A DNA stretch of 64,000 nucleotides, from assembly GCF_963675165.1 (NCBI RefSeq), contig NC_087377.1, positions 9,193,122 to 9,257,121 of the forward strand, written 5' to 3'. The first letter of the stretch is position 1, and each line of letters begins with the position of its first letter. The DNA is from Halichondria panicea. Its lineage: Eukaryota; Porifera; Demospongiae; Suberitida; Halichondriidae. The notes beneath the pieces are model-generated. The model searched no databases. It saw nothing but the letters and a program-made list of their open reading frames with translations, and had not been told where the DNA came from. The translations under genes were made by a program, and so were the position numbers. Of the stretch, positions 1-64,000 are shown piece after piece.

Positions 1-1192
1 TTTATTTATGTGAAACCGTACTTGCTTTACTCTTTTTGAAGAATGTTGAAATTGGCACTTGACTTGGTCTCTTCCTGTTACTCATTGTTGTATAATAAGT
101 AAGTCTGGTTGAACATAATTACCACAATCAAAGCTGCATGACCACTGGACACACACATGGATGTGGCCCATCTTGTATCCAATTAATTACTGCTTACTAT
201 GCAGTTTTTGCAACGCGATCAGTTGAAAAAGAGTAAAGAAGCTGCCACTGCTTTTAGCTAAGTTCTGTTCCTTCTAGAGTGGACTACATGCAGGTATTGA
301 CATTACTACATAAGTAGAATAGGTAAAACATGACTGTAAATGACTGTAGATTGCTAAAAATCAATTTTAATATTTTGAGCAAAGGGGGGTTCCTTTGCTC
401 CCTTGGATCTCCCCCTGGATCCGCCTCTGCTGGGCATGCTGTTACCTTGTCTGATCATGCTGAGAGAATGTGAGACATGGATGAGGTCCTTTTATTCCAA
501 GTTCCTGGTCAATATGAATTGTAAATGAACTGTAACATAATAGTATGATATAGATCCAGTTATAGGGTTGCCTGCTTGCTCACTTTCTAGCCAGTCAGCT
601 CTCATCACATAGACATCCGGTTGCTGGGTGGGGCTCGAAAATAATGACTGCATTATAGGCGCATTCTCGAATATAAGCGTATAGAGCTTGCTATGGACCC
701 CAAAAGCGCACGCGCTAATAATCCAGTTTCTACGGTAAGCTTGTTGGAGACTAGAAAGCTGCTCGGTCAATGGCTATTTGTGCTACATGTATTAATTACT
801 GTAACACACTGTAACGCAATTTTATGGCTGCCCTATACTGCATGGTATCCTCAGTGACCAAGCAGCACAAATTATAGACTGGTACTGTTACAGTATTGGA
901 AGTTTAAACATTATAGCCATTGAGTGGGGCTCCACTGCTCAGAATATACTTCTCTAGGGGGGAGGCCCTAAATCACTATGGAGGGCCTAGGTTGCTAACG
1001 AAATAGGGCCCCCCCTAACACCCCAAATCGCAATGAGGGGAGCCCCATATCACTTTTACACCGGTAAGCCACAATGATATACCATAATTATTGCATATAG
1101 AATAGATAAGGAATAATCACGTGCGTGGACTTCCATTTCCAATCCCTCTCTTCCTTAATTTATGCCACATGCACACAACAAATAAAACTATA

Positions 1193-1926
1193 GAGCACTA
1201 AAGTGCAAACCTTGGCTGGTGACATGATAATAAAGAAACCAGAAGAGTGATAATGCAGTGCATGTAGCATGTATGACTAGCACAGCAACTCAAGAGCTAA
1301 ACCAGACTGGAGGCTAGACTGGAAACCACTCCCCTTCTCTCAGGAGAAAGGGACTGGCAAGCTGCCGTGTTGAGAGTTGTCCCAGTGCGTGAAGAATGTC
1401 ACGCTGCCACAAGAATGTAAACGTCACAAATACTCATGTGCCACCGCCCACACGCTAACTATTACTGCACAAAATATTACCGGCCTCGAGTATAAGTACA
1501 TTCACTGGCGGTCTGTTATCGAGGCTGAGCTAATATCACCCACGCATTACGCATTTTGTGGTTTGTTCTAATTGCATTTCAACGGCAACTTGACAGTCCC
1601 CAGAGCCCAGAGCGAAGGGAGTGGTTTCCAGTCTAACTAGAGGCATGCTGAAACATTGAGTGGTACATGTCACATGAGACATGCACTGTGGACTGGGATC
1701 ACAGCAAAGAAGCCTGGAGTCTTAGACTTAGAGAGGTATGGCTCCTGCCAGGCTTGAGTATACAGGATACAGAGTCAGCCAACAACCAGTCACAATATTA
1801 GCTTTCTACTATTCAATTGTTCCTGGTACGGGATCACTTCAGCTGCAAATACGTAGTCAGCAGGAGCTAGATCTAGATAATTCTAGCTTTCTACTTTAGT
1901 GACCCTGTTCCTGGTACAGGATCACT
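1193..1926 (+). repeat. Dispersed repeat, copy 1 (inverted copy at 49.7-50.1 kb)
   Basis: This stretch matches the reverse complement of 49692-50093 over nearly its whole length, including the parts around GAGCACTAAAGTGCAAACC and AGACATGCACTGTGGACTGG. The match is interrupted only by a 321-bp element at 1315-1635, which copy 2 lacks. No protein is visible in it, so it is a non-coding interspersed repeat of unknown class. Confidence 0.75.
1315..1635. mobile_element. MITE with TIR TAGACTGGAAACCACTCCC
   Basis: The ends are TAGACTGGAAACCACTCCC and its reverse complement. It is flanked by near-identical 9-bp repeats ACTGGAGGC and ACTAGAGGC, and the inverted paralogous repeat near 49.97 kb is an empty site. 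A 9-bp duplication suggests a Mutator-like family; an 8-bp hAT reading is also possible. The short ORF inside has no recognisable product. A relative with the same ends is at 62227-62455. Confidence 0.8.
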
Positions 1927-1929
1927 TCA

Positions 1930-2960
1930 GGGGTTGTTATAAAACAGGGAATGAGAAGTGAGGAAATGAGAAATGAGGAAATAAGAAATAGGAAATGAGG
2001 AAATGAAGAAATGAGAACGAGAAATGAGCTGTTAGGCAGAGCATATCTATGGGCAGAGCAAGTCTGAAGACAAAGCTAACATCTACTGAGCTACAGGTAC
2101 GTACCTCCTGACAAGTCTCCTGGTGCTCTGCCACCATACAGAACTTATGTTCCTCTGGTACACGGTGTGACACTCTCTACCTCTATCTACTTGTGTGCCA
2201 TGTACAACTGGCATGGTTCAGACATCAGATCTACCTACGTAACGGTACTTACATGTACTGTCCTACAGTCCCACAGTCTCAAACAATTTACCTATGCGTG
2301 GATATACTGGCAATACATTCACTGATTTCACAATCCGGTGGGCAAGTGATAGTCAATGGACTGGACTCAATGTCAACATCTACATGTAAGTAACAGCAAA
2401 GAAACCTCCAAAACTGTTTGTCAAACCAAGCAAATTCTAATGATCTGCCAGTTCTGTCGTAAAGCTGCAGGAAGTAATGACATTAGTACACTGTACTGGT
2501 ATCATATCCAATTTCGCTACAGGGTGAAGAAAGCAATTCCCATTACCATTCTCACAAGCAATGCCTAGTGAAAGCTGATGCTACCTTTAATGAAGAAAGC
2601 TCACTGTGCCATCTGAAGCGATGGTAAAATTTAATTCTTACAATGTGTCCGACAACCTGTACTGTGTGGAGGTGCCACTATAATTATATATTTGATAACT
2701 AAATACTTAGTCACCTACTAGCTTCTTGACTGATATCAGTCATTACTTTTGTGCATCTATATAATTATTATTATTATAACAATGTCATAATTATTTGTGA
2801 TGAAAATTAATGCCATGGTGATGATCGTAACCATAAATATATTATTATTTTTCTATTTCTTATTTCTTCATTTCCTCATTTCCTATTTCTTATTTCCTCA
2901 TTTCCTCATTTCTTATTTCTCATTTCCTCATTTCTCATTCCCTGTTTTATAACAACCCTC
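1930..2960. repeat. Foldback built on purine-rich GAAATGAGGAAAT runs
   Basis: A GAAATGAG/GAGGAAAT-rich tract at about 1937-2030 is mirrored by a CATTTCCTCATTTC-rich tract at about 2860-2950. GTTATAAAACAGGGAATGAG on one side pairs with its reverse complement on the other. The roughly 0.8 kb between holds no convincing gene. Probably a long foldback element. Confidence 0.6.
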
Positions 2961-2970
2961 ACTTCAGCTG

Positions 2971-3360
2971 CAGAGGAGGTACGACACGCGGTTAAGCTCA
3001 TGTGGCTGCTATTTCTTGATTGAAGGCAAGAAAGACAAAAAAAGTCGTTAAAATGCGTCACTTGAAAGATACACGCAAACCAAATCCACTATCAAAGTAC
3101 ACAGTCTTGAATGATATGATATTCATGCACAAGTTAATGAGATTCATAATCCTTTTGTTCAAGCTACATTTTGCTCGCTTTTATTAGACAACGAACTGAA
3201 AGCTGCCACTATCAAAAGTACTAACTTGTTGTGTGGAGGCTACCCATGCTGTAAACGCAGTGCTAGAACATCCAGGTAAGCAGACCCAGTCACAAGCTTG
3301 TTAGCTTTTGCTCGACAATAAAGCTTTAACATCAAAATCTGCCACTATTTATTTATTAAA
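2971..3360 (-). repeat. Dispersed repeat, Family R (degenerate)
   Basis: Shares blocks such as GTGTGGAGGC, CATCCAGGT and AACATCAAAATCTGCCA with 17280-17440 and, in the opposite orientation, with 49385-49630. No coding potential. Confidence 0.5.
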
Positions 3361-3652
3361 TTAGCTAATTAGAGCTAAGTCCTCCCTTCTCTACGGAAGC
3401 CCATTAGGGACATCCCCAGGTCATTAATTCTCAAGGTTCAAGTTTTAAATTTCTCCAGGTCCAACTCAAAATTTCTGTCGCTGAATCTGTTGACAGCTAG
3501 TTGTGTTTGGTGTCTATGATGGTTACTGGACCTAACCTTATCAGCACATAATACCCATACTAGCTAGATCCGCCTAGATCTAGTCATGTTTTTTGCTGAG
3601 TCAGCAAAAACGAAAAGCAATTTGGCCTGGAATGTCATTAAAAGGTCATAAT

Positions 3653-4811
3653 TATGGCGCAATATTAGTGCCAAAATTAGAGTATATACGTATTTGTATC
3701 TAGGGGGTACTCTTTTTGTAAACTGGTATAGAAAATAAACATTCAGGGGTACACTTTTTATCACTTGGGGATACTCTTATCAGTTTAGGTACACAAATAA
3801 TTCTTTTGAGGGTACCTACTCTTCCATATTATAATGACCTGAAGAGTACCCTCAAATATATTTTCCATACTGAACTAAAAAGAGTACCCTCAAATAAAAA
3901 GAGTACACCCTCAAATAAAAAGAGTACCCCCAAATAATTTCTAAGGTTAAAGTTCACGTACTTTAACCTCTACGTGTATTTCTATTTAGAGCGCATCCTT
4001 AGACTTGAGTACGTTTTGTCCATGTAATAAAAGCACCATAATTATAATTTTTTTATCTAGTCTCATAAAAATTAATAATAATTATCATAAGGGATCTGAT
4101 GAAGGCCTTCCCACTTCTTCAGAAGCTAAGGTAGGTGTACAAAATCTACTCGCAACTGTATGGTCTCGCCACCAGCATGTCCTCTAAAGATAGCGTGTGC
4201 TAGAATTTACATAGCCCAGGGCTTCTGCCTCTGTTTGACTCAACGAGCCATCAACAATATCAGTCAACAGTTCTCTATAAATCAGCTATCAGCAGCTTCC
4301 AGCGTAGTTACACCAGACTTCCAAGGGACTGTTCAATAACCATAAAGATTAATATCAGCAGCTTCCAGCGTAGTTTAATACACCAGACTTCCAAGGGACT
4401 GTTCAATGATTAATATTGCTCACAATTCTAAGGGGCGCTCTAAATAGAAATACAAGCCACACCTCTAAGTAGAGGTTAAAGTGCGTGTACTTTAACCTTA
4501 GAAATTATTTGGGGGTACTCTTTTTATTTGGGGGTACTCTTTTTATTTGAGGGTACTCTTTTTATTTGAGGGTATATACTCTTTTTATTTGAGGGTACTC
4601 TTTTTAGTTCAGTACTCTTCAGGTCATTATAATATGGAAGAGTAGGTACCCTCAAAAGAATTATTTGTGTACCTAAACTGATAAGAGTATCCCCAAGTGA
4701 TAAAAAGTGTACCCCTGAATGTTTATTTTCTATACCAGTTTACAAAAAGAGTACCCCCTAGATACAAATACGTATAATATACTCTAATTTTGGCACTAAT
4801 ATTGCGCCATA
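3653..4811. mobile_element. Foldback transposon with 6-bp target duplication and an empty site in the window
   Basis: Arms of about 330 bp are reverse complements of each other. Both are rich in a GAGGGTACTCTTTTTATTT-type repeat. The outer ends read TATGGCGCAATATTAG. CATAAT is duplicated on both sides (3647-3652 and 4812-4817). The flanking sequence occurs uninterrupted at about 63692-63775, giving an empty site that fixes both ends. No transposase is visible, so it is non-autonomous. The TATGGCGC end does not match a family I can name. Confidence 0.85.
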
Positions 4812-4912
4812 CATAATTAGTGAAAGTTCAAGTGATGTCCGACCTCCTCTGGAAGTCCCTTTTCTCCTGCCCCCGTCCAATCAGAGAAAAGGGAGTGGCT
4901 TGCGAGTCTAAG

Positions 4913-5215
4913 GTCCCCCCCCTATAAACACCTCAAATCGCTAGCTTTTTAGGGCTGGCCGGGGGCCCCAAAAGGACCATATACTATATAGTATACTATA
5001 TAGTATATCGCTTCTACACCGGTGTAGCCTCGATTCCAGGCCGTATTTTAATCGGCCTTGAATCGAGGCTAACACCGGTGTAGAAGCGATATGGGGCTCC
5101 CCCCATTTCAGGGCCCCCGGGCCCTAAAACGCTACTAAAACGCTAGCGATTTGGGGCCCCCCCACGGCCCTATTTCACTAGCGCTTTGAGGCCCGATATG
5201 GGGCCCTCACTTATA
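4913..5215. repeat. GC-rich palindromic MITE cluster
   Basis: Contains repeated GGGGCCC and TAGCGATTTGGGG blocks, an ACACCGGTGTAGAAGCGATA palindrome, and one AGCCTCGATTCCAGGCCG foldback (5029-5073) nested in the middle. A related degenerate copy lies at 950-1070. Confidence 0.5.
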
Positions 5216-5655
5216 ACTTCAGAGCCTCCAAGTATACGGTTTTTTCCGTATTTATACGGATTTCTGTCTTCTAATACGGTTATACGGAATTAACTGCAAA
5301 AATACGGATATACATGTAGATCTAGAAGACTAGAAGTGACCTTTTGTCAGCTTACAGAATAAGTTAACTGGCCTTATAGTTGACAGTGAAGGATCTAGTA
5401 GCATCCATACAGCTGTAGTAGCTCTATGCTCTATACTAGTAGTGAAAGACAGCTATAATTTATAAAGCCAAGTCTCGCTTACCACGCCCCTTTATTGAAG
5501 GGGCGGGGCAATTACAAAGCCACTAAACAGCATTTCACTAAACACTAAACAGCATTTCATCTCATTTTCATGTTTTGTACTGAAAATCATCATACAGAAA
5601 AATGAGCTGATTAATACTGAAAAGAAAAGTCTCTACTTGGAGGCTCTGTAACTTG

Positions 5656-5855
5656 NNNNNNNNNNNNNNNNNNNNNNNNNNNNNNNNNNNNNNNNNNNNN
5701 NNNNNNNNNNNNNNNNNNNNNNNNNNNNNNNNNNNNNNNNNNNNNNNNNNNNNNNNNNNNNNNNNNNNNNNNNNNNNNNNNNNNNNNNNNNNNNNNNNNN
5801 NNNNNNNNNNNNNNNNNNNNNNNNNNNNNNNNNNNNNNNNNNNNNNNNNNNNNNN
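5656..5855. other. Assembly gap, 200 N
   Basis: Exactly 200 unknown bases, the usual placeholder for a scaffold join of unknown size. It falls just downstream of the last recognisable exon of the SUSD2-like gene, so the missing sushi and membrane exons of that gene could lie in it. Sequence left of the gap may not be truly adjacent. Confidence 0.98.
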
Positions 5856-5888
5856 TGGGTATAGAATTAAGAAATGTGCATTGCTTAC

Positions 5889-8800
5889 TTGGTCGGGAAA
5901 TGTTCACAATATCTTCAAACTCCTGTCCTCCATTGAGGGTCGAGAGTCCGACCATGGTGTTTTCAGTCGTGGCTATATCAAACCGACAGAAAAAGTCATC
6001 CCCACAGAGGTCATCTGCTTCCTGCTCTAAGGATGGATTAGAAAATACTACCTCGAATGTCGGTGTAGTTAGCCCAGCTCTCACCCTCAGGATATGTGAA
6101 AAGACTGTCTTGTGGCCTGTTAATACTCCCTACATGTAACATCATAATTATTAACGTTAACAAACGAAAATAGTACAAAGCTGACACCTATTGAGTTCAA
6201 CCGCATAATGATCTATATTACCTACACAAAGTTAATGCCAGATTTGGGGAGGGCAGAGAGTATCATAATTTTTTTCGTGGCTACATTATAATATACTCAC
6301 ACGTAACTCCAAACATTTCATGGATGGTCTTCAAGTCCGCATCCAGTGAAAGGGGATTCCCGGTACGTGGTGTGAGGTCATCAGCTGTGTCCCCATTGTA
6401 GTTTCCTATTAACCCTTGGGTTCGTCCTTTCCATAAAATGGGAAAACTCACTAACAGAATTGATAAGAAACCATTCTCTTCTCTGACTTCAATATACGCT
6501 CCGCTATTGAATCTCGCAAAAAGTTTATTTCCGTCTTTTTCGACAGCCACTCCATTGAATTGTTGAAGAGACACTTCAGTAAAATCGATAAATGTTCCAT
6601 TTATAAGAGCATCAGGGTCATCGGAAAAACCAACTTGAAATTGGATTATACTAGAACCGTCGGTCATAGCAACAGCGGAGAAGACAGAAGCTCCAATTGG
6701 GTCTCCCTGAGGATTCACAGCTTGGGTCATTCGTCCCTGAAATGAGAAGATGTCATCCACTTGAGCTATCAGGTACTCTCCCTTGCCGTTAAAGGTGTAC
6801 TTAAATCCATCCAGAGTCACAATGTGGGGATCTCCATAGACACACGCTGCATATAATAATGGGGAAAACTGTATACATCGTTAAGTCATCACTATCTAAC
6901 AATAATTATAGACCTAACAATAATTATGGACCACTATAATTATATATAGATCTATATACATGTACAAGGGAGGAAAAAGTTCTTTCTAGATCTTTATCTA
7001 TGATTATACTTACCAGGATTGGGTGGGTTATATCCTTCTCCATTGTCTGAAGGACGCTTCTGATAATAGGCATCACAATTACTAAGTGGTCCAAAGCAGC
7101 AGAGAAAAGCAGGAAGGACATCTTCTAGGAAATGGCCCAGAAAATTTTGTGGGGAAACTTGTCAACTGAGCCTCCTCCTGGGGCACCCACCAACAGGTTT
7201 CCACTTTTTTCATAACAACATTGCTGTCCAGCACCTGAGGGACTATATAGAGAAAATACTAGTTGTGACGAAGTGTACTCTATAATAATGATATAGTGTA
7301 TATTTAGTAAGGACCATAATAATTATTATAATAAGTTGCAAACACCACTCTAATTCCTCTGTAACATCGATCATTAACTAGCCACCCTGCTTTTCCTAAG
7401 CAGTTGCATGCATGGTTTTTGCCATATAAAAAACTGGTACTGAAAATATCCATCCACCTTGCCTCTCTTGATCTGAAGCATGTCTCTGATCCAATGTGAA
7501 AGACGTATCTGCTTAAAAATGATATTTATACCAGAATCCTCAACAAAGCCACTATTAAATAGCCTAACTTGAGTGACCCTAGGTGGACAAGGGAGGAGTT
7601 CATCAAGAAGGTTTTTACCGATACCTGTAGGCTGATCATTGCACCAAGCTTCACATCTTAATCGGAGATTATTACTACTCATGTAATACAGAATTGGTGT
7701 CCACAGAGTTACTCTATTTACCAACAATCGAACAATCGGCCTTCTTCGTTGCATAACATCTCCAGAAAACTCTCCAATCCTAACTTGAATTGCAATTGGT
7801 CGTACAGCCATGTTATTATTGGTACGCACACTGAGAATTGGGAATTACCACATTTGCTTGCCCAACATTTGGTAAACCTGACGCTAGTATCTCAACATCT
7901 TCCCATTCTCCTGTGTTCATATCAAACTCAACAAGAACAATATTGACTTTGTAGAAGGACGGGTCTTCGGCATGAGAGGGAAGAAGATTAAAAGGATTCC
8001 AAGTTATTAAGATTTCGGTTTGAGGAAGAATGACTGGAGTGTTCAAATTGTGCTGTACCTCAGTACTGTCTTCAATGTGTACTGGAAAAGGAATAGCCCC
8101 ACATGCATGCGCGCAGTGTAACATAATTATTAAATTAAAGAATGCACGGTGACGAGAGTTATACATAACTAAAATGCTTCAACGTGAAGTATTGCATATA
8201 CTTCACGTATATAATTATTATAATTATGCACTTAATTACTATAAATAGCTTACATATAATTGCTACAAGACTGTAATTTTGTTCGTATATACCTGCATAG
8301 AATCGAGTGCCAATGTCATACTTCAACGTTCCATTCTTATTTGTGACAACGACACGAAGAGTTTTCGATCCAGGCTCTAAAAATGCCGGTGACACACAAA
8401 CAGCCACAACAGTTGGATTCTCATCTAGCTCTAAAAGCCCCACATTGTAGAACACAATAGTTAGGTAGAGAGTATTTTGGTACCAGCAAACAGTAGAGTG
8501 TAACTAGCTACTCACTAAACTGCTCTTCTTGGGCACTTTGTAAAATTGCGAACACGTGTTAAACTCTTTGCTATGGGTGGACGCAGAGCAAAGGAGGTAC
8601 GACACGGGTATATACGTACCTCAATTAGGTAGGCTTGGTTACGTGCAACATTCAACAGTAGAGTCATTGTTGAACGTGACTAAAATACGTAAGGGTATAT
8701 ATCATTCTTCTGGGGGTTGGACGTATATTACGCCCTGAGGCATCAAATTAGTATTGCCAGTAAACTATATACCAGTGAAAAATGTAAAAATATATGTTGT

Positions 8801-11800
8801 AACGGGATTGGAGTTATGCTCTCGCCGAATTTCTTGTTTCCACGCTTTTGATGTTCCCGCGGCCAATCCTAGCAACTGAAAATGTTTTGTGGGACTTGTG
8901 TATATAAATTAAGGCTTACTATTTTCCATGTCCTCAGGGTCAGAGCATCGTGCAATATCACCGTTGACTTGAAATGTCCATACGCCCGGTATATTCACAT
9001 TGGTAGTGGAATCAATATTCATGATTAGTGAGCCTGGCACACTAAAGAACCTCTTCCCATCACCAGCATTGAATCCAACTTGTGCAGGGGTTCCCCCAAA
9101 TCCATTGGTGCTCCCTGAGGCATCTTCTTTGGTCTATTGCATCTCACCATCAGCGTATATAAGAACTTGACAAAAGAGGAAGTTCCATCTGTCATAAGCA
9201 CACACTGAAATGTTGCAATCTGTGTCTCGGAGAAAGGTGAAAAGTTAATTAAATACAGCATTTTGCACTGTGAAAATTGCTATGAAAATTGCTAGGAAAT
9301 TGGGAACCACTTGAACATTTCTATAGGATTGGCCGCGGGCAAGCACCAAAGAGTATCAAAACAAGCGAGGAGGAGACAAACCATCACAATGTCTTTATGT
9401 GATGCATGACAAGTGTATGCATGCATTGATTGTTCATTGATTGTTCATGACAGTACATTACTCTTGCGAAAGAAATCTTTAAGGAAGAACACATTTGCAA
9501 TGTAAAAAATTGCTAGGATTGGCTTACGGAGGAACCACAACTAGAAGTGTGGAACAAAAAGCGGGAGAGACCCGTAAGTCAATCCGTGAACAAGCCGATT
9601 TAACAATGCAAATAATTATATACTTGTTTATAATTCCACGTAATTTAATCGAACGTGAAGTAATGTAAGGGGACCATGTTAACATATACATGGATGCCAT
9701 TGATAATTTTGTTTGCTAATTATGCCTCGAGGCGTAGCCGCCGAGGGATACGGTAAAGCTGACTGTGTGTGTGTGTGTGTGTGTGTATTCCAGCTGTAAC
9801 TGCTCAACGGTTGCAATGCGACGAAAACTAACAGCTTCTATAGGCTTCTAGCCACGTTCTCTTGGATTTTGATTTGGGGATTGACAAGATCTGTTAAAAC
9901 TGCTAGCTATAGTAGCCATTGTGAACTTGATCTCTTTGGACACACTCTTTAATTATTCCTGTGGATGTAATGCGCATGCGCGCTCATCCCCAAACGCTAG
10001 AGAATCCAGTGCAGTGGCAGAATCATCTTATTTCTTTTTCTTGAGGTCCTGGTGTATACCGGTAAGCCACAAAACAAATGATACCATATAGACTAGATAA
10101 CAATAGATACATGTACACAAGTCTTTTCTTCTCAGTATTAATATAGATAGATACACACTCTCTGCTTGTTTAATACTATACTGTCTGTGCTTAAATTCTC
10201 TCTTACACTGTGCCTTTGACAAAGGTTTGGCTACAGGCCATTCAAATAACATGCAGTTGCTTCAGTATCATTGATTTAATTATGTGATTGATCATCTCAC
10301 AGACTACTGACTATATGCCTTTGACAAAGGGTTTGCTCCCACTGTTTGGCTACAGCCCATTTAAGATGATCAGTATACACTAGGACACCCCTTTCTTGTG
10401 AAACAATCAGAGCACATTGCTAGCTCTTATAACACTCTAATATTTTTGAGCGAAAGCAAAAAACACATGGCGAGAGGCATTAGCAAGCGCACGCTTGCAA
10501 CACTCGTTAATTAATTTTGAGGAATGAACACACAATTATAGAACCTATAATTATTCTGCTGTTGTAGCAAAAGCTCACTGTATATCGTAAATTTTAACCA
10601 ATCATATAAGCTAAAGGTGCCGTGTTTTAAATGCTTGGTAAGTCTGATTGCATGGTAATGTCCGAGAATGAGACCTGCACGCATGCTGTAGAGGAAGGAG
10701 CTGTACAACAACTGAACTGCTGCATCTGCGTGCATTTACGGGCATGTCACAGTCATGCCCATCTCATAAGTGATATAATGAACACTAAAATACATAATTA
10801 TTACAAACAGTAATGATTTTCGTGAGTCAAACCTAAGAGGTCATGCGTCGGTGATCAGAACATATCCATGCATTGTCCAGGGTTTTATTTCTTCGGAACT
10901 GTTATTTGTTTGGAATTGGAATCTTTACGCATAGAAAAACCCAAGCATTATTGCTGATTGCGCATGCTATAGAAATGGGCGAGATCACGACTTAGTAATA
11001 ACAAACCATGCAGTGTTGCAAGTGTATAGTTTATAAACAGAGCTGCGCTAGTGCTGATAGCTAAATTAGTTTAATAGTTGTCTGCATGTCAGGCCAGGGG
11101 GGTGCTCAAGCCCACTGATAAGCTCCCTGCTAGACACGCTACTAACCAGCAACTTCATCTGAAAGCAATCTAGATATTGAGGTTAGACTATTTTTAAGTG
11201 CTCTATTAATTTCTGTGTCGTCAAAGTTGAATCGCAATTGCATGTAATAATGTAGCCTCCTTCACAAGGCCTAAACAATTCAAGGAAGAGCGGCCTGGGA
11301 TCGAGGCTAGTAATGATGCTATACACGCTTGCAATCTATGTTTAAGAATAACTATTGTTATATAGAACACGCTCTTTTTCAATATATACCTACCCGGTCA
11401 GTGTGTCCAACTCTATCCCAAGTGGCAATGAAAACAAAAATTGGAAGGAATCTTCTCGAAAAAAACGTCATTATATCGTTTCTAGCTTGTCTTAGAACAT
11501 CGTTATCTCGTGTCTCCCTGTAGTACACAGTACCTGTTCCATTTGTATCCACGTCAGCCCAATAGGGGGCAATCAGAAACAATCCGGACAACGGAAATGA
11601 TTGAGGAGTGACAGTTGAGACTGCAGCATCAAAGGAGATAACTCCATTTGGGTTCACCTGGAGTAGCAAAATATGTATAGAGCATTAATAGTTGTGAGGG
11701 ACCCGCATTGCTATCGGTATAATTATAGGTATATTGGAGTGCAATCAGATCGATAGCAAAAAATACACAGAATGGACCACAAACATATTTTCAATGAACA

Positions 11801-12261
11801 AGCAAATGAGACTGAATTGTTTGAAGGTGAAAGTAAGTGTCAGTGTATAGTCAATAATAAATTAAGTAAAACCGACTGCTATGGTATCAAAAACACACCT
11901 TTTTATAAGCGCCACAATTATATTCTACAAGCGTTTCTTTTCTTTGTACACCTAGTTCAGTCTGCATGAGTTGGCATAAACTACGGTTAACACTAAGCTT
12001 GCATACTTGAAAAAGGTTAGCATTATGGTGTCGCTGTTGGTAACACAAATAACTTACAAACAGGTTAGTATACTGCTTTTCGAAGTAAGAGAATGAGCCA
12101 AACTGTAGAGTGATCTGTTCAGATGATCCATCATCGTTTGAGGGCACAGTCGTATCCCCTGAATTTTGTCCAAAGGAATAAAACTCCTCCCGTGGAATAG
12201 CCAGCAAACAAGTCACAAATGACAGCAAAAAGATGATTGTCTTTTTAGATCTACCTTCCAT
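5889..12261 (-). pseudogene. SUSD2/MUC4/Mesh-like NIDO-AMOP-VWD gene, probably decaying
   Basis: Exons in coding order: 12261-12058 (signal peptide; FGQNSGDTTVPSNDDGSS starts NIDO), 11657-11394 (NIDO, VNPNGVISFD...APYWADVDTNGTG), 9219-8920 (NIDO end, [17 protein letters not shown]), 8430-8293 and 8081 to about 7380 (linker domain, then AMOP start with PCPPRVTQ), 7234-7014 (AMOP end GAGQQCCYEKSGN, then FLEDVLPAFLCCFGPL), 6846-6301 (VWD: YGDPHIVTLDGFKYTFNGKG and GLIGNYNGDTADDLTP), 6129-5889 (post-VWD, CGDDFFCRFDIATT). Order and motifs match the SUSD2/MUC4/Mesh family of membrane or junction proteins. The sushi and membrane end is missing. Lesions: extra TA in the TATATA run near 9153-9161 and an in-frame TAG at 9136-9134 where family members have Trp, plus single-base or two-base shifts near 7823, 7155 and 6061. 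The AMOP exon end near 7380-7550 is also scrambled. Family assignment is firm; loss of function is inferred and could be sequencing error, although receptors B and C in the same assembly are clean. Confidence 0.82.
9722..10475 (+). mobile_element. Non-autonomous element, Family G, copy 1
   Basis: Begins ATTATGCCTCGAGGCGTAGC and ends near GAGCGAAAGC...CATGGCGAGAGGCATTAGCA. Two other long copies (20513-21445 plus, 62815-63634 minus) and fragments at 22748-22795 and 59900-60003 share both ends and the interior CTGCTCAACGGTTGCAATGC. Contains a GT microsatellite at about 9765-9787. It lies in a large intron of the SUSD2-like gene or beside it. No protein visible. Confidence 0.75.
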
Positions 12262-12515
12262 GGTTCTCAAAGTTGTAGAATCAGTCACCTGGCCGAGATC
12301 CCAGAGCAGAGGAGGCAATTTCAGTGCACTAATCCGGTCCTGTAACTCTACATGTACCCATAAACCGCATGCTGGTAGCCACTGACCACATGAATGCGCA
12401 GCCCAGGTTGACCACAAACCACAAGTTTTAATGCTCAAAAACACTTAACAGTTGTAGCTGTAGGGTGCACTGCCATTAATTTTGTCTCAATTAATCTGCA
12501 TGAACGTTTACAGAG

Positions 12516-12650
12516 ATTTCAGGTTGGTTGGCAGAAGTTAAAAGTTGAAGTGCAGCCATCTCACACTGTGTATGTTTTACTTCACTAATCCAATTAGTGG
12601 TCATGGTTGACTGCACTTTAACTTTTAACTTCTGCCAACCAATTTGAAAT
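12516..12650. repeat. Short foldback element
   Basis: Arms read GGTTGGCAGAAGTTAAAAGT and the reverse complement, separated by about 45 bp. It sits just upstream of the start of the SUSD2-like gene (12261, minus strand), so it could influence that promoter. Nothing else is visible between 12450 and 12720. Confidence 0.7.
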
Positions 12651-12722
12651 CCTCTATATCAATGATATAATTATCTCTAAGCTTGAAATTATAGGTGTTA
12701 ATAATCATAATCATGGGATGGA

Positions 12723-12830
12723 TTAGCCTCGGTCCCAGGCCGATTTTTTTTTAATAGAACGAAGTTGAAAAATACTAGTAGGCGACCTAGCGTTCAATTG
12801 GAGACGGATCGGCCTGGGGTCGAGGCTAGG
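12723..12830. repeat. AGCCTCG...CCAGGCCG foldback MITE
   Basis: One of at least ten copies in the window with ends AGCCTCGATTCCAGGCCG or close variants. Others are at about 5029, 11250-11310, 21980, 27591, 28080-28115, 34198, 35815, 37352-37410, 37692 and 45100-45660. This copy has a CGATTTTTTTTTAATAGAAC interior, also seen at 45115. Short, non-coding and very common here. Confidence 0.7.
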
Positions 12831-12922
12831 GATGGATTTTAAATCAGTAAAAAACTGGGATCGTATAGATATGAGAATATCAAGTATTTTATCACATGAT
12901 GGTTTTTTTAGGTAACTGATAA

Positions 12923-13234
12923 TTGCAATGTAAAAAAATTGCTAGACTTGGATGCATGGGGAAACACCAAAAAGTGTTGAAACAAGAAAGCAGACGATTA
13001 GATTAGGTTGCACTAAAACCCCACAAATAATTGGAGAAGTAAACCTCATCCCACCATGGAGCAATGTGAAAAATTGCAATCCATATTTTTTGGTGCTTTT
13101 CCAGAACACTCGCAAATTTCGCAAAAATGTACATATTCAAACGTTATAACAGATTGGGCTCTCTAGCTCATTTCCACGTTTTTGGTATCTCCCCAGTCCC
13201 CAAGCCAATTCTAGCAAATTTTGTGCAGATTGCA
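12923..13234. mobile_element. MITE with TIR TTGCAATGTAAAAAAATTGC
   Basis: Ends read TTGCAATGTAAAAAAATTGC and the degenerate reverse complement. Subterminal sequences CCAAAAAGTGTTGAAACAAG and its counterpart pair inside. Half copies with the same end occur near 8830-8885, 9262-9370, 9495-9600 and 47808-47840, several in introns of the recognised genes. Confidence 0.65.
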
Positions 13235-14892
13235 ACATACTTTTTTTTCAGAAAAATGTGATAGCAACAAAACATGAGACATTCTCGGAATTTTTGACTG
13301 GTTTATAAATCAATGCTCTAAAGGTGTGTCGATGACGACGATGAGACTATAAATAATTATCGACCCCCCCCCCCCATTGACAGTAAATACAGTAAATAAT
13401 AATTATTAATAACAATTCTATAGCTGTGTTGTAGTTGAGTTCGTATTACCATTCAATGCGGCATTTTCGGCAGACCAAGACGGAGATATCACGAATAGTC
13501 TAGTAGAGAAAAAATGGATCTATTCTTGATTCCATGCAGGCTGCAGGAAAGTCGAGCTATATATAATTATAATTAGCAGAGCCATTCTACATAGTAGCAT
13601 ACGATGCATGCATGGTAGTTTAATAATTATTATAACTCACCATAATTCTAGTAGTTAGCTTTGCAGCTTTGAGTGATATAGAAGTATATTATGCTTGACC
13701 AATTGTGTTGGTTTGAATAATACTTATACTGTATTTGGGTGGTATTAGCACTGCATGTTATTAGAGGTGTGCCGCTTTTAGCCACATTTTGGGGGATTTG
13801 TATTACCGTATTGTAATGTTTTGGACTTATTCCTAACCTGGTATTTACCTTATTGATTTTTGTAGTCATATCCGGTTGGGCATTGCGCTCTGCGCAGCCG
13901 GCTGTATTGTTCAACTTATTATGCAATGTTTTGTAATCACCTGAGTCTCGATAATATATGATCTTTTAACCAAGACAATAAAGATAGCCGTGTGCACAGC
14001 AATAGTGTAGCAGTAAACCTAGCTACTACATAACACGTATATAATTATTAAATGCTAGAAATATTATATGCAAGCGTGAAATAATATTATTATGGCAAGA
14101 ACGTTATGCGATATTTATTTTATGCTCTCGTTAAATCATGGTCAGTGCAGTTTAGCGAGCGAAGTGGCTGCATTTCAGAAAATAGCAGTGGCTAAAATAA
14201 TTATTCATCTAATGACTATTATTATAATTTGCGGTACAGTACGATAATGACTTGTAAATTGAGTTGTACATGTATGATGTACCCTTACATGCACGAGTCA
14301 CACCGGCTCATAAGAAAACAATCGGGTATAGACAATTTGAGAGAAAAAATTAATTTGGAAAGGCCTATATAGCCAGAACGCAAGCAAGAACGCTTAGGTT
14401 AGATCGCAAAGTCTCGCTCAACATTTCACCCAAAAATGAGAAAATAATGAAGGAATATTAAGGGATTAGCTGTTGCTAAATTTCTTGTCCTAACAATGTT
14501 ACACCTTGCAAAATGTTTTTTAGTCTGATATAAAATTATGATAATTACGCAGGGACTCTAATATTAATTTTGACTAATTTTGTACAGCTTAGGATAGCAA
14601 CGTTGAATCAATTGCCGTAGACTAATTTTGTAGTTTTAATTTCCGTATGATGCTCTTCAATACGAAAATAACCCGCTATATCGTTTTTTGCAATGCAATA
14701 CAACTTCACTGCATATAGGCGATTGAAATGGAGAAATTGTGAAGAATTATAGACACACAAGCACTTTCCTTTATTGGGACGGAACTCAGCGTCGATTAAT
14801 CACACCCAAAATTAATTGCTTAAGTAAATGTACATGTAATTCTTGCATGGTCATGTACCGTAGTTTTGTACAAACTATCTATTTACTAAATA

Positions 14893-15249
14893 CAGTAGAC
14901 TCTCGTTAATCCGGCCACCCTTGGGACAGTATTTACAGCTTGGCTGAAATAGCGAGGTGACTGCATTTCAGAAATAGCCGCAGCTAAAAATGACCCTACC
15001 TCGAATCTAGTGACTAATTTTGCGGCTCTGTTTCAAGGATAATGAATCATTACTTTCCATATCCAATTTTGTCTGCCACACCACACCCAAAACATCATAC
15101 CCGGCCGTAAAAAACCTACTTTGGGAAAGCCACACAACCAACCGGTTTATGGAATAGCGAGTGGCCGCAACAAGTTTTGTGTAGTAAACATCTGGCTAAC
15201 AATCTGTGCCATACTAAATGGCCGTACTGTAGAGAGTGAGAGTCTACTG
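14893..15249. mobile_element. pogo-like MITE, TIR CAGTAGACTCTCGTTAATCC, TA target
   Basis: Starts CAGTAGACTCTCGTTAATCC and ends AGAGTCTACTG, flanked by TA on both sides. The subterminal AATAGCGAGGTG and GCATTTCAGAAATAGCCG blocks recur in related copies at 27438-28547, 31150-31370 and 58806-59145. TA duplication and CAGT ends fit Tc1/mariner-pogo-type elements; no transposase inside. Confidence 0.8.
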
Positions 15250-15760
15250 TATTCGTACAGCTCAGGATAGTGACGTTACATCTATAATTATTATGCCAGA
15301 AAAATTTGCTGTTTTAATATTTGTACGTGCTCTACTGATACGAAAATAACCCACTATATGGGTACGTAGGTTGTGTGCACAATTCAATACAGAGACAAAT
15401 AATTTATCTGAGGTGTAAAACTTCACTAAGTTGAAACGTAATTATGGGCGAGCATAAAATTAATAATAATTATCCTAAACAGTCAACACACACTCGCGCA
15501 CTTTCTTAGCGATCTTGAGACTCTTCACTTTATTCTCAAACTTAGCTGACTGTATCTGTACAGGATGAAGGACATTATTAACCCTACTCAAGAGTATAAA
15601 AATATACATTTAGAATAGACTACTCGTTGGCGCTATAAAAATGAAAGTATCGTGGGTGCTGATCTATCGGTATACATGGATCCGAACAAATTAATACAAC
15701 ACTTTTTGCTTGTATGCAGGGAACGGTGCAAAAGAGTGGGAAAAGGTTGACTATTAATAA

Positions 15761-15783
15761 GGGTTAGGGTTAGGGTTAGGGTT
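15761..15783 (+). repeat. Interstitial telomere-type tract (GGGTTA)n
   Basis: Nearly four perfect units of the animal telomere repeat (TTAGGG class) in mid-scaffold, about 80 bp before a tandem-repeat array. Either a short interstitial telomeric insertion at a healed break, or chance growth of a short motif. Confidence 0.9.
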
Positions 15784-15861
15784 GCAGCCACCAATAGTTA
15801 GTGCTAATGGTACAGAGAGCAAATTACTAATTTTTATACGTGAAAGTGAAGTTAGTATAAT

Positions 15862-16452
15862 CAAAATTGTTTGCTAAACACGAACTAGCCACAAATATAT
15901 AAGCCATAACTCTAGACAGAAGCGTTTTGTTTCAAATCCACAAATCAAATAAACTAAAAGCAAAGCTATTACTTGTATTTGTATTGCAACCATAGAACAT
16001 TTCCAACAATAGTTTGCTAAACATGAACTAGCCACAAATATATAAGCCATAACTCTAGACAGAAGCTTTTTGTTTCAAATCCACAAATCAAAAGCAAAGC
16101 TATTACTTGTATCTGTATTGCAACCATAGAACATTTCCAACAATAATGCAAAATTGTTTGCTAAACACGAACTAGCCACAAATATATAAGCCATAACTCT
16201 AGACAGAAGCTTTTTGTTTCAAATCCACGAATCAAATAAACTAAAAGCAAAGCTATTACTTGTATCTGTATTGCAACCATAGAACATTTCCAACAATAAT
16301 GCAAAATTGTTTGCTAAACACGAACTAGCCACAAATATATAAGCCATAACTCTAGACAGAAGCTTTTTGTTTCAAATCCACGAATCAAATAAACTAAAAG
16401 CAAAGCTATTACTTGTATCTGTATTGCAACCATAGAACATTTCCAACAATCA
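15862..16452. repeat. Tandem array, four units of about 140-152 bp
   Basis: Each unit runs TTTGCTAAACACGAACTAGC through CATAACTCTAGACAGAAGC to ACCATAGAACATTTCCAACA. Units start near 15866, 16010, 16152 and 16304 and differ by small indels. The middle of the unit resembles the interior of Family G (near 63430-63490: CTAGCCATAACTCGAGAAAG), so the array probably grew from a piece of that element. Confidence 0.85.
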
Positions 16453-16459
16453 TGCACTG

Positions 16460-17280
16460 ACACACACAAACACATGCACTATACGTATATATATGCCTCT
16501 GACGTGCATGCCCATGCATTGATGTATATTGATGGTATTGGATGTTACCAGGATAAAGAAGTTGAGAGTTAGTATAACTAATAGTATTAAGGCTCTGAAC
16601 ACATTGACACTTCCTTCACATACATGCATAACTGTTTGCTAACATTAGCTTTACCATAAACTGTGCACTCCCATTTGGCTAACATGCACACTGTCACTTA
16701 CTTAGCACAGACTATCTTGCCACATTATACTTCCTCTCCAGTAGTACAAATTCACCTCATGTAGTTATCCACTGGCTCATCCTTCAACCAGTGCTCCCCA
16801 TCCTGCACATGTGTGGGCGTGTGGAGGGAGTGGTTAAAGGTAAATGCACTGTAAATACGTAAATAGGTTGGAAATATACTTTTGGTTTGGAAACAAACTT
16901 AAAGAGTTCTACTTTTGCATTTGAAATGATATGGGGTGTATTAAGGAGTAGCATGCATACTTACTTTGTGGTACATGATTAAAAATAATAATAGCAAACA
17001 TTTTCCACCTTAGGGTTTAGCCAGATATAGAAATTATAACGAGACGTTCTGGATTAATTAATTATCAACCCTCACTGGCACATGGACCAACAAAGTGACC
17101 CAAGCCGGTAATGGGGGCCACTATAATTATTGATTAGGTACTTAATCGCATGTTGTCCTATTATTCACTGTGATTCGTAGAGTGGATTAATCAATCGCAT
17201 ATCAGTAATTAACGTCATTAACGACGTGCAATTACTGCCTTGACGACGTGTAGCTCTAGTTCAACGTGCAAGTTTAGGCT
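16460..17280. other. No feature recognised
   Basis: AT-rich single-copy-looking sequence. No ORF with a recognisable product, no clear terminal repeats. Confidence 0.4.
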
Positions 17281-17440
17281 TCTTAGTTTTTATACAACAA
17301 CGAAGCTTTAACATCGAAATCTGCCAATATTAAAACTAATAATTTGTCGTGTGGAGGCATCCAGGTGAATAGACTCACATGTCACACACAAATAAACTAA
17401 CCAACGGACTACTATACCGCCCACACGCGCCTCGGGTAAT
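17280..17440 (-). repeat. Family R repeat, copy 2
   Basis: Contains AACATCGAAATCTGCCAATA, GTGTGGAGGCATCCAGGTG and GCCCACACGCGCCTCGGGTA. These match, in opposite orientation, 49385-49630 and, more weakly, 2971-3360. The CGCGCCTCGGGTAA end is also present at about 24665-24740 and 26975-27010. Confidence 0.55.
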
Positions 17441-17529
17441 GAATGTTGTTCACGAGTCTCAGCTCTCAACGGTGCAGCTAGCAAGCTAGACAACACCCAT
17501 TTTTTCCAGCTGTAGAAAGTAAGCGGCAC

Positions 17530-20510
17530 CATAATTTACCATTTTTAAGGCGCCACATTAAAATAATTAGGTTGGTAAAGGTGGCTCTATTAGGAGGTTG
17601 ATAAATTAGTTTCGAGGCTGGATGGCGCATCTTTAGAGGGGCGCCTTCTAATTGGAGGTAAAAAACAGTTTTGAAAATGGACTGTGCATGCAGCTCTTGG
17701 TCTTCCAACAGGCCTATATGTACGTAGGTTGCACAGTTTGTTTTGGCTTGGGGGCTGCCCAAAATGTGGAAGGAATAATTCTGTGATCTGTTTGCTCATT
17801 TTACCTCTATATACCGCATCTTTAGAGGGTCGCCTAAAAAGAGCTTATATTATGGTAGGCGCTAGGCACCAGCTGGGCTAAACGCAAATTTTGCCACTCA
17901 AGTGAATTATTTTTTTGGGCGCTGTACTGAATTACATCATGGTATGGTAGTGCTACATAGACTGACATGCATGCATCACAATGGACTCGAGTAAGGCAAT
18001 GTATTGTATAGTACAACAGACTTCAAAAACAAGCCTTGCAGCTGTTACCTTTTTTGAATTCCTAGCCAAGTGTCCACATATGTCTTTGCTTTGCTTGTGA
18101 TGTATCATCCATAGTGATAGATCTAGTGTCTCTATGCGCTATGCTGTCCTGGGATGTACAAATTCTCTATCAAACCACAGCCACAGCAGAGCCACGAGGT
18201 TAATTCTTGCACATGCCCATGAATGAAAACATGGCGTCTATAGATAGGCTTGTGAGTAAGCATCACCAGGAGATAGCTGAACTTTATAATGATAGAAGTG
18301 ATCTGAGTGGATGATTATAACTGGAAAGTGCAGTGTGAGAGTATTAAATACTAAGGTTTGGCAAATCTGGTGTTGACTAGACTATGTCTTGTTCTAGATG
18401 ATTATTAACTTTCACATTCTTTCATTCCAGAATCCTTGCTATTAAGATATGAAAACGAAGGACGGCTATAAAGTGTCAGACGTACACTGAGTGGTCAACT
18501 CATCACAGGCATGCAGAGATCACGGAATGCATGGGAGCTGTATAGATCTACTAACTACAGTATTGTGGATATTGAGTTCAAGAAATTATTTTGGAGGATG
18601 AGGCTTAGCCTCTAGCCTCGATCATCGACACCATGGAAGACAGTCTTTTGGTGAAGGTAAAACAACTGTAGGTATATACAAAAAGGTGCATGGGCTGTAA
18701 TCATTATTTTTGTCATTCTTATCGTCCCCCAACACATGCATGCACCAGGAGTTATGTGGTCAATTATGGCTTCATTTAGTCTTTTTCTGGTTCACTGGTA
18801 TATGCCATGGACTTTTAACGTAGCTGGTTCTATGATATGCATACAGTAAACTATGACAAAGTTGTGGCATCATTAAAAGGACCATTCTTTAGTGCGGTAC
18901 ATTGTCTTGTACACAACTTTGTTGTTTCATTATTCATTTTTGGGTTGTGCGTAATTATATAATTGGGTACAAGTTCTGTTCACATGTTGTTTACATTAGA
19001 GCCGTACTGCTGGTTGGGTTATACTGTGAGTGTCATGCATAATTATATTTGTCCCATAATTAAACACTTATAGAGCTGCATGGAATAGTTTAAATTCAAG
19101 TTGAGCAGTGAGTCCTAGCTATAATGTCTATATAATTATGGGCATGCATGTAAACTGGTTTGAAGGTTTTGACTGTTGCACTCTGTGTGTCTCATGTGAA
19201 TAGCATTTTGTAAGACATCTACTTGCAAAACATGTCATTTACTGATTGGCGTGCATGTGAGTTATTCACATGCATAATATAGCTGACGGTTCGAACCGTC
19301 AAGTGAATTGGTAGTGACAAATTGCAATTATTATAACTTTTTCTCCTGACAACAAATGCTGCATGCATGGTGATCTGCCACACAGGTCTAAGTAGTACAA
19401 GGATTCCATGCAAAGGTCCTCATTTTATTAACCTGAGGCTATACATAATTATCATAAAGCATACACCAGATTGCAAAATTGCAATAATTATAGTCACACT
19501 ATAACAATGTATCTCTGATTGGCTGCTTCCATAACTTGGCCCTTGGTCAAAAACATTCACTATGTATCATGCACAGCATGCAGACACACTAAGTTTGCAC
19601 CCATATATAAACTATCCATATCAAGACTTTCATGCTGAGTGTTTGTTCATTTTAAGAGGATGTACAAAAGGTATCACTATACGGGGGGGGGGGGGGGAGT
19701 TTGGCTTTTCACCTCTCATTCTATCAGACTCAATGAAAGCACCACAGGTGGTGATGCCTCGGTGGAAGCTTTTTCGACATATAAAGCTATAAAACAATGA
19801 TTGTTGCTTAAAAGGACGTTATACAGTTACTGTACAGCTATAGTTTAATTTTCAAACTTATAATAATAATTATAATATATAGGGGCCAAAAAGTAAAGCC
19901 GACAGCCTTCAATTTTGCCAATATTCATGCAGATCAGATGCGATACTTACATTATGTAAGATGACTCCTACTGGACTACATGTACACAAGTTGCATGAAT
20001 GATACCTTATTTCATCGTGCCATAGTGATACAATTCAATTAAACTTGTTTTGAATGAACTGTATAGACAGAACAGGAACCAACTATACCATTTTTGGAGT
20101 CCTAAACATAATATTATTATTGTGGTGGCACTGCATGTAAACACATACAACTTCAACTACTGTAAACACAACATAATGCGTACTAATTACAACGCCACTA
20201 ACAATTTATTAGGATTTTCCAGTGGCACACAAAACCTATAAAATTCCAGTTTGGCGTTTATAATTATTACAGTGATGCTTAGCAATAGAACGTATAGAAT
20301 ACTAGTTGCTGGTTATTATAGATCAGTTGTACATGCATGTGACCTCGATTTAAGGCTGTATTTCACCTATACATCAGCAAATAATAATTTATACTTTTCT
20401 TTGCGCTCAATTAGTGTTTGCGATTATACGCCCAGTTCCCTAATAATCTTAAACTTCTTGCAGAAAAGCTATAGGGTGGGCGTATTTATTAGTTTTAACA
20501 CTTAGACTTA
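17530..20510. other. Gene-poor stretch
   Basis: Only short ORFs without recognisable products. A possible tiny coding start at 18231 (ATGGCGTCTATAGATAGG) is too short to support. A run of 15 G lies at 19683-19697. Repeats GGCGCCTTCTAATTGGAGGT and similar blocks at 17560-17840 suggest another degenerate element. Confidence 0.4.
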
Positions 20511-20512
20511 AT

Positions 20513-21445
20513 TATGCCTCGAGGCGTAGCCGCACGAGGGATACGGTAAAGCTGACTGTGTGTCTGTGTGTCTGTTCCAGCTGTAACTGCTCAACGGTTG
20601 CAATGCGACGAAAACTAACAGCTTCTATAGGCTTCTAGCCACGTTCTCTTGGATTTTGATTTGTGGATTAGCAAACTAAAGCTTCTTTCTCGAGTTATGG
20701 CTAGTTTGACTCACATTGAAGGCTGTTGCAGTCTCTTCAGAATCTTTCATAGCATCATCTGTCCGCACAAACTTTCTATTCAACATATGAGTTAGCCTTG
20801 CACTAAAGCGCTAGCTTTTTGTTAGCTACAAGACTCAGAAAATACCTGTTAAAACAGCTAGCTAGCAGTAGCCATTTGTGAAATTGATCTCTTTGGACAC
20901 ACCCTTTAATTATTCCTATGGATGTAATGCGCATGCGCGCTCATTCCCCAGACCAGATCCTGGCAGAATCATATTTTTCTTGAGGGCCTGGTAAGCCACA
21001 AAACACTACTATAGATAACAATATGTATGTACACAAGTCTTTTCTTCTTAAATATTATAATTATACACTGCATGAACTACAGATCCAATTTTCTTCTTTC
21101 TTGAGGTCCTGGTATTAAATCCACATAATACAACAATAGATGCATGTAATAAGTCTTTTCTTCTCAGTGACTTTATATAGATAAGCTAACTTTATGAAAT
21201 AATTATGCACTTCCGCTTATAATTAATTGAAAACAAAATCTTCTTCTTTGTTGCTTCCTAGATCCTTGAGGTCCTGGTATAAGCAGCCACAAAACACAAC
21301 AATGATACCATAATTATACAATTGCAAGTCAGTTTTAGACAGATTATTTTATACACTTTTTCCTCTTCTATACTTTCTCTTCTATACTTTTGAGCGAAAG
21401 CAAATCATGGCGAGAGGCATTAGCACAGCGCCAGCTTGAACACTA
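20513..21445 (+). mobile_element. Family G element, copy 2
   Basis: Starts ATTATGCCTCGAGGCGTAGC and ends at GCGAAAGC...ATGGCGAGAGGCATTAGCA. It carries three or four internal repeats of a TTCTTGAGGTCCTGGTA...CCACAAAACAC block between about 20960 and 21320. This copy-number difference explains part of its greater length compared with the 9.7 kb and 63 kb copies. Confidence 0.75.
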
Positions 21446-22151
21446 GTTACTGGTCATTGTTTAGTTACAATAGTTTGTGTTAGGAATGTTTATTAGTAAT
21501 TATCTCTGTTGAGTTTCCTGGAGCAGAGCCTCCCTTAGTATAGTCTTTTGTTTTGTACTATAGTTCTTTGTTGTAAAGAGGCCCTGCGCGTCTCTGTGCA
21601 CTATACCCTGCATGCATGTTCTGTTTTGTCAGTGTCTTTCTGTGATCTCTATTGTTACCTGAAACTCTGTCAAATTCAACTTGCTTGTCGCTTACTAGCT
21701 ATAGCTCAAACTGCTGTGCATCAGATCTCTTGCCAATAGTATTTTCTCGAGGGTACGGTGTGTGCTATGTGTGCTTGTCATGTTTGTGGTTTTATTGCAT
21801 CTGGTGTGGTTGGTTTTAATTAACAGGAAATGAGATTTACAGGAAGTGGTGTCACTTTGATACCCTTCCCTCAGTGACAAACCAGAAACATGAATTTCAT
21901 TAACAGTGGGCCTCAATACTAGGAGACTTGAAAAGCAAGGAGTTTGGCCAGTTGCTGGTGTTTTTTGCTGCACAGGTGAGCCTCGATTCCAGGCCTATAT
22001 ATATATAAAGTAGATCCAATTATAGCCGGAACAATTATATTTTAGCTGCATGTGTTGTATTTATATTATAGCTATAGCATCTGTAGTTGAGTTTGTGCCA
22101 TTCAGTGCCTCCCCTCATTCTTATCTCTTAAATGTCCACAGGTTGTTTGAC

Positions 22152-22217
22152 ATGAGGCTGTTAATAGGTGCCATAATATGTCTGCTTGCAACGCTCCAGG
22201 AAGCCGTCTCCCAAGAC
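22152..22217 (+). CDS. Possible orphan signal-peptide exon
   Basis: ATG opens 22 codons encoding a hydrophobic leader (MRLLIGAIICLLATLQEAVS) followed by GAC and a GTACGT donor, so the exon would end in phase 0. It looks like the first coding exon of a secreted or membrane protein. A Tigger-like MITE is inserted 20 bp downstream and retroelement remnants follow; no continuing exon was found before 27 kb. It may be a relic of a lost gene or chance. Confidence 0.3.
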
Positions 22218-22235
22218 GTACGTTGCAGCCACTGT

Positions 22236-22534
22236 ATACTACAACCTCGATTATCCGGCCCTCCATTATCCGGAACCTCGATTATCCGGCTTGACAATAT
22301 AATTTTTTTTAATGGGCGTGTCCCTTAAATGCGCGCATGCGCATTGCAGCTGTTACCATGGAGATAGGCCTGCTTATCTTCTGCGCGTGCGTAGACAACC
22401 ATGCGGCACTGCTGTTTATCAATTAAGTGGGTGGATCAAGGCGTGGTTTATCTATTCGATTATCCAGCATATTCAGTTATCCGGCCTGCCTCTGGAACCA
22501 TGCAAGGTGTCTGGATAATCGAGGTTTTACTGTA
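22236..22534. mobile_element. Tigger/pogo-like MITE, copy 1 (AACCTCGATTATCCGG ends)
   Basis: TIR ACAACCTCGATTATCCGGCC at the left and CTGGATAATCGAGGTTTTAC at the right. The core TAAGTGGGTGGATCAAGGCG is shared with the copy at 55782-56082 in the same orientation. TIR sequence and TA target fit the Tigger branch of pogo elements. Confidence 0.85.
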
Positions 22535-23379
22535 TTGAGCTATAAGGCCACACCAAATTAATCTTATGATGTAGTAGTCATGATCAGAGTTCAAATTGGC
22601 CACGTGATCTATCAAAACGTAGTGAGGCAGTGACTTGTTATGGTGTTGTGTGACTCTGTTAGTGGGTTTTAATTACTACCGGGTCTATTATTGGTGATAG
22701 TTTGTGGCTTCACTAATCTAAGGCCTTAGGCTAAATTCCCAATTATTATACTAAGGCGTAGCTGCACGAGGAATACGGTAAAGCTGTTCATGTGTGTGCA
22801 TAATTATAGCCTCGTTTGATGACTACTATGAATCTATGTGCTAATTATTGTTGTTGGCAGTAGGTGAGGCAGCTTGGCAGCCAACACAGGAAGATGCATC
22901 ACACACACTGCACCTAATCCAGGTCACGTGCACTGAGTAGTAAGCATAGTAAAACGAACCACTAATTCCATTTGCGCAAACATTGGCGGATAGGAAGCTA
23001 TCTAGGAACACGAACAAACATGCACAACACCTCAGAATTAGCCCTTTGTTTACTCACAGCTAAATCGCTTCTGACCTAATCTGATCCACCTGGGTTAATT
23101 GGCTAATCCGGATTACAACCCAGTTTACACGAACGCGGATAGATCAGATTAAAGGCCTCGTGTAAACCGGGTGTGCATTTGTGTCTGTTCCCGACCTAAA
23201 TTACCGACACCCCTAACCCTCCGCAAGCATCCTGTTCGTCGAAGAATGTCTATGGCCCAGTCCACACTCTTAGCTGAGACCTGTGTTGTCAACCCAGGGT
23301 TTATTATCCTGGTCTTCGTCTGTTTATCCTTGCGGATCTCTGATTCGGTCTCAATTTTCGAAACTACCTCTTGAGGTCT

Positions 23380-24060
23380 GTGGTCTCACCACATTGAAGG
23401 TAGAACCTCCTGACCTTTTTGCCAATCTAATGGCTGATGTTTACCCAATCGCCACCAAGTCACGAAAGTAAAGTTAAAAGTGCAACGTCTACTTGGTGAA
23501 AGAATTATCAAATCCAGCAAACCTCCCTGGAGGGCTCAAGTTGTGGTTATACCCACAATAAAACCACAAGAATTAAGAGAATAGTTATTGACTACTCGCA
23601 AACTATATCACTCTTCTGTATGCTTTTCCCTTACTCCACATTGACGACACTCTATAGCCCAATATCGTGGTTTTTAGCACCATCGATCTACGCAGTCCAT
23701 AGCATTATAGGTCGGTATATTAAGGAAAATGACAAACCTTGCACGGCCTTCCAAGCTGGTGATGCATTGTATTAGCTCACACGTATCATCAAGTACCCTT
23801 TGGGGTAATGAACGGAGTGGAGTGTTTTCAGAGAATCGTGGCTGATGAAAGTGAAACGCCTACCTTTTTACAACCGTAACCATAATTACGTGGAAAGACT
23901 CAAGAAGAGCACTACGAAAATATAAAATGTACCCACCTAGCCAAAAATGTCAAAAGTGTTTTAAAACTGGCTATATTTAGTTACATAGTCAGGGAAGGAG
24001 AAGCCAGATCAGACCCTGAACCCCTACAACCCCTTTTGTAGCTCTCTCGGCTTGTAGATT
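23380..24060 (+). pseudogene. Reverse transcriptase remnant (Ty3/gypsy-like)
   Basis: In shifting frames the stretch shows the fingers and palm pattern of an LTR-type reverse transcriptase: a SPWRAQVV-like block, a VIDYS block near 23590, then a PYTAF-like and an RIPFGV-like block near 23750-23830. Stops and frameshifts interrupt it throughout. It is a dead retroelement fragment. The precise clade is uncertain. Confidence 0.6.
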
Positions 24061-24105
24061 TTCCAGTAGCCAATACTTTCAGCGAACAGCTAAGAAAATG
24101 CACGT

Positions 24106-24660
24106 TTGGATATATCGGCCAATGGTGTCTGGGGGGGAAGATTCCAAAAAACATACTTTGATGTGAGAGTGTTCAACCCCTCCAACAGAAACCAGTCACA
24201 TGCAGCAACATACAGAAAACACGAACTGGAAAAGAAACGGGCTTATCAGCAAAGAGTCCAGGAAGTTGAACACTCCTCTTTCACACCATTAGTTTTATCC
24301 GTTACAGGAGGCATGGGCGTAGAAGCATCACTCTTCTACAAACGCCTGAGCTCACTACTTGCCCAGAAATGGGACATCACCTACAATAAAACTCTATGCT
24401 GGCTAAGATGTCGCCTAACCTTCTCCCTCCTACGCTCAGCCATCCAAGCAATTAGAGGTGCAAGATCGTCGGTGGGACATGCAGCCAGGACACCCATTGA
24501 GATCGACCTGATCTCAGCAGAATCCCATCTCAGGACAGTAATTAATATTAACAATAATTATCTACTATTTTACATGCCATCACTGTACATGCCATTAATT
24601 CCTCTAATAATTATTTTTACCCCACCTGGGGCCTGCAAAAAAAACAAAAAAAAAAAACTA
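24106..24660 (+). mobile_element. Retroelement C-terminal ORF remnant with A-rich tail
   Basis: An open frame (24106-24696) contains RFQKTYFDVRVFNP, HELEKKRAYQQRVQEVEH and FTPLVLSVTGGMG, then WLRCRLTFSLLRSAIQAIRG. I recognise this as a conserved C-terminal domain in reverse-transcriptase polyproteins of invertebrates. The FDVRV...E.KK spacing resembles a PD-(D/E)XK nuclease core (inference). An A-rich run at 24637-24658 follows. The same domain end occurs on the minus strand at 43663-43863. Confidence 0.55.
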
Positions 24661-24664
24661 TACT

Positions 24665-27010
24665 ATCCTGTGGCCGCCCACGCACGTCTCGGGTAATTAC
24701 AAACAAACCAGACGACTACTATAACCCGTGGCCGCCCACGCGCCTCGGGTTAACGACTACTATAGATCTAGACCCATTGCAGTGGGTGTGGTTATGACGT
24801 TACGCTTTGATAATTCAATGATAGCCGCCATTTTGGGGTACCACATCAAACAGATTTGTGTAATTTACAGGTAAAATAGTGATTTTTGTACTTATTATAT
24901 TGTGGAAATCCTAGTAGTAGGGATAAAGACAAGAACTTCTACTGACTCCCAAGTCAAAAAGACAAAGAATTAGAGCTGAGCAGCCTGATACATGGAGAAT
25001 GGCTTGTGTATTTTCTGCAGTTTTGCTGTTCCTGTAACTTTTCATAGAATGTTCAATTCAGTTCATACTTGCACACACATGTCACAAATCATATAGCTAA
25101 CACACATAAACTTGAAAATAACTCTATGTCATTGCAATGTGCACATTTCCACTAGTACAGAGCCATCTTTTCACTCCTTGTTTTCAGCCGCATTTTGAAA
25201 GATCTAGCCCAATAATGATATCTAGCTTGTTCAGGTACTTCTTCTTGCCACCTTGGTCTTGTTTTGAAGATAAATAACCTTCTACAAAAGGTATCTTTTT
25301 GGTGCTAAATACTAGCCAAATCGTGTTCATTGTACCATAGATGTAGGAGAGAGGGATTGGAAACGGAAGTGGGCCTCGGAAAACATCCGCGCCTCGCTTT
25401 CTTGTCTTCTTTTCTTGCCTCAAATGATTATAAGCTACTCATCATGTAATACAGTGAAAGAAGGGTGAAAGAGACACAATCAACAGTGCATTGGTACATG
25501 GTAATAGTAAGGAGAATGTGCAGAGGCTCTAGTGGTATTGGATACTTGTTTTACAGTAGATATAAAATCATTAGAGGATGCTTAGTTGAAATTGTGAAGG
25601 TATTTGTGACTGTCAGAGGCTTCTCTTTTGCTGCCAACTTAAATGAAAAAGAAAACCATCAAGAAGTCTACTAGTTTGAGGCAATAACCATGATCATTCA
25701 CATGACAAGATACATAATACACCATGTAATACATAATTCTTTCTTAAATAACTTTTGATGAATCAATTGTACGAAGTTTCTACTAGTTAGGCTGATGAGC
25801 GTACATTTCAATTTCCCATTCCAATCTAGTATATACACTTGGAGACAGCAAAACACTCCACAGCACTGCCAGTTGCTTTTAAAGTGTAAAATGAGTGGGA
25901 TCAAACCAAACAATATTAACAAAAACTTACACGATAAAAATAATTAAAATTATGATTAGTTTAGCACTAGTTAATCAGACAGTCTTAGATGGAGAGAAGC
26001 TGGTGAGGTATACAAGGGTGTATATAGTCGGAACAGCCGGTAACATGTACGAGGGTGGTGATGTGTATAATTATATAGGGGTGTAGAGAGGAGGGGTAAA
26101 TTCTTTTGTCTTCTTTTCTTCAGCGTACTCAGTAAGTTTCGGCTTGCGAGGTATTGCTATATAAAATATAGATGAAACAGCATTTGTAGTAGATAATTAT
26201 CTCGGGCCTACAGGCCCTTTCACCACAATCTACTACCGGGCCAATAACAATTATGAGGTAAAAATAGGTGACTACACATTCATGCACACAAAAGCTATAC
26301 ATCCACCTGATCCAAAACTAATGCTTTTGGGGTGATCACCAATCATAAGGGAATGTGTGCCTAAAATTTAAATTTCTGTAACGCTTAGCGTATTCCCAAA
26401 AAAGGATCTTTAGTGGTGCTTTTTAATTCAACTTTTTTCTAGTACTAAATTCTACCATTGATTCTACCAGCTGATGTACGACTAATTTTCTTTGGCTTGG
26501 GGTGATACCACATGATTTACCAATAAGCAGACCAAAGTATACGACCTAAACATTAATCATTTCAGAGAAAAAGGGATAAATGTGTACAATACAAGATTAA
26601 ACTGACCTAAATTCCATGAAGAAGATAGTTGCAACGGTAAATAGAGCTTGAACAATGGTTATTCACTATCTATATAAAGCACAGTTGCACTGGATACTGG
26701 AGAACTTTACAGAATACTAGTGACAACTCAGAAAATCCTAGACTTCCAATAATCTCAGTTACCGCGAAGTTCCTGGGGAATAGATTAGCCATCATTAGGC
26801 GAGGCGCGGATGTTTAATCGAGGTCATACGTGAGGTACATTGAAATCTACTTCCGTTTCCAATCCCTCTCTCCTACATCTATGATTGTACGTAAAAGTCT
26901 GCTGCTGGTATATACCTCAAAATGGCTGACATTCCAATGACATCATTATTAATTACGTCACTGCAATGGGTCTATACCCGTGGCCGCCCACGTGCACCTT
27001 GGGTAATTAT
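24665..27010. repeat. Outer inverted repeat enclosing a transposon
   Basis: Blocks GACCCATTGCAGTGGGTGTG and CGCCATTTTGG on the left (24755-24840) recur inverted at about 26925-26985. Both sides end in GTGGCCGCCCACGYGC...GGGTAA. The 1.5-kb element at 25336-26883 is nested inside, so this looks like an older foldback with a later insertion. Confidence 0.6.
25336..26883. mobile_element. DNA transposon (non-autonomous), 7-bp duplication ATTGTAC
   Basis: TIR CATAGATGTAGGAGAGAGGG at both ends, continuing GATTGGAAACGGAAGT. ATTGTAC is duplicated exactly at 25329-25335 and 26884-26890. Longer imperfect subterminal repeats (ACATCCGCGCCTCGC) continue inward. No intact transposase is visible. The element at 37627-38814 has related ends. 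Confidence 0.8.
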
Positions 27011-27110
27011 TAGACATTATATGGAAAAGGCTATAATTATCTGTCCTGTCAGTTTCCACAATTTACTAGTAATTCTTTGCGAGTAAATAAGGCTGACAAA
27101 AAAACAATAC

Positions 27111-27116
27111 TTTAAT
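27111..27116 (-). terminator. Poly(A) signal ATTAAA of receptor B
   Basis: On the minus strand ATTAAA lies about 35 bases after the stop codon of receptor B, the usual place for a cleavage and polyadenylation signal variant. Confidence 0.5.
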
Positions 27117-27150
27117 TGTCACAGTAAGCTATATGACAGACTCATTAAAA

Positions 27151-30100
27151 CTAACTGAACTGCACATGTCCATAAGCAACGTTCCCCTGAGTGTGGGGTT
27201 CTGGCTTAATCTTAATACTGTCCGGCTCTTCATATATGACAGGTGGTTGTCTCATTTCAGTTTCAGTTTGCAGAGTTACTTTCTCAGACCTCCTGTACTT
27301 GTTCACTGCCAGCACAATGAGGACACCAATAGAGACTCCAACAACTAGGGTCGGCAGGAACGTCAGGACAAATGTGAGAGCAATTACAGCTTCTCGGGAC
27401 AAAGCTAGAAATAGAAGCACGACATGCATCAATTATACAGTAGACTCTCGTTAATCCGGTCACCCTCGGCACATGCAATTTGGCCGCAATAGCGAGGTGG
27501 CTGCATTTCAGATTATAGCCGCGGCTAAATAGCGGTATCGCCTCGAATCTATATTGCACCGCGCCTGTCGTACCTCCTCTGGGCTCGGGCTAGCCTCGAG
27601 ACCAGGCCGATTAAAATACGGCCTGGTCTCTATTGCATGGGTGATAGTGCACATGCAAGAATCTGGGTAACTCGTTATACTTAGTAAACCTTTGTAAAAT
27701 TATACCGTAAACTAGTTTATTTACTAGTTTCTTTCCGTATTAATTTTAACAAATACTTGTCTCCTGTGAAGCTGTGGCTTATGCTCTCTATTGCGTTGTC
27801 AAGAAGATTTGCTGGCTAGCTGTGGCCCTCTATGGTGTTGTCGAGGAGGCTTGCACACTAGTCTGAAGCCAGAAGAAGCTCTCATTTGTACAGAAATAAA
27901 ATCATGACCATCCAACCATCATAGAGGTATGAGAGCCTCTTCTGGTTTCAGACTAGTGTGCAAGCCTTCTCGACAATACCATAGAGTGCCGCAGCTAGCT
28001 AGCTAGGCTATAAAGCACATAGTAGATAATACGTGGACGTCTATGGACTAGCCTATGATTAATTACACATGCAATAGATACCAGGCCGTATTTTAGTCGG
28101 CCTGAATTCGAGGCTAGGCTCGGGCCAGAGGAGGTACAACAGGCTTGCAGTTTTCATCGGCTAAACTACACCCTAAACGACATACAGTATAGCAAGTATA
28201 ATTATTTCGGGGATATAAATGTACTGCGAACATTTATAACCGCAAATTTAAAATCGCATGTATGCATGCATATATACTGCAAATTAAAAGGCTGCATGCT
28301 ATTCCACGAAAATTAAATCCGCGAAAACCATTCTAAAGGCATTTCCGCGAAAATTTATACCCTCGAAATAATTATACTGCTATATCGGCTGTAATAATGT
28401 ATCACATAGTTTGGGGCAGCCAGAACAGACCAGTATATACAGGTGGCCGCATTTCAGGATGAGTTTATACAGCAATGATCCAGCTAGCCAATGAAACTAC
28501 AGTATGTCGAGGTGACCTTAATTCAGAGATTAGCGGACAGTCTACTGTACCCAATTTCTACCATAAAAACAATATTTGGTAATGATTTGCATGGCTATAA
28601 AGTGTGCATGTTGTAACTTCGGGACAATAGGAAAGGTATATCACTGTGTTTGCTGAGTAGCTTTGAAAAAATAATATTATTATCAGCCCAACAAATGATG
28701 ACATATTGCTAGCGTACTCTCATTAATCTGGTCACCCTTAGAACAGTGCTGCACTAGTGGGTAGTCTCAAGCCAGACTCCTCCCCGAGTCTGGCTAGTCT
28801 GAGGGCCAGACCTAATAGCTCGGGGGCAAAATCAAGAGAGCTATAGGATTAGGTCTGGAGACTCCTGCAGCATTTCCGTGTGCTCTAGTGGAATGTGGCC
28901 AGAGCCAATGAAATGCATATCCTATATGTCATGTAATTTTTAACCCAATGAAATGCAAGTATTGCCTCTGTGGAATATTTGGATGCAGCCAATGAAATGA
29001 GAGTATTGCTACATCGACTCTTTTTTTATAACCTTCAATATCACAGCACACGGAAGTGCTGCAAGAGTCTCCAGACCTATTTCTCTCTTCCCACGCCCCC
29101 CTCTGAGAAAAGATCTGGCCCCCAGAATAGAGTCTGGCATAGAGCAACTTTTCTTGTTTATCAGTTTCGCAAAAATGCAATGACATAATCAGATGATGTG
29201 TTATGTTATGTACCTTGTGTCATCACATGAAATTACAAGCGGAAATATGGGCATGGTGACGAGGCTAAAACTGGCCAGCTATTATCTCTACTCTCATAAT
29301 TATACAGATTTAGTGGGTGCTGGCACATCTACGCCCACGTATATGCCCACACACACGTTACTAGAGCTATGAAACTACCTCAGTGCTGGAGAGACCAGGG
29401 GCGTAGGCAGGAATTTGAGGAAGGGGGGGCTGAGCGCCGAAGTTTTCGGTGACCGGAAGCCACACCCCCTAATTAATGGCTCATTGCGCATGTGCAAGAA
29501 ATAGCCACACCTTGCTTCGATTAATAATACTGCTAAAGCTAGCTAGCTAGCTAGCCGTAGCTAGTTGCACTAAAGAATCAAAGTTACTAGTATAGTATAG
29601 CTAGCTCTTGGACATGCTGTTTGTCTGCCACTAATCTATACCAGTATCTAATTCCCAGGCTGAAGACTCATCAGAGAAGGTGGGGCTCTTAGTGTAGTTT
29701 TTGCAGAGAAAGGGGGGGCTGGAGCCCCCAAAGCCCTCCCCCTCCCTACGCCCCTGGAGACACAGATCTTCACAAAATTATACAAACTACTGCACTCCAA
29801 GTATGTAGACGAAAGGATGACGAGAACAGATTTTACAGTTGATTTTCATCCTCTAGTTAAAAGATACGGTGGCCAAGAAGGGTCACCTGCATGCCTTCGC
29901 CTACCGCCACAATGAACTGCGCGCGGATGTTTTGTTAACCCACGCGCTTAATTCTAAACGCTCGCAGTAAACACATTAACCGCGCGCGCGGTTAAACAAA
30001 GAGCCGCCAACAAAATTTAAGACCATGCAGTCTGCACAAGGTCAAAGATCAATCAAACATGTCCTGCAGTCTGCATCGATAGCCAAGGAATACCTTGCGT

Positions 30101-33100
30101 TAATTAGAATCCAGATATAATTTATTGACCTTTGACCTTGTGCAGACTGATCTTAAAATTTGTTGGCGGCTCTTTGTCCGTGCAGTGTGTCTCGTACCGC
30201 GATCGTTTATATTTAAGAGCGTACGGTCAACAAAAACTCTGCGCGCTTAGAATTAAAGCGCGCGCTGTTCATTGTGGCGGCAGGTGGAGGCGGATGACCC
30301 TTCTCGGCCACCGTAAAAAGAAGTTCCGTCTCAGTAACCACTGCAGTAGAGCTATGGACTTGATTGATTGTTTGCAGGTGCACTATACAAAGCTCTTCAA
30401 TATTACAAAGAGCTCTTGTTGTAAAATCCCTGTTATCTATTATGAGAATTTTTGTCATGACACACCCACTAGAGAAAAATCTAGACCGTATATATGGACA
30501 AAGTCAGCTCGTAACTCTGTTCACCTTAGGTAGTTATAGCAGCATGCTAAATATAGACCAAGTCCTGTACGTAGATAGTCAGATCGAACACTTTATCTAA
30601 TGCTACTAGCGTACGTGTACGCTAGAATATAAATTAAGATGTAAGCCTGTAAGACCACGTCTCAAATCGCGTACGAGAAAACTTTTATCGTTGTGGCAGC
30701 TCAATAGAAGAGCCGTTTGTTGGTAGCCTGAAGAGAAGAGATAGGTAACGCTAGAGCTACAGACAGCACTGACAATGTGAGTGGTGAGATCGAACTTCTT
30801 TTGTTAGAGGATGAAAATCAACGGTAAATCTGTTTTCATTATCCTTTCCTCTCTATTTTTGGAGTGCACACTCATGTGGTTATCTGGCTGCATCTTTGCC
30901 GGTAAGATAAGTCAAATTGTCGTGTTGTGTAAATTTGTAACATTGCTCTCTCCCAAAATTATGTAATGGTGGTCGTCCGCTGTTGCCAGGGAGCCGTAGT
31001 AGTTTGTTGCTTCATAATTCTGTGAAGGATCTGTGTCTCTCCTGCAGAATCTTGCGAATCTGATTGGAGACGTCAATTTTTGATATCTGATCAAGAAAAA
31101 TCCCCAGACCATCTCCCTCTCCTATCATATCACGTGCACTCAGGCCCCAGACTATATTTAGCGAGGTGGCTGCAAAGTGGCATGGCCGCGGCTAATATGC
31201 CTCGAATTTAGATTAATATATGGTTCTGTTTCAAGGGGTGTATCCGGCGTGTCCATTAAACATCTGGTTTGGGGCTTACTAGTATACGAAATAGCGAGGT
31301 GACAGGGCAAGTATTGTACAGTAATGATGCCGAACAAAAATGGCCGTTATAATTTATTGAGGTGACCATAGAGCCAGATTAATGAGAAGTATATACAGGG
31401 CATTCTAAGGCTTGTTCACTCCACACTCACATGGTGTAGGTTCACACAGAACAGTTCCACTCCATGTACCGTCGCTCTGGCACTCTCTGGACGGAGATGA
31501 GGTAGATATGAGTTGGTAACCTTGGTTGCAGAAAGATTGTGCAGTGTGATTGGCTCCAGGGACTTTCCCAGTGTAGCACACACTTCCATTACGGATCGTG
31601 ATACCACCAGCAAAACCTTCCATTAGACACACCTCTGAGGTTTGTATTACACTCGTCAGTTCAGCTACACTACACCCTGCAGTGATGTAATTAATGATCT
31701 CCTAATATTCTTATACATATACACAGGAGTGCAATCATGCACTCCTGATATACATAACTCACTTGAGCGGAACGTTCCCATCACATCAAATGTTAGCCCT
31801 CCTTGGTTGAAATGAATAGAATAACAATAATTGGTTTCAGGCTGTATGGACGTTAGTGTAACTGTCAGAGTATCTCTAGCCATGCCATTAGCTGACATCC
31901 AAGTGCTGGTGTTACAAACTCCTGAGGTCACAGCCAAATCTTGGAAACTACTAGGGTCCGGGAGATAAGCGGACACAATAGCATTAGAGTCCACTATAAC
32001 AACTGTCACAGTCACCAACGAAGAAATACTGGCTGGCACTATAAAAACAAAACAACAATTATTTTTTGTTTCAAAACAATCCAACTCACATTTGAAGGGT
32101 GTCACAGATCGTCCACTTCCTATTCCGTTGGAAACTGTCACAGTCACGTTTAAGTCATTGCTGGGAAGACTATCACGTGCGAAGATAGTCTGGTACTGAC
32201 ACAGGGTGGCATTACAGTTGCCTATGGAAACCACTTTTGGATCACCGACGGTTTGTACAGAGTAAGTAACTACAGGAGACAAACCAGGAGCAACCTCGAC
32301 AAAAGTCTGCATGTGGGGAGGGGTTCTCAAGTACTTAAAATCCTATATAGTCGCATGAGGTTTGACAATCACTTACCACTGTTGGGAATGTGATAGTAAG
32401 AGAGTCGAGGCTGTCACCAGAATACACTACCTGTCCACTGACATCACTAGCAAGAGGGGGGGGTGGTTCTGGAGAGTCACTATGCCACACTCATCCCATA
32501 ATTATATATAGCCCTTACTCACCTGTTAAACTTAGCATGACGGGAGTGCTGACGCTTCCAGGTTGTCCAGTACACAAGGCAGCCCTCACCATAACGGAGC
32601 AGCTTTGTCCAGCGGCAGTCCAATCAGAGCACACTCCTGACATGCTGGAGCTGACCGAACAAGAGCCTCCACAATCTGAGACGACATCATATGAGAAGGA
32701 GGTTCCACAGTCGCTAGTTGGCTTCTCCCAGGTTAAAGTGAATGTGGACAAACCAACGTCAGTTACTACCAGGCTAGTGGGGGGAGGGGGCGGATCTGTG
32801 GGGGTGTGTGTGTACCGCAAGTTAGGCAACTAATAGGGATTACATGTACATAATTATTATCAGGACTCGAGTGCATGAATATTCATGCACTCCTGTTATT
32901 ATGTATAGTAACACTGTTTACCTGCTACTCTTAATGTATGGTTTCCAATCGTATCAAGCGGACCATCTCTGAAACATTGAACAGTTTGACCATTCATGGT
33001 CGAGCTGATATTAATTGACAACTGAGATGTAAAACAGTTTGGGGTAACACTGGTGTTCACTGAAGTACCAACACCTTCTATAGCTCCATTGTTACAGGAT

Positions 33101-33492
33101 CTCATGGATGTAAAGCGACTGTGGGTCAATGTAACAATATCTCCATTTGCTGGACAGTCAAAGCTAGTCCCTGTCCATTCAGTGACAACTCCACCAGATA
33201 CAGTACAAGTGTACGTCTCCACATCCCCAGGACAGAAACACTCTCTTCCAATGGGGAGGGTGGGGAGCACTAAGGTATCACCGGCTCCTGGGAAACACGG
33301 AAAAGATTAAACTGGCATGCAACGTATGTATAATTATGTAGAGTTGACCATGGTTCAATTCTAAAGGGTTTGGCCAGCTGGGATCGACCAAAGCAAACAG
33401 CTAGACCTAAGCTTACCATGCACAATCAATGTTGCTCCAAAAATGATAGGTCCGAGTAGATCTAGAGTAAACCACTGAAGATCAGCCACCAT
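27151..33492 (-). CDS. Receptor B: Ig-like/FN3-like/sushi single-pass receptor with ITIM-type tail
   Basis: Exons in coding order: 33492-33417, 33287-32922, 32795-32523, 32468-32377, 32306-32090, 32038-31763, 31676-31431, 27404-27151. All have GT-AG borders and matching phases, total 600 codons. Residues 1-25 are a signal peptide. About 26-147 is an Ig-like domain (ECFCPGDVETYTC ... VQCF). 148-238 is FN3 (PTSLVVTDVGLSTFTLTWEK). 239-341 and 342-433 are two more FN3-like folds. 433-515 is sushi (YTGKVPGANHTAQSFCNQGY, DGTWSGTVLCE). About 518-545 is one membrane helix. The tail has NVAYGHV, which fits the ITIM consensus, and VIYEEP. N-glycosylation sites are frequent. It is a predicted cell-surface receptor with an inhibitory-type tail; ligand unknown. 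The last intron is 4.0 kb and carries several MITEs. Function is inferred from architecture only. Confidence 0.85.
27438..28547. mobile_element. pogo-like element with nested foldbacks, in receptor B's last intron
   Basis: CAGTAGACTCTCGTTAATCC at the left and ACAGTCTACTG at the right with TA on both sides, as in the 357-bp copy at 14893-15249. The extra length comes from nested AGCCTCG...CCAGGCCG ends (27591 and 28080-28115), which themselves enclose a foldback at 27826-27998 with arms around CTTGCACACTAGTCTGAAGC. Confidence 0.7.
28755..29150. repeat. MITE with CCAGACTC/GTCTGG inverted ends
   Basis: AGTCTGGCTAGTCTGAGGGC with TTAGGTCTGGAGACTCCTGC on the left pairs with GAGTCTCCAGACCTATTTC and AGAGTCTGGCATAGAGC on the right. 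It lies in the last intron of receptor B. Non-coding. Confidence 0.55.
29396..29756. mobile_element. hAT-like MITE, ends CAGGGGCGTAGG
   Basis: CAGGGGCGTAGGCAGGAATT at the left and CCTACGCCCCTG at the right, flanked by a GAGAC repeat (29391-29395 and 29757-29761). CAGGGGCGTAG-type ends are typical of hAT elements in animals, though they usually make 8-bp duplications; only 5 bp match here. Inside receptor B's last intron. Confidence 0.7.
29875..30315. mobile_element. Foldback element, arms of about 190 bp
   Basis: TACGGTGGCCAAGAAGGGTC at the left and its reverse complement at the right. The inner parts GAGCCGCCAACAAAATTT and GTCTGCACAAGGTCAAAG also pair. Arms are GC-rich with CGCGCG runs. Short ORFs across it are shadows of the palindrome. 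In receptor B's last intron. Confidence 0.75.
30600..31400. repeat. Intron sequence with pogo-like MITE fragment
   Basis: TTTAGCGAGGTGGCTGC and GCCGCGGCTAATATGCCTCG near 31158-31207 match subterminal parts of the CAGTAGACTCTCGTTAATCC family. Nothing coding is recognised in the remaining intron sequence. Confidence 0.45.
31712..33287 (-). repeat. Inverted duplication tract 1, copy in receptor B
   Basis: Almost identical to the reverse complement of 46239-47795, introns included. For example the 48-base intron starting GTGAGTTGGATTGTTTTGAA is the same in both. One edge coincides with the start of the Ig-like exon. The other lies just past a small hairpin, GGAGTGCAATCATGCACTCC. Differences are scattered substitutions and 3-codon indels. 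Confidence 0.9.
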
Positions 33493-33860
33493 GATAAATC
33501 GGCCGCTCGTACGCCAACACAGCACTTGCAAAATTGATTTATTTTTGCTACTATATATATAGAGCTCTTGATGTAATGTTCCTATGAGCCAAACGAGACT
33601 TGCAACCAACGTTGTGTTCCGGAGTTAGAGTTAACTTTCCAGCGCTGCCGAAAGTACATAGATCTATATTCAGCCAATTGCATGTATTTCCGGCACAACG
33701 ATCTTCTCTAGAGTATGGAGGCACGATCCAGCTAAGATTAACTTCTAGTAGTAGCTAACTATGTCTACTAGCTGCATGCAAAATATGAAACTCTGTGGTG
33801 TAGCTGTTCCGCTACTAGCCACGCTTTTTTCTCACAAATCTTGATTGAAATTCGACCACG
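33417..33860 (-). promoter_or_regulatory. Receptor B promoter and first exon, duplicated near receptor C
   Basis: 33466-33860 matches the reverse complement of about 42722-43126 almost base for base: GTTAACTCTAACTCCGGAAC and TGGATCGTGCCTCCATACTC occur in both. A TATA-like run (33552-33561) lies about 60 bases before the receptor B ATG at 33492. Conservation across the 5' flank suggests that the duplication carried regulatory sequence with it. Confidence 0.7.
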
Positions 33861-33944
33861 CACATTGCTTTCAAAACTATCTTGCCACGTGGATAAATCG
33901 AAAGTGCTACTGTGTGAGACGTGTTTCCAGGTACTAGGTGCTTC

Positions 33945-34195
33945 CATAGATAGTAAATATGGAACGCCAAATCCGCCAACATTTTTGCAATGTAATTCAC
34001 ATGAATAAATTGTGTATCAGAACGTACACAAGAACGTTTGTCAGATCGATTACTAGAACGTTTCTGGAAACGATTATCATTATGTGTGTACACAGACAGA
34101 ACGATTATCAGAACGTACACAACAACGTACGGCCTCGAGGTTAACGTGGTGCTCGAGGCGCAGTACACAAGAACGTTTGTCAGATTTGAGCTAGA
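33945..34195. repeat. ACGTTCTGATAATCG short-repeat cluster, inverted copy at 37.4-37.6 kb
   Basis: Multiple near-copies of AGAACGTACACAAGAACGTT and GATTACTAGAACGTTTCTGG. The same cluster, reverse complemented, occupies about 37415-37625. Together with the promoter tract this is part of the larger inverted duplication around the two receptor genes. Confidence 0.75.
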
Positions 34196-34429
34196 ACTAG
34201 CCTCGACTCCAGCCCCTTGAATAGTGGGCCTGGTATTTACTGTTGGCGCGTGGGTGGACAATTAATTTATTATTTACCGTATTTATCTCATTGAACGTTA
34301 AAACAGTATTTTATCTTATTGTGGATAAAGAACAGAAAAAAGAAAAAGGAGAGGCTACCTCTTGTATATACTGTATATAGACAGAGACAGCTAAGTAAAA
34401 CATCAGCTCTGTAGATTTATTCATTAACT

Positions 34430-34860
34430 TGAGGCTCGGATCGGATACACACTCAGCCGACAAGTTAATCTCATAAGAAATTAGTTAAACCTGTGGGTAA
34501 AAAATAAATGTGGATAAGTACAGTGGCTGTGACGTAACATAATGTGAGGACTACTTATTGATTTACACAATAGATTTACCATTGAAAGCACTATCCATTA
34601 ATACACACTCAAGCAACAAGTCCCTCGGATCGGATACACACAAGTCCCTCGGATTGTAAACACATTCAGGCCACACAGTTCTCGGATCAGATACCACGTA
34701 CTTACTCTGTGACCAATTTTCGGCAAATGTCACAACAATACTTCCTTCCAGAGAGAATGGCACTGAACGTCGAACAGACACACCAACACTTTGAAGATGG
34801 CTTCACTCAGAGAAACAAGAGGAGAAATCACCATCACAACACTTCTTTCATCACAACACT
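34430..34860. repeat. Small tandem motifs
   Basis: CTCGGATCGGATACACAC occurs three times between 34435 and 34640, and CATCACAACACTTCTTTCA is doubled at 34835-34870. No gene seen. Confidence 0.5.
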
Positions 34861-35115
34861 TCTTTCAGAGAGAGGTGCACTGGTCCTGTCAAGCTTCACA
34901 TCAATCAAGAAAGGGAGTGTCTGGAAAGCAGATGGACTTGCTCTGGGACTTGCCATAGCCGGTCGGTACGGTACCCACATAAACACCAGCGTACAGACAC
35001 TTCAACGCCTCCAGCTGCTTGTTTTTCAAGACTAGACCTGGTTTTCCAACACAGGATAACGCGTACGCGAGAGCAGAAGAGAAGGTAGCAGCCATATCCA
35101 TTACACAACTTGGAC

Positions 35116-35584
35116 TAGTCTCATGAATCAGCCGCTGTTCTTTTGGAACCACCGTCTGAGCACTCTTGTCATGAAGTCATTTCAAAATGGAATGTTGATT
35201 GCTCACAAAACCAATGGAATGTAATTAAATTCGTGATCTTACGCCCACACATATTTCCTAATTGTTATACAAATTGCCAAGCGAAGGCATCTCTCTCTAC
35301 TTGTGTTTTGCTGTGGTGCTAAATCTGTGCCCAAGGACCCCTGTTTGCCTTGCTTATGCTTCGTAGCAGCTTCTATGTATGAAGTGTTTACCATGCGTAA
35401 TGCATGCGTAATGATTATCCAAATGCGTTGAGCAAAGTGCAGTTCTTTGCTGCCTCCAAGTTCATCACCTGACTGGACTTCTGCAATTTGATTGGTCAAG
35501 ACGGAATTCTGTCTTGGCACATAAAACGATGACAAGAGTGCTCAGACGGTGGTTCCAAAGAACGGCGGCTGATTCATGAGACTA
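35116..35584. mobile_element. MULE-like foldback MITE, perfect 9-bp duplication AACTTGGAC
   Basis: Terminal inverted repeats of about 60 bp start TAGTCTCATGAATCAGCCGC. AACTTGGAC is duplicated exactly at 35107-35115 and 35585-35593. A 9-bp duplication is the hallmark of Mutator-like elements. No transposase inside. Confidence 0.88.
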
Positions 35585-36277
35585 AACTTGGACTAGAGTT
35601 CTTTTTTCAATGACATCATTATAAATGAAACGGATATCAATGTTTTACAACTAAATGCGGAATAAGAATACTGATAAATATACTACAATTTACAATTACC
35701 AAGGTTCTTGGTAATTCTGGCGCATGCGTAAACAGATTTCGATTTATATCTGTCTACCCGTTTTGTACTTACCTCGTTTCGCCATAAAGGCTAAAAAAAA
35801 AAAAAAAATGTATACCAGGCCGCCTTTCTCAGCGGCCTGGAATCGAGGCTAAGCTAGAACGTTACTGCTGACAGGCGTTCGCCGCCCTCGGTAGTTATAA
35901 TTATACATGTGAGGTTAAAGGTCATCATAAAAAAGAATATTGGATCATCCTACAATGTGGAGAATATTCTCACTGTATGTGAAGAAGTGCTTACTTGTAT
36001 AAGTGGATGTGTTAGCTGTGGAATTATGAATGAAGGTGAGTTAAACTACATAATTATAGAGGGCAATATGGGATTAATTAGCACCAGTAACAAGCAATGG
36101 CAAGGCCTCTAGCTCTAATTGCAAAAGGCAAAGCCAAGCTCGCCAGTGCTTGTTACGAGTATCCCTGGATGAGTAATAATATTTAATAGGCCAGGCAAAG
36201 TAGATTAATACCGTACTTCTAAATAAGCGCTTTTCCTTTTCGAGACTACCTCGTATACTGCCACGGTACTAAGAAAT

Positions 36278-36821
36278 ACTCAGGTACATTAAGGACTAGA
36301 CTGGGACCAGCAATTATTGTTGATTCAGCGAAAACGAAGCTCCGCCCACGATTTTTACTATCAATTGTGCAGTAAAAATGGAGCTTTGCTGCTCTAATCT
36401 TTAGCTCAAATTCCGGAGCATAAAACCTTAGTTTAAGTGTTTACTTTTTAGTGCAGTAGTTAGTTCAAAGCTATATATACAGGCACTACTGTTAGCGCCT
36501 AACAGTGGGATCAGCTAAAGGTGAAATTTTCTAAATAAAGTACTTTTTCAGCTTAATATTTTGCATGTAAAGGCTAATAACTTACTTTTCATTGATCCCA
36601 CTGCTAGGCGCTAACGGTAGTGCCTGTATATAGCTTTGAACTAACTACTGCACTAAAAGGTAAACACTTAAACTAAGGTTTTAGGCTCCGGAATTTGAGC
36701 TAAAGATTGGAGCAGCAAAACTCCATTTTTACTGCACAATTGATAGTAAAAATCGTGGGCGGAGCTTCGTTTTCGCTGAATCAACAATAATTGCTGGTCC
36801 CAGTCCTTAATGTACCTGAGT
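36278..36821. mobile_element. Near-perfect palindrome, arms of about 235 bp
   Basis: The left arm starts ACTCAGGTACATTAAGGACT. The right arm is its reverse complement, ending AATGTACCTGAGT. The arms are nearly identical through GTTAGCGCCTA, with a loop of about 75 bp. No ORF worth naming. A full-length transcript would fold into one hairpin. Confidence 0.85.
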
Positions 36822-37626
36822 AGCCAATATGATGGGATAAATTTCCAGGTGGCGCCTTATTAGAAGGGGGCCTCTAGTACGGTAGTAGTTTCTCATCACA
36901 TGGTTTTTGAAAGCCATGAGGTCATTATTCATTATGATAACAGTGCATTACAGAAACAAACATTACATCATCAGAAATTGAACCTTTCGGTTTCTACTGT
37001 ATTAACGTAACTTAAATTAACGCCACGTAACTTATTAATTATAGACCACTCCATTGGCTTTAGTCGTTTCTAACGATCTGCCTCATAATTATGTATTTTT
37101 GTATTATCCATTCTCTCTTACCCTAGATCTGTTGACACCTATTGAAACAGCATTAGAGTTGCTGTCACAAATAAAAGAGTGGTGTCCACCTTCCCTGATA
37201 CCTGTCTGTAGTCAGTTAGTCCAATCAATGGTTGAAATCGAGATCCGAAGAAGTGCAGTTGATTGTGCAGCTCCCTATGTGCATTTTCATTTCTAAATAT
37301 TTTTGCCCACCACAAATACAATGAAAATTTGACGCATGCGCAGACAACTAGTACCAGGCCTGGCCTAACCGTTATAAAAGCGAAAACTCGGCCTGGGATC
37401 GAGGCTAACACGCGTCGTGATAATCGTTTCCAGAGACGTTCTAGTGATCTATCTGACAAACGTTATTGTGTACGTTCTGATTAATCGTTCTGTCTGCGTA
37501 CACACGTCCTGATAATCGTTTCCAGAAACGTTCTAGTAATCGATCTGACAAACGTTCTTGTGTACGTTCTGATAATCGATTTATTCATGTGAATTACATT
37601 GCAAAAATGTTGGCGGATTTGGCATT

Positions 37627-38814
37627 CCATAAGTAAAGGAAAGGGATTGGAAACGCATTACGTCATATGTCACCATCCTACTTATGGATTGTAGCCTCGA
37701 TTACAGGCCCTCCATTGCGGCGTAAATCGAAGCCACATGGTATAATTATGAGAGCATCTCAAGCTGGAGCCCTAAGCATGTCTAAGCTCATACTGTGGAC
37801 AGTGTAGTTAAAGGATAAGGGCTTCATGATGGCATCCATATCAGTAAAAAAAGCTAGATCTATTTTAGTTACATAATTATAAACTCGACAACAATGTATT
37901 TATTATCTTACTAAACTCCCTTTGTGAGTCTTGACACTAATCATAAGTGTAATACTGTACTCTAAGGGATGTCAATAAATTATATTATATAATGTTTAAA
38001 GTAAGTGGTTGCAAAACTACAGTGTATACACACAAGCAAAAATAAACATGTATATAATTATGTATACTTAATGATGAGGTGACAGGTGAGGTTACTAAAT
38101 GTCTTATGGATGACATTGTTGAATTCATGTCTTCCTAGATGCTTTTGTTTTGTTGAGAGAGAGTGGGATCTGGTTAACGGTTGAGGAGGACTTGCACCTT
38201 TTCTTACGAGCTGTTTGCTTCACATCCTAAAAAAAGACAATTAATTAATCACTTTAAAAAACATGATATAAAAGTTGCTGTAAATCACGAATAGATGCCC
38301 TGATCACTCCAAAATCAGTTGCATACTACATTCTAGCATGAGTACTACAATAATATAAAATACAACATTTTTTACTTAAAGCAGATGGTAACTCACTAAT
38401 CCATGCAATATGAGGCTTATGCTACATATCATACTATAGCTCTATTATGTAAGAACAAGATTCTCTCATGTAACCAATCCATAATACCTTACATTGAGCA
38501 ATAGAGCTTCTGTAAACAACTCACCCTAACTTTCAAGGTTTAAAAACACTTTTTGGGGTGCAATACACCATCCAAACTTTATGGGACCACTACCATTGGA
38601 AAGCTTATGTTTTTATGTACCCAAACAGCTTACTTGATTGGCTTGAACGCTGAAAGAATGATCTTGAAGTCCAAAAATATAGCTCAAAAAACAACAAATG
38701 ACCTTTTGACTAACAATGAATAACATCCGTAAGTAGGATGGTGACACACAAGCTCTGTTGAAAACATTGGTGCACGTGATGCGTTTCCAATCCCTTTCCT
38801 TTACTATCTATGGT
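37627..38814. mobile_element. DNA transposon derivative with CCATA...GGGATTGGAAACG ends
   Basis: Left end CCATAAGTAAAGGAAAGGGA, right end the reverse complement with CTATCTATGG. Subterminal CACCATCCTACTTA also pairs. The mirrored locus beside receptor B (33946-33964) keeps only CCATAGATAGTAAATATGG, as if two ends were joined after deletion. A basic C-terminal exon on the minus strand (38226-38125) may be what remains of its coding part. Confidence 0.7.
38125..38226 (-). pseudogene. Possible terminal exon of a deleted element gene
   Basis: A TTTTTTTAG acceptor is followed by 33 codons, rich in Lys, Arg and Ser (DVKQTARKKRCKSSSTV...), and a stop. It sits inside the TIR-bounded element at 37627-38814. 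It may be the C-terminus of the protein once encoded by the autonomous parent. Too short to identify. Confidence 0.28.
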
Positions 38815-39121
38815 GCTTCTAGGCTCGCTTCTAGGTAATTAATGAGCTAGCTAGCTTCATGGCCATAATTTGTATCTATGTTTTGGCAATGGTTTACAGT
38901 GTGCTTGTAGTGTTGTATAAATAACAACAGCTTCACTTCACTTTGAGACAAACTTAGAACCCCACAATTATGGTGCTGAACATTTATTTTTGTCTTTGCT
39001 TATTCTGTAGGTTACATATGGCTGAAGTACCGCTAAAAGAAAGAATATTTTATAGCCGTACTAAGAAAGCTGCGACTGTATGTGAAGTTAACTCAAAAAA
39101 TCGCCCACCCTCATATACAAG

Positions 39122-40560
39122 CATTGGGATTTGAAAACCGTAAGCACTGCTTGTTCAGCTATTAGAAATGGTACGTTGAGTCAACGACGTGCTGCTGAAG
39201 AATATGGTATTCCTAGGTCCACACTGGGCGATTACTATCGAGGAAGCACTCTTCCTGGTGCCAAAAGTGGCCCAAACAAGTATCTCTCTGATGCAGAAGA
39301 AGCAGAACTGACCAGGTTCTTGATTAGATGTGCCTCTGTTGGCTTTCTTAAAACCAGAAGTAATGTAATTGCAATTGTGCAAAGAGTGTGCGACCGTAAA
39401 GGAGTCAAGACAGTCACTCATGGTTGGTATGAAAGCTTCACAAAGCGACACTCAGAACTAGTTTTGCGAATTCCTGCTAAATTGTCTGTAGCAAGAGCAA
39501 AAGCCACGGATCCAGAAGTTATTTCGAGTTACTTTGACATGTTGGAGAAGGTTCTAGTAGAGTATGACCTTCTAGACACACCAGCACATATTTTTAATGT
39601 TGACGAGACAGGCATGCCTCTGGACCACCATCCTCCAAAAGTTGTTTGCAAAAAAAAGGAATGAAAAATCCTTCATGTATCACGAGTGGAAAAAAGACCC
39701 AAATAACTGTAGTTGCATGTGTCAGTGCTGCTGGTTACTGTACCCCCGATGGTTATCTGGAATGGGAAGTCCATGCACCCTGACATGGCAGCTGGTGAAG
39801 TTCATGGGACGTTGCATGCTTTCTCTGATAATGGGTGGATTGACACTGAGCTTTTCGACGTCTGGTTTAATAACTTATTTCTACGTTATGCCCCTGCTGT
39901 TCGTCGCTATTGATGGATGGACACAGCACACACTATTCACCTGAAACCATCCGTATTGCAGCAAAGCAAAAAGTTATTCTCTTTATTCTTCCCCCTAATA
40001 CTACGCACCTGTTGCAGCCACTTGATAGGGGATTTTCGGTCCCCTTAAAATTCGCTATAGTCATAAATATTTGGCCCAAAATCCAGGCAAGGTGCTCAGC
40101 AGATTCCCGTTTAGCAGTCTGTTTAAGAAGGCGTGGGTTCAGGCACTAACAATGGTAAATGTTCAGTCCGGATTTGAAACAACAGGAGTGTATCCACTTG
40201 ACAGGAGTAAAATCATGCCACCTGAGTATCTTGAGGAAAGCGTTTTGGAAGAAGATGTGGATGGGTTGCCATTTCTGCCATTGTTGACTCCGTCACGAAA
40301 GTCGTACTCCCGAAAAGAAACTGATGTTCCTAGAAAAGAAACTGATGCTTCCAGAAACTACACATATCCAACTGCTGGAAGACCCCTTAAAGAAATTTTA
40401 ACTTACCCTGAGCCAAGCTTCCAACAATCAAGCCGAGAAAGACATCTAGAGTGGCAACATCTTCAGAAGAAAGACAAAAAATGGAATTAAAGGAAGTGGA
40501 TAAAACAAGAGAAATTCCGAAAAAAGCAAAATAAGTACATCAGAGAATTAAAGAAAAGTA
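39122..40560 (+). pseudogene. pogo/Tigger/Jerky-type DDE transposase, frameshifted
   Basis: The N-terminal part (39131-39664) has a Psq-type helix-turn-helix (QRRAAEEYGIPRSTLGDYYR) and a CENP-B-like second DNA-binding region (SVGFLKTRSNVIAI...VTHGWYESFTKRH). First catalytic Asp: FNVDETGMPL. Then, in other frames, TSGKKTQITVVAC, WIDTELFDVWF, LMDGHSTHYS (second Asp) and PPNTTHLLQPLDRG (third acidic region), followed by NPGKV and a Lys/Glu-rich end. Frame changes occur at the A8 run near 39650, near 39750 and 40090. This is the cut-and-paste transposase family DDE_1. The gene is dead as read. It lies between receptors B and C. Confidence 0.88.
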
Positions 40561-40810
40561 AGTCCGAATATTACACGTAGATATATTATTATGATTGCTG
40601 TCACAATACAAATTGTCGTGTTCCTTTATACGTCATGCAGTCGTGTACATGTACATAGATCCTCCGGATAACTGGTCAGATACCCTATGTGATACGTATA
40701 CATTCAGTGGCGGTGGTTTTGAGAGTTCTCCTCTTAGTACATGTGAGTTGTCACAATGTATACATGTATATCTACACATGTGGATTGACCTTCTCAATTA
40801 ATTAGTCCAA

Positions 40811-41653
40811 GCTCACCCAGTGAAAAGCAGTGGAAAAAGTTCTACAACCACCATCAAATCTACACCGTTTAGGACACATGCTGGTGAGTAATGTGCATGT
40901 GCATGTACATGTATATGTGTGAGTCTCATTGTTGTGTTACTACGTGATTCTGGTGTGCATTTATAGGAGTGAGTGTTCAGACTGGGAGAAAGAAGACAGG
41001 TTTGTATTGTGTACATGCATGTATTGTACTTACTGTGTAAAATGCAGCTCCAGACGACCAAGCTCCTGTCGTTGTCGTTGACCCTAAGAGCCTATAGTGA
41101 AAAGCAGTGAGAAAAATGCTACAAGGAACGTAAAATGTATGCGCGTTGAGATACCTACTGGTGAGTGATGCACATGTATGTGTCTCATTGTTGTATTATT
41201 ACGTGAAAAGAAGGCAGGATTGTATTGTGTACATACATGTTATTGCACCAATAAAATGCAGCTCCAGACGACCAAGCTCCTGTCGTTGTCGTTGACCCTA
41301 AGAGCCCAGTGAAAAGCAGCAGGGAAAGTGCTACATGTACAAGGAATGTCAAATCTACGCGCTCTAGAACACGTGCTGGTGAGTAATGTGCATGTGCATG
41401 TACTTGTATATGTGTGGGTCTCATTGTTTTGTTACCACGTGATTCTGGTGTGCATTTATAGGAGTGAGTGTTCAGACTGGGAGAAAGAAGACAGGTTTGT
41501 ATTGTGTACATGCATGTATTGTACTGACTGTATAAAATGCAGCTCCAGACGACCAAGCTCCTGTTGTTGTCATTGATCCTGAGAGCCCAGTGAAAAGCAG
41601 CGGGGAAAGTGCTGCAAGGAATGTCAAATCTACGCCCTTTAGTACACGTGCTG
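40811..41653 (+). repeat. Four tandem exon-like units before the protease
   Basis: Units near 40811-40882, 41048-41160, 41262-41378 and 41543-41653 each run from an AATGCAG-type acceptor through CTCCAGACGACCAAGCTCCT to an ACGTGCTGGTGAGT-type donor. They would encode a Pro/Ser/Lys-rich linker (SPVKSSGKSATRNVKS). The intervening intron-like sequence (GAGTGTTCAGACTGGGAGAA) is duplicated with them. One unit has lost its reading frame. Repeated exons in a linker suggest unequal exchange. Confidence 0.7.
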
Positions 41654-41820
41654 GTGACTCAAAGGCATATAAGGTAAATAATGTATTACTTGTGCAGTTA
41701 CACTCCAGAGGATAATATCATAGAGTTGTATATCATACAGCGGGTAATTTTCGTGGGGTAAGATATTTGTTATGATCGATGCTCTATGAGCATCTTGTTA
41801 TGTATGTCATTGTATCTGTA

Positions 41821-42585
41821 GGTACACTTTCAAGTATCCAATGAATCATTGCTTGATGACTCAGAAACAAATCCGTGCATTGGGTTAGTGATCTTGGTCT
41901 CTCTCTTTATGCCCTTCAACGTAATGCTTGGCTGTCAGCAAATCATATTTCTGCTGCAAATATGCTGCTCAGAAGAGAATTCCCTCATCAAAACGGACTT
42001 CAAGATACTATGTACTTGCTCGAAAATCTCCAGTGGAGATCGTCAGCTCATGAATTTGTGCAAATAATTCATATTGAAGGATTTCATTGGCCGTGCTTAT
42101 CAAATAAATTATCATCTGATGCAAGTGAAATACAGCTGTATGACAGTCTTCACATAGAACCTGGCCCTACCATTATTGAACAGTCTTGCACGATTCTCCA
42201 TTGTATGAAAGACCTTTTCACAATCCAAGTTGTGAATGTTCAACTTCAGTATACTGGTGATTCTTGTGGTTTGTTTGCCATCGCTATGGCTTATGATTTA
42301 TGTTCTGGTCGAAACCCTTTGAAAATCAGCTACGATGATGAGAGTTCATCTGGAGCGTTGCTTCAACAATCGTGAACTGTCACGCTTCCCACGAGCTGCA
42401 AAAAAAGGGATTGCCCCAAGACAATAGTCGCAAAACGCAGGTTCCTGTATACTGTAGTTGCCGATATTCTGATGTGGAAGTCACATCGAGGTTTGGGGAT
42501 ATGGCGTCATGTGACAGTTGCAGTAAATGGTACCACCAGGATTGCTCAAAAAACATGGTTTTGTATGTCGTGAGCCAGTAGTAAT
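41821..42585 (+). pseudogene. ULP1/C48-type cysteine protease with zinc-finger-like end, frameshifted
   Basis: The frame at 41875-42375 has the catalytic elements of the SENP/ULP fold: FHWPCLS (His), IQLYDSL (Asp), and QYTGDSCGLFAIAMAYDLCS (oxyanion Gln and nucleophile Cys). After a one-base shift near 42340 comes LERCFNNRELSRFPRAAKKG. After another comes a Cys-rich finger (YCSCRYS...CDSCSKWYHQDC) of PHD-like spacing. This protease plus finger combination is common in transposon-associated proteins of cnidarians and sponges. At least two frameshifts make it a pseudogene. It may belong to the same insertion as the transposase at 39.1-40.5 kb or be a separate element. Confidence 0.75.
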
Positions 42586-42721
42586 AATATATTGTTTTTA
42601 TGTTCTTTTTGTAGTCTATTTTGTCTATTTTGTCTGTGTTACCATATAATCGTTGAGGATTAATTGCTCTTATAATAGTTGGAGCGGTTTGGAATCGAGG
42701 CTAATGATGTTGTAACCTGCA

Positions 42722-43126
42722 ATGGGGCGTGGCCGAATTTCAATCCGGTAGATTTGTGAGAAAAAAGCGTGGCTAGAAGCGGAAGAGCTGCACCACAGAG
42801 TTTCATATTTTGCATGCAGCTATAGTAGACATAGCGCTAGTTAGCTACTACTAGAAGTTAATCTTAGCTGGATCGTGCCTCCATACTCTAGAGAAGATCG
42901 TTGTGCCGGAAATACATGCAATTGGCTGAATATATGTACTTTCGGCAGCGCTGGAAAGTTAACTCTAACTCCGGAACACAACGTTGGTTGCAAGTCTTGT
43001 TTGGCTCATAGGAACATCACATCAAGAGCTCTATATAGTAGCAAAAATAAATCAATTTGCAAGTGCTGTGTTGGCGTACAAGCGGCCGATTTATCATGGT
43101 GGCTGATCTTCAGTGGTTTACTCTAG
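42722..43126 (+). promoter_or_regulatory. Duplicate of receptor B promoter with truncated first exon
   Basis: Inverted copy of 33466-33860. It contains the ATG at 43096-43098 and ten codons identical to receptor B's signal peptide start (MVADLQWFTL). The match then breaks at 43126 and a stop follows three codons later. The exon is dead, but the 5' flank is kept and lies 1.5 kb upstream of receptor C's own first exon. It could act as a promoter for receptor C (inference). Confidence 0.75.
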
Positions 43127-43496
43127 CAGTGTAAAACGTGTGCACTGCTTCATAATATATAATGCTCTAGCTAGTATAGATCTAGTATGGATAATTATCA
43201 AGTAATGGTTAGGACTAGGGCCTAGGGGGGGACAAGTTTAAATCGTGGGAGCATCAGTCTATTATTAGTAACCCCTCTCCACTTCTGAATCTAGTCTCGC
43301 GAGCCACGTCTGCTCGGAGACTACACTTAATCATAGATACTATAAATTCTATGACTTAATTAATCCTCCGACAGGGGTTATAAAAGTTTTTGCAAACAGT
43401 GGCCTAAGTATAGGATAGACTACACCTAAGAGTAGAATAATTATGCGTCTATGTAACCTCCGCGGTTGCGGTTAGCCCGAGGCGCATGGTCTATCT

Positions 43497-43499
<3 letters not shown>

Positions 43500-43533
<34 letters not shown>

Positions 43534-43895
43534 GTAAGTATTATAATACTTATTGCAAGTGAGAAGATAAAAGACAAAAGACAAAACAAAAAAACAAACC
43601 AAGAAAAAACAACAAAAACATGTGACATAATTTTATAAAGTTCCTGGGTGAAAACACATGTTTCAGACCGATAGCACCCGGCCTTCTTGAGTTGCTAGGT
43701 CAATAGTGCCAGTGTCTAAGGCCTTCCATGGTGTGGTGGTGGTGAATGACTTCCTAGAGCCTCTGATGCACATAATCTCTGATCTTATGAGGGAGAAATT
43801 TAGCCTACATCTCATCCAATTCAGAGTTGTGCTGTATGTTTTGTCCTGTTTCTCTGCCAGCATTGAAGCTAGTTTCTTGTAGACAATATGTGGTC
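43500..43895 (-). mobile_element. 5'-truncated retroelement insertion with poly(A) tail
   Basis: A run of about 33 T at 43500-43532 is a poly(A) tail on the minus strand. Upstream of it on that strand (43863-43663) is a frame with LNWMRCRLNFSLIRSEIMCIRGSRKS, the same domain end as the retroelement ORF at 24.1-24.6 kb. This looks like target-primed insertion of a 5'-truncated copy. Confidence 0.65.
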
Positions 43896-44639
43896 TATCT
43901 AACTTGGACTTCTGCGCATGCGCGAGGCGTGGTTATAAAAAGCCAGGTTTGGTGCGTAGCAACAGAAATTGAATTTGTGCGAGCTGGACGAGCTGGAGAG
44001 CTGTGAGAGACACCAGTTGACAGAAAAAGACAAGAAGACGGCTTCAAAACAACGAAAAAACTTAGTAGAGCTTGTGAAACGCTTGTTGAAGATACTGGAA
44101 AGAACAGACAAGTAAAAAGAACCTAGAACTGACTGCAACACTACAAGAAGAAGAATGAAGCTCTGTGGTGGAGTGGAGGGGGGTATAGAGCAGACTGGAC
44201 CGGCATGGAACCTTAAAAAAAACTCAATAAAAAGTGTCAAGTGATTGCTGAAGTGTTTTTGATGCTTCCTGGCCCCCCTTGCCCATGCCCAACTGGAAAA
44301 AGCAATACAAAGCAACAGTGGACATGGAAAGAATGGATATTGACTGAACAAACTATTGCATTCTGTGTTTTTTATAATGTTTTTGTCATCTTCTTGTCAC
44401 TTTCACTAAAAATGTCATTCCAACTTTTGAGAACTTCCTGCAAATTATTTGTCACTTCCTGTAGAATATGCGCCCATTTCCTGTAGAATTGGCGCCCATT
44501 TCCTGTAGAAATGTAATCTAATGTTTTTAGCCAATCAGACCAATTACAGATGATGTAATGTAGTCTAATATTAGATGTGCTAGACTTATGTGTAGACCTA
44601 CGTCTCCAGCTAGCTAGTGCAGTCAATCTAGTATTAAAG

Positions 44640-47600
44640 ATGGTGCCGGTGGTAAGTGGCCTATTTTGGGCTAAAATTCGTATAGATTATTTAATGTTCC
44701 ACAGGTAATCACCTACTTACTGTTCATGTTAGGGACATTCTTCCTCGTTCTACAGCCAGGTATGTTGGATGCTGTTTGTGTGTGGTGGTATCAAATTTCA
44801 TGGTGATCAGCATAAGCAACTGCCTTTTTTGTATAGAATCTGTCTAGTTTATAGGCTGAAGTAGCGTTATCCCTAGGCCGAGTTGTATCAAAATAACGCT
44901 AGGTCGCCAACTAGGCGCTAGGTGTGGGGAAGGTTGTATCTTGGCATGGTTGGAATTCGCTCTTTTTTGCTTTTTTGGCGATTTCTAATCGCCAGTAAAA
45001 TGAACGTGGTGTACGTGTGGATATTTCTCCGTAATCTACCGTAAGCACAAATAGCTGTGTGTATAATAATAATACTTGTAGAAAGCTAGCTAGCTAGTAG
45101 CCTCGGTCCCAGGCCGATTTTTTTTAATAGAACAAAGTTGAAAAATACGGCCTGGTATTGATTGTATCTGGGCGTGGCAGGAACCGGAAACCAAAGCAAA
45201 GATTCTTCATACTTTGTTTCCTGTCATATTTCCCCGTATAAGTTTAATACCGTAATTTTGCTCCGCGTATGCTCTTAAGTAACTGAAATCTAGCCATCGA
45301 TTATCTAGCTAGCTAGCTACTGCAAGTTTAAGTTATTCAGATTAACGTATACATTGTCTGCTTCACAAGAAGGCCCCACTCTCATTACAGAACAGGCCCA
45401 GCTCTTGTCAGAAGGAAGAAACGTCTTTGCCATGGTTTTCAACACGGTATGGCAAGTCTCTTGCTTTCACTCACTGCCCTTTGTGATGGACTACAAACTA
45501 GTAGGTAGACCAACACTGCCGGCCCTTGTTGACAGGTGTGTTGTTCTTGCAAATCTCTCTGCTTCTTGTTTTTTGGTTCCTAACCACGCCCAGATACAAT
45601 CAACACCAGGCCTAGTTGTCAGCCTAGCTAGAAACAACTCGGTCTGGAATCGAGGCTAGCTAGCTAGGTACTTAGATCTAGGCGGTAACTATCAAACAAG
45701 AAGGCCTCCCTCAATGAGCATCGACTCCTTCAATACAGCCTCGTGGAATGGCTACTATTACTCTACATTACCAAGAGTAGGTACGAAGAGAAGATCAATA
45801 GCTGTACACAAACACAATCGCACGTGATAAAGTATTGTGCTAGTAAATGTTGTTTTTAGGGGTTTGGGAATTGATAGTTGCGAACAATGACATCATGAGG
45901 CTAGCTAGTCGTTCGCGTTTGGCGTTCAAAGTTGCTCACTGCCCACTGATAGCAGGGGACATTACTTCAATCTAATCACAACGATTACAAATAGTCGAGT
46001 TGATCCTCTTCACTTGCACTCTTTACTCACAGTATAGATTTTTATGTACAGCTATCTGTAGTTAGACACTCTTCTCTTATCAGACGATACAGTCATACTG
46101 GTGAATTAAAAGCCAAATATTTGCTAAACCAAAAATTTTAATTTCCTACATTGTCTCGCAACCGTAGTATTCAATATGTGAAGTGAAATGGTGGTTGGAG
46201 TCTTTCAATTCACATATCTCTAATTTACATGAAACCAGGTGAAGGTACCTTAGTGCTCCCCACCCTCCCCATTGGAAGAGAGTGTTTCTGTCCTGGGGAT
46301 GTGGAGACGTACACTTGTACTGTATCTGGTGGAGGAATCACTGAATGGACAGGGACTAGCTTTGACTGTCCAGCAAATGGAGGTATTGTTACATTGACCC
46401 ACAGTCGCTTTACATCCATAAGATCCTGTAACAATGGAGCTATAGAAGGTGTTGGTACTTTAGTGAACACCAGTGTTACCCCAAACTGTTTTACATCTCA
46501 GTTGTCAATTAATATCAGCTCGACCATGAATGGTCAAACTGTTCAATGTTTCAGAGATGGTCCGCTTGATACGATTGGAAACCATACATTAAGAGTAGCA
46601 GGTAAACAGTGTTACTATACATAATAACAGGAGTGCATGAATATTCATGCACTCGAGTCCTGATAATAATTATGTACATGTAATCCCTATTAGTTGCCTA
46701 ACTTGCGGTACACACACACCCCCACAGATCCGCCCCCTCCCCCCACTAGCCTGGTAGTAACTGACGTTGGTTTGTCCACATTCACTTTAACCTGGGAGAA
46801 GCCAACTAGCGACTGTGGAACCTCCTTCTCATATGATGTCGTCTCAGATTGTGGAGGCTCTTGTTCCAGCATGTCAGGAGTGTGCTCTGATTGGACTGCC
46901 GCTGGACAAAACTGCTCCGTTATGGTGAGGGCTGCCTTGTGTACTGGACAACCTGGAAGCTTCAGCACTCCCGTCATGCTAAGTTTAACAGGTGAGTAAG
47001 GGCTATATATAATTATGGGATGAGTGTGGCATTGTGACTCTCCAGAACCACCCCCCCCTCTTGCTAGTGATGTCAGTGGACAGGTAGTGTATTCTGGTGA
47101 CAGCCTCGACTCTCTTACTATCACATTCCCAACAGTGGTAAGTGATTGTCAAACCCCATGCGACTATATAGGATTTTAAGTACTTGAGAACCCCTCCCCA
47201 CATGCAGAGTCCTGTCGATGTTGCTCCTGCTTTGTCTCCTGTAGTTACTTACTTTGTACAAACCGTCGGTGATCCACAAGGGGTCAGCTGTAATGCCACC
47301 CTGTGTCAGTACCAGACTATCTTCGCACGTGATAGTCTTCCCAGCAATGACTTAAACGTGACTGTGACAGTTTCCAACGGAATAGGAAGTGGACGATCTG
47401 TGACACCCTTCAAATGTGAGTTGGATTGTTTTGAAACAAAAAATAATTGTTGTTTTGTTTTTATAGTGCCAGCCAGTATTTCTTCGTTGGTGACTGTGAC
47501 AGTTGTTATAGTGGGCTCTAATGCTAGTGTGTCCGCTCATCTCCCGGACCCTAGTAGTTTCCAAGATCTGGCTGTGACCGCAGGAGTTTGTAACACCAGC

Positions 47601-50600
47601 ACTTGGATGTCAGCTAATGGTATGGCTAGAGATACTCTGACAGTTACACTAACGTCCATACAGCCTGAAACCAATTATTGTTATTCTATTCATTTCAACC
47701 AAGGAGGGCTAACATTTGATGTGATGGGAACGTTCCGCTCAAGTGAGTTATGTATATCAGGAGTGCATGATTGCACTCCTGTGTATATGTATCCGACTAG
47801 AAAAACATTTGCAATGTGAAAAATTGCTAGGATTGGCCAGGGGTAGGGCTGGTAGATGAATCTGGAACACAGTCTATACTATGTATTGTACATGTTCATG
47901 ACGTTGTAACGGACACTGCACAAACGTTATGTAACCAAGGTTACCAGGTCTCATCCACCTCCTTTCCATCCCGAGTATGTCAGAGCGACAGTAGCTGGAG
48001 TGGAACTATTGTTGAGTGTATAGATTACCCCCGTCAGTGTATAAGTTTATTAAATGATTATGTTCTCTCGGGTGTACTTGTATAATTATATTAATTGTTA
48101 CTCCATGTCTTGTAGCCCTTATAGTTCCGACTTGGGTTATTGTTGTCACTGTATGTGTGGTTATCTTCTTTGCTGTTGGAATTATCGTGGGAATTTTGCT
48201 TACTCTATTCTGTCGGATTTGTGTACATGGAATTCAACAAAGTAAGTTTGTTTGGTAGTCCTACAGACTGCAAGAGTTAAACTACATGGTGATTATTCAT
48301 TGCAGGAAAGTGCGGCACTCTACTGCTGGTTATTCTTCTTATAATCGTGTTTGGCCTTGGAATTGGTATTCTCATTGGCTACTGCTGTGTGAAGAACAAG
48401 AAAGGTACATTGTGTACCCATACAACTGGTCTGCCTAGCTACTACTCAGAGAAAGATGGCAAGGAGCACTTGGAGTCTCAAGAAATAAAGTGAGTAACTA
48501 TATTTTTCTTACTCCTTCAATTTTTGTTACTATAGTCCACCTCCCGTCGACTCCCTGTATGCCGACCCCAACACCATTGAGCATCAGTCAGCCCCGGGCA
48601 CTGAGGACCAGTACGCCATGGTCGATAGAAAGGTCAAAAAGAACACAAAGCCAAAACCAACTCCACCAGAGGCTCTGTATCAGGTACTACTGTTTGCAGT
48701 ATAAAATGCATGCACTTGCTGTACCTTCTAGTTGTAGACTGATGTGTTTGTGTTCATCCTAAAATGTAAATTACCTGATGCTACCCTTAGTGCCTTGACT
48801 CTGTACAGCACTAACATGTACCAACATGTACCAGCCTCACAGCACCAGTATTATGTGTTCCGATGCTTGCTTCGGTCACTACTATTGTATATTATGCACT
48901 ACTGTTTTGTCTTCCTTATCTAGGACCCTAACAAGATTGAGCACGAGACCGCTGCCTCCGGAGATACTTACGCTGTGGTGGACAAGGCCAAGAAGTCCTC
49001 CAAGAAAGAAGGAGGGCCGGACGTGGTTCCACCAGCCAGCGAAGGGGTGAGTAGAGATGGTCTTGTCTGGTATGCAGTTGCTATTTCTATTGTAATGTGC
49101 ATGTACCTTGAATGTGTATGTGTCTAGGAAAGATTAGAGTAGTATGTACATGTAGCTTTCTGTATCCTTTGCATTGTGTGTACATGTAATTGCATGGATA
49201 GATTATTTTTCTCTTTGTCAACTTACATGTACACACATGGGATGAAGTATCATTAGAGTAAAACTTAAAGAGTTCAAGTACTTGTGAGTACTAGTTGAGT
49301 CAGCTGTGTACTATTGTAACAGCACGACTGTTCCCAGTACCTCTTTAGAGGTCAACAGAAGCCTTACTAAACACAATACTGTGATTATTACCCGAGGCCG
49401 TGCCGCGGCCAGCGGGTATAGTAGTCTGTTGGTTTGTTTGTTTGTTTGTTTGTTTGTGATGGGGTTTTCTACTCACCTGGATGCCATAGCGCTGCGTTTG
49501 CAGCATAGATAGCCTTCACACAACAATATCTTGATTTAAATAGTGGCAGATTTTGATGTTAAAGTTTCTTTGTCGAATAAAAGCGAGCAAAAGCTAAACT
49601 TGCCCGTTGGCAGCTGCTAACTACACGCGGCCTTTATTCGAGATACCCTATGTTACATTGTGATTTTTCCACATGGGTTACTTACAGCTGACGTGATCCT
49701 GTACCAGAAACAATGGAACAGGGTCACTAAAGTAGAAAGCTAGAATTACTACCTCTGCTGACTAGGTATTTGCAGCTGATTGATCCCGTAACATGAATAA
49801 GGGCCAAGAAAGTAGAATTGTGACTGGTTGTTGACTGACTCTGGATCCTATACTCTAGCCTGGAAGGAGCCATACTTCTCTTAGTCTAAGACTCAAGGCT
49901 TCTTTGCTGTGATCCCAGTCCACAGTGCATGTCTCATGTGACATACTCAATGTTTCAGCATCCCTACAGTCTGGTTTAGTTTTATTGCTCTTGAGTTGCT
50001 ATGCTAGTCATACATGCTACATGCACTGCATTATCACTCTTCTGGTTTCTTTATTATCATGTCACCAGCCGAGGGTTTGCACTTTAGTGCTCTAGTGAAC
50101 ATAGTACTGCCCTTTGCAGCTCACTTGGAAGTTTAGGGCAAATAGTAAATTGCAAAAAACCACTTAAGATAAGTGTAACAGTTTACGTAAGTAAACCACA
50201 ATACTATAGAGCAAGGGACCAAGTTTGGAATAGACCAGATCTTTATGTTTTGTTGTTGTAGTTTTTCACGCTATTTGTTATAGCTCACGTAAGCTCACGT
50301 GAAGTTTTGGCAAATAGTATTACAAAAAACCACTTGAGGTACTAAGTGTAACAGTTTACAGCTAAACCACAACTTGGCCAAATCTCTATCTATAAGTACT
50401 AAGTTTGGGCTGTAGGAGTAGCTTGATTACGACATAACTACCTGTTCGTCTAGCTATTTTTAAAATTGTTGACTGAGAAACAGCCTGCTGCTGAACCAGT
50501 CTCCAATTCTCTGCCACAATGACATAGTACGCCACTTAACTCCTCTTGATAAGGATTAGTTTTTCATGGTTACCCAACTAGTAGTTTATGCTGAATACTG

Positions 50601-53600
50601 TACTAGGTATAGCTAGATCTATATATCCACATAGAGATCTGAATCTTCTGTTCCAAAATTTAAACTTGGTCCCTTGCTCTATAGTATTGTGGTTTACTTG
50701 TGTAAACTGTTACACTTGTCTCAAGTGGTTTTTTGCAATTTACTATTTGCTCCAAACTTCCAAGTGAGCTGCAAAGGGCAGTACTGTACATGTACACAAT
50801 ACAAACGTGCATGTTATCAGTGACCTTATCTTCCCCAATGCTCATATTGGTGTACGTGTTTAGGAAGGAAGGGAAACCATAGTTTTTCTCTGGGTACTAT
50901 GTTATGGTTAGAACATGGGCATGAGGTATCTATGTATTATAGTGTCCCAAAGCTCGAGGGCTTTAGCCCGAGGGATGAGGGACACTATAACCATAGATAC
51001 CGAATGCACATGTTCTAACTGATTTAGATCCCAAAACCTATTGGCTACTAGAAATGCACTAGCTTAGCAACAGTCAACCTATATAAACAGCCAACCTAGC
51101 AACTGCATCATTATTCTTTTGAAAACTAATATCTGAAGTTGGCATCTCTGTGTCTCTACTAAATCTGTGGTCTCTATTCAAGTCAACCGGCCTGTTCCTT
51201 CACCTAAGTTTGCAGGATGGACAAAATTATAGTCCTAGCTCCACCCACAAAACTTAAACATCCAGCTCCTCCCCCAGTTTTGCAGCAAACAAGCCCAGCA
51301 CACTTCCCAAGAAACGAGCGGCTCGTACTACTCGAAAGGAAGACACCTAAGCTATAATTTGCAGCAAACAAGCCCAGCAAACGAGCGGCTCCTATACTAC
51401 TCTTGAACAAACCGAAAGGAACTTTAGGAAGAAGCCAAAGCTGAATCCCAGCACTTCCATACATCCAGCTCCTCCCCCATGCAGCCTTGCAGCAAAAAAG
51501 CACAGCACACTGCCCAAAAAACGAGCGTCTCCTACTACTCTCGAACAAAGTCAAAAAAAGAAACTAGAGCTTCTCTCTTTCATTCTAGTTCTGTTATTAT
51601 ATTACTAGACAAAGCATCTAGCTACAATAATTTTTATGTTATTACATGTATCTTCTTGTAAATCACAATACAATGTGCAATGTTGTAGTTGTAGTTTGTA
51701 GCCCAGAGCAATCTATAGTACCGGTACTATAGCTCATAGTTCCCTGCTAAATACCCTCAAATGGGATCTAATAATTTTGGTAGTTTATATTCAATAAGTT
51801 TATTGCCATCTTGTGAATGCTCATGTGCTAGGAAAACATGGCATGCCCAGCACAAAGTTACCATTTATAGCCAGCTAGTGCGGTATAGCAACTGTTCCTA
51901 ATAAGTAACTCTCTGATCATACAACTCTTTCCCTATTGATTGTGCACGTGCCCCTTTCAAAGAATATTCATTCTCAATCTAATGACATGGTGTTTGTCTT
52001 GACCACTGTCTAATGGATGAATGTTTGTGTGTTCATGAGAGGATCCAGTAGCACAAACAGTGCGACTAGAGTCACTTTCACTTTCCTGCTGTTGAATACA
52101 GCTGTTTTCTTGTTAGCAACACCACTGTGAATTGAGATACACGGTTACCATTGAGTGAATTTCCCGCCTAGCTGACCTTAATACAATTAACCTATTGTCA
52201 TAATGACGTGCTTTCTCACCTGCCAATTGCGGGTGTGTGTGTGTGTGTGTGTGTGTGTCTATTGCCTTAGTAGCGTTTGTTTTTTATTGTGAATTTACGT
52301 TAATAATAGTACACGTAAGACATTCCTCTATGGCGCATAGTATTGGTTGCTAATCAGCCCTGTTAGTAAGTGTGTGTCCTCTTGTGCGTTGTCTGCCGCT
52401 CTCTTTTTGCATTAGGTTGCATAGAATACCTTCAGTTTCAGTGATAGTGGCTCTGGTGTTCCCTGGTGTGCATGTTTGTTGTCATGTAAACAGCTTTATT
52501 CATAGAATGTACTCATAAATCCACCCCTAATGTTTGTGTGTACATGATTTAGGGGTAGATTTAAGAGAACGTGATAAAACCTTCCGTTGCTCCTTGATAG
52601 CGGTACCATTGTGAATTGCAGTTGTCATAACTAGCCTCTGACCTTCATTTCCAAAGAAAGTGATCATGCTTTCTGGTTTTTGATACAACACTGATTTCTC
52701 TGTATACATGTACATGACTTAGATAGTGAAAAGTTAGCGTAATAGAACCATAAATTGAAGCATCAACTCATAATTATGATTTAACACATTTTTGCTAAAA
52801 GGTGACTATGAGTGGTTACTTGCCAACCATTTGACACTACTGTGAGATGTATAAACACCCACTTTAGTAGTGGTACCCTAAGTACTTGGTTGTCATGTGC
52901 AATTGTTAATCATGGGTCAGCAGTTATTTACTAGCACCTTTACTGTATCGTATACAATGTGTACTGCGTGCCATTCACATGTACATTGTACAGTACTACC
53001 CCAGCCCACGTTAGTCAGCACACAGCTGTGGTAATATCCCTGCTTTCTTATAGTTATGGTCATGAATCAGGTATCATATTTCATGTGCAAATGTGTAGGG
53101 TGTGGCTGGCCAATATTCATAGCCATATAGAGCTGACCTTTGACAATAACACTCTTACAGTGCTTTTCAATCACAGTTGAATGTTGAAATGAGTACTCAC
53201 AATACAAGCCACTAAACCATAAAGCTGTGACAGCCACACCTAGACTCATGCAGCTTTGTGGTTTAGTGGCTTGTCATAGAGTGTACTCATTTCAACATAG
53301 AATGATCTTCAACCTACTTGAATACATAACATTCATACACACATGTGTTGCACCCAATAGCCAGCCAGTGGCTGTGCAATGTTCCTTACCGTATAGCGGG
53401 TAATTTTCAGGGGACAAAATATTCGTGGTTCAGCAATATTGAGACATTTCGTGGGTAATATTTCCGTGGTTGCTGCTTGCACTACAGGTAAAGGTAGGCA
53501 AGGTCGCTTCATTCGTGGGTAAAATATTTGTGGTCAGACCTCCAACCACGAAAACAACGAATATTTTGTCCCACGAAAATGACACGCTATAATTATGTAG

Positions 53601-54398
53601 TTTAATGCAATTAAACGTAGTTAACGCCAAGTATGAGCCGCGGGTTAAGTCGAGTGTTGAGCATGCACGTGGTGGACCACGTGGTAGTATCAGTCGCATG
53701 TGTCAGAAAAGAAGGCAAACTGATATTTCCCGCCCACCCGCCCCTTTAGTTGAGTGTTTATAGTGTGCTTTAAGTTTTCCTCCGGCTAGGTCTCCTAGCC
53801 ATGATCAGCGTTCTTCCGCAGGGGGGGATTAATTAAGGGGAGCTGTTATGAATACCCAGCTTCCTTGTGATCACCCTATACATAGCTATGAATAAGATTT
53901 GCCCTAAACAGGGTAAACATGAATAACCATCTGTCTACTTATGTTCATGTTTTCATTTCTTATGCTGAAAGCTAACATTCAAGTTTGCTTAACAGATGTC
54001 CATTGTCTAAATAGCAATGGTAAACAAGTTCTGTTATTATGTCTGATCATAATAACATTCATTCTGACATTATACAGCTACCATTACACTAATCATTACA
54101 CTGTAGTGTACTGTATAGTAAAGGGCCACACTTGAAATATCTATGTATAGCTGGGTATCCAACTTCTGCGCTTTTACAATAGTTATCGTTGTTAATGGAC
54201 TTGCTAATGTGTTTATGCAAAAAAATTATTGTATAAACCATTATTTTACTATAATTATTGCCTATGCACACACACACATACACATTCACCACTTAGCTGA
54301 CCTATGCTCTGAGCAGCAAACGTCCAAAGCCAGGCAGTGGTCGACAGGCACCCCAACAACCCGGAGAATATCCAAAAGAACATCCTGTGGAGTATTGA
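44640..54398 (+). CDS. Receptor C: paired paralog of receptor B with tyrosine-rich tail
   Basis: Exons: 44640-44651, 44705-44759 (new signal peptide, MVPVVITYLLFMLGTFF), 46239-46601 (Ig-like), 46728-46991 (FN3), 47046-47137, 47208-47415, 47467-47742 (FN3-like), 47841-48032 (sushi remnant, CNQGYQ...SWSGTIVEC), 48116-48241 (membrane helix 1), 48306-48489 (membrane helix 2), 48536-48683 and 48924-49046 (tail repeats), 54297-54398 (tail end). All borders are GT-AG and phases match, total 715 codons. The ectodomain is near-identical to receptor B. Tail tyrosines: SLYADPN, DQYAMVD, ALYQDPN, DTYAVVD, LTYALS and GEYPKEHPVEY; Y-A-x-V-D sites are plausible SH2-domain targets. The two tail exons are duplicates of each other. 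The last intron is 5.25 kb and its exon was joined by phase and content only. The sushi domain lacks its usual first half. Ligand and signalling direction are unknown. Confidence 0.82.
45354..45540 (+). other. Unassigned open stretch in receptor C intron 2
   Basis: An open frame (to 45659) contains ITEQAQLLSEGRNVFAMVFN and ends near a possible donor at 45535. It resembles coding sequence but has no family I recognise, and inserting it would break the phase between receptor C exons 2 and 3. The following part is an AGCCTCG-type repeat. Confidence 0.2.
46239..47795 (+). repeat. Inverted duplication tract 1, copy in receptor C
   Basis: Partner of 31712-33287. It spans the Ig-like exon to just beyond the third FN3-like exon, introns included. 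It contains the palindrome GTGCATGAATATTCATGCAC (46634-46653), shared with receptor B's matching intron. Similarity stops abruptly before the sushi exon. Confidence 0.9.
48116..48241 (+). other. Symmetric cassette exon encoding a membrane helix
   Basis: 126 bp, phase 1 at both ends, encoding one strongly hydrophobic helix (VIVVTVCVVIFFAVGIIVGI) ending CRICVHG. The next exon encodes a second helix. Skipping this exon keeps the frame and leaves a single-pass protein. Including it gives two helices and would put the tyrosine tail on the other side of the membrane. Confidence 0.65.
49385..49630 (+). repeat. Family R repeat, copy 3
   Basis: Starts ATTACCCGAGGCCGTGCCGC, then GTATAGTAGTCTGTTGGTT and a TTTG microsatellite, CACCTGGATGCCATAG and GATTTTGATGTTAAAG. 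Inverted relative to 17280-17440 and 2971-3360. In the last intron of receptor C. Confidence 0.6.
49692..50093 (-). repeat. Dispersed repeat, copy 2 (partner of 1193-1926)
   Basis: Reverse complement of the 1.2-1.9 kb repeat, without the MITE inserted there. It lies in the last intron of receptor C, upstream of the 50.1-50.8 kb foldback. Confidence 0.75.
50094..50796. mobile_element. Foldback element, arms of about 130 bp
   Basis: CTTTGCAGCTCACTTGGAAG through ACTATAGAGCAAGGGACCAA at the left is mirrored at 50667-50796. A third, partial copy of the same arm in the left-arm orientation (AAAACCACTTGAGGTAC) lies at 50285-50365. No protein. In receptor C's last intron. Confidence 0.75.
50885..51010. 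repeat. Short palindrome around GCTCGAGGGCTTTAGCCCGA
   Basis: GGTATCTATGTATTATAGTGTCCC pairs, in shorter blocks, with GGGACACTATAACCATAGATACC-like sequence around a GCTTTAGC centre. It would form a hairpin. Non-coding. Confidence 0.5.
51236..51556. repeat. Three irregular tandem units, TTGCAGCAAACAAGCCCAGC
   Basis: TTGCAGCAAACAAGCCCAGC and AACGAGCGGCTC...TACTACTC occur three times with variable spacing. CATCCAGCTCCTCCCCC occurs twice. Minus-strand open frame over it is a by-product of the repeat. Confidence 0.6.
52231..52257. repeat. GT microsatellite
   Basis: A perfect GT dinucleotide run of about 13 units in receptor C's last intron. Confidence 0.9.
53178..53303. repeat. Foldback, arms of about 55 bp
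   Basis: TGTTGAAATGAGTACTC and ACAAGCCACTAAACCA at the left are mirrored at the right by TGGTTTAGTGGCTTGT and GAGTGTACTCATTTCAACA. Confidence 0.7.
53391..53593. mobile_element. MITE with CGTATAGCGGGTAATTTTC end
   Basis: ATAGCGGGTAATTTTCAGGG at the left pairs with CCCACGAAAATGACACGCTA at the right. The interior has repeated TTCGTGG/CCACGAA blocks. Half copies lie at 41735-41770 and around 28200-28390, the latter in receptor B's intron. Confidence 0.65.
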
Positions 54399-54556
54399 AG
54401 CGTGGATCATGGCAACACCTCTCAGCTGTAAACAAGAGAACATCGATTTAAGAAACGAACAAAAGAGTAACTCTGTTGCTAGGTTATATTTGACTTGATT
54501 GTAGGTGTGTATAGTGTAGCTAGTTAGCGTTGTAGTAATAAGCACGAGATGCTGAA

Positions 54557-54562
54557 AATAAA
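54557..54562 (+). terminator. Poly(A) signal AATAAA of receptor C
   Basis: The first canonical AATAAA after the receptor C stop (54396-54398), about 160 bases downstream. It supports the placement of the last exon. Confidence 0.5.
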
Positions 54563-54569
54563 ATTACGT

Positions 54570-55780
54570 GTGAACACAGTCATCCCCTACCCCTAACCCT
54601 CCTTTATAACCTCTCATTACTAGTATGGGTGTTTTTGTACCGTCATGCAGAGTAGACAATTTATTTACTGATTTATAACAGTCCTGGGGGACATTAAAAA
54701 TGTTATTGAATGTCAATTTCCGTGGATCATAGCATGCTGGGTTGAGGATAGGCATGGCTTTACTAGAATATTATATGTTATAGGTAAAGATCATTCAGAG
54801 TCAAAGTCAAATTATTGTAGCAGGTATTAATGGGTAAAGATCAACATTGTTAGATGCTCCTATTAAATGATCATGAGCACATGCACCAGCATGCATGCTC
54901 TTTTCATGCAGCATCACATCCATAAGTGTTATATAGTGTGGTGAGTTGTTCTGTACACATTTATATATATACACTTGTATGTACATAATTATATATCCCT
55001 CAATCATGATGCAACTTTACATGTATACGCTGATACTGGCATGACTCAGGTTAAGGTGTTGTTGTGATGATGGGATGAAAAGAACAACCTAAAAAAAGCT
55101 AGCCAGATTTCGTCGTGATCACGATGAAAAACAACAAACGTCTATACCTGCTTAGCTAGCGCCAGGCCTCTGCACCCTACCATGCATTGGGATATTTGAT
55201 TGAGGTGAGTGATTATCAATTGTAATGGATGCTTTGTGTCAATTGTAAATTCAGAGGTGATAATCGAGATACATGATCTTCAGTAAGACAGATTCCCTGC
55301 ATGTCATTCAACATTTCCCGGACCCCCTTGTCACTATCCCTAAATCGACATGTATAGGCATTGGCGGATTATGCTAGCATAATTATTATTTAAATATATA
55401 CTCCTGAGCATTGAGAATAATGCTCGGCTTTAACGAGAAAAACGAGAAGTTTGAAAGCAAAAAACTGCCAAAAGTTTTGTTTTATCAACAGATCGAATAT
55501 TGTAGAAGACTTGCCTGTACAGCTGGCTGCTATGTAATACAATTAGTGAACATAACATATTGACGATGTAACTAATCATACATGCTTAGTTTTTTGTGTA
55601 CTTCATTAATTCCTGAAATTCTGTTTTATATGCTGTGACTCTGACTCTTCATTAGACTCCTAAACTCAATGTGAATTACTTCATGCAGAATCAATCTATA
55701 CATTGAGGAGAATAACTAAAGAATATAAATACGTAGGTCACCACCAATTCAGCAAGGCCTATCGATGTGCATACCCATCT
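54570..55780. other. No feature recognised
   Basis: AT-rich sequence after receptor C. Short ORFs only, none with a recognisable product or clear repeat ends. Confidence 0.4.
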
Positions 55781-55781
55781 A

Positions 55782-56082
55782 CAGTACAACCTCGATTATC
55801 CGGCCCTCCATTATCCGGAACCTCGATTATCCGGCTTGGCAGTTTTATTTTTATCAGATTAGAAAATGGGCGTGTCCCTTAAATGCGCATGCGCGTTACA
55901 GCTGTTACCATGGAGACATGCCTGCTTATCTTCTACGCATGCGCAGATATAACCATGTGGCACTGCTGTTTATTAATAAAGTGGGTGGATCAAGGCGTGG
56001 TTTATCTATTCGATTATCCGACATATTCACTTATCCGGCCTGCTTCTGGAACCAAGGTGTCCGGATAATCAAGGTTCTACAG
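55782..56082. mobile_element. Tigger/pogo-like MITE, copy 2
   Basis: Same orientation and core as 22236-22534. CAGTACAACCTCGATTATCC at the left, CCGGATAATCAAGGTTCTAC at the right, TA on both sides. Confidence 0.87.
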
Positions 56083-56736
56083 TACTAAACTTTATTGTAA
56101 AGTAATCAAAACACTTACAGTGGAATCCATATTGCTTACACAAATTCCAAAACACTGAAAAATTAACTTAGCATTGAATCATTAATTTAAAATCATTTTC
56201 CTATAATTTTAGTGCCTACGGTATATAAAGGTTTTATTTGCCTTTTATAAGCTATAAGGTGAACAGGTTAAGAAAATACATGCTCCCGCGGCAAAAATGT
56301 AATGTACCTAGCAAGAACATTTTTAATAACCGACAGTTGAATGCATAATTATAGTCTTTACAGAAAGACTCCAGCCAGCTGCTCAAGGATTACTTAAGGG
56401 CTTCCATTGGTTTCTAGTGCAAAATACAGATTGTGGTGAAAATAATGACTCACAAGCTGGAAATACCAGGCACGTATAAATTTCCAACCAAAGTTGTCTC
56501 ATTGCTAATAATTATTCTACCAATTTTGAGCATTATGGACGTGGCCTAATTTTAGTCGTCCTCACTTAATGATGATTGCAACGTAGTGCGCAGTGTAGTA
56601 ATTATAATTATGCACTTTTATGAGCTAAAAGTTAATACTTGCACCAGCACACAGCAAGTATATTTATCACTGAATGATAAATGGACCCATTAAATGCAAC
56701 TTTAAGTACAAATGCATTGTACAGAATCAGCCTAAC

Positions 56737-57888
56737 ACATATGAGGGGTGAGTAGTGCCAAAAGGAGGATGTTTTTAGGAGGGGGGTGTTTGTTTGGTGG
56801 CGGCGGCTTAACCTCGAAGGTGTCGGCGGGTGTTTACTTGCTGGCGGCGGCTTAATTTCGAAGGTGGCGGCGGGTATTTAATAGGTGGCGGCAGCTTAAC
56901 CTCGAATGTGGCGGAGGCTGTTTCCTTCTTCTATCTATGGTGGCGGCATGGAGTGTAGAGACTCTATCTACGGTGGCGGCGGCTTAACCTCGAGGTTACG
57001 TCGGGTTTTACTTGGTGGAGGCGGCTTAGCCTCGAATATATTAATGTGGATGTGAATAAGATAATGTTGGACCACTTGACCTTTAACTAATTAAAGTTAT
57101 CTTGGCAGACTACTTCTCAAGCTTGTTTTTAGTGTCTGGGAGGGATTGTGGAGTGGTCAAGACCAGTCCAGACAGTTGCTCTAGCGCTGACCTGATATCA
57201 GGCTGCTCATGGTCTCGAGGCTAGCTAGCACAGGAGCAACCCTCTGTTTCTCTATTAGCTAAGGTCAAGTGGTTCTAACCTCATCTATATTCACGGCTGG
57301 CCTTTACATTTTCGAGGCTAAGCCGCCGCCACCAACCACATTGCCGTCACCAACTGACACTCGCCGCCACCCTGGAGGTTAAGCCGCCGCCAACAACTGA
57401 CACCTGCCGCCACCCTCGAGGTTAAGCCGCCACCACCAAGTAAACACCGCCGCCTCCTAATGCACCTATCAATGTCAAGCCCCACCCCTGACATACGGGC
57501 AGTATAGGGGCATTAGTAGGGGGTTATACTGCTTTTAGCACTCACTTTCCCCCCAACACAGGGGCTTTTGCATCAACATTTTTCCCAGCAATTTTGAGGG
57601 CGGGGCCAATGTTTGCGCATGCGCATCATAAAGTTGCCATGTGTTAGATTAGCTGACAAAAAAATCTAAATCCCCTGTTAATCCCCAGTGTACCCCCACC
57701 ATATATACAAGGGATTGATAGGGGATTATACACATGAGGAACCCCCACCCATTGGGCATTCATTAATTGAAAATGTATAATCCCCACCCAATCCCCTATA
57801 CTGCCCGTATATCAGGGGTGGGGCTTGACATTGATAGGTGCATAACACAGCAAATTCGTTTTCTTTTGGCACTATTCACCTCTCATAA
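56737..57888. mobile_element. Foldback element with GGTGGCGGCGGCTTAACCTC subrepeats, split by a nested MITE
   Basis: The outer ends ATGAGGGGTGAGTAGTGCCA and, inverted, TGGCACTATTCACCTCTCAT pair. Inside each end lie several copies of GGTGGCGGCGGCTTAACCTC in inverted orientation, five or six at the left and three or four at the right. A separate 382-bp element at 57461-57842 interrupts the right arm. No protein. Confidence 0.8.
57461..57842. mobile_element. Nested MITE, TIR TGCACCTATCAATGTCAAGC, TAA duplication
   Basis: TIR TGCACCTATCAATGTCAAGC continues CCCACCCCTGA and CGGGCAGTATAGGGG at both ends. TAA is duplicated (57458-57460 and 57843-57845). A three-base TWA-type target fits PIF/Harbinger elements. 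It lies inside the right arm of 56737-57888, so it is the younger insertion. Confidence 0.82.
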
Positions 57889-58805
57889 ACACATAGCTCA
57901 CAATCATGTACATATACCTAACCAACCTTTGCAGTCTGTGAACTCTCAGTATTCTGGCTAGGCCTTATCTTGTCACTCTTTGTTATGATGTGCAAATCCC
58001 AATTTTTGTTAATTGTTTGCGGCCCCAATTTTATATACATAATACTCCGGAAGTGAATTTATGGCTGTGGTTACCAAATTATACCACAATACTATTTATT
58101 GTTATAGTAGCCTCAATAATTTTCGTGGGAAGAGATTATATGCATGGTTGCATTTAGCAGCCAGGTTGTGTATTGATTGATAAGACGAATTCTTATAATT
58201 ATTGTGTCTACATGCATGCATGTCTGTTCTTCATAATTAAAGAGAGTAACAAGCACTAAGGTTGTGTATGCGCAAGTAAGGTATACGGTTAGTGTGTTTG
58301 TGTAGAATTGCTATACAGCTGCTCCAGGGTCAATGAAGTGAAAGTAAGAGCTTTTATTGGCTTCTAGTAATTATGTTTTCAATTTTGTGGGTTTGCAAAA
58401 TACAGCTTCGTTCTTAATACTTTGAGGCCATTGCAGTCTTTTCAGAGTTGTGCGTAGCAAAATCTGTTGCCTAAGTAGGCTTGCACTAGCGAAATAGCTA
58501 GGGCAGAGTAGTAGCTGCAAGAGTGGGCGGAATTGACTTAGCCCACTAATTAGCGTTTCTTTCAAGGATACAATCCAAAAGTGAGAGAGAGAGTATCGAA
58601 AAAGTAGATTACACTTGGATTGGTGAGTGTGCAAATTCCAAGCCCATGACAGATACAGGAAGTCACGTTGCTCTCTGCATACATCTGATGCACAGTACGC
58701 CTACGTTCGATATACTCTTGATACATCTCAATGCTGTAGTGCGCACTTCGTCTTGTGATAAGTAAGACGCATGGAATGCAATAAAATTAATGCATATGCA
58801 AAATG

Positions 58806-59145
58806 TTACAGTAGGTCCGGCTCTCTGAAAAATCAGTCACCTCGACATACCGGTTGTTTCGTTTGGCACTGATTGCTAGCTTGATCTTTACTGCACAAAA
58901 CTCGCTCGGCCACTCGCTAGCTCCTTCGTATAGGTAATTTTACATGTTTATTACGGCCGGATATGACGTTTTGGGTGTGATTTGGCAGATAAATTGGATT
59001 GCACTTTAAATAAGGAGCATTAGATTCAGGGTAGGGTCATTTTTTAACTGTGGCTATTTTCTGAAAAGCAGCCACCTCGCTATTGCAACCAAACTGCACT
59101 GTCCCAATTGCAAGGGTTACCATGCAGAGTAGCAAGTGTCTACTA
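58806..59145. mobile_element. Degenerate pogo-like MITE
   Basis: ACAGTAGGTCCGGCTCTCTG at the left and GCTATTTTCTGAAAAGCAGC...GTGTCTACT at the right correspond, with many changes, to the CAGTAGACTCTCGTTAATCC family at 14893-15249. Confidence 0.55.
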
Positions 59146-59899
59146 TATTATAAGATACCAATTTATAAGCCTGAAGAGTCAAAATGTCTCGTGTTAAAGT
59201 GACTTTTATCACACTGCACTGGTATAGCCGTCATGAGATAGGCCATTCTTTTTTCTCCCCATTATATTGTATTCTTGAAACATGTACCGTAAATATCCGA
59301 TTATTCTCATCAAATATCCGACATAATAATTTAAGACGTAAACACAACACAAACTGACACAAAACTAGTGACTCTCAGTGTTATTTTGCTGACTTGGTAA
59401 TATTCTCCTTCAGCCATTGTCTTGCTGTGAGGACGTCGTTATGCAATTAAAATACGGCCAAAAATCGACATTGATGCCTACTATTAATTCCCACTTATTC
59501 TAAAATTATTCCCGCACAATTGATCAGGGCCTAGTATGGGTTATTCAATTGTTCTCACCTGTCCATAAACATTTATATCACCTGTGTTTCCAAAGCCTGC
59601 CTATTATTCTCGTGATAGATATAGCATGAGACAGAGTAATTTATGAAATATGCAGGCACAAGCACAATTGAGGGTGAAGCCCCTGATGAATTATGCTCGG
59701 AATAATTTTAAATAGCATAATAGGAATGATATTCATTTTGGTAAAGATCATTACATTAAGTTTTGCATAACGACGTTTTCATGACAAAAATTCTGAAGGT
59801 CAATATTCAGTTCAAGCATGGATAAAAAAAACATATAGGGGGAAGCTTCCTTCTCAAACTGCTCAGTTTCCCCTAAGCGAAAAAAATGACATTATTAGA

Positions 59900-60003
59900 A
59901 GCTGTTAGTTTTCTTCGCATTGCAACCGTTGAGCAGTTATAGCTGGAAAACACAGACACACAGCTTTACCATATCCCTCGTGCGGCTACACCTCGGGGCA
60001 TAA
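59900..60003 (-). mobile_element. Family G element, end fragment
   Basis: The reverse complement carries the CTGCTCAACGGTTGCAATGC and CCTCG...GTAGCCGCACGAGGGATA blocks of the Family G left end. The remainder of the element is absent. Confidence 0.6.
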
Positions 60004-60029
60004 TTATGAATACCATAATTATGCTTACA

Positions 60030-60262
60030 TACATGTATAATTATATATGCATCCACTTTGTTGTTACGATTGATATATGCTGTTAGTCCTTTAGCATGTG
60101 GAAGAAATGCTGTTCCCGGTATTATAAGAATGGGTGACAGGTGCATGTGCTGAGAAAACGTGACCTAAATTCTGCATGACTTCCTGTTATAACAGGTGGA
60201 ACAAATTCACAATGCAAAGTGCGCAATAGATTGCTGTTGTGTTATTTAATCTGATTCATAAG
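60030..60262 (+). repeat. Direct repeat, unit 1
   Basis: Shares TAAATTCTGCATGACTTCCT, CAATGCAAAGTGCGCAATA and GTTAATCTGATTCATA-type blocks in the same order with 61750-61998. About 80 percent alike by eye. Non-coding. Confidence 0.7.
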
Positions 60263-60812
60263 GCTGTGTGCTTTGTGGAGACCATTCACCATTATACTAA
60301 CTATTCACCAGTACTATAAGTGTGTGTATATTCTAGCTATGAAGTAATGCACATAATTATATAGCTGACCATGCACATTAATTGTATATAAGGCATGTTA
60401 TAATGCGTATGAAATATTGCCTATATAATAGTAATTATTTTTTATCCTTATCAGTGTTTATCTCTCATTGGAGCTCAATTAATTGGACTACTTCTATAAT
60501 GGGTATGTTTCTTCTTATGTTGTATAACTGTTGCATGCGCTACATGTATGTAATAGCATAGATTGATTGGCGTGGTATAGTAGATTGTGGTCAAGGGCCG
60601 TTATAAATAGGCCTGAGATCACTACAAGGGCCAATATAAGCTGACCATACAATCTATAATAGTCGATCATAATTTCTCCTTTTAATCTGCTGAAAAGCAT
60701 TGAAGCACATAATTATATATATTCTTTCTCATTCAGCATATTCTTTTTATCCCTGTTATAACTTGATTATCGTGCATGTCTAATTGTGCTCAGTGACTAC
60801 TATTTGATTATA

Positions 60813-60846
60813 ACGTAATAGTGTAGTGCATGCATGCATGCACTAC
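60813..60846. repeat. Perfect GCATGC-centred palindrome
   Basis: GTAGTGCATGCATGCATGCACTAC with no loop, able to form a cruciform. Confidence 0.8.
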
Positions 60847-61749
60847 ACTGCATGGCTGTACATGTGCCCAGAGGAGTTGGACTGGGTCAAAAGGTCACTG
60901 AATTAATCACTGAGCTTATGTTTTGGCAGTAATTTGCAAGTGTGACTGCTTGTCGCACCCTGATTCTTGTGATAAATTAGCCTTTTCATGTTACTGCTGC
61001 TGCAAATTAGTTAACTTTTAGCTACTGCGCCCCTACAAGAGAAAGCGTGCAGTCTAGGGGTGACCTCACACAAAGGTCGTTGTTCTGTCATGTCAAACTT
61101 GTAGTATTATTAGACAGTTTACAGTAAGCTTATGTAATAGATAGCTCATGTGATGTATGATGTCATTATTGATTTTACCCATGCATGTGTTGAATAGTAA
61201 AAACTAGCTAATCTTATCTAGATACATCGAAGCTCTAGATCATAAGAACCACACATTACAAAACTAACCTCTGACCTTTAGAAAGTAAAGAGCTACAGCG
61301 GTTTTCAGAGTTATTGCATCTCTATTGAAGCCCATTAGGGCAATTCACTTCCTAGGTAAAGGTCACCACTAAGTCGGAAGTGAGGCCTCGTGGAAGTATC
61401 GAAGTGAAGGCGATCGGGAATCCATATCTATATGTATCTTGTTCCCAGAATGAAAAGGTGGCCTGCTAGCTAGAAAAGAGCTTGGTAAATAGGTTCAAGG
61501 TTCAAGTATTTCTTAATAAAGGCTTCGTGACCAACCTCCTCTGGGCTGTGTCTTTGGGACACCAGCACATGGTATTTTGTATCGCCATGCATTTTGAATT
61601 AAAAGGCTCACCATAGTGTCAGTCTGTACACAGCTGCATGCACGTTGATCCTCCACATGCATGCAGGGTCTGGAGGCAGTTCATCAAGAAGCTATATTAG
61701 TGTAAATTTCCTGGTATATGGTGGCTGTGCTTTAATTATACGAACAACG

Positions 61750-61998
61750 TATTTATGTATATAACTATTATGCATTCACTTTGGTGATACGAGATTGATG
61801 CTGTTAGAATCGTTTAGCATGCATGCATGGGGAAGAAATGCTGTTCCTAGTGTCAACATAAGAATGTGTGCGTATAATTATACTGAGAAAACTTAACCTA
61901 AATTCTGCATGACTTCCTGCTATAAACAGGTGTGACAAATCTACAATGCAAAGTGCGCAATAATAGATACTGTTGTGTTAGTTAATCTGATTCATAGA
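61750..61998 (+). repeat. Direct repeat, unit 2
   Basis: Second copy of the 60030-60262 sequence, 1.72 kb further on in the same orientation. The interval between holds no recognisable gene, so this may be a segmental duplication edge or two copies of an unknown element. Confidence 0.7.
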
Positions 61999-62226
61999 AA
62001 CATGTCTGTACAGACTGGAAGCGACTTGGCCTATCCAAGTTTTCGCTGGATAATAGGCCCATGGCCATCTGTTAGTGTGTGTAATTAGTTTGAATCAGTC
62101 TCCTTGTTTGTTCATGCGTTACACACCCTTTTACCTGACGCACTTTGATGTCTGACGGAGTTCGGCGACTTACTATATATACATATAGCTATAATTATTA
62201 CATGGCTAATATAAACATGCAGTTTA

Positions 62227-62455
62227 TAGACTGGAAACCACGTTCCTTTCTTTTGGGAATTCGAAAGAGGACTGGCCAGCTAGGTGACTATCAATGACTC
62301 GTCCCAAAGGAATGTTTGGAATGTAACTACCGTGACACAGGAAACCACACCCTTTTCACTGGACCACTTCCGCAAAATTTAGTACAAAGAAGAGTTGTTG
62401 ATAGTCACCTGGCCAGTTCGCTTTCCGAAAATAAATGGGCGTGGTTTTCAGTCTA
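62227..62455. mobile_element. MITE related to the one at 1315-1635
   Basis: TAGACTGGAAACCAC at the left, GTGGTTTTCAGTCTA at the right, with an inner palindrome built on TGATAGTCACCTGGCCAG. Same ends as 1315-1635 but a different interior. Confidence 0.7.
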
Positions 62456-62814
62456 CGCTATTCAGTCTATTTATTGGCCCGGTATAGTAGCAAAGGTCAT
62501 TATGCCAGAGATCACTATCTACTAAAAGGGTTGATACCAGGAGCACATGATGGGAAGGAGCATTCAACTGTGTAGAATAGCTTGTTGTCTAAGTGACCAA
62601 ATAATTAGTTAATGCCCAGCCAGAGTGCAATATATGGCATGTTGCACGAGGGCGCCTGCAATAACTATAGCTTGTTGCCCAATGACGTTAAACTCGTCTG
62701 ACTGGTCATATAAATCGTAATAAAAGACATGTGTTTTGAAGGAATTTAGTGTATTCATTATAGTTTGCTGAATTCCATAGTAAATTTTTAGGTTTTCTTA
62801 CCACTTCTAGTTTT

Positions 62815-63634
62815 ACTAGTGTTCAAGCTGGCGCTGTGCTAATGCCTCTCGCCATGTTTTTGCTTTCGCTGAAAAGTATTAGAGTGTTATATTAGTTTCT
62901 ATAATGAATTTTATATTAAAGTTAGCTTATCTATATAAAGTCACTGAGAAGAAAAGACTTATTTACATGCATCTATTGTTGTATTATGTGGCTTACCAGG
63001 ACCTCAAGAAAGAAGAAAATTGATTCTTCCAGGATCTGTGTAGTTCAGTGTATATAATATCTAAGAAGAAAAGACCTGTGCACATGCATATTGTTATCTA
63101 TATTGTTATATGGTAGTGTTTTGTGGCTTACCAGGCCTTCAAGACAAAGATGATTCTGCCAGGAGGTCTTGGATATTATTTCTCACACATGGGGAATGAG
63201 CGCGCATGCGCATTACATCCACAGGAATAATTAAAGGGTGTGTCCAAAGAGATCAATTTTCACAATTAATGGCTACTGCTAGCTAGCTGTTTTAACAGAT
63301 ATTTTCTGAGTATTGTAGCTAACAAAAAGCTAGCGCTTTAGTGCAAGGCTAACTCATATGTTGAATAGAAAGTTTTTGCCGACAGATGATGCTATGAAAG
63401 ATTCTGAAGAGACTGCAACAGCCTTCAATGTGAGTCAAACTAGCCATAACTCGAGAAAGAAGCTTTAGTTTGCTAATCCACGAATCAAAATCCAAGAGAA
63501 CGTGGCTAGAAGCCTATAGAAGCTGTTAGCTTTCGTCGCATTGCAACCGTTGAGCAGTTACAGCTGGAACAGACACACACACAGACACACACACACTCAG
63601 CTTGTATCCCTCGTGCGGCTACGCCTCGAGGCAT
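62815..63634 (-). mobile_element. Family G element, copy 3
   Basis: Inverted relative to copies 1 and 2. Starts at GTGCTAATGCCTCTCGCCAT and ends at TACGCCTCGAGGCAT. It contains the ATAACTCGAGAAAGAAGC block that resembles the 15.9-16.4 kb tandem array unit, and an ACAC-rich run where other copies have GTGT. Confidence 0.78.
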
Positions 63635-63691
63635 AAAAAGTAGTAACCTATAAAAGGGACCAAATGAGTTATTGGGTGGGATGGTGGCAAA

Positions 63692-63775
63692 AACGAAAAG
63701 CAATTTGGCCTGGAATGTCATTAAAAGGTCATAATTAGGGAAAGTTCAAGTGATGTCCGACCTCCTCTGGGATGG
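63692..63775 (+). repeat. Empty site for the 3653-4811 foldback element
   Basis: CAATTTGGCCTGGAATGTCA, then GGTCATAATTAGGGAAAGTT and GATGTCCGACCTCCTCTGG run without interruption. The same flanks at 3620-3652 and 4812-4860 are split by the foldback element. Confidence 0.85.
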
Positions 63776-64000
63776 TGGGGCATAAGTCCCAAATGGACAT
63801 CTACTGCATTTACACACAGTGCAAGTGCATATAATAGCAATATATGGTTGCCATGGTAGTGATGCAACATGCCATATACTGAGCACTGGATTGCTTTGAT
63901 CTGCCCACTCACTATAGTTACATGTAGTTGTAAACTATGAATATATTATTGCCAATATACTTACATTCAGAGAAATGCTGCTGTGTTGTCAGCTTAATTG

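Follow-up and report, generated by a model that had tools for sequence, protein, structure and literature searches.

Vertebrate leukocytes carry clustered families of Ig receptors (KIR, LILR, SIRP, PILR and CD300) whose members have similar ectodomains and opposing tails, and the activating members of these families mostly signal via adaptors through a charged residue in the membrane segment. To our knowledge, paired receptors with converted ligand-binding exons have been described in vertebrates only. Among early-branching animals, the Alr complex of Hydractinia encodes Ig-like receptors. In the primate pair Siglec-11 and Siglec-16, an inhibitory and an activating Ig receptor, repeated gene conversion homogenises the ligand-binding exon region, and a non-functional partner allele is frequent in humans (PMC5701461). 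In Botryllus, fester is an invertebrate receptor with Ig and sushi domains and several membrane segments, and the fester genes adjoin receptors with ITIM, hemITAM or YxxI/L/V motifs; the new loci reported number more than 37 for the fester family and 53 for FcoR (PMC12065747). Candidate genes with ITAM and ITIM motifs in the Hydractinia allorecognition complex are also mentioned there (PMC12065747). In a literature search covering few subscription journals, none of the papers listed reported paired receptors from Porifera.

Here we describe two neighbouring receptor genes, B and C, located in the window, that is, the whole stretch of 64,000 nucleotides that was analysed. In our assessment B and C are probably paired receptors that have one V-set specificity and different tails, with V exons copied between tail classes. 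Both models were readable exon by exon, with the B stop at 27151 (minus strand) and the C stop at 54398 (plus strand), and all modelled introns had GT donors, AG acceptors and matching phases. Positions 35501–39000 of the window were covered by computational scan alone. The features of the two genes and of the DNA they share are as follows:

33417–33492, minus strand: B exon 1, signal peptide MVADLQWFTLDLLGPIIFGATLIVHG (splice sites, phase)
32922–33287, minus strand: B exon 2, V-set Ig domain (splice model, invariant columns, predicted fold)
32523–32795, minus strand: B exon 3, FN3-like domain 1 (Pfam fn3 19 bits, below the cut-off of 25; weak fold match)
32377–32468, minus strand: B exon 4, FN3-like domain 2 part 1 (splice model; domain named by inspection)
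32090–32306, minus strand: B exon 5, FN3-like domain 2 part 2 (splice model; domain named by inspection)
31763–32038, minus strand: B exon 6, FN3-like domain 3 (splice model; domain named by inspection)
31431–31676, minus strand: B exon 7, sushi domain (splice model; Pfam Sushi above cut-off)
27151–27404, minus strand: B exon 8, encoding the membrane segment and a tail that has YEEP and the ITIM-type VAYGHV (splice model, tail comparison)
44640–44651, plus strand: C exon 1 (MVPV), start of signal peptide (splice model without homology support)
44705–44759, plus strand: C exon 2, remainder of signal peptide (splice model without homology support)
46239–46601, plus strand: C exon 3, V-set Ig domain that nearly matches B exon 2 (splice model, B/C comparison)
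46728–46991, plus strand: C exon 4, FN3-like domain 1 (splice model)
47046–47137, plus strand: C exon 5, FN3-like domain 2 part 1, with zero coding differences to B (splice model, B/C comparison)
47208–47415, plus strand: C exon 6, FN3-like domain 2 part 2 (splice model)
47467–47742, plus strand: C exon 7, FN3-like domain 3 (splice model)
47841–48032, plus strand: C exon 8, sushi domain, diverged from that of B (splice model, Pfam, B/C comparison)
48116–48241, plus strand: C exon 9, membrane segment TM1, a phase 1-1 cassette (splice model, homology)
48306–48489, plus strand: C exon 10, membrane segment TM2 and juxtamembrane part (splice model, homology)
48536–48683, plus strand: C exon 11, tail 1 with SLYADP, EDQYAMV and ALYQ (splice model, homology)
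48924–49046, plus strand: C exon 12, tail 2 with GDTYAVV (splice model, homology)
54297–54398, plus strand: C exon 13, tail 3 and stop, preceded by a 5250-base intron (splice model; similar exons elsewhere on contig C1)
31706–33277, no strand: shared block, B copy (inverted repeat)
46246–47799, no strand: shared block, C copy, inverted (inverted repeat)
33462–33868, no strand: second shared block, the region upstream of B and the start of its exon 1 (alignment)
42719–43126, no strand: second shared block on the C side, upstream of the gene, where a remnant of exon 1 ends in a stop (alignment, translation)

The original prediction of near-identical Ig and FN3 exons and introns in B and C was upheld: the inverted repeats were 97–99% alike, the Ig and FN3 exon block was 97.25% identical over 1565 bp in one alignment, and 299 of 301 aligned intron bases agreed. 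As the introns are as alike as the exons, recent copying would by itself account for the identity in this block. Over 400 codons of the ectodomain dS was 0.0154 and dN 0.0253, a ratio of 1.6; the test applied did not separate it from 1 (p = 0.36), leaving positive selection on the shared ectodomain unsupported. The shared part is not confined to the Ig and FN3 exons, as had been supposed, since the region upstream of the B start was copied too, with 92% identity between the two copies of the second block. The copy on the C side holds the first ten codons of the B signal exon and then runs into a stop, so that C needs its own signal exons (44640–44759), for which there was no match in loci L001–L021. 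The signal peptides, membrane segments and tails of B and C do differ, as the exon models and comparisons made clear. The sushi domains, which had been listed as different, have diverged (dS 1.47) but are homologues, with 70% identity over 33 aa.

Above cut-off, Pfam finds only Sushi (21.3 and 21.4 bits versus a cut-off of 20.7); the Ig identity was based on invariant columns and fold comparison. No Pfam Ig cut-off was reached, with PF00047 matching one of 20 members (E 0.032), and the B Ig exon matched zero Pfam families at E ≤ 1. Throughout the 20 rows of the V-exon alignment the B-strand Cys (C27), C-strand Trp (W37) and F-strand Cys (C104) were invariant, and 11 of 19 relatives in alignment A1 shared just 22–29% identity with the B V exon. 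The model of the Ig exon (pLDDT 72, pTM 0.68) folded as a V-set domain, with an antibody chain as its best fold match (Z 10.6, rmsd 2.9 over 108 residues) and TCR V and CD8 ranking close behind. Judged by this predicted fold, B exon 2 and C exon 3 are V-set Ig domains. The fn3 family of Pfam was approached in the first FN3-like exon only, below cut-off (19.0 and 19.3 bits versus 25); the model of FN3-like domain 1 had a pTM of 0.56, and its weak fold matches included FN3 chains (E ~0.1).

The predicted ITIM-type site of the B tail (NVAYGHV) was found as a single VAYGHV in exon 8, and a strict ITIM, as a sequence motif only, occupies the final tyrosine in 13 of 21 retrieved B-type tails. Contig C3 carries SH2, SH2 and PTP exons in that order, followed by WPDHG and HCSAGIGRTG stretches, and its second SH2 stretch matches PTPN11 (E 4.4e-53); the genome contains a SHP-2-type phosphatase gene with the catalytic motif. 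The B ITIM together with such a gene makes an inhibitory role of B plausible, in which the phosphorylated ITIM would recruit the SHP-2-type phosphatase and the cell would be damped. In the tails, amino acid replacements lag behind synonymous changes, with a median dN/dS of 0.345 for B tails (21 comparisons, 7 tails) and 0.29 for the C tail exons (55 and 45 comparisons; 11 and 10 genes).

The C tail is long, as predicted, with nine tyrosines beyond the second membrane segment where at least six sites had been claimed; its sites include acidic YxxV and YxDP, both conserved, and none of the nine tyrosines has the ITIM form. Other SH2 proteins would bind to this tail, and its output would differ from that of B and probably oppose it. 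Two ITIM-pattern sites lie elsewhere in C, IDYPPL before TM1 and IGYCCV at the inner edge of TM2, the latter being kept in all six TM2 exons read (in one as VGYCCV), and so the ITIM difference between B and C is not absolute. By inspection against the usual patterns, neither an ITAM nor a hemITAM was found in the C tail, and no charged residue was found inside TM1 or TM2 of C (TM1 of L001 has one Asp). It is conceivable, if somewhat unlikely, that the pairing is real and both receptors inhibit or both only adhere, with the C tail recruiting an inhibitory kinase, a phosphatase or adaptors. Pointing in that direction are EDQYAMV and GDTYAVV, which we take to resemble Csk- or adaptor-binding sites, and YxDP, which we take to resemble Crk-type sites, as well as the ITIM form of IGYCCV, the lack of a recognisable ITAM, the largely conserved tail sites, and D-class genes that join C-type TM exons to ITIM tails.

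To correct the original description, C has two hydrophobic membrane exons, an arrangement in which the tail could lie outside the cell. TM1 and TM2 both begin in phase 1, TM1 being a 126-base phase 1-1 cassette from which read-through into the following intron reaches a stop after 5 codons, and both exons are present in L001, L003, L005, L006 and L007 and weakly in L019. Median dN exceeded dS in TM1 (0.135 and 0.072) and fell below it in TM2 (0.026 and 0.082; 15 comparisons each). These observations are consistent with the reading, on balance doubtful, that TM1 and TM2 are alternative exons, or that both are used and C, with its tail outside, is a decoy or adhesion protein. The slow protein change behind TM2 and the tyrosines, most of which are kept among relatives, argue against an outside tail, as they are expected only if the tail lies inside the cell in some isoform.

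Further family members, for which a genome search had been proposed, form a cluster on one contig. Three genome searches yielded a census of 34 V exons on contig C1 at 8.7–10.1 Mb, which leaves out a degenerate V piece in L019 (5221–5577, plus strand) and anything the searches missed. Ten genes in this census belong to the B tail class, and the V exons of seven of them have a counterpart of 90% identity or more in a gene of a different tail class; six of these seven different-tail twins are the next V exon along the contig. V exons at least 90% identical were linked by 11 edges (seven between different tail classes, three within a class and one of unknown class), and the same-class twins were 36–682 kb apart. 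For 11 genes of the B and C classes, the nearest V relative was the adjacent gene and this gene belonged to the opposite class, where adjacent means next among the 34 V exons and other genes may intervene; shuffling positions matched this count in 0 of 100,000 trials and shuffling tail labels in 57 of 100,000. When all tail classes were counted, tail-label shuffles often reached the observed value (10,082 of 100,000 with 34 genes, and 4,794 times with 26 genes). The different-tail twins include L002/L003 (94.0% over 2724 bp), L010/L011 (98.7% over 617 bp), L009 (93.5% over 382 bp), the tandem L017 (91.7% over 2191 bp), L049 (94.9% over 350 bp) and L057/L021 (97.4% over 344 bp), the last being 79 kb apart and having a third copy of the V exon in L059. 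If L012 is counted, whose twins have a protein identity of only 76%, there are seven different-tail pairs of neighbours whose V exons are related, and six of them are head-to-head; several loci were chosen for that orientation, a bias that the census lowers for the nearest-neighbour test only.

Not every neighbouring B and C share an ectodomain, as the two in L008 have no V exon in common and neither do the neighbouring L013 C and L057 B, each of which is closest in its V exon to a gene outside this pair. Opposite pairing was likewise rejected for the far clusters at 12.85–12.95 Mb, in which the divergent neighbours L050/L051 and L052/L053, with V regions inside 75% and 85% alignments, have the same tail class within each pair. 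Several pair members are damaged or altered: there is a frame break in the L017 B and L012 C V exons and a stop codon in tail exon 2 of L010 C, the ITIM is lost at the tail end of the L049 B gene (also in L027), the L017 B ITIM has one extra residue, and in L009 B, as far as it was retrieved, the -2 place of the ITIM is Ala.

In L009, L010/L011, L049 and L057/L021 near-identity is limited to the V exon (L010/L011 includes the signal exon as well), although the downstream exons are homologous DNA at ~71–86% in aligned pieces. Identity ceases within ~10 bp of the splice donor in four pairs. In two pairs, V exons had a dS of 0.04 versus 0.20–0.51 in the FN3 exons; synonymous changes were 3.5/87.5 in V versus 40.7/195 in FN3 for L009 (p = 3e-4) and 3/88.3 versus 62.5/189 for L010/L011 (p = 5e-9). 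Read from the sequence, these features carry the signature of gene conversion that keeps paired receptors alike, a situation found also in Siglec-11/16.

The same tracts might belong to a diversification engine rather than to pair maintenance, in which V cassettes are copied among many receptors for new specificities, as expected for allorecognition, and identical partners are snapshots of recent copying. That reading, which we consider unlikely, gains from the exon precision of the tracts, the distant L057/L021 twin with its third copy, the widely spaced same-class twins and the low identity of most A1 relatives to the B V exon; a free cassette pool would not, however, place six of seven different-tail twins as immediate neighbours. 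Quite improbable, in our view, is concerted evolution without functional pairing, whereby inverted homologous neighbours exchange by chance and V identity has no selective meaning. Inverted neighbours may favour gene conversion, several pair members are damaged, and the introns of the B/C block are as alike as its exons, all of which fit chance exchange, but near-identity is V-limited in L009, L010/L011, L049 and L057/L021 although their downstream homology is convertible too, and the twins join different tail classes in seven of 11 edges. An assembly or palindrome artefact, or two haplotypes of one gene, would also yield a near-identical block, but is very unlikely and was rejected given that the tails differ, that both copies lie in inverted order on one 18.1 Mb contig, that identity is exon-limited in several pairs, with tracts that stop at splice sites in four of the pairs, and that the pattern returns with other V exons.

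We return to B and C as probable paired receptors. Their V-set Ig domains would see the same or an overlapping ligand, with the different tails reporting binding. Gene conversion or exon transfer would have carried the V exon (in B/C the whole Ig–FN3 block) repeatedly from one tail class to another, and partners would thereby keep one specificity while pairs diverge mutually. The original prediction of a paired-receptor design stands for the architecture, which recurs in seven twin sets of at least 90% identity; the signalling polarity is putative, and by inspection the C tail has no ITAM. We infer expression, a common ligand, phosphorylation, polarity and an immune or self/non-self role of B and C. 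More tentatively, with the chances a little short of even, an early-branching animal, perhaps a sponge, may have a chromosomal V-set receptor complex in which V exons, cut at the splice donor, are copied between ITIM-tailed and differently tailed receptors and each specificity exists in two signalling forms. Receptor pairing with conversion of the ligand-binding exon would then either have an origin separate from that of vertebrate leukocyte receptors or predate them by far, and it could provide the receptors for allorecognition in this animal. As to the sponge identity, a silicatein-like probe hit 19 places, of which the five that were read encode cathepsins with CGSCWAFS or close variants, and COX1 was found only as a 64-residue fragment with two TGA codons. 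If true, such a pattern far from the vertebrates would provide a test bed for why one specificity is kept in two signalling forms, and it would supply specific genes for candidate recognition receptors together with a predicted effector.

Compared with the vertebrate leukocyte families, C differs in that the charged membrane residue was not found in its membrane segments. The Hydractinia Alr complex is alike, by description, in its early-branching host and Ig-like receptors, and we know of neither an FN3–sushi architecture nor opposite-tail twins there. Botryllus fester and FcoR resemble the present receptors, again by description, in their Ig and sushi domains, multiple membrane segments and neighbours with tyrosine motifs; each pair there differs in being a receptor and a co-receptor, and uncle fester and fester have the 3' half in common and not the NH2-terminal half, the reverse of B and C (PMC12065747). 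From CEACAM1/CEACAM3 and their relatives in mammals (PMC2832619), the locus differs in lineage, in domain order and in a C-type tail that has no ITAM by inspection. Siglec-11/16 is similar in that the ligand-binding exon region is kept alike between partners by gene conversion (PMC5701461); those receptors are vertebrate sialic-acid lectins, whereas here, in another lineage, FN3 and sushi domains are present and seven different-tail twin sets lie in one cluster. The recurrence of the arrangement along one chromosome suggests that the paired-receptor strategy of vertebrate immunity evolved in this animal, possibly a sponge, too.

Exon-by-exon models, built from splice sites and homology, placed the two head-to-head receptor genes exactly where the original prediction had put them:

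B, 33492 to 27151, minus strand: 8 exons, 599 residues
C, 44640 to 54398, plus strand: 13 exons, 714 residues

All modelled introns have GT donors, AG acceptors and consistent phases. B encodes, in order, a signal peptide, a predicted V-set Ig domain, three FN3-like domains (the second spread across two exons), a sushi domain and a single membrane segment that leads into a short tail. C has its own signal peptide, Ig and FN3 exons as in B and a diverged sushi, and its 3' part consists of two membrane-segment exons (TM1 and TM2) and a tail encoded in four exons. The last of these follows a 5250-base intron, and its protein recurs over 33 residues at 100% at four other places on C1, the contig that holds the window, and at 73-80% at three more. 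The predicted near-identity of the Ig and FN3 exons and their introns was borne out, with B and C being 97.25% identical across 1565 bp and four introns differing at 2 of 301 bases. The signal peptide, membrane exons and tail of C are its own, as had also been proposed, but the sushi domain, listed among the differing parts, is better described as diverged. Across 400 aligned codons, 22.5 changes were nonsynonymous and 4.5 were synonymous (dN 0.025, dS 0.015), with no significant departure from equality of dN and dS (p=0.36). A second block shared by B and C lies upstream (419 columns, 92%) and holds the upstream side of B together with codons 1-10 of the B signal exon. Because the C-side copy of these codons runs into a stop, after which come 3.1 kb of different sequence, C seems to have received the shared block first and to have gained a different signal exon later, an order that we infer. 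Between the two genes, 39092-42375 (plus strand) contains remnants of a transposase-like gene (HTH_psq, Pfam E 9.5e-11), tandem repeats and other open frames that had no Pfam match. Elsewhere in the window are a minus-strand exon that encodes a von Willebrand type D domain (6284-6880; Pfam E 8.5e-15) and a run of 200 Ns (5656-5855).

The Ig exon of B had no Pfam match of its own, and 1 of 20 relatives reached PF00047, weakly. Its assignment as a V-set domain is based on the residues C27, W37 and C104, which are invariant in the exon and its relatives, and on an AlphaFold2 model (pLDDT 72, pTM 0.68) whose predicted fold resembles the V domains of antibodies, TCR and CD8, with Z near 10 across roughly 100 residues (best Foldseek E 8e-4). 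Sushi exceeded the Pfam cut-off; fn3 fell below it, and the structure model of the first FN3 domain was weak.

The window lies at C1:9193122-9257121 in an assembly of 131 Mb. The search for further family members that had been recommended found B- and C-type tails clustered on C1. The membrane-and-tail exon of B gave 97 matches at E<=1, and all of those listed fall within 8.6-13.8 Mb of C1, several per gene in places. Of the 39 that the corresponding C query gave at E<=0.1, 38 lie on C1 at 8.9-10.04 Mb and one on contig C13; the first tail exon of C was present at twelve places. In a third class, D (loci L005, L006 and L007), C-type TM1 and TM2 are followed by a tail that carries three sites of ITIM form (VIYEEI, IAYSHV and LAYGHV), and L001 has C-type TM exons plus a D-like match further downstream. 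A strict ITIM was found at the last tyrosine in 13 of 21 fetched B-type tails; six others have a substitution, indel or stop, and the remaining two run off the end of the sequence retrieved. At 11.6-13.7 Mb on C1, nine sampled tails have a different form, PVYEEV with QAYGPV or QAYGPL. Related receptors form another group in this region (sampled as L033-L041 and L050-L053), their tails being of the PVYEEV...AYGPV/L type, and in the two neighbour pairs examined there the V exons are divergent in direction and the tails of one class.

V-exon twins joined to different tails recur along C1. Loci L001-L007 were picked by likeness to the ectodomain of B, and L008-L021 as adjoining B and C tails or as remaining C tails. 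Neighbours with opposite tails shared ectodomain DNA at 94.0% over 2724 bp (L002/L003), 98.7% across 617 bp (L010/L011), 93.5% across 382 bp (L009) and, on the same strand, 91.7% across 2191 bp (L017); those of L012 were less alike (86% across 396 bp), and those of L008 did not share it. L049, chosen for two V exons 0.6 kb apart and flanked by D and B tails, gave 94.9% across 350 bp. The effect of locus choice was reduced by a census of the 34 V exons listed by searches at 8.7 to 10.1 Mb (12 C, 10 B, 10 D and 2 unknown tails, the last eight added being assigned by the positions of B-tail matches). For 11 genes the nearest V relative was the adjacent gene with the other B/C tail, a count matched in 0 of 100,000 shuffles of position and in 57 of 100,000 shuffles of tail label; when any different tail was counted there were 13 genes, matched in 0 and 10,082 of 100,000, respectively. 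Given these counts, like V exons are physically paired far beyond chance and, adjacency given, B/C pairing is also beyond chance, whereas pairing with any different tail in the 34-exon census is not beyond chance in tail shuffles. Earlier versions had given 11 of 20 B/C genes (24 V exons; shuffles 1 and 63 of 100,000) and 13 of 26 genes (shuffles 0 and 4,794 of 100,000). Census edges at >=90% identity comprised seven between classes, three within a class and one with an unknown tail, and 7 of 10 B genes had a V twin at >=90% on a different-tail gene, this twin being the next V exon in six.

The shared tracts are often bounded by the V exon. V-exon dS was 0.041 in L009 and 0.035 in L010/L011, as against 0.20-0.33 and 0.35-0.51 in the FN3 exons of the same partners, with sushi saturated; the V and FN3 synonymous counts differ at p=3e-4 and 5e-9, respectively. 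L057 (B) and L021 (C) are separated by 79 kb and were 97.4% identical across 344 bp; in the rest of that B gene, as far as it was fetched (L014), the best match was 75% over 240 bp, 26-base matches aside. In L009, L010/L011, L049 and L057/L021 identity ends within about 10 bp of the V-exon splice donor; on the opposite side, the L010/L011 tract includes the signal exon. Longer tracts, introns included, were found in B/C of the window, L002/L003 and L017. The simplest account of the exon-bounded tracts is conversion restricted by unrelated introns, and selection for matching V domains would then determine which tracts survive. L057, L059 and L021 place three V exons, about 96-97% like L021 in DNA, within 80 kb (L057 and L021 on the plus strand, L059 on the minus strand), and at the protein level the V match of L059 breaks off early.

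The tails are constrained: median dN/dS was 0.29 in the first two tail exons of the C class (55 and 45 comparisons; 11 and 10 genes), and the B membrane segment plus tail gave 0.345 (21 comparisons, 7 tails). TM1, a 126-base phase 1-1 exon, and TM2 are adjacent in C and D genes. TM2 resembles that of C at 88-97% in five loci and 41-44% in L009 and L019; across six loci its median dN and dS were 0.026 and 0.082, and those of TM1 0.135 and 0.072, with hydrophobicity kept. If both were used, with a cleaved signal peptide, the tail would lie outside the cell; since the tails are constrained, alternative use of TM1 and TM2 seems more likely than joint use. The C tail tyrosines include SLYADP, EDQYAMV, ALYQDP, GDTYAVV and LTYALS, among others, with no strict ITIM and no ITAM among them. 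L010 has a stop within tail exon 2, and L016 and L021 have Cys in place of the GDTYAVV tyrosine. At the inner edge of TM2, IGYCCV has the ITIM form and was kept in all six TM2 exons compared (VGYCCV in one). This site counts against a clean ITIM contrast between B and C, and because of it we hold the paired-receptor reading slightly less firmly, as a moderately probable one.

In the SH2 search and among the matches listed for phosphatase domains, contig C3 carries SH2, SH2 and PTP exons in that order. The second SH2 stretch matches PTPN11 (SHP-2) in PDB at E 4.4e-53, and the stretch after it contains WPDHG and HCSAGIGRTG, which we take to be the phosphatase WPD loop and catalytic motif. This SHP-2-type gene is a ready putative effector for the ITIM of B. 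PTP domains are hugely expanded in the genome (at least 174 matches at E<=1e-5); among the matches listed, most form dense runs on contig C4, mostly at 0.04-2.6 Mb, and this family might counter the receptor tyrosine tails.

Judged from sequence, the B/C-type genes look as if they work as paired receptors. By architecture, the nearest invertebrate parallel in the accessible text of the sources is the fester/FcoR pairs of Botryllus, and the acidic YxxV of the C tail recalls the 'core tyrosine motif' described there for FcoRs (PMC12065747); the V-exon sharing, however, finds no likeness in what that text says of these pairs. In Siglec-11/16, an inhibitory and an activating receptor, gene conversion between the two covers a region that includes the ligand-binding exon and is reported for every primate examined (PMC5701461).
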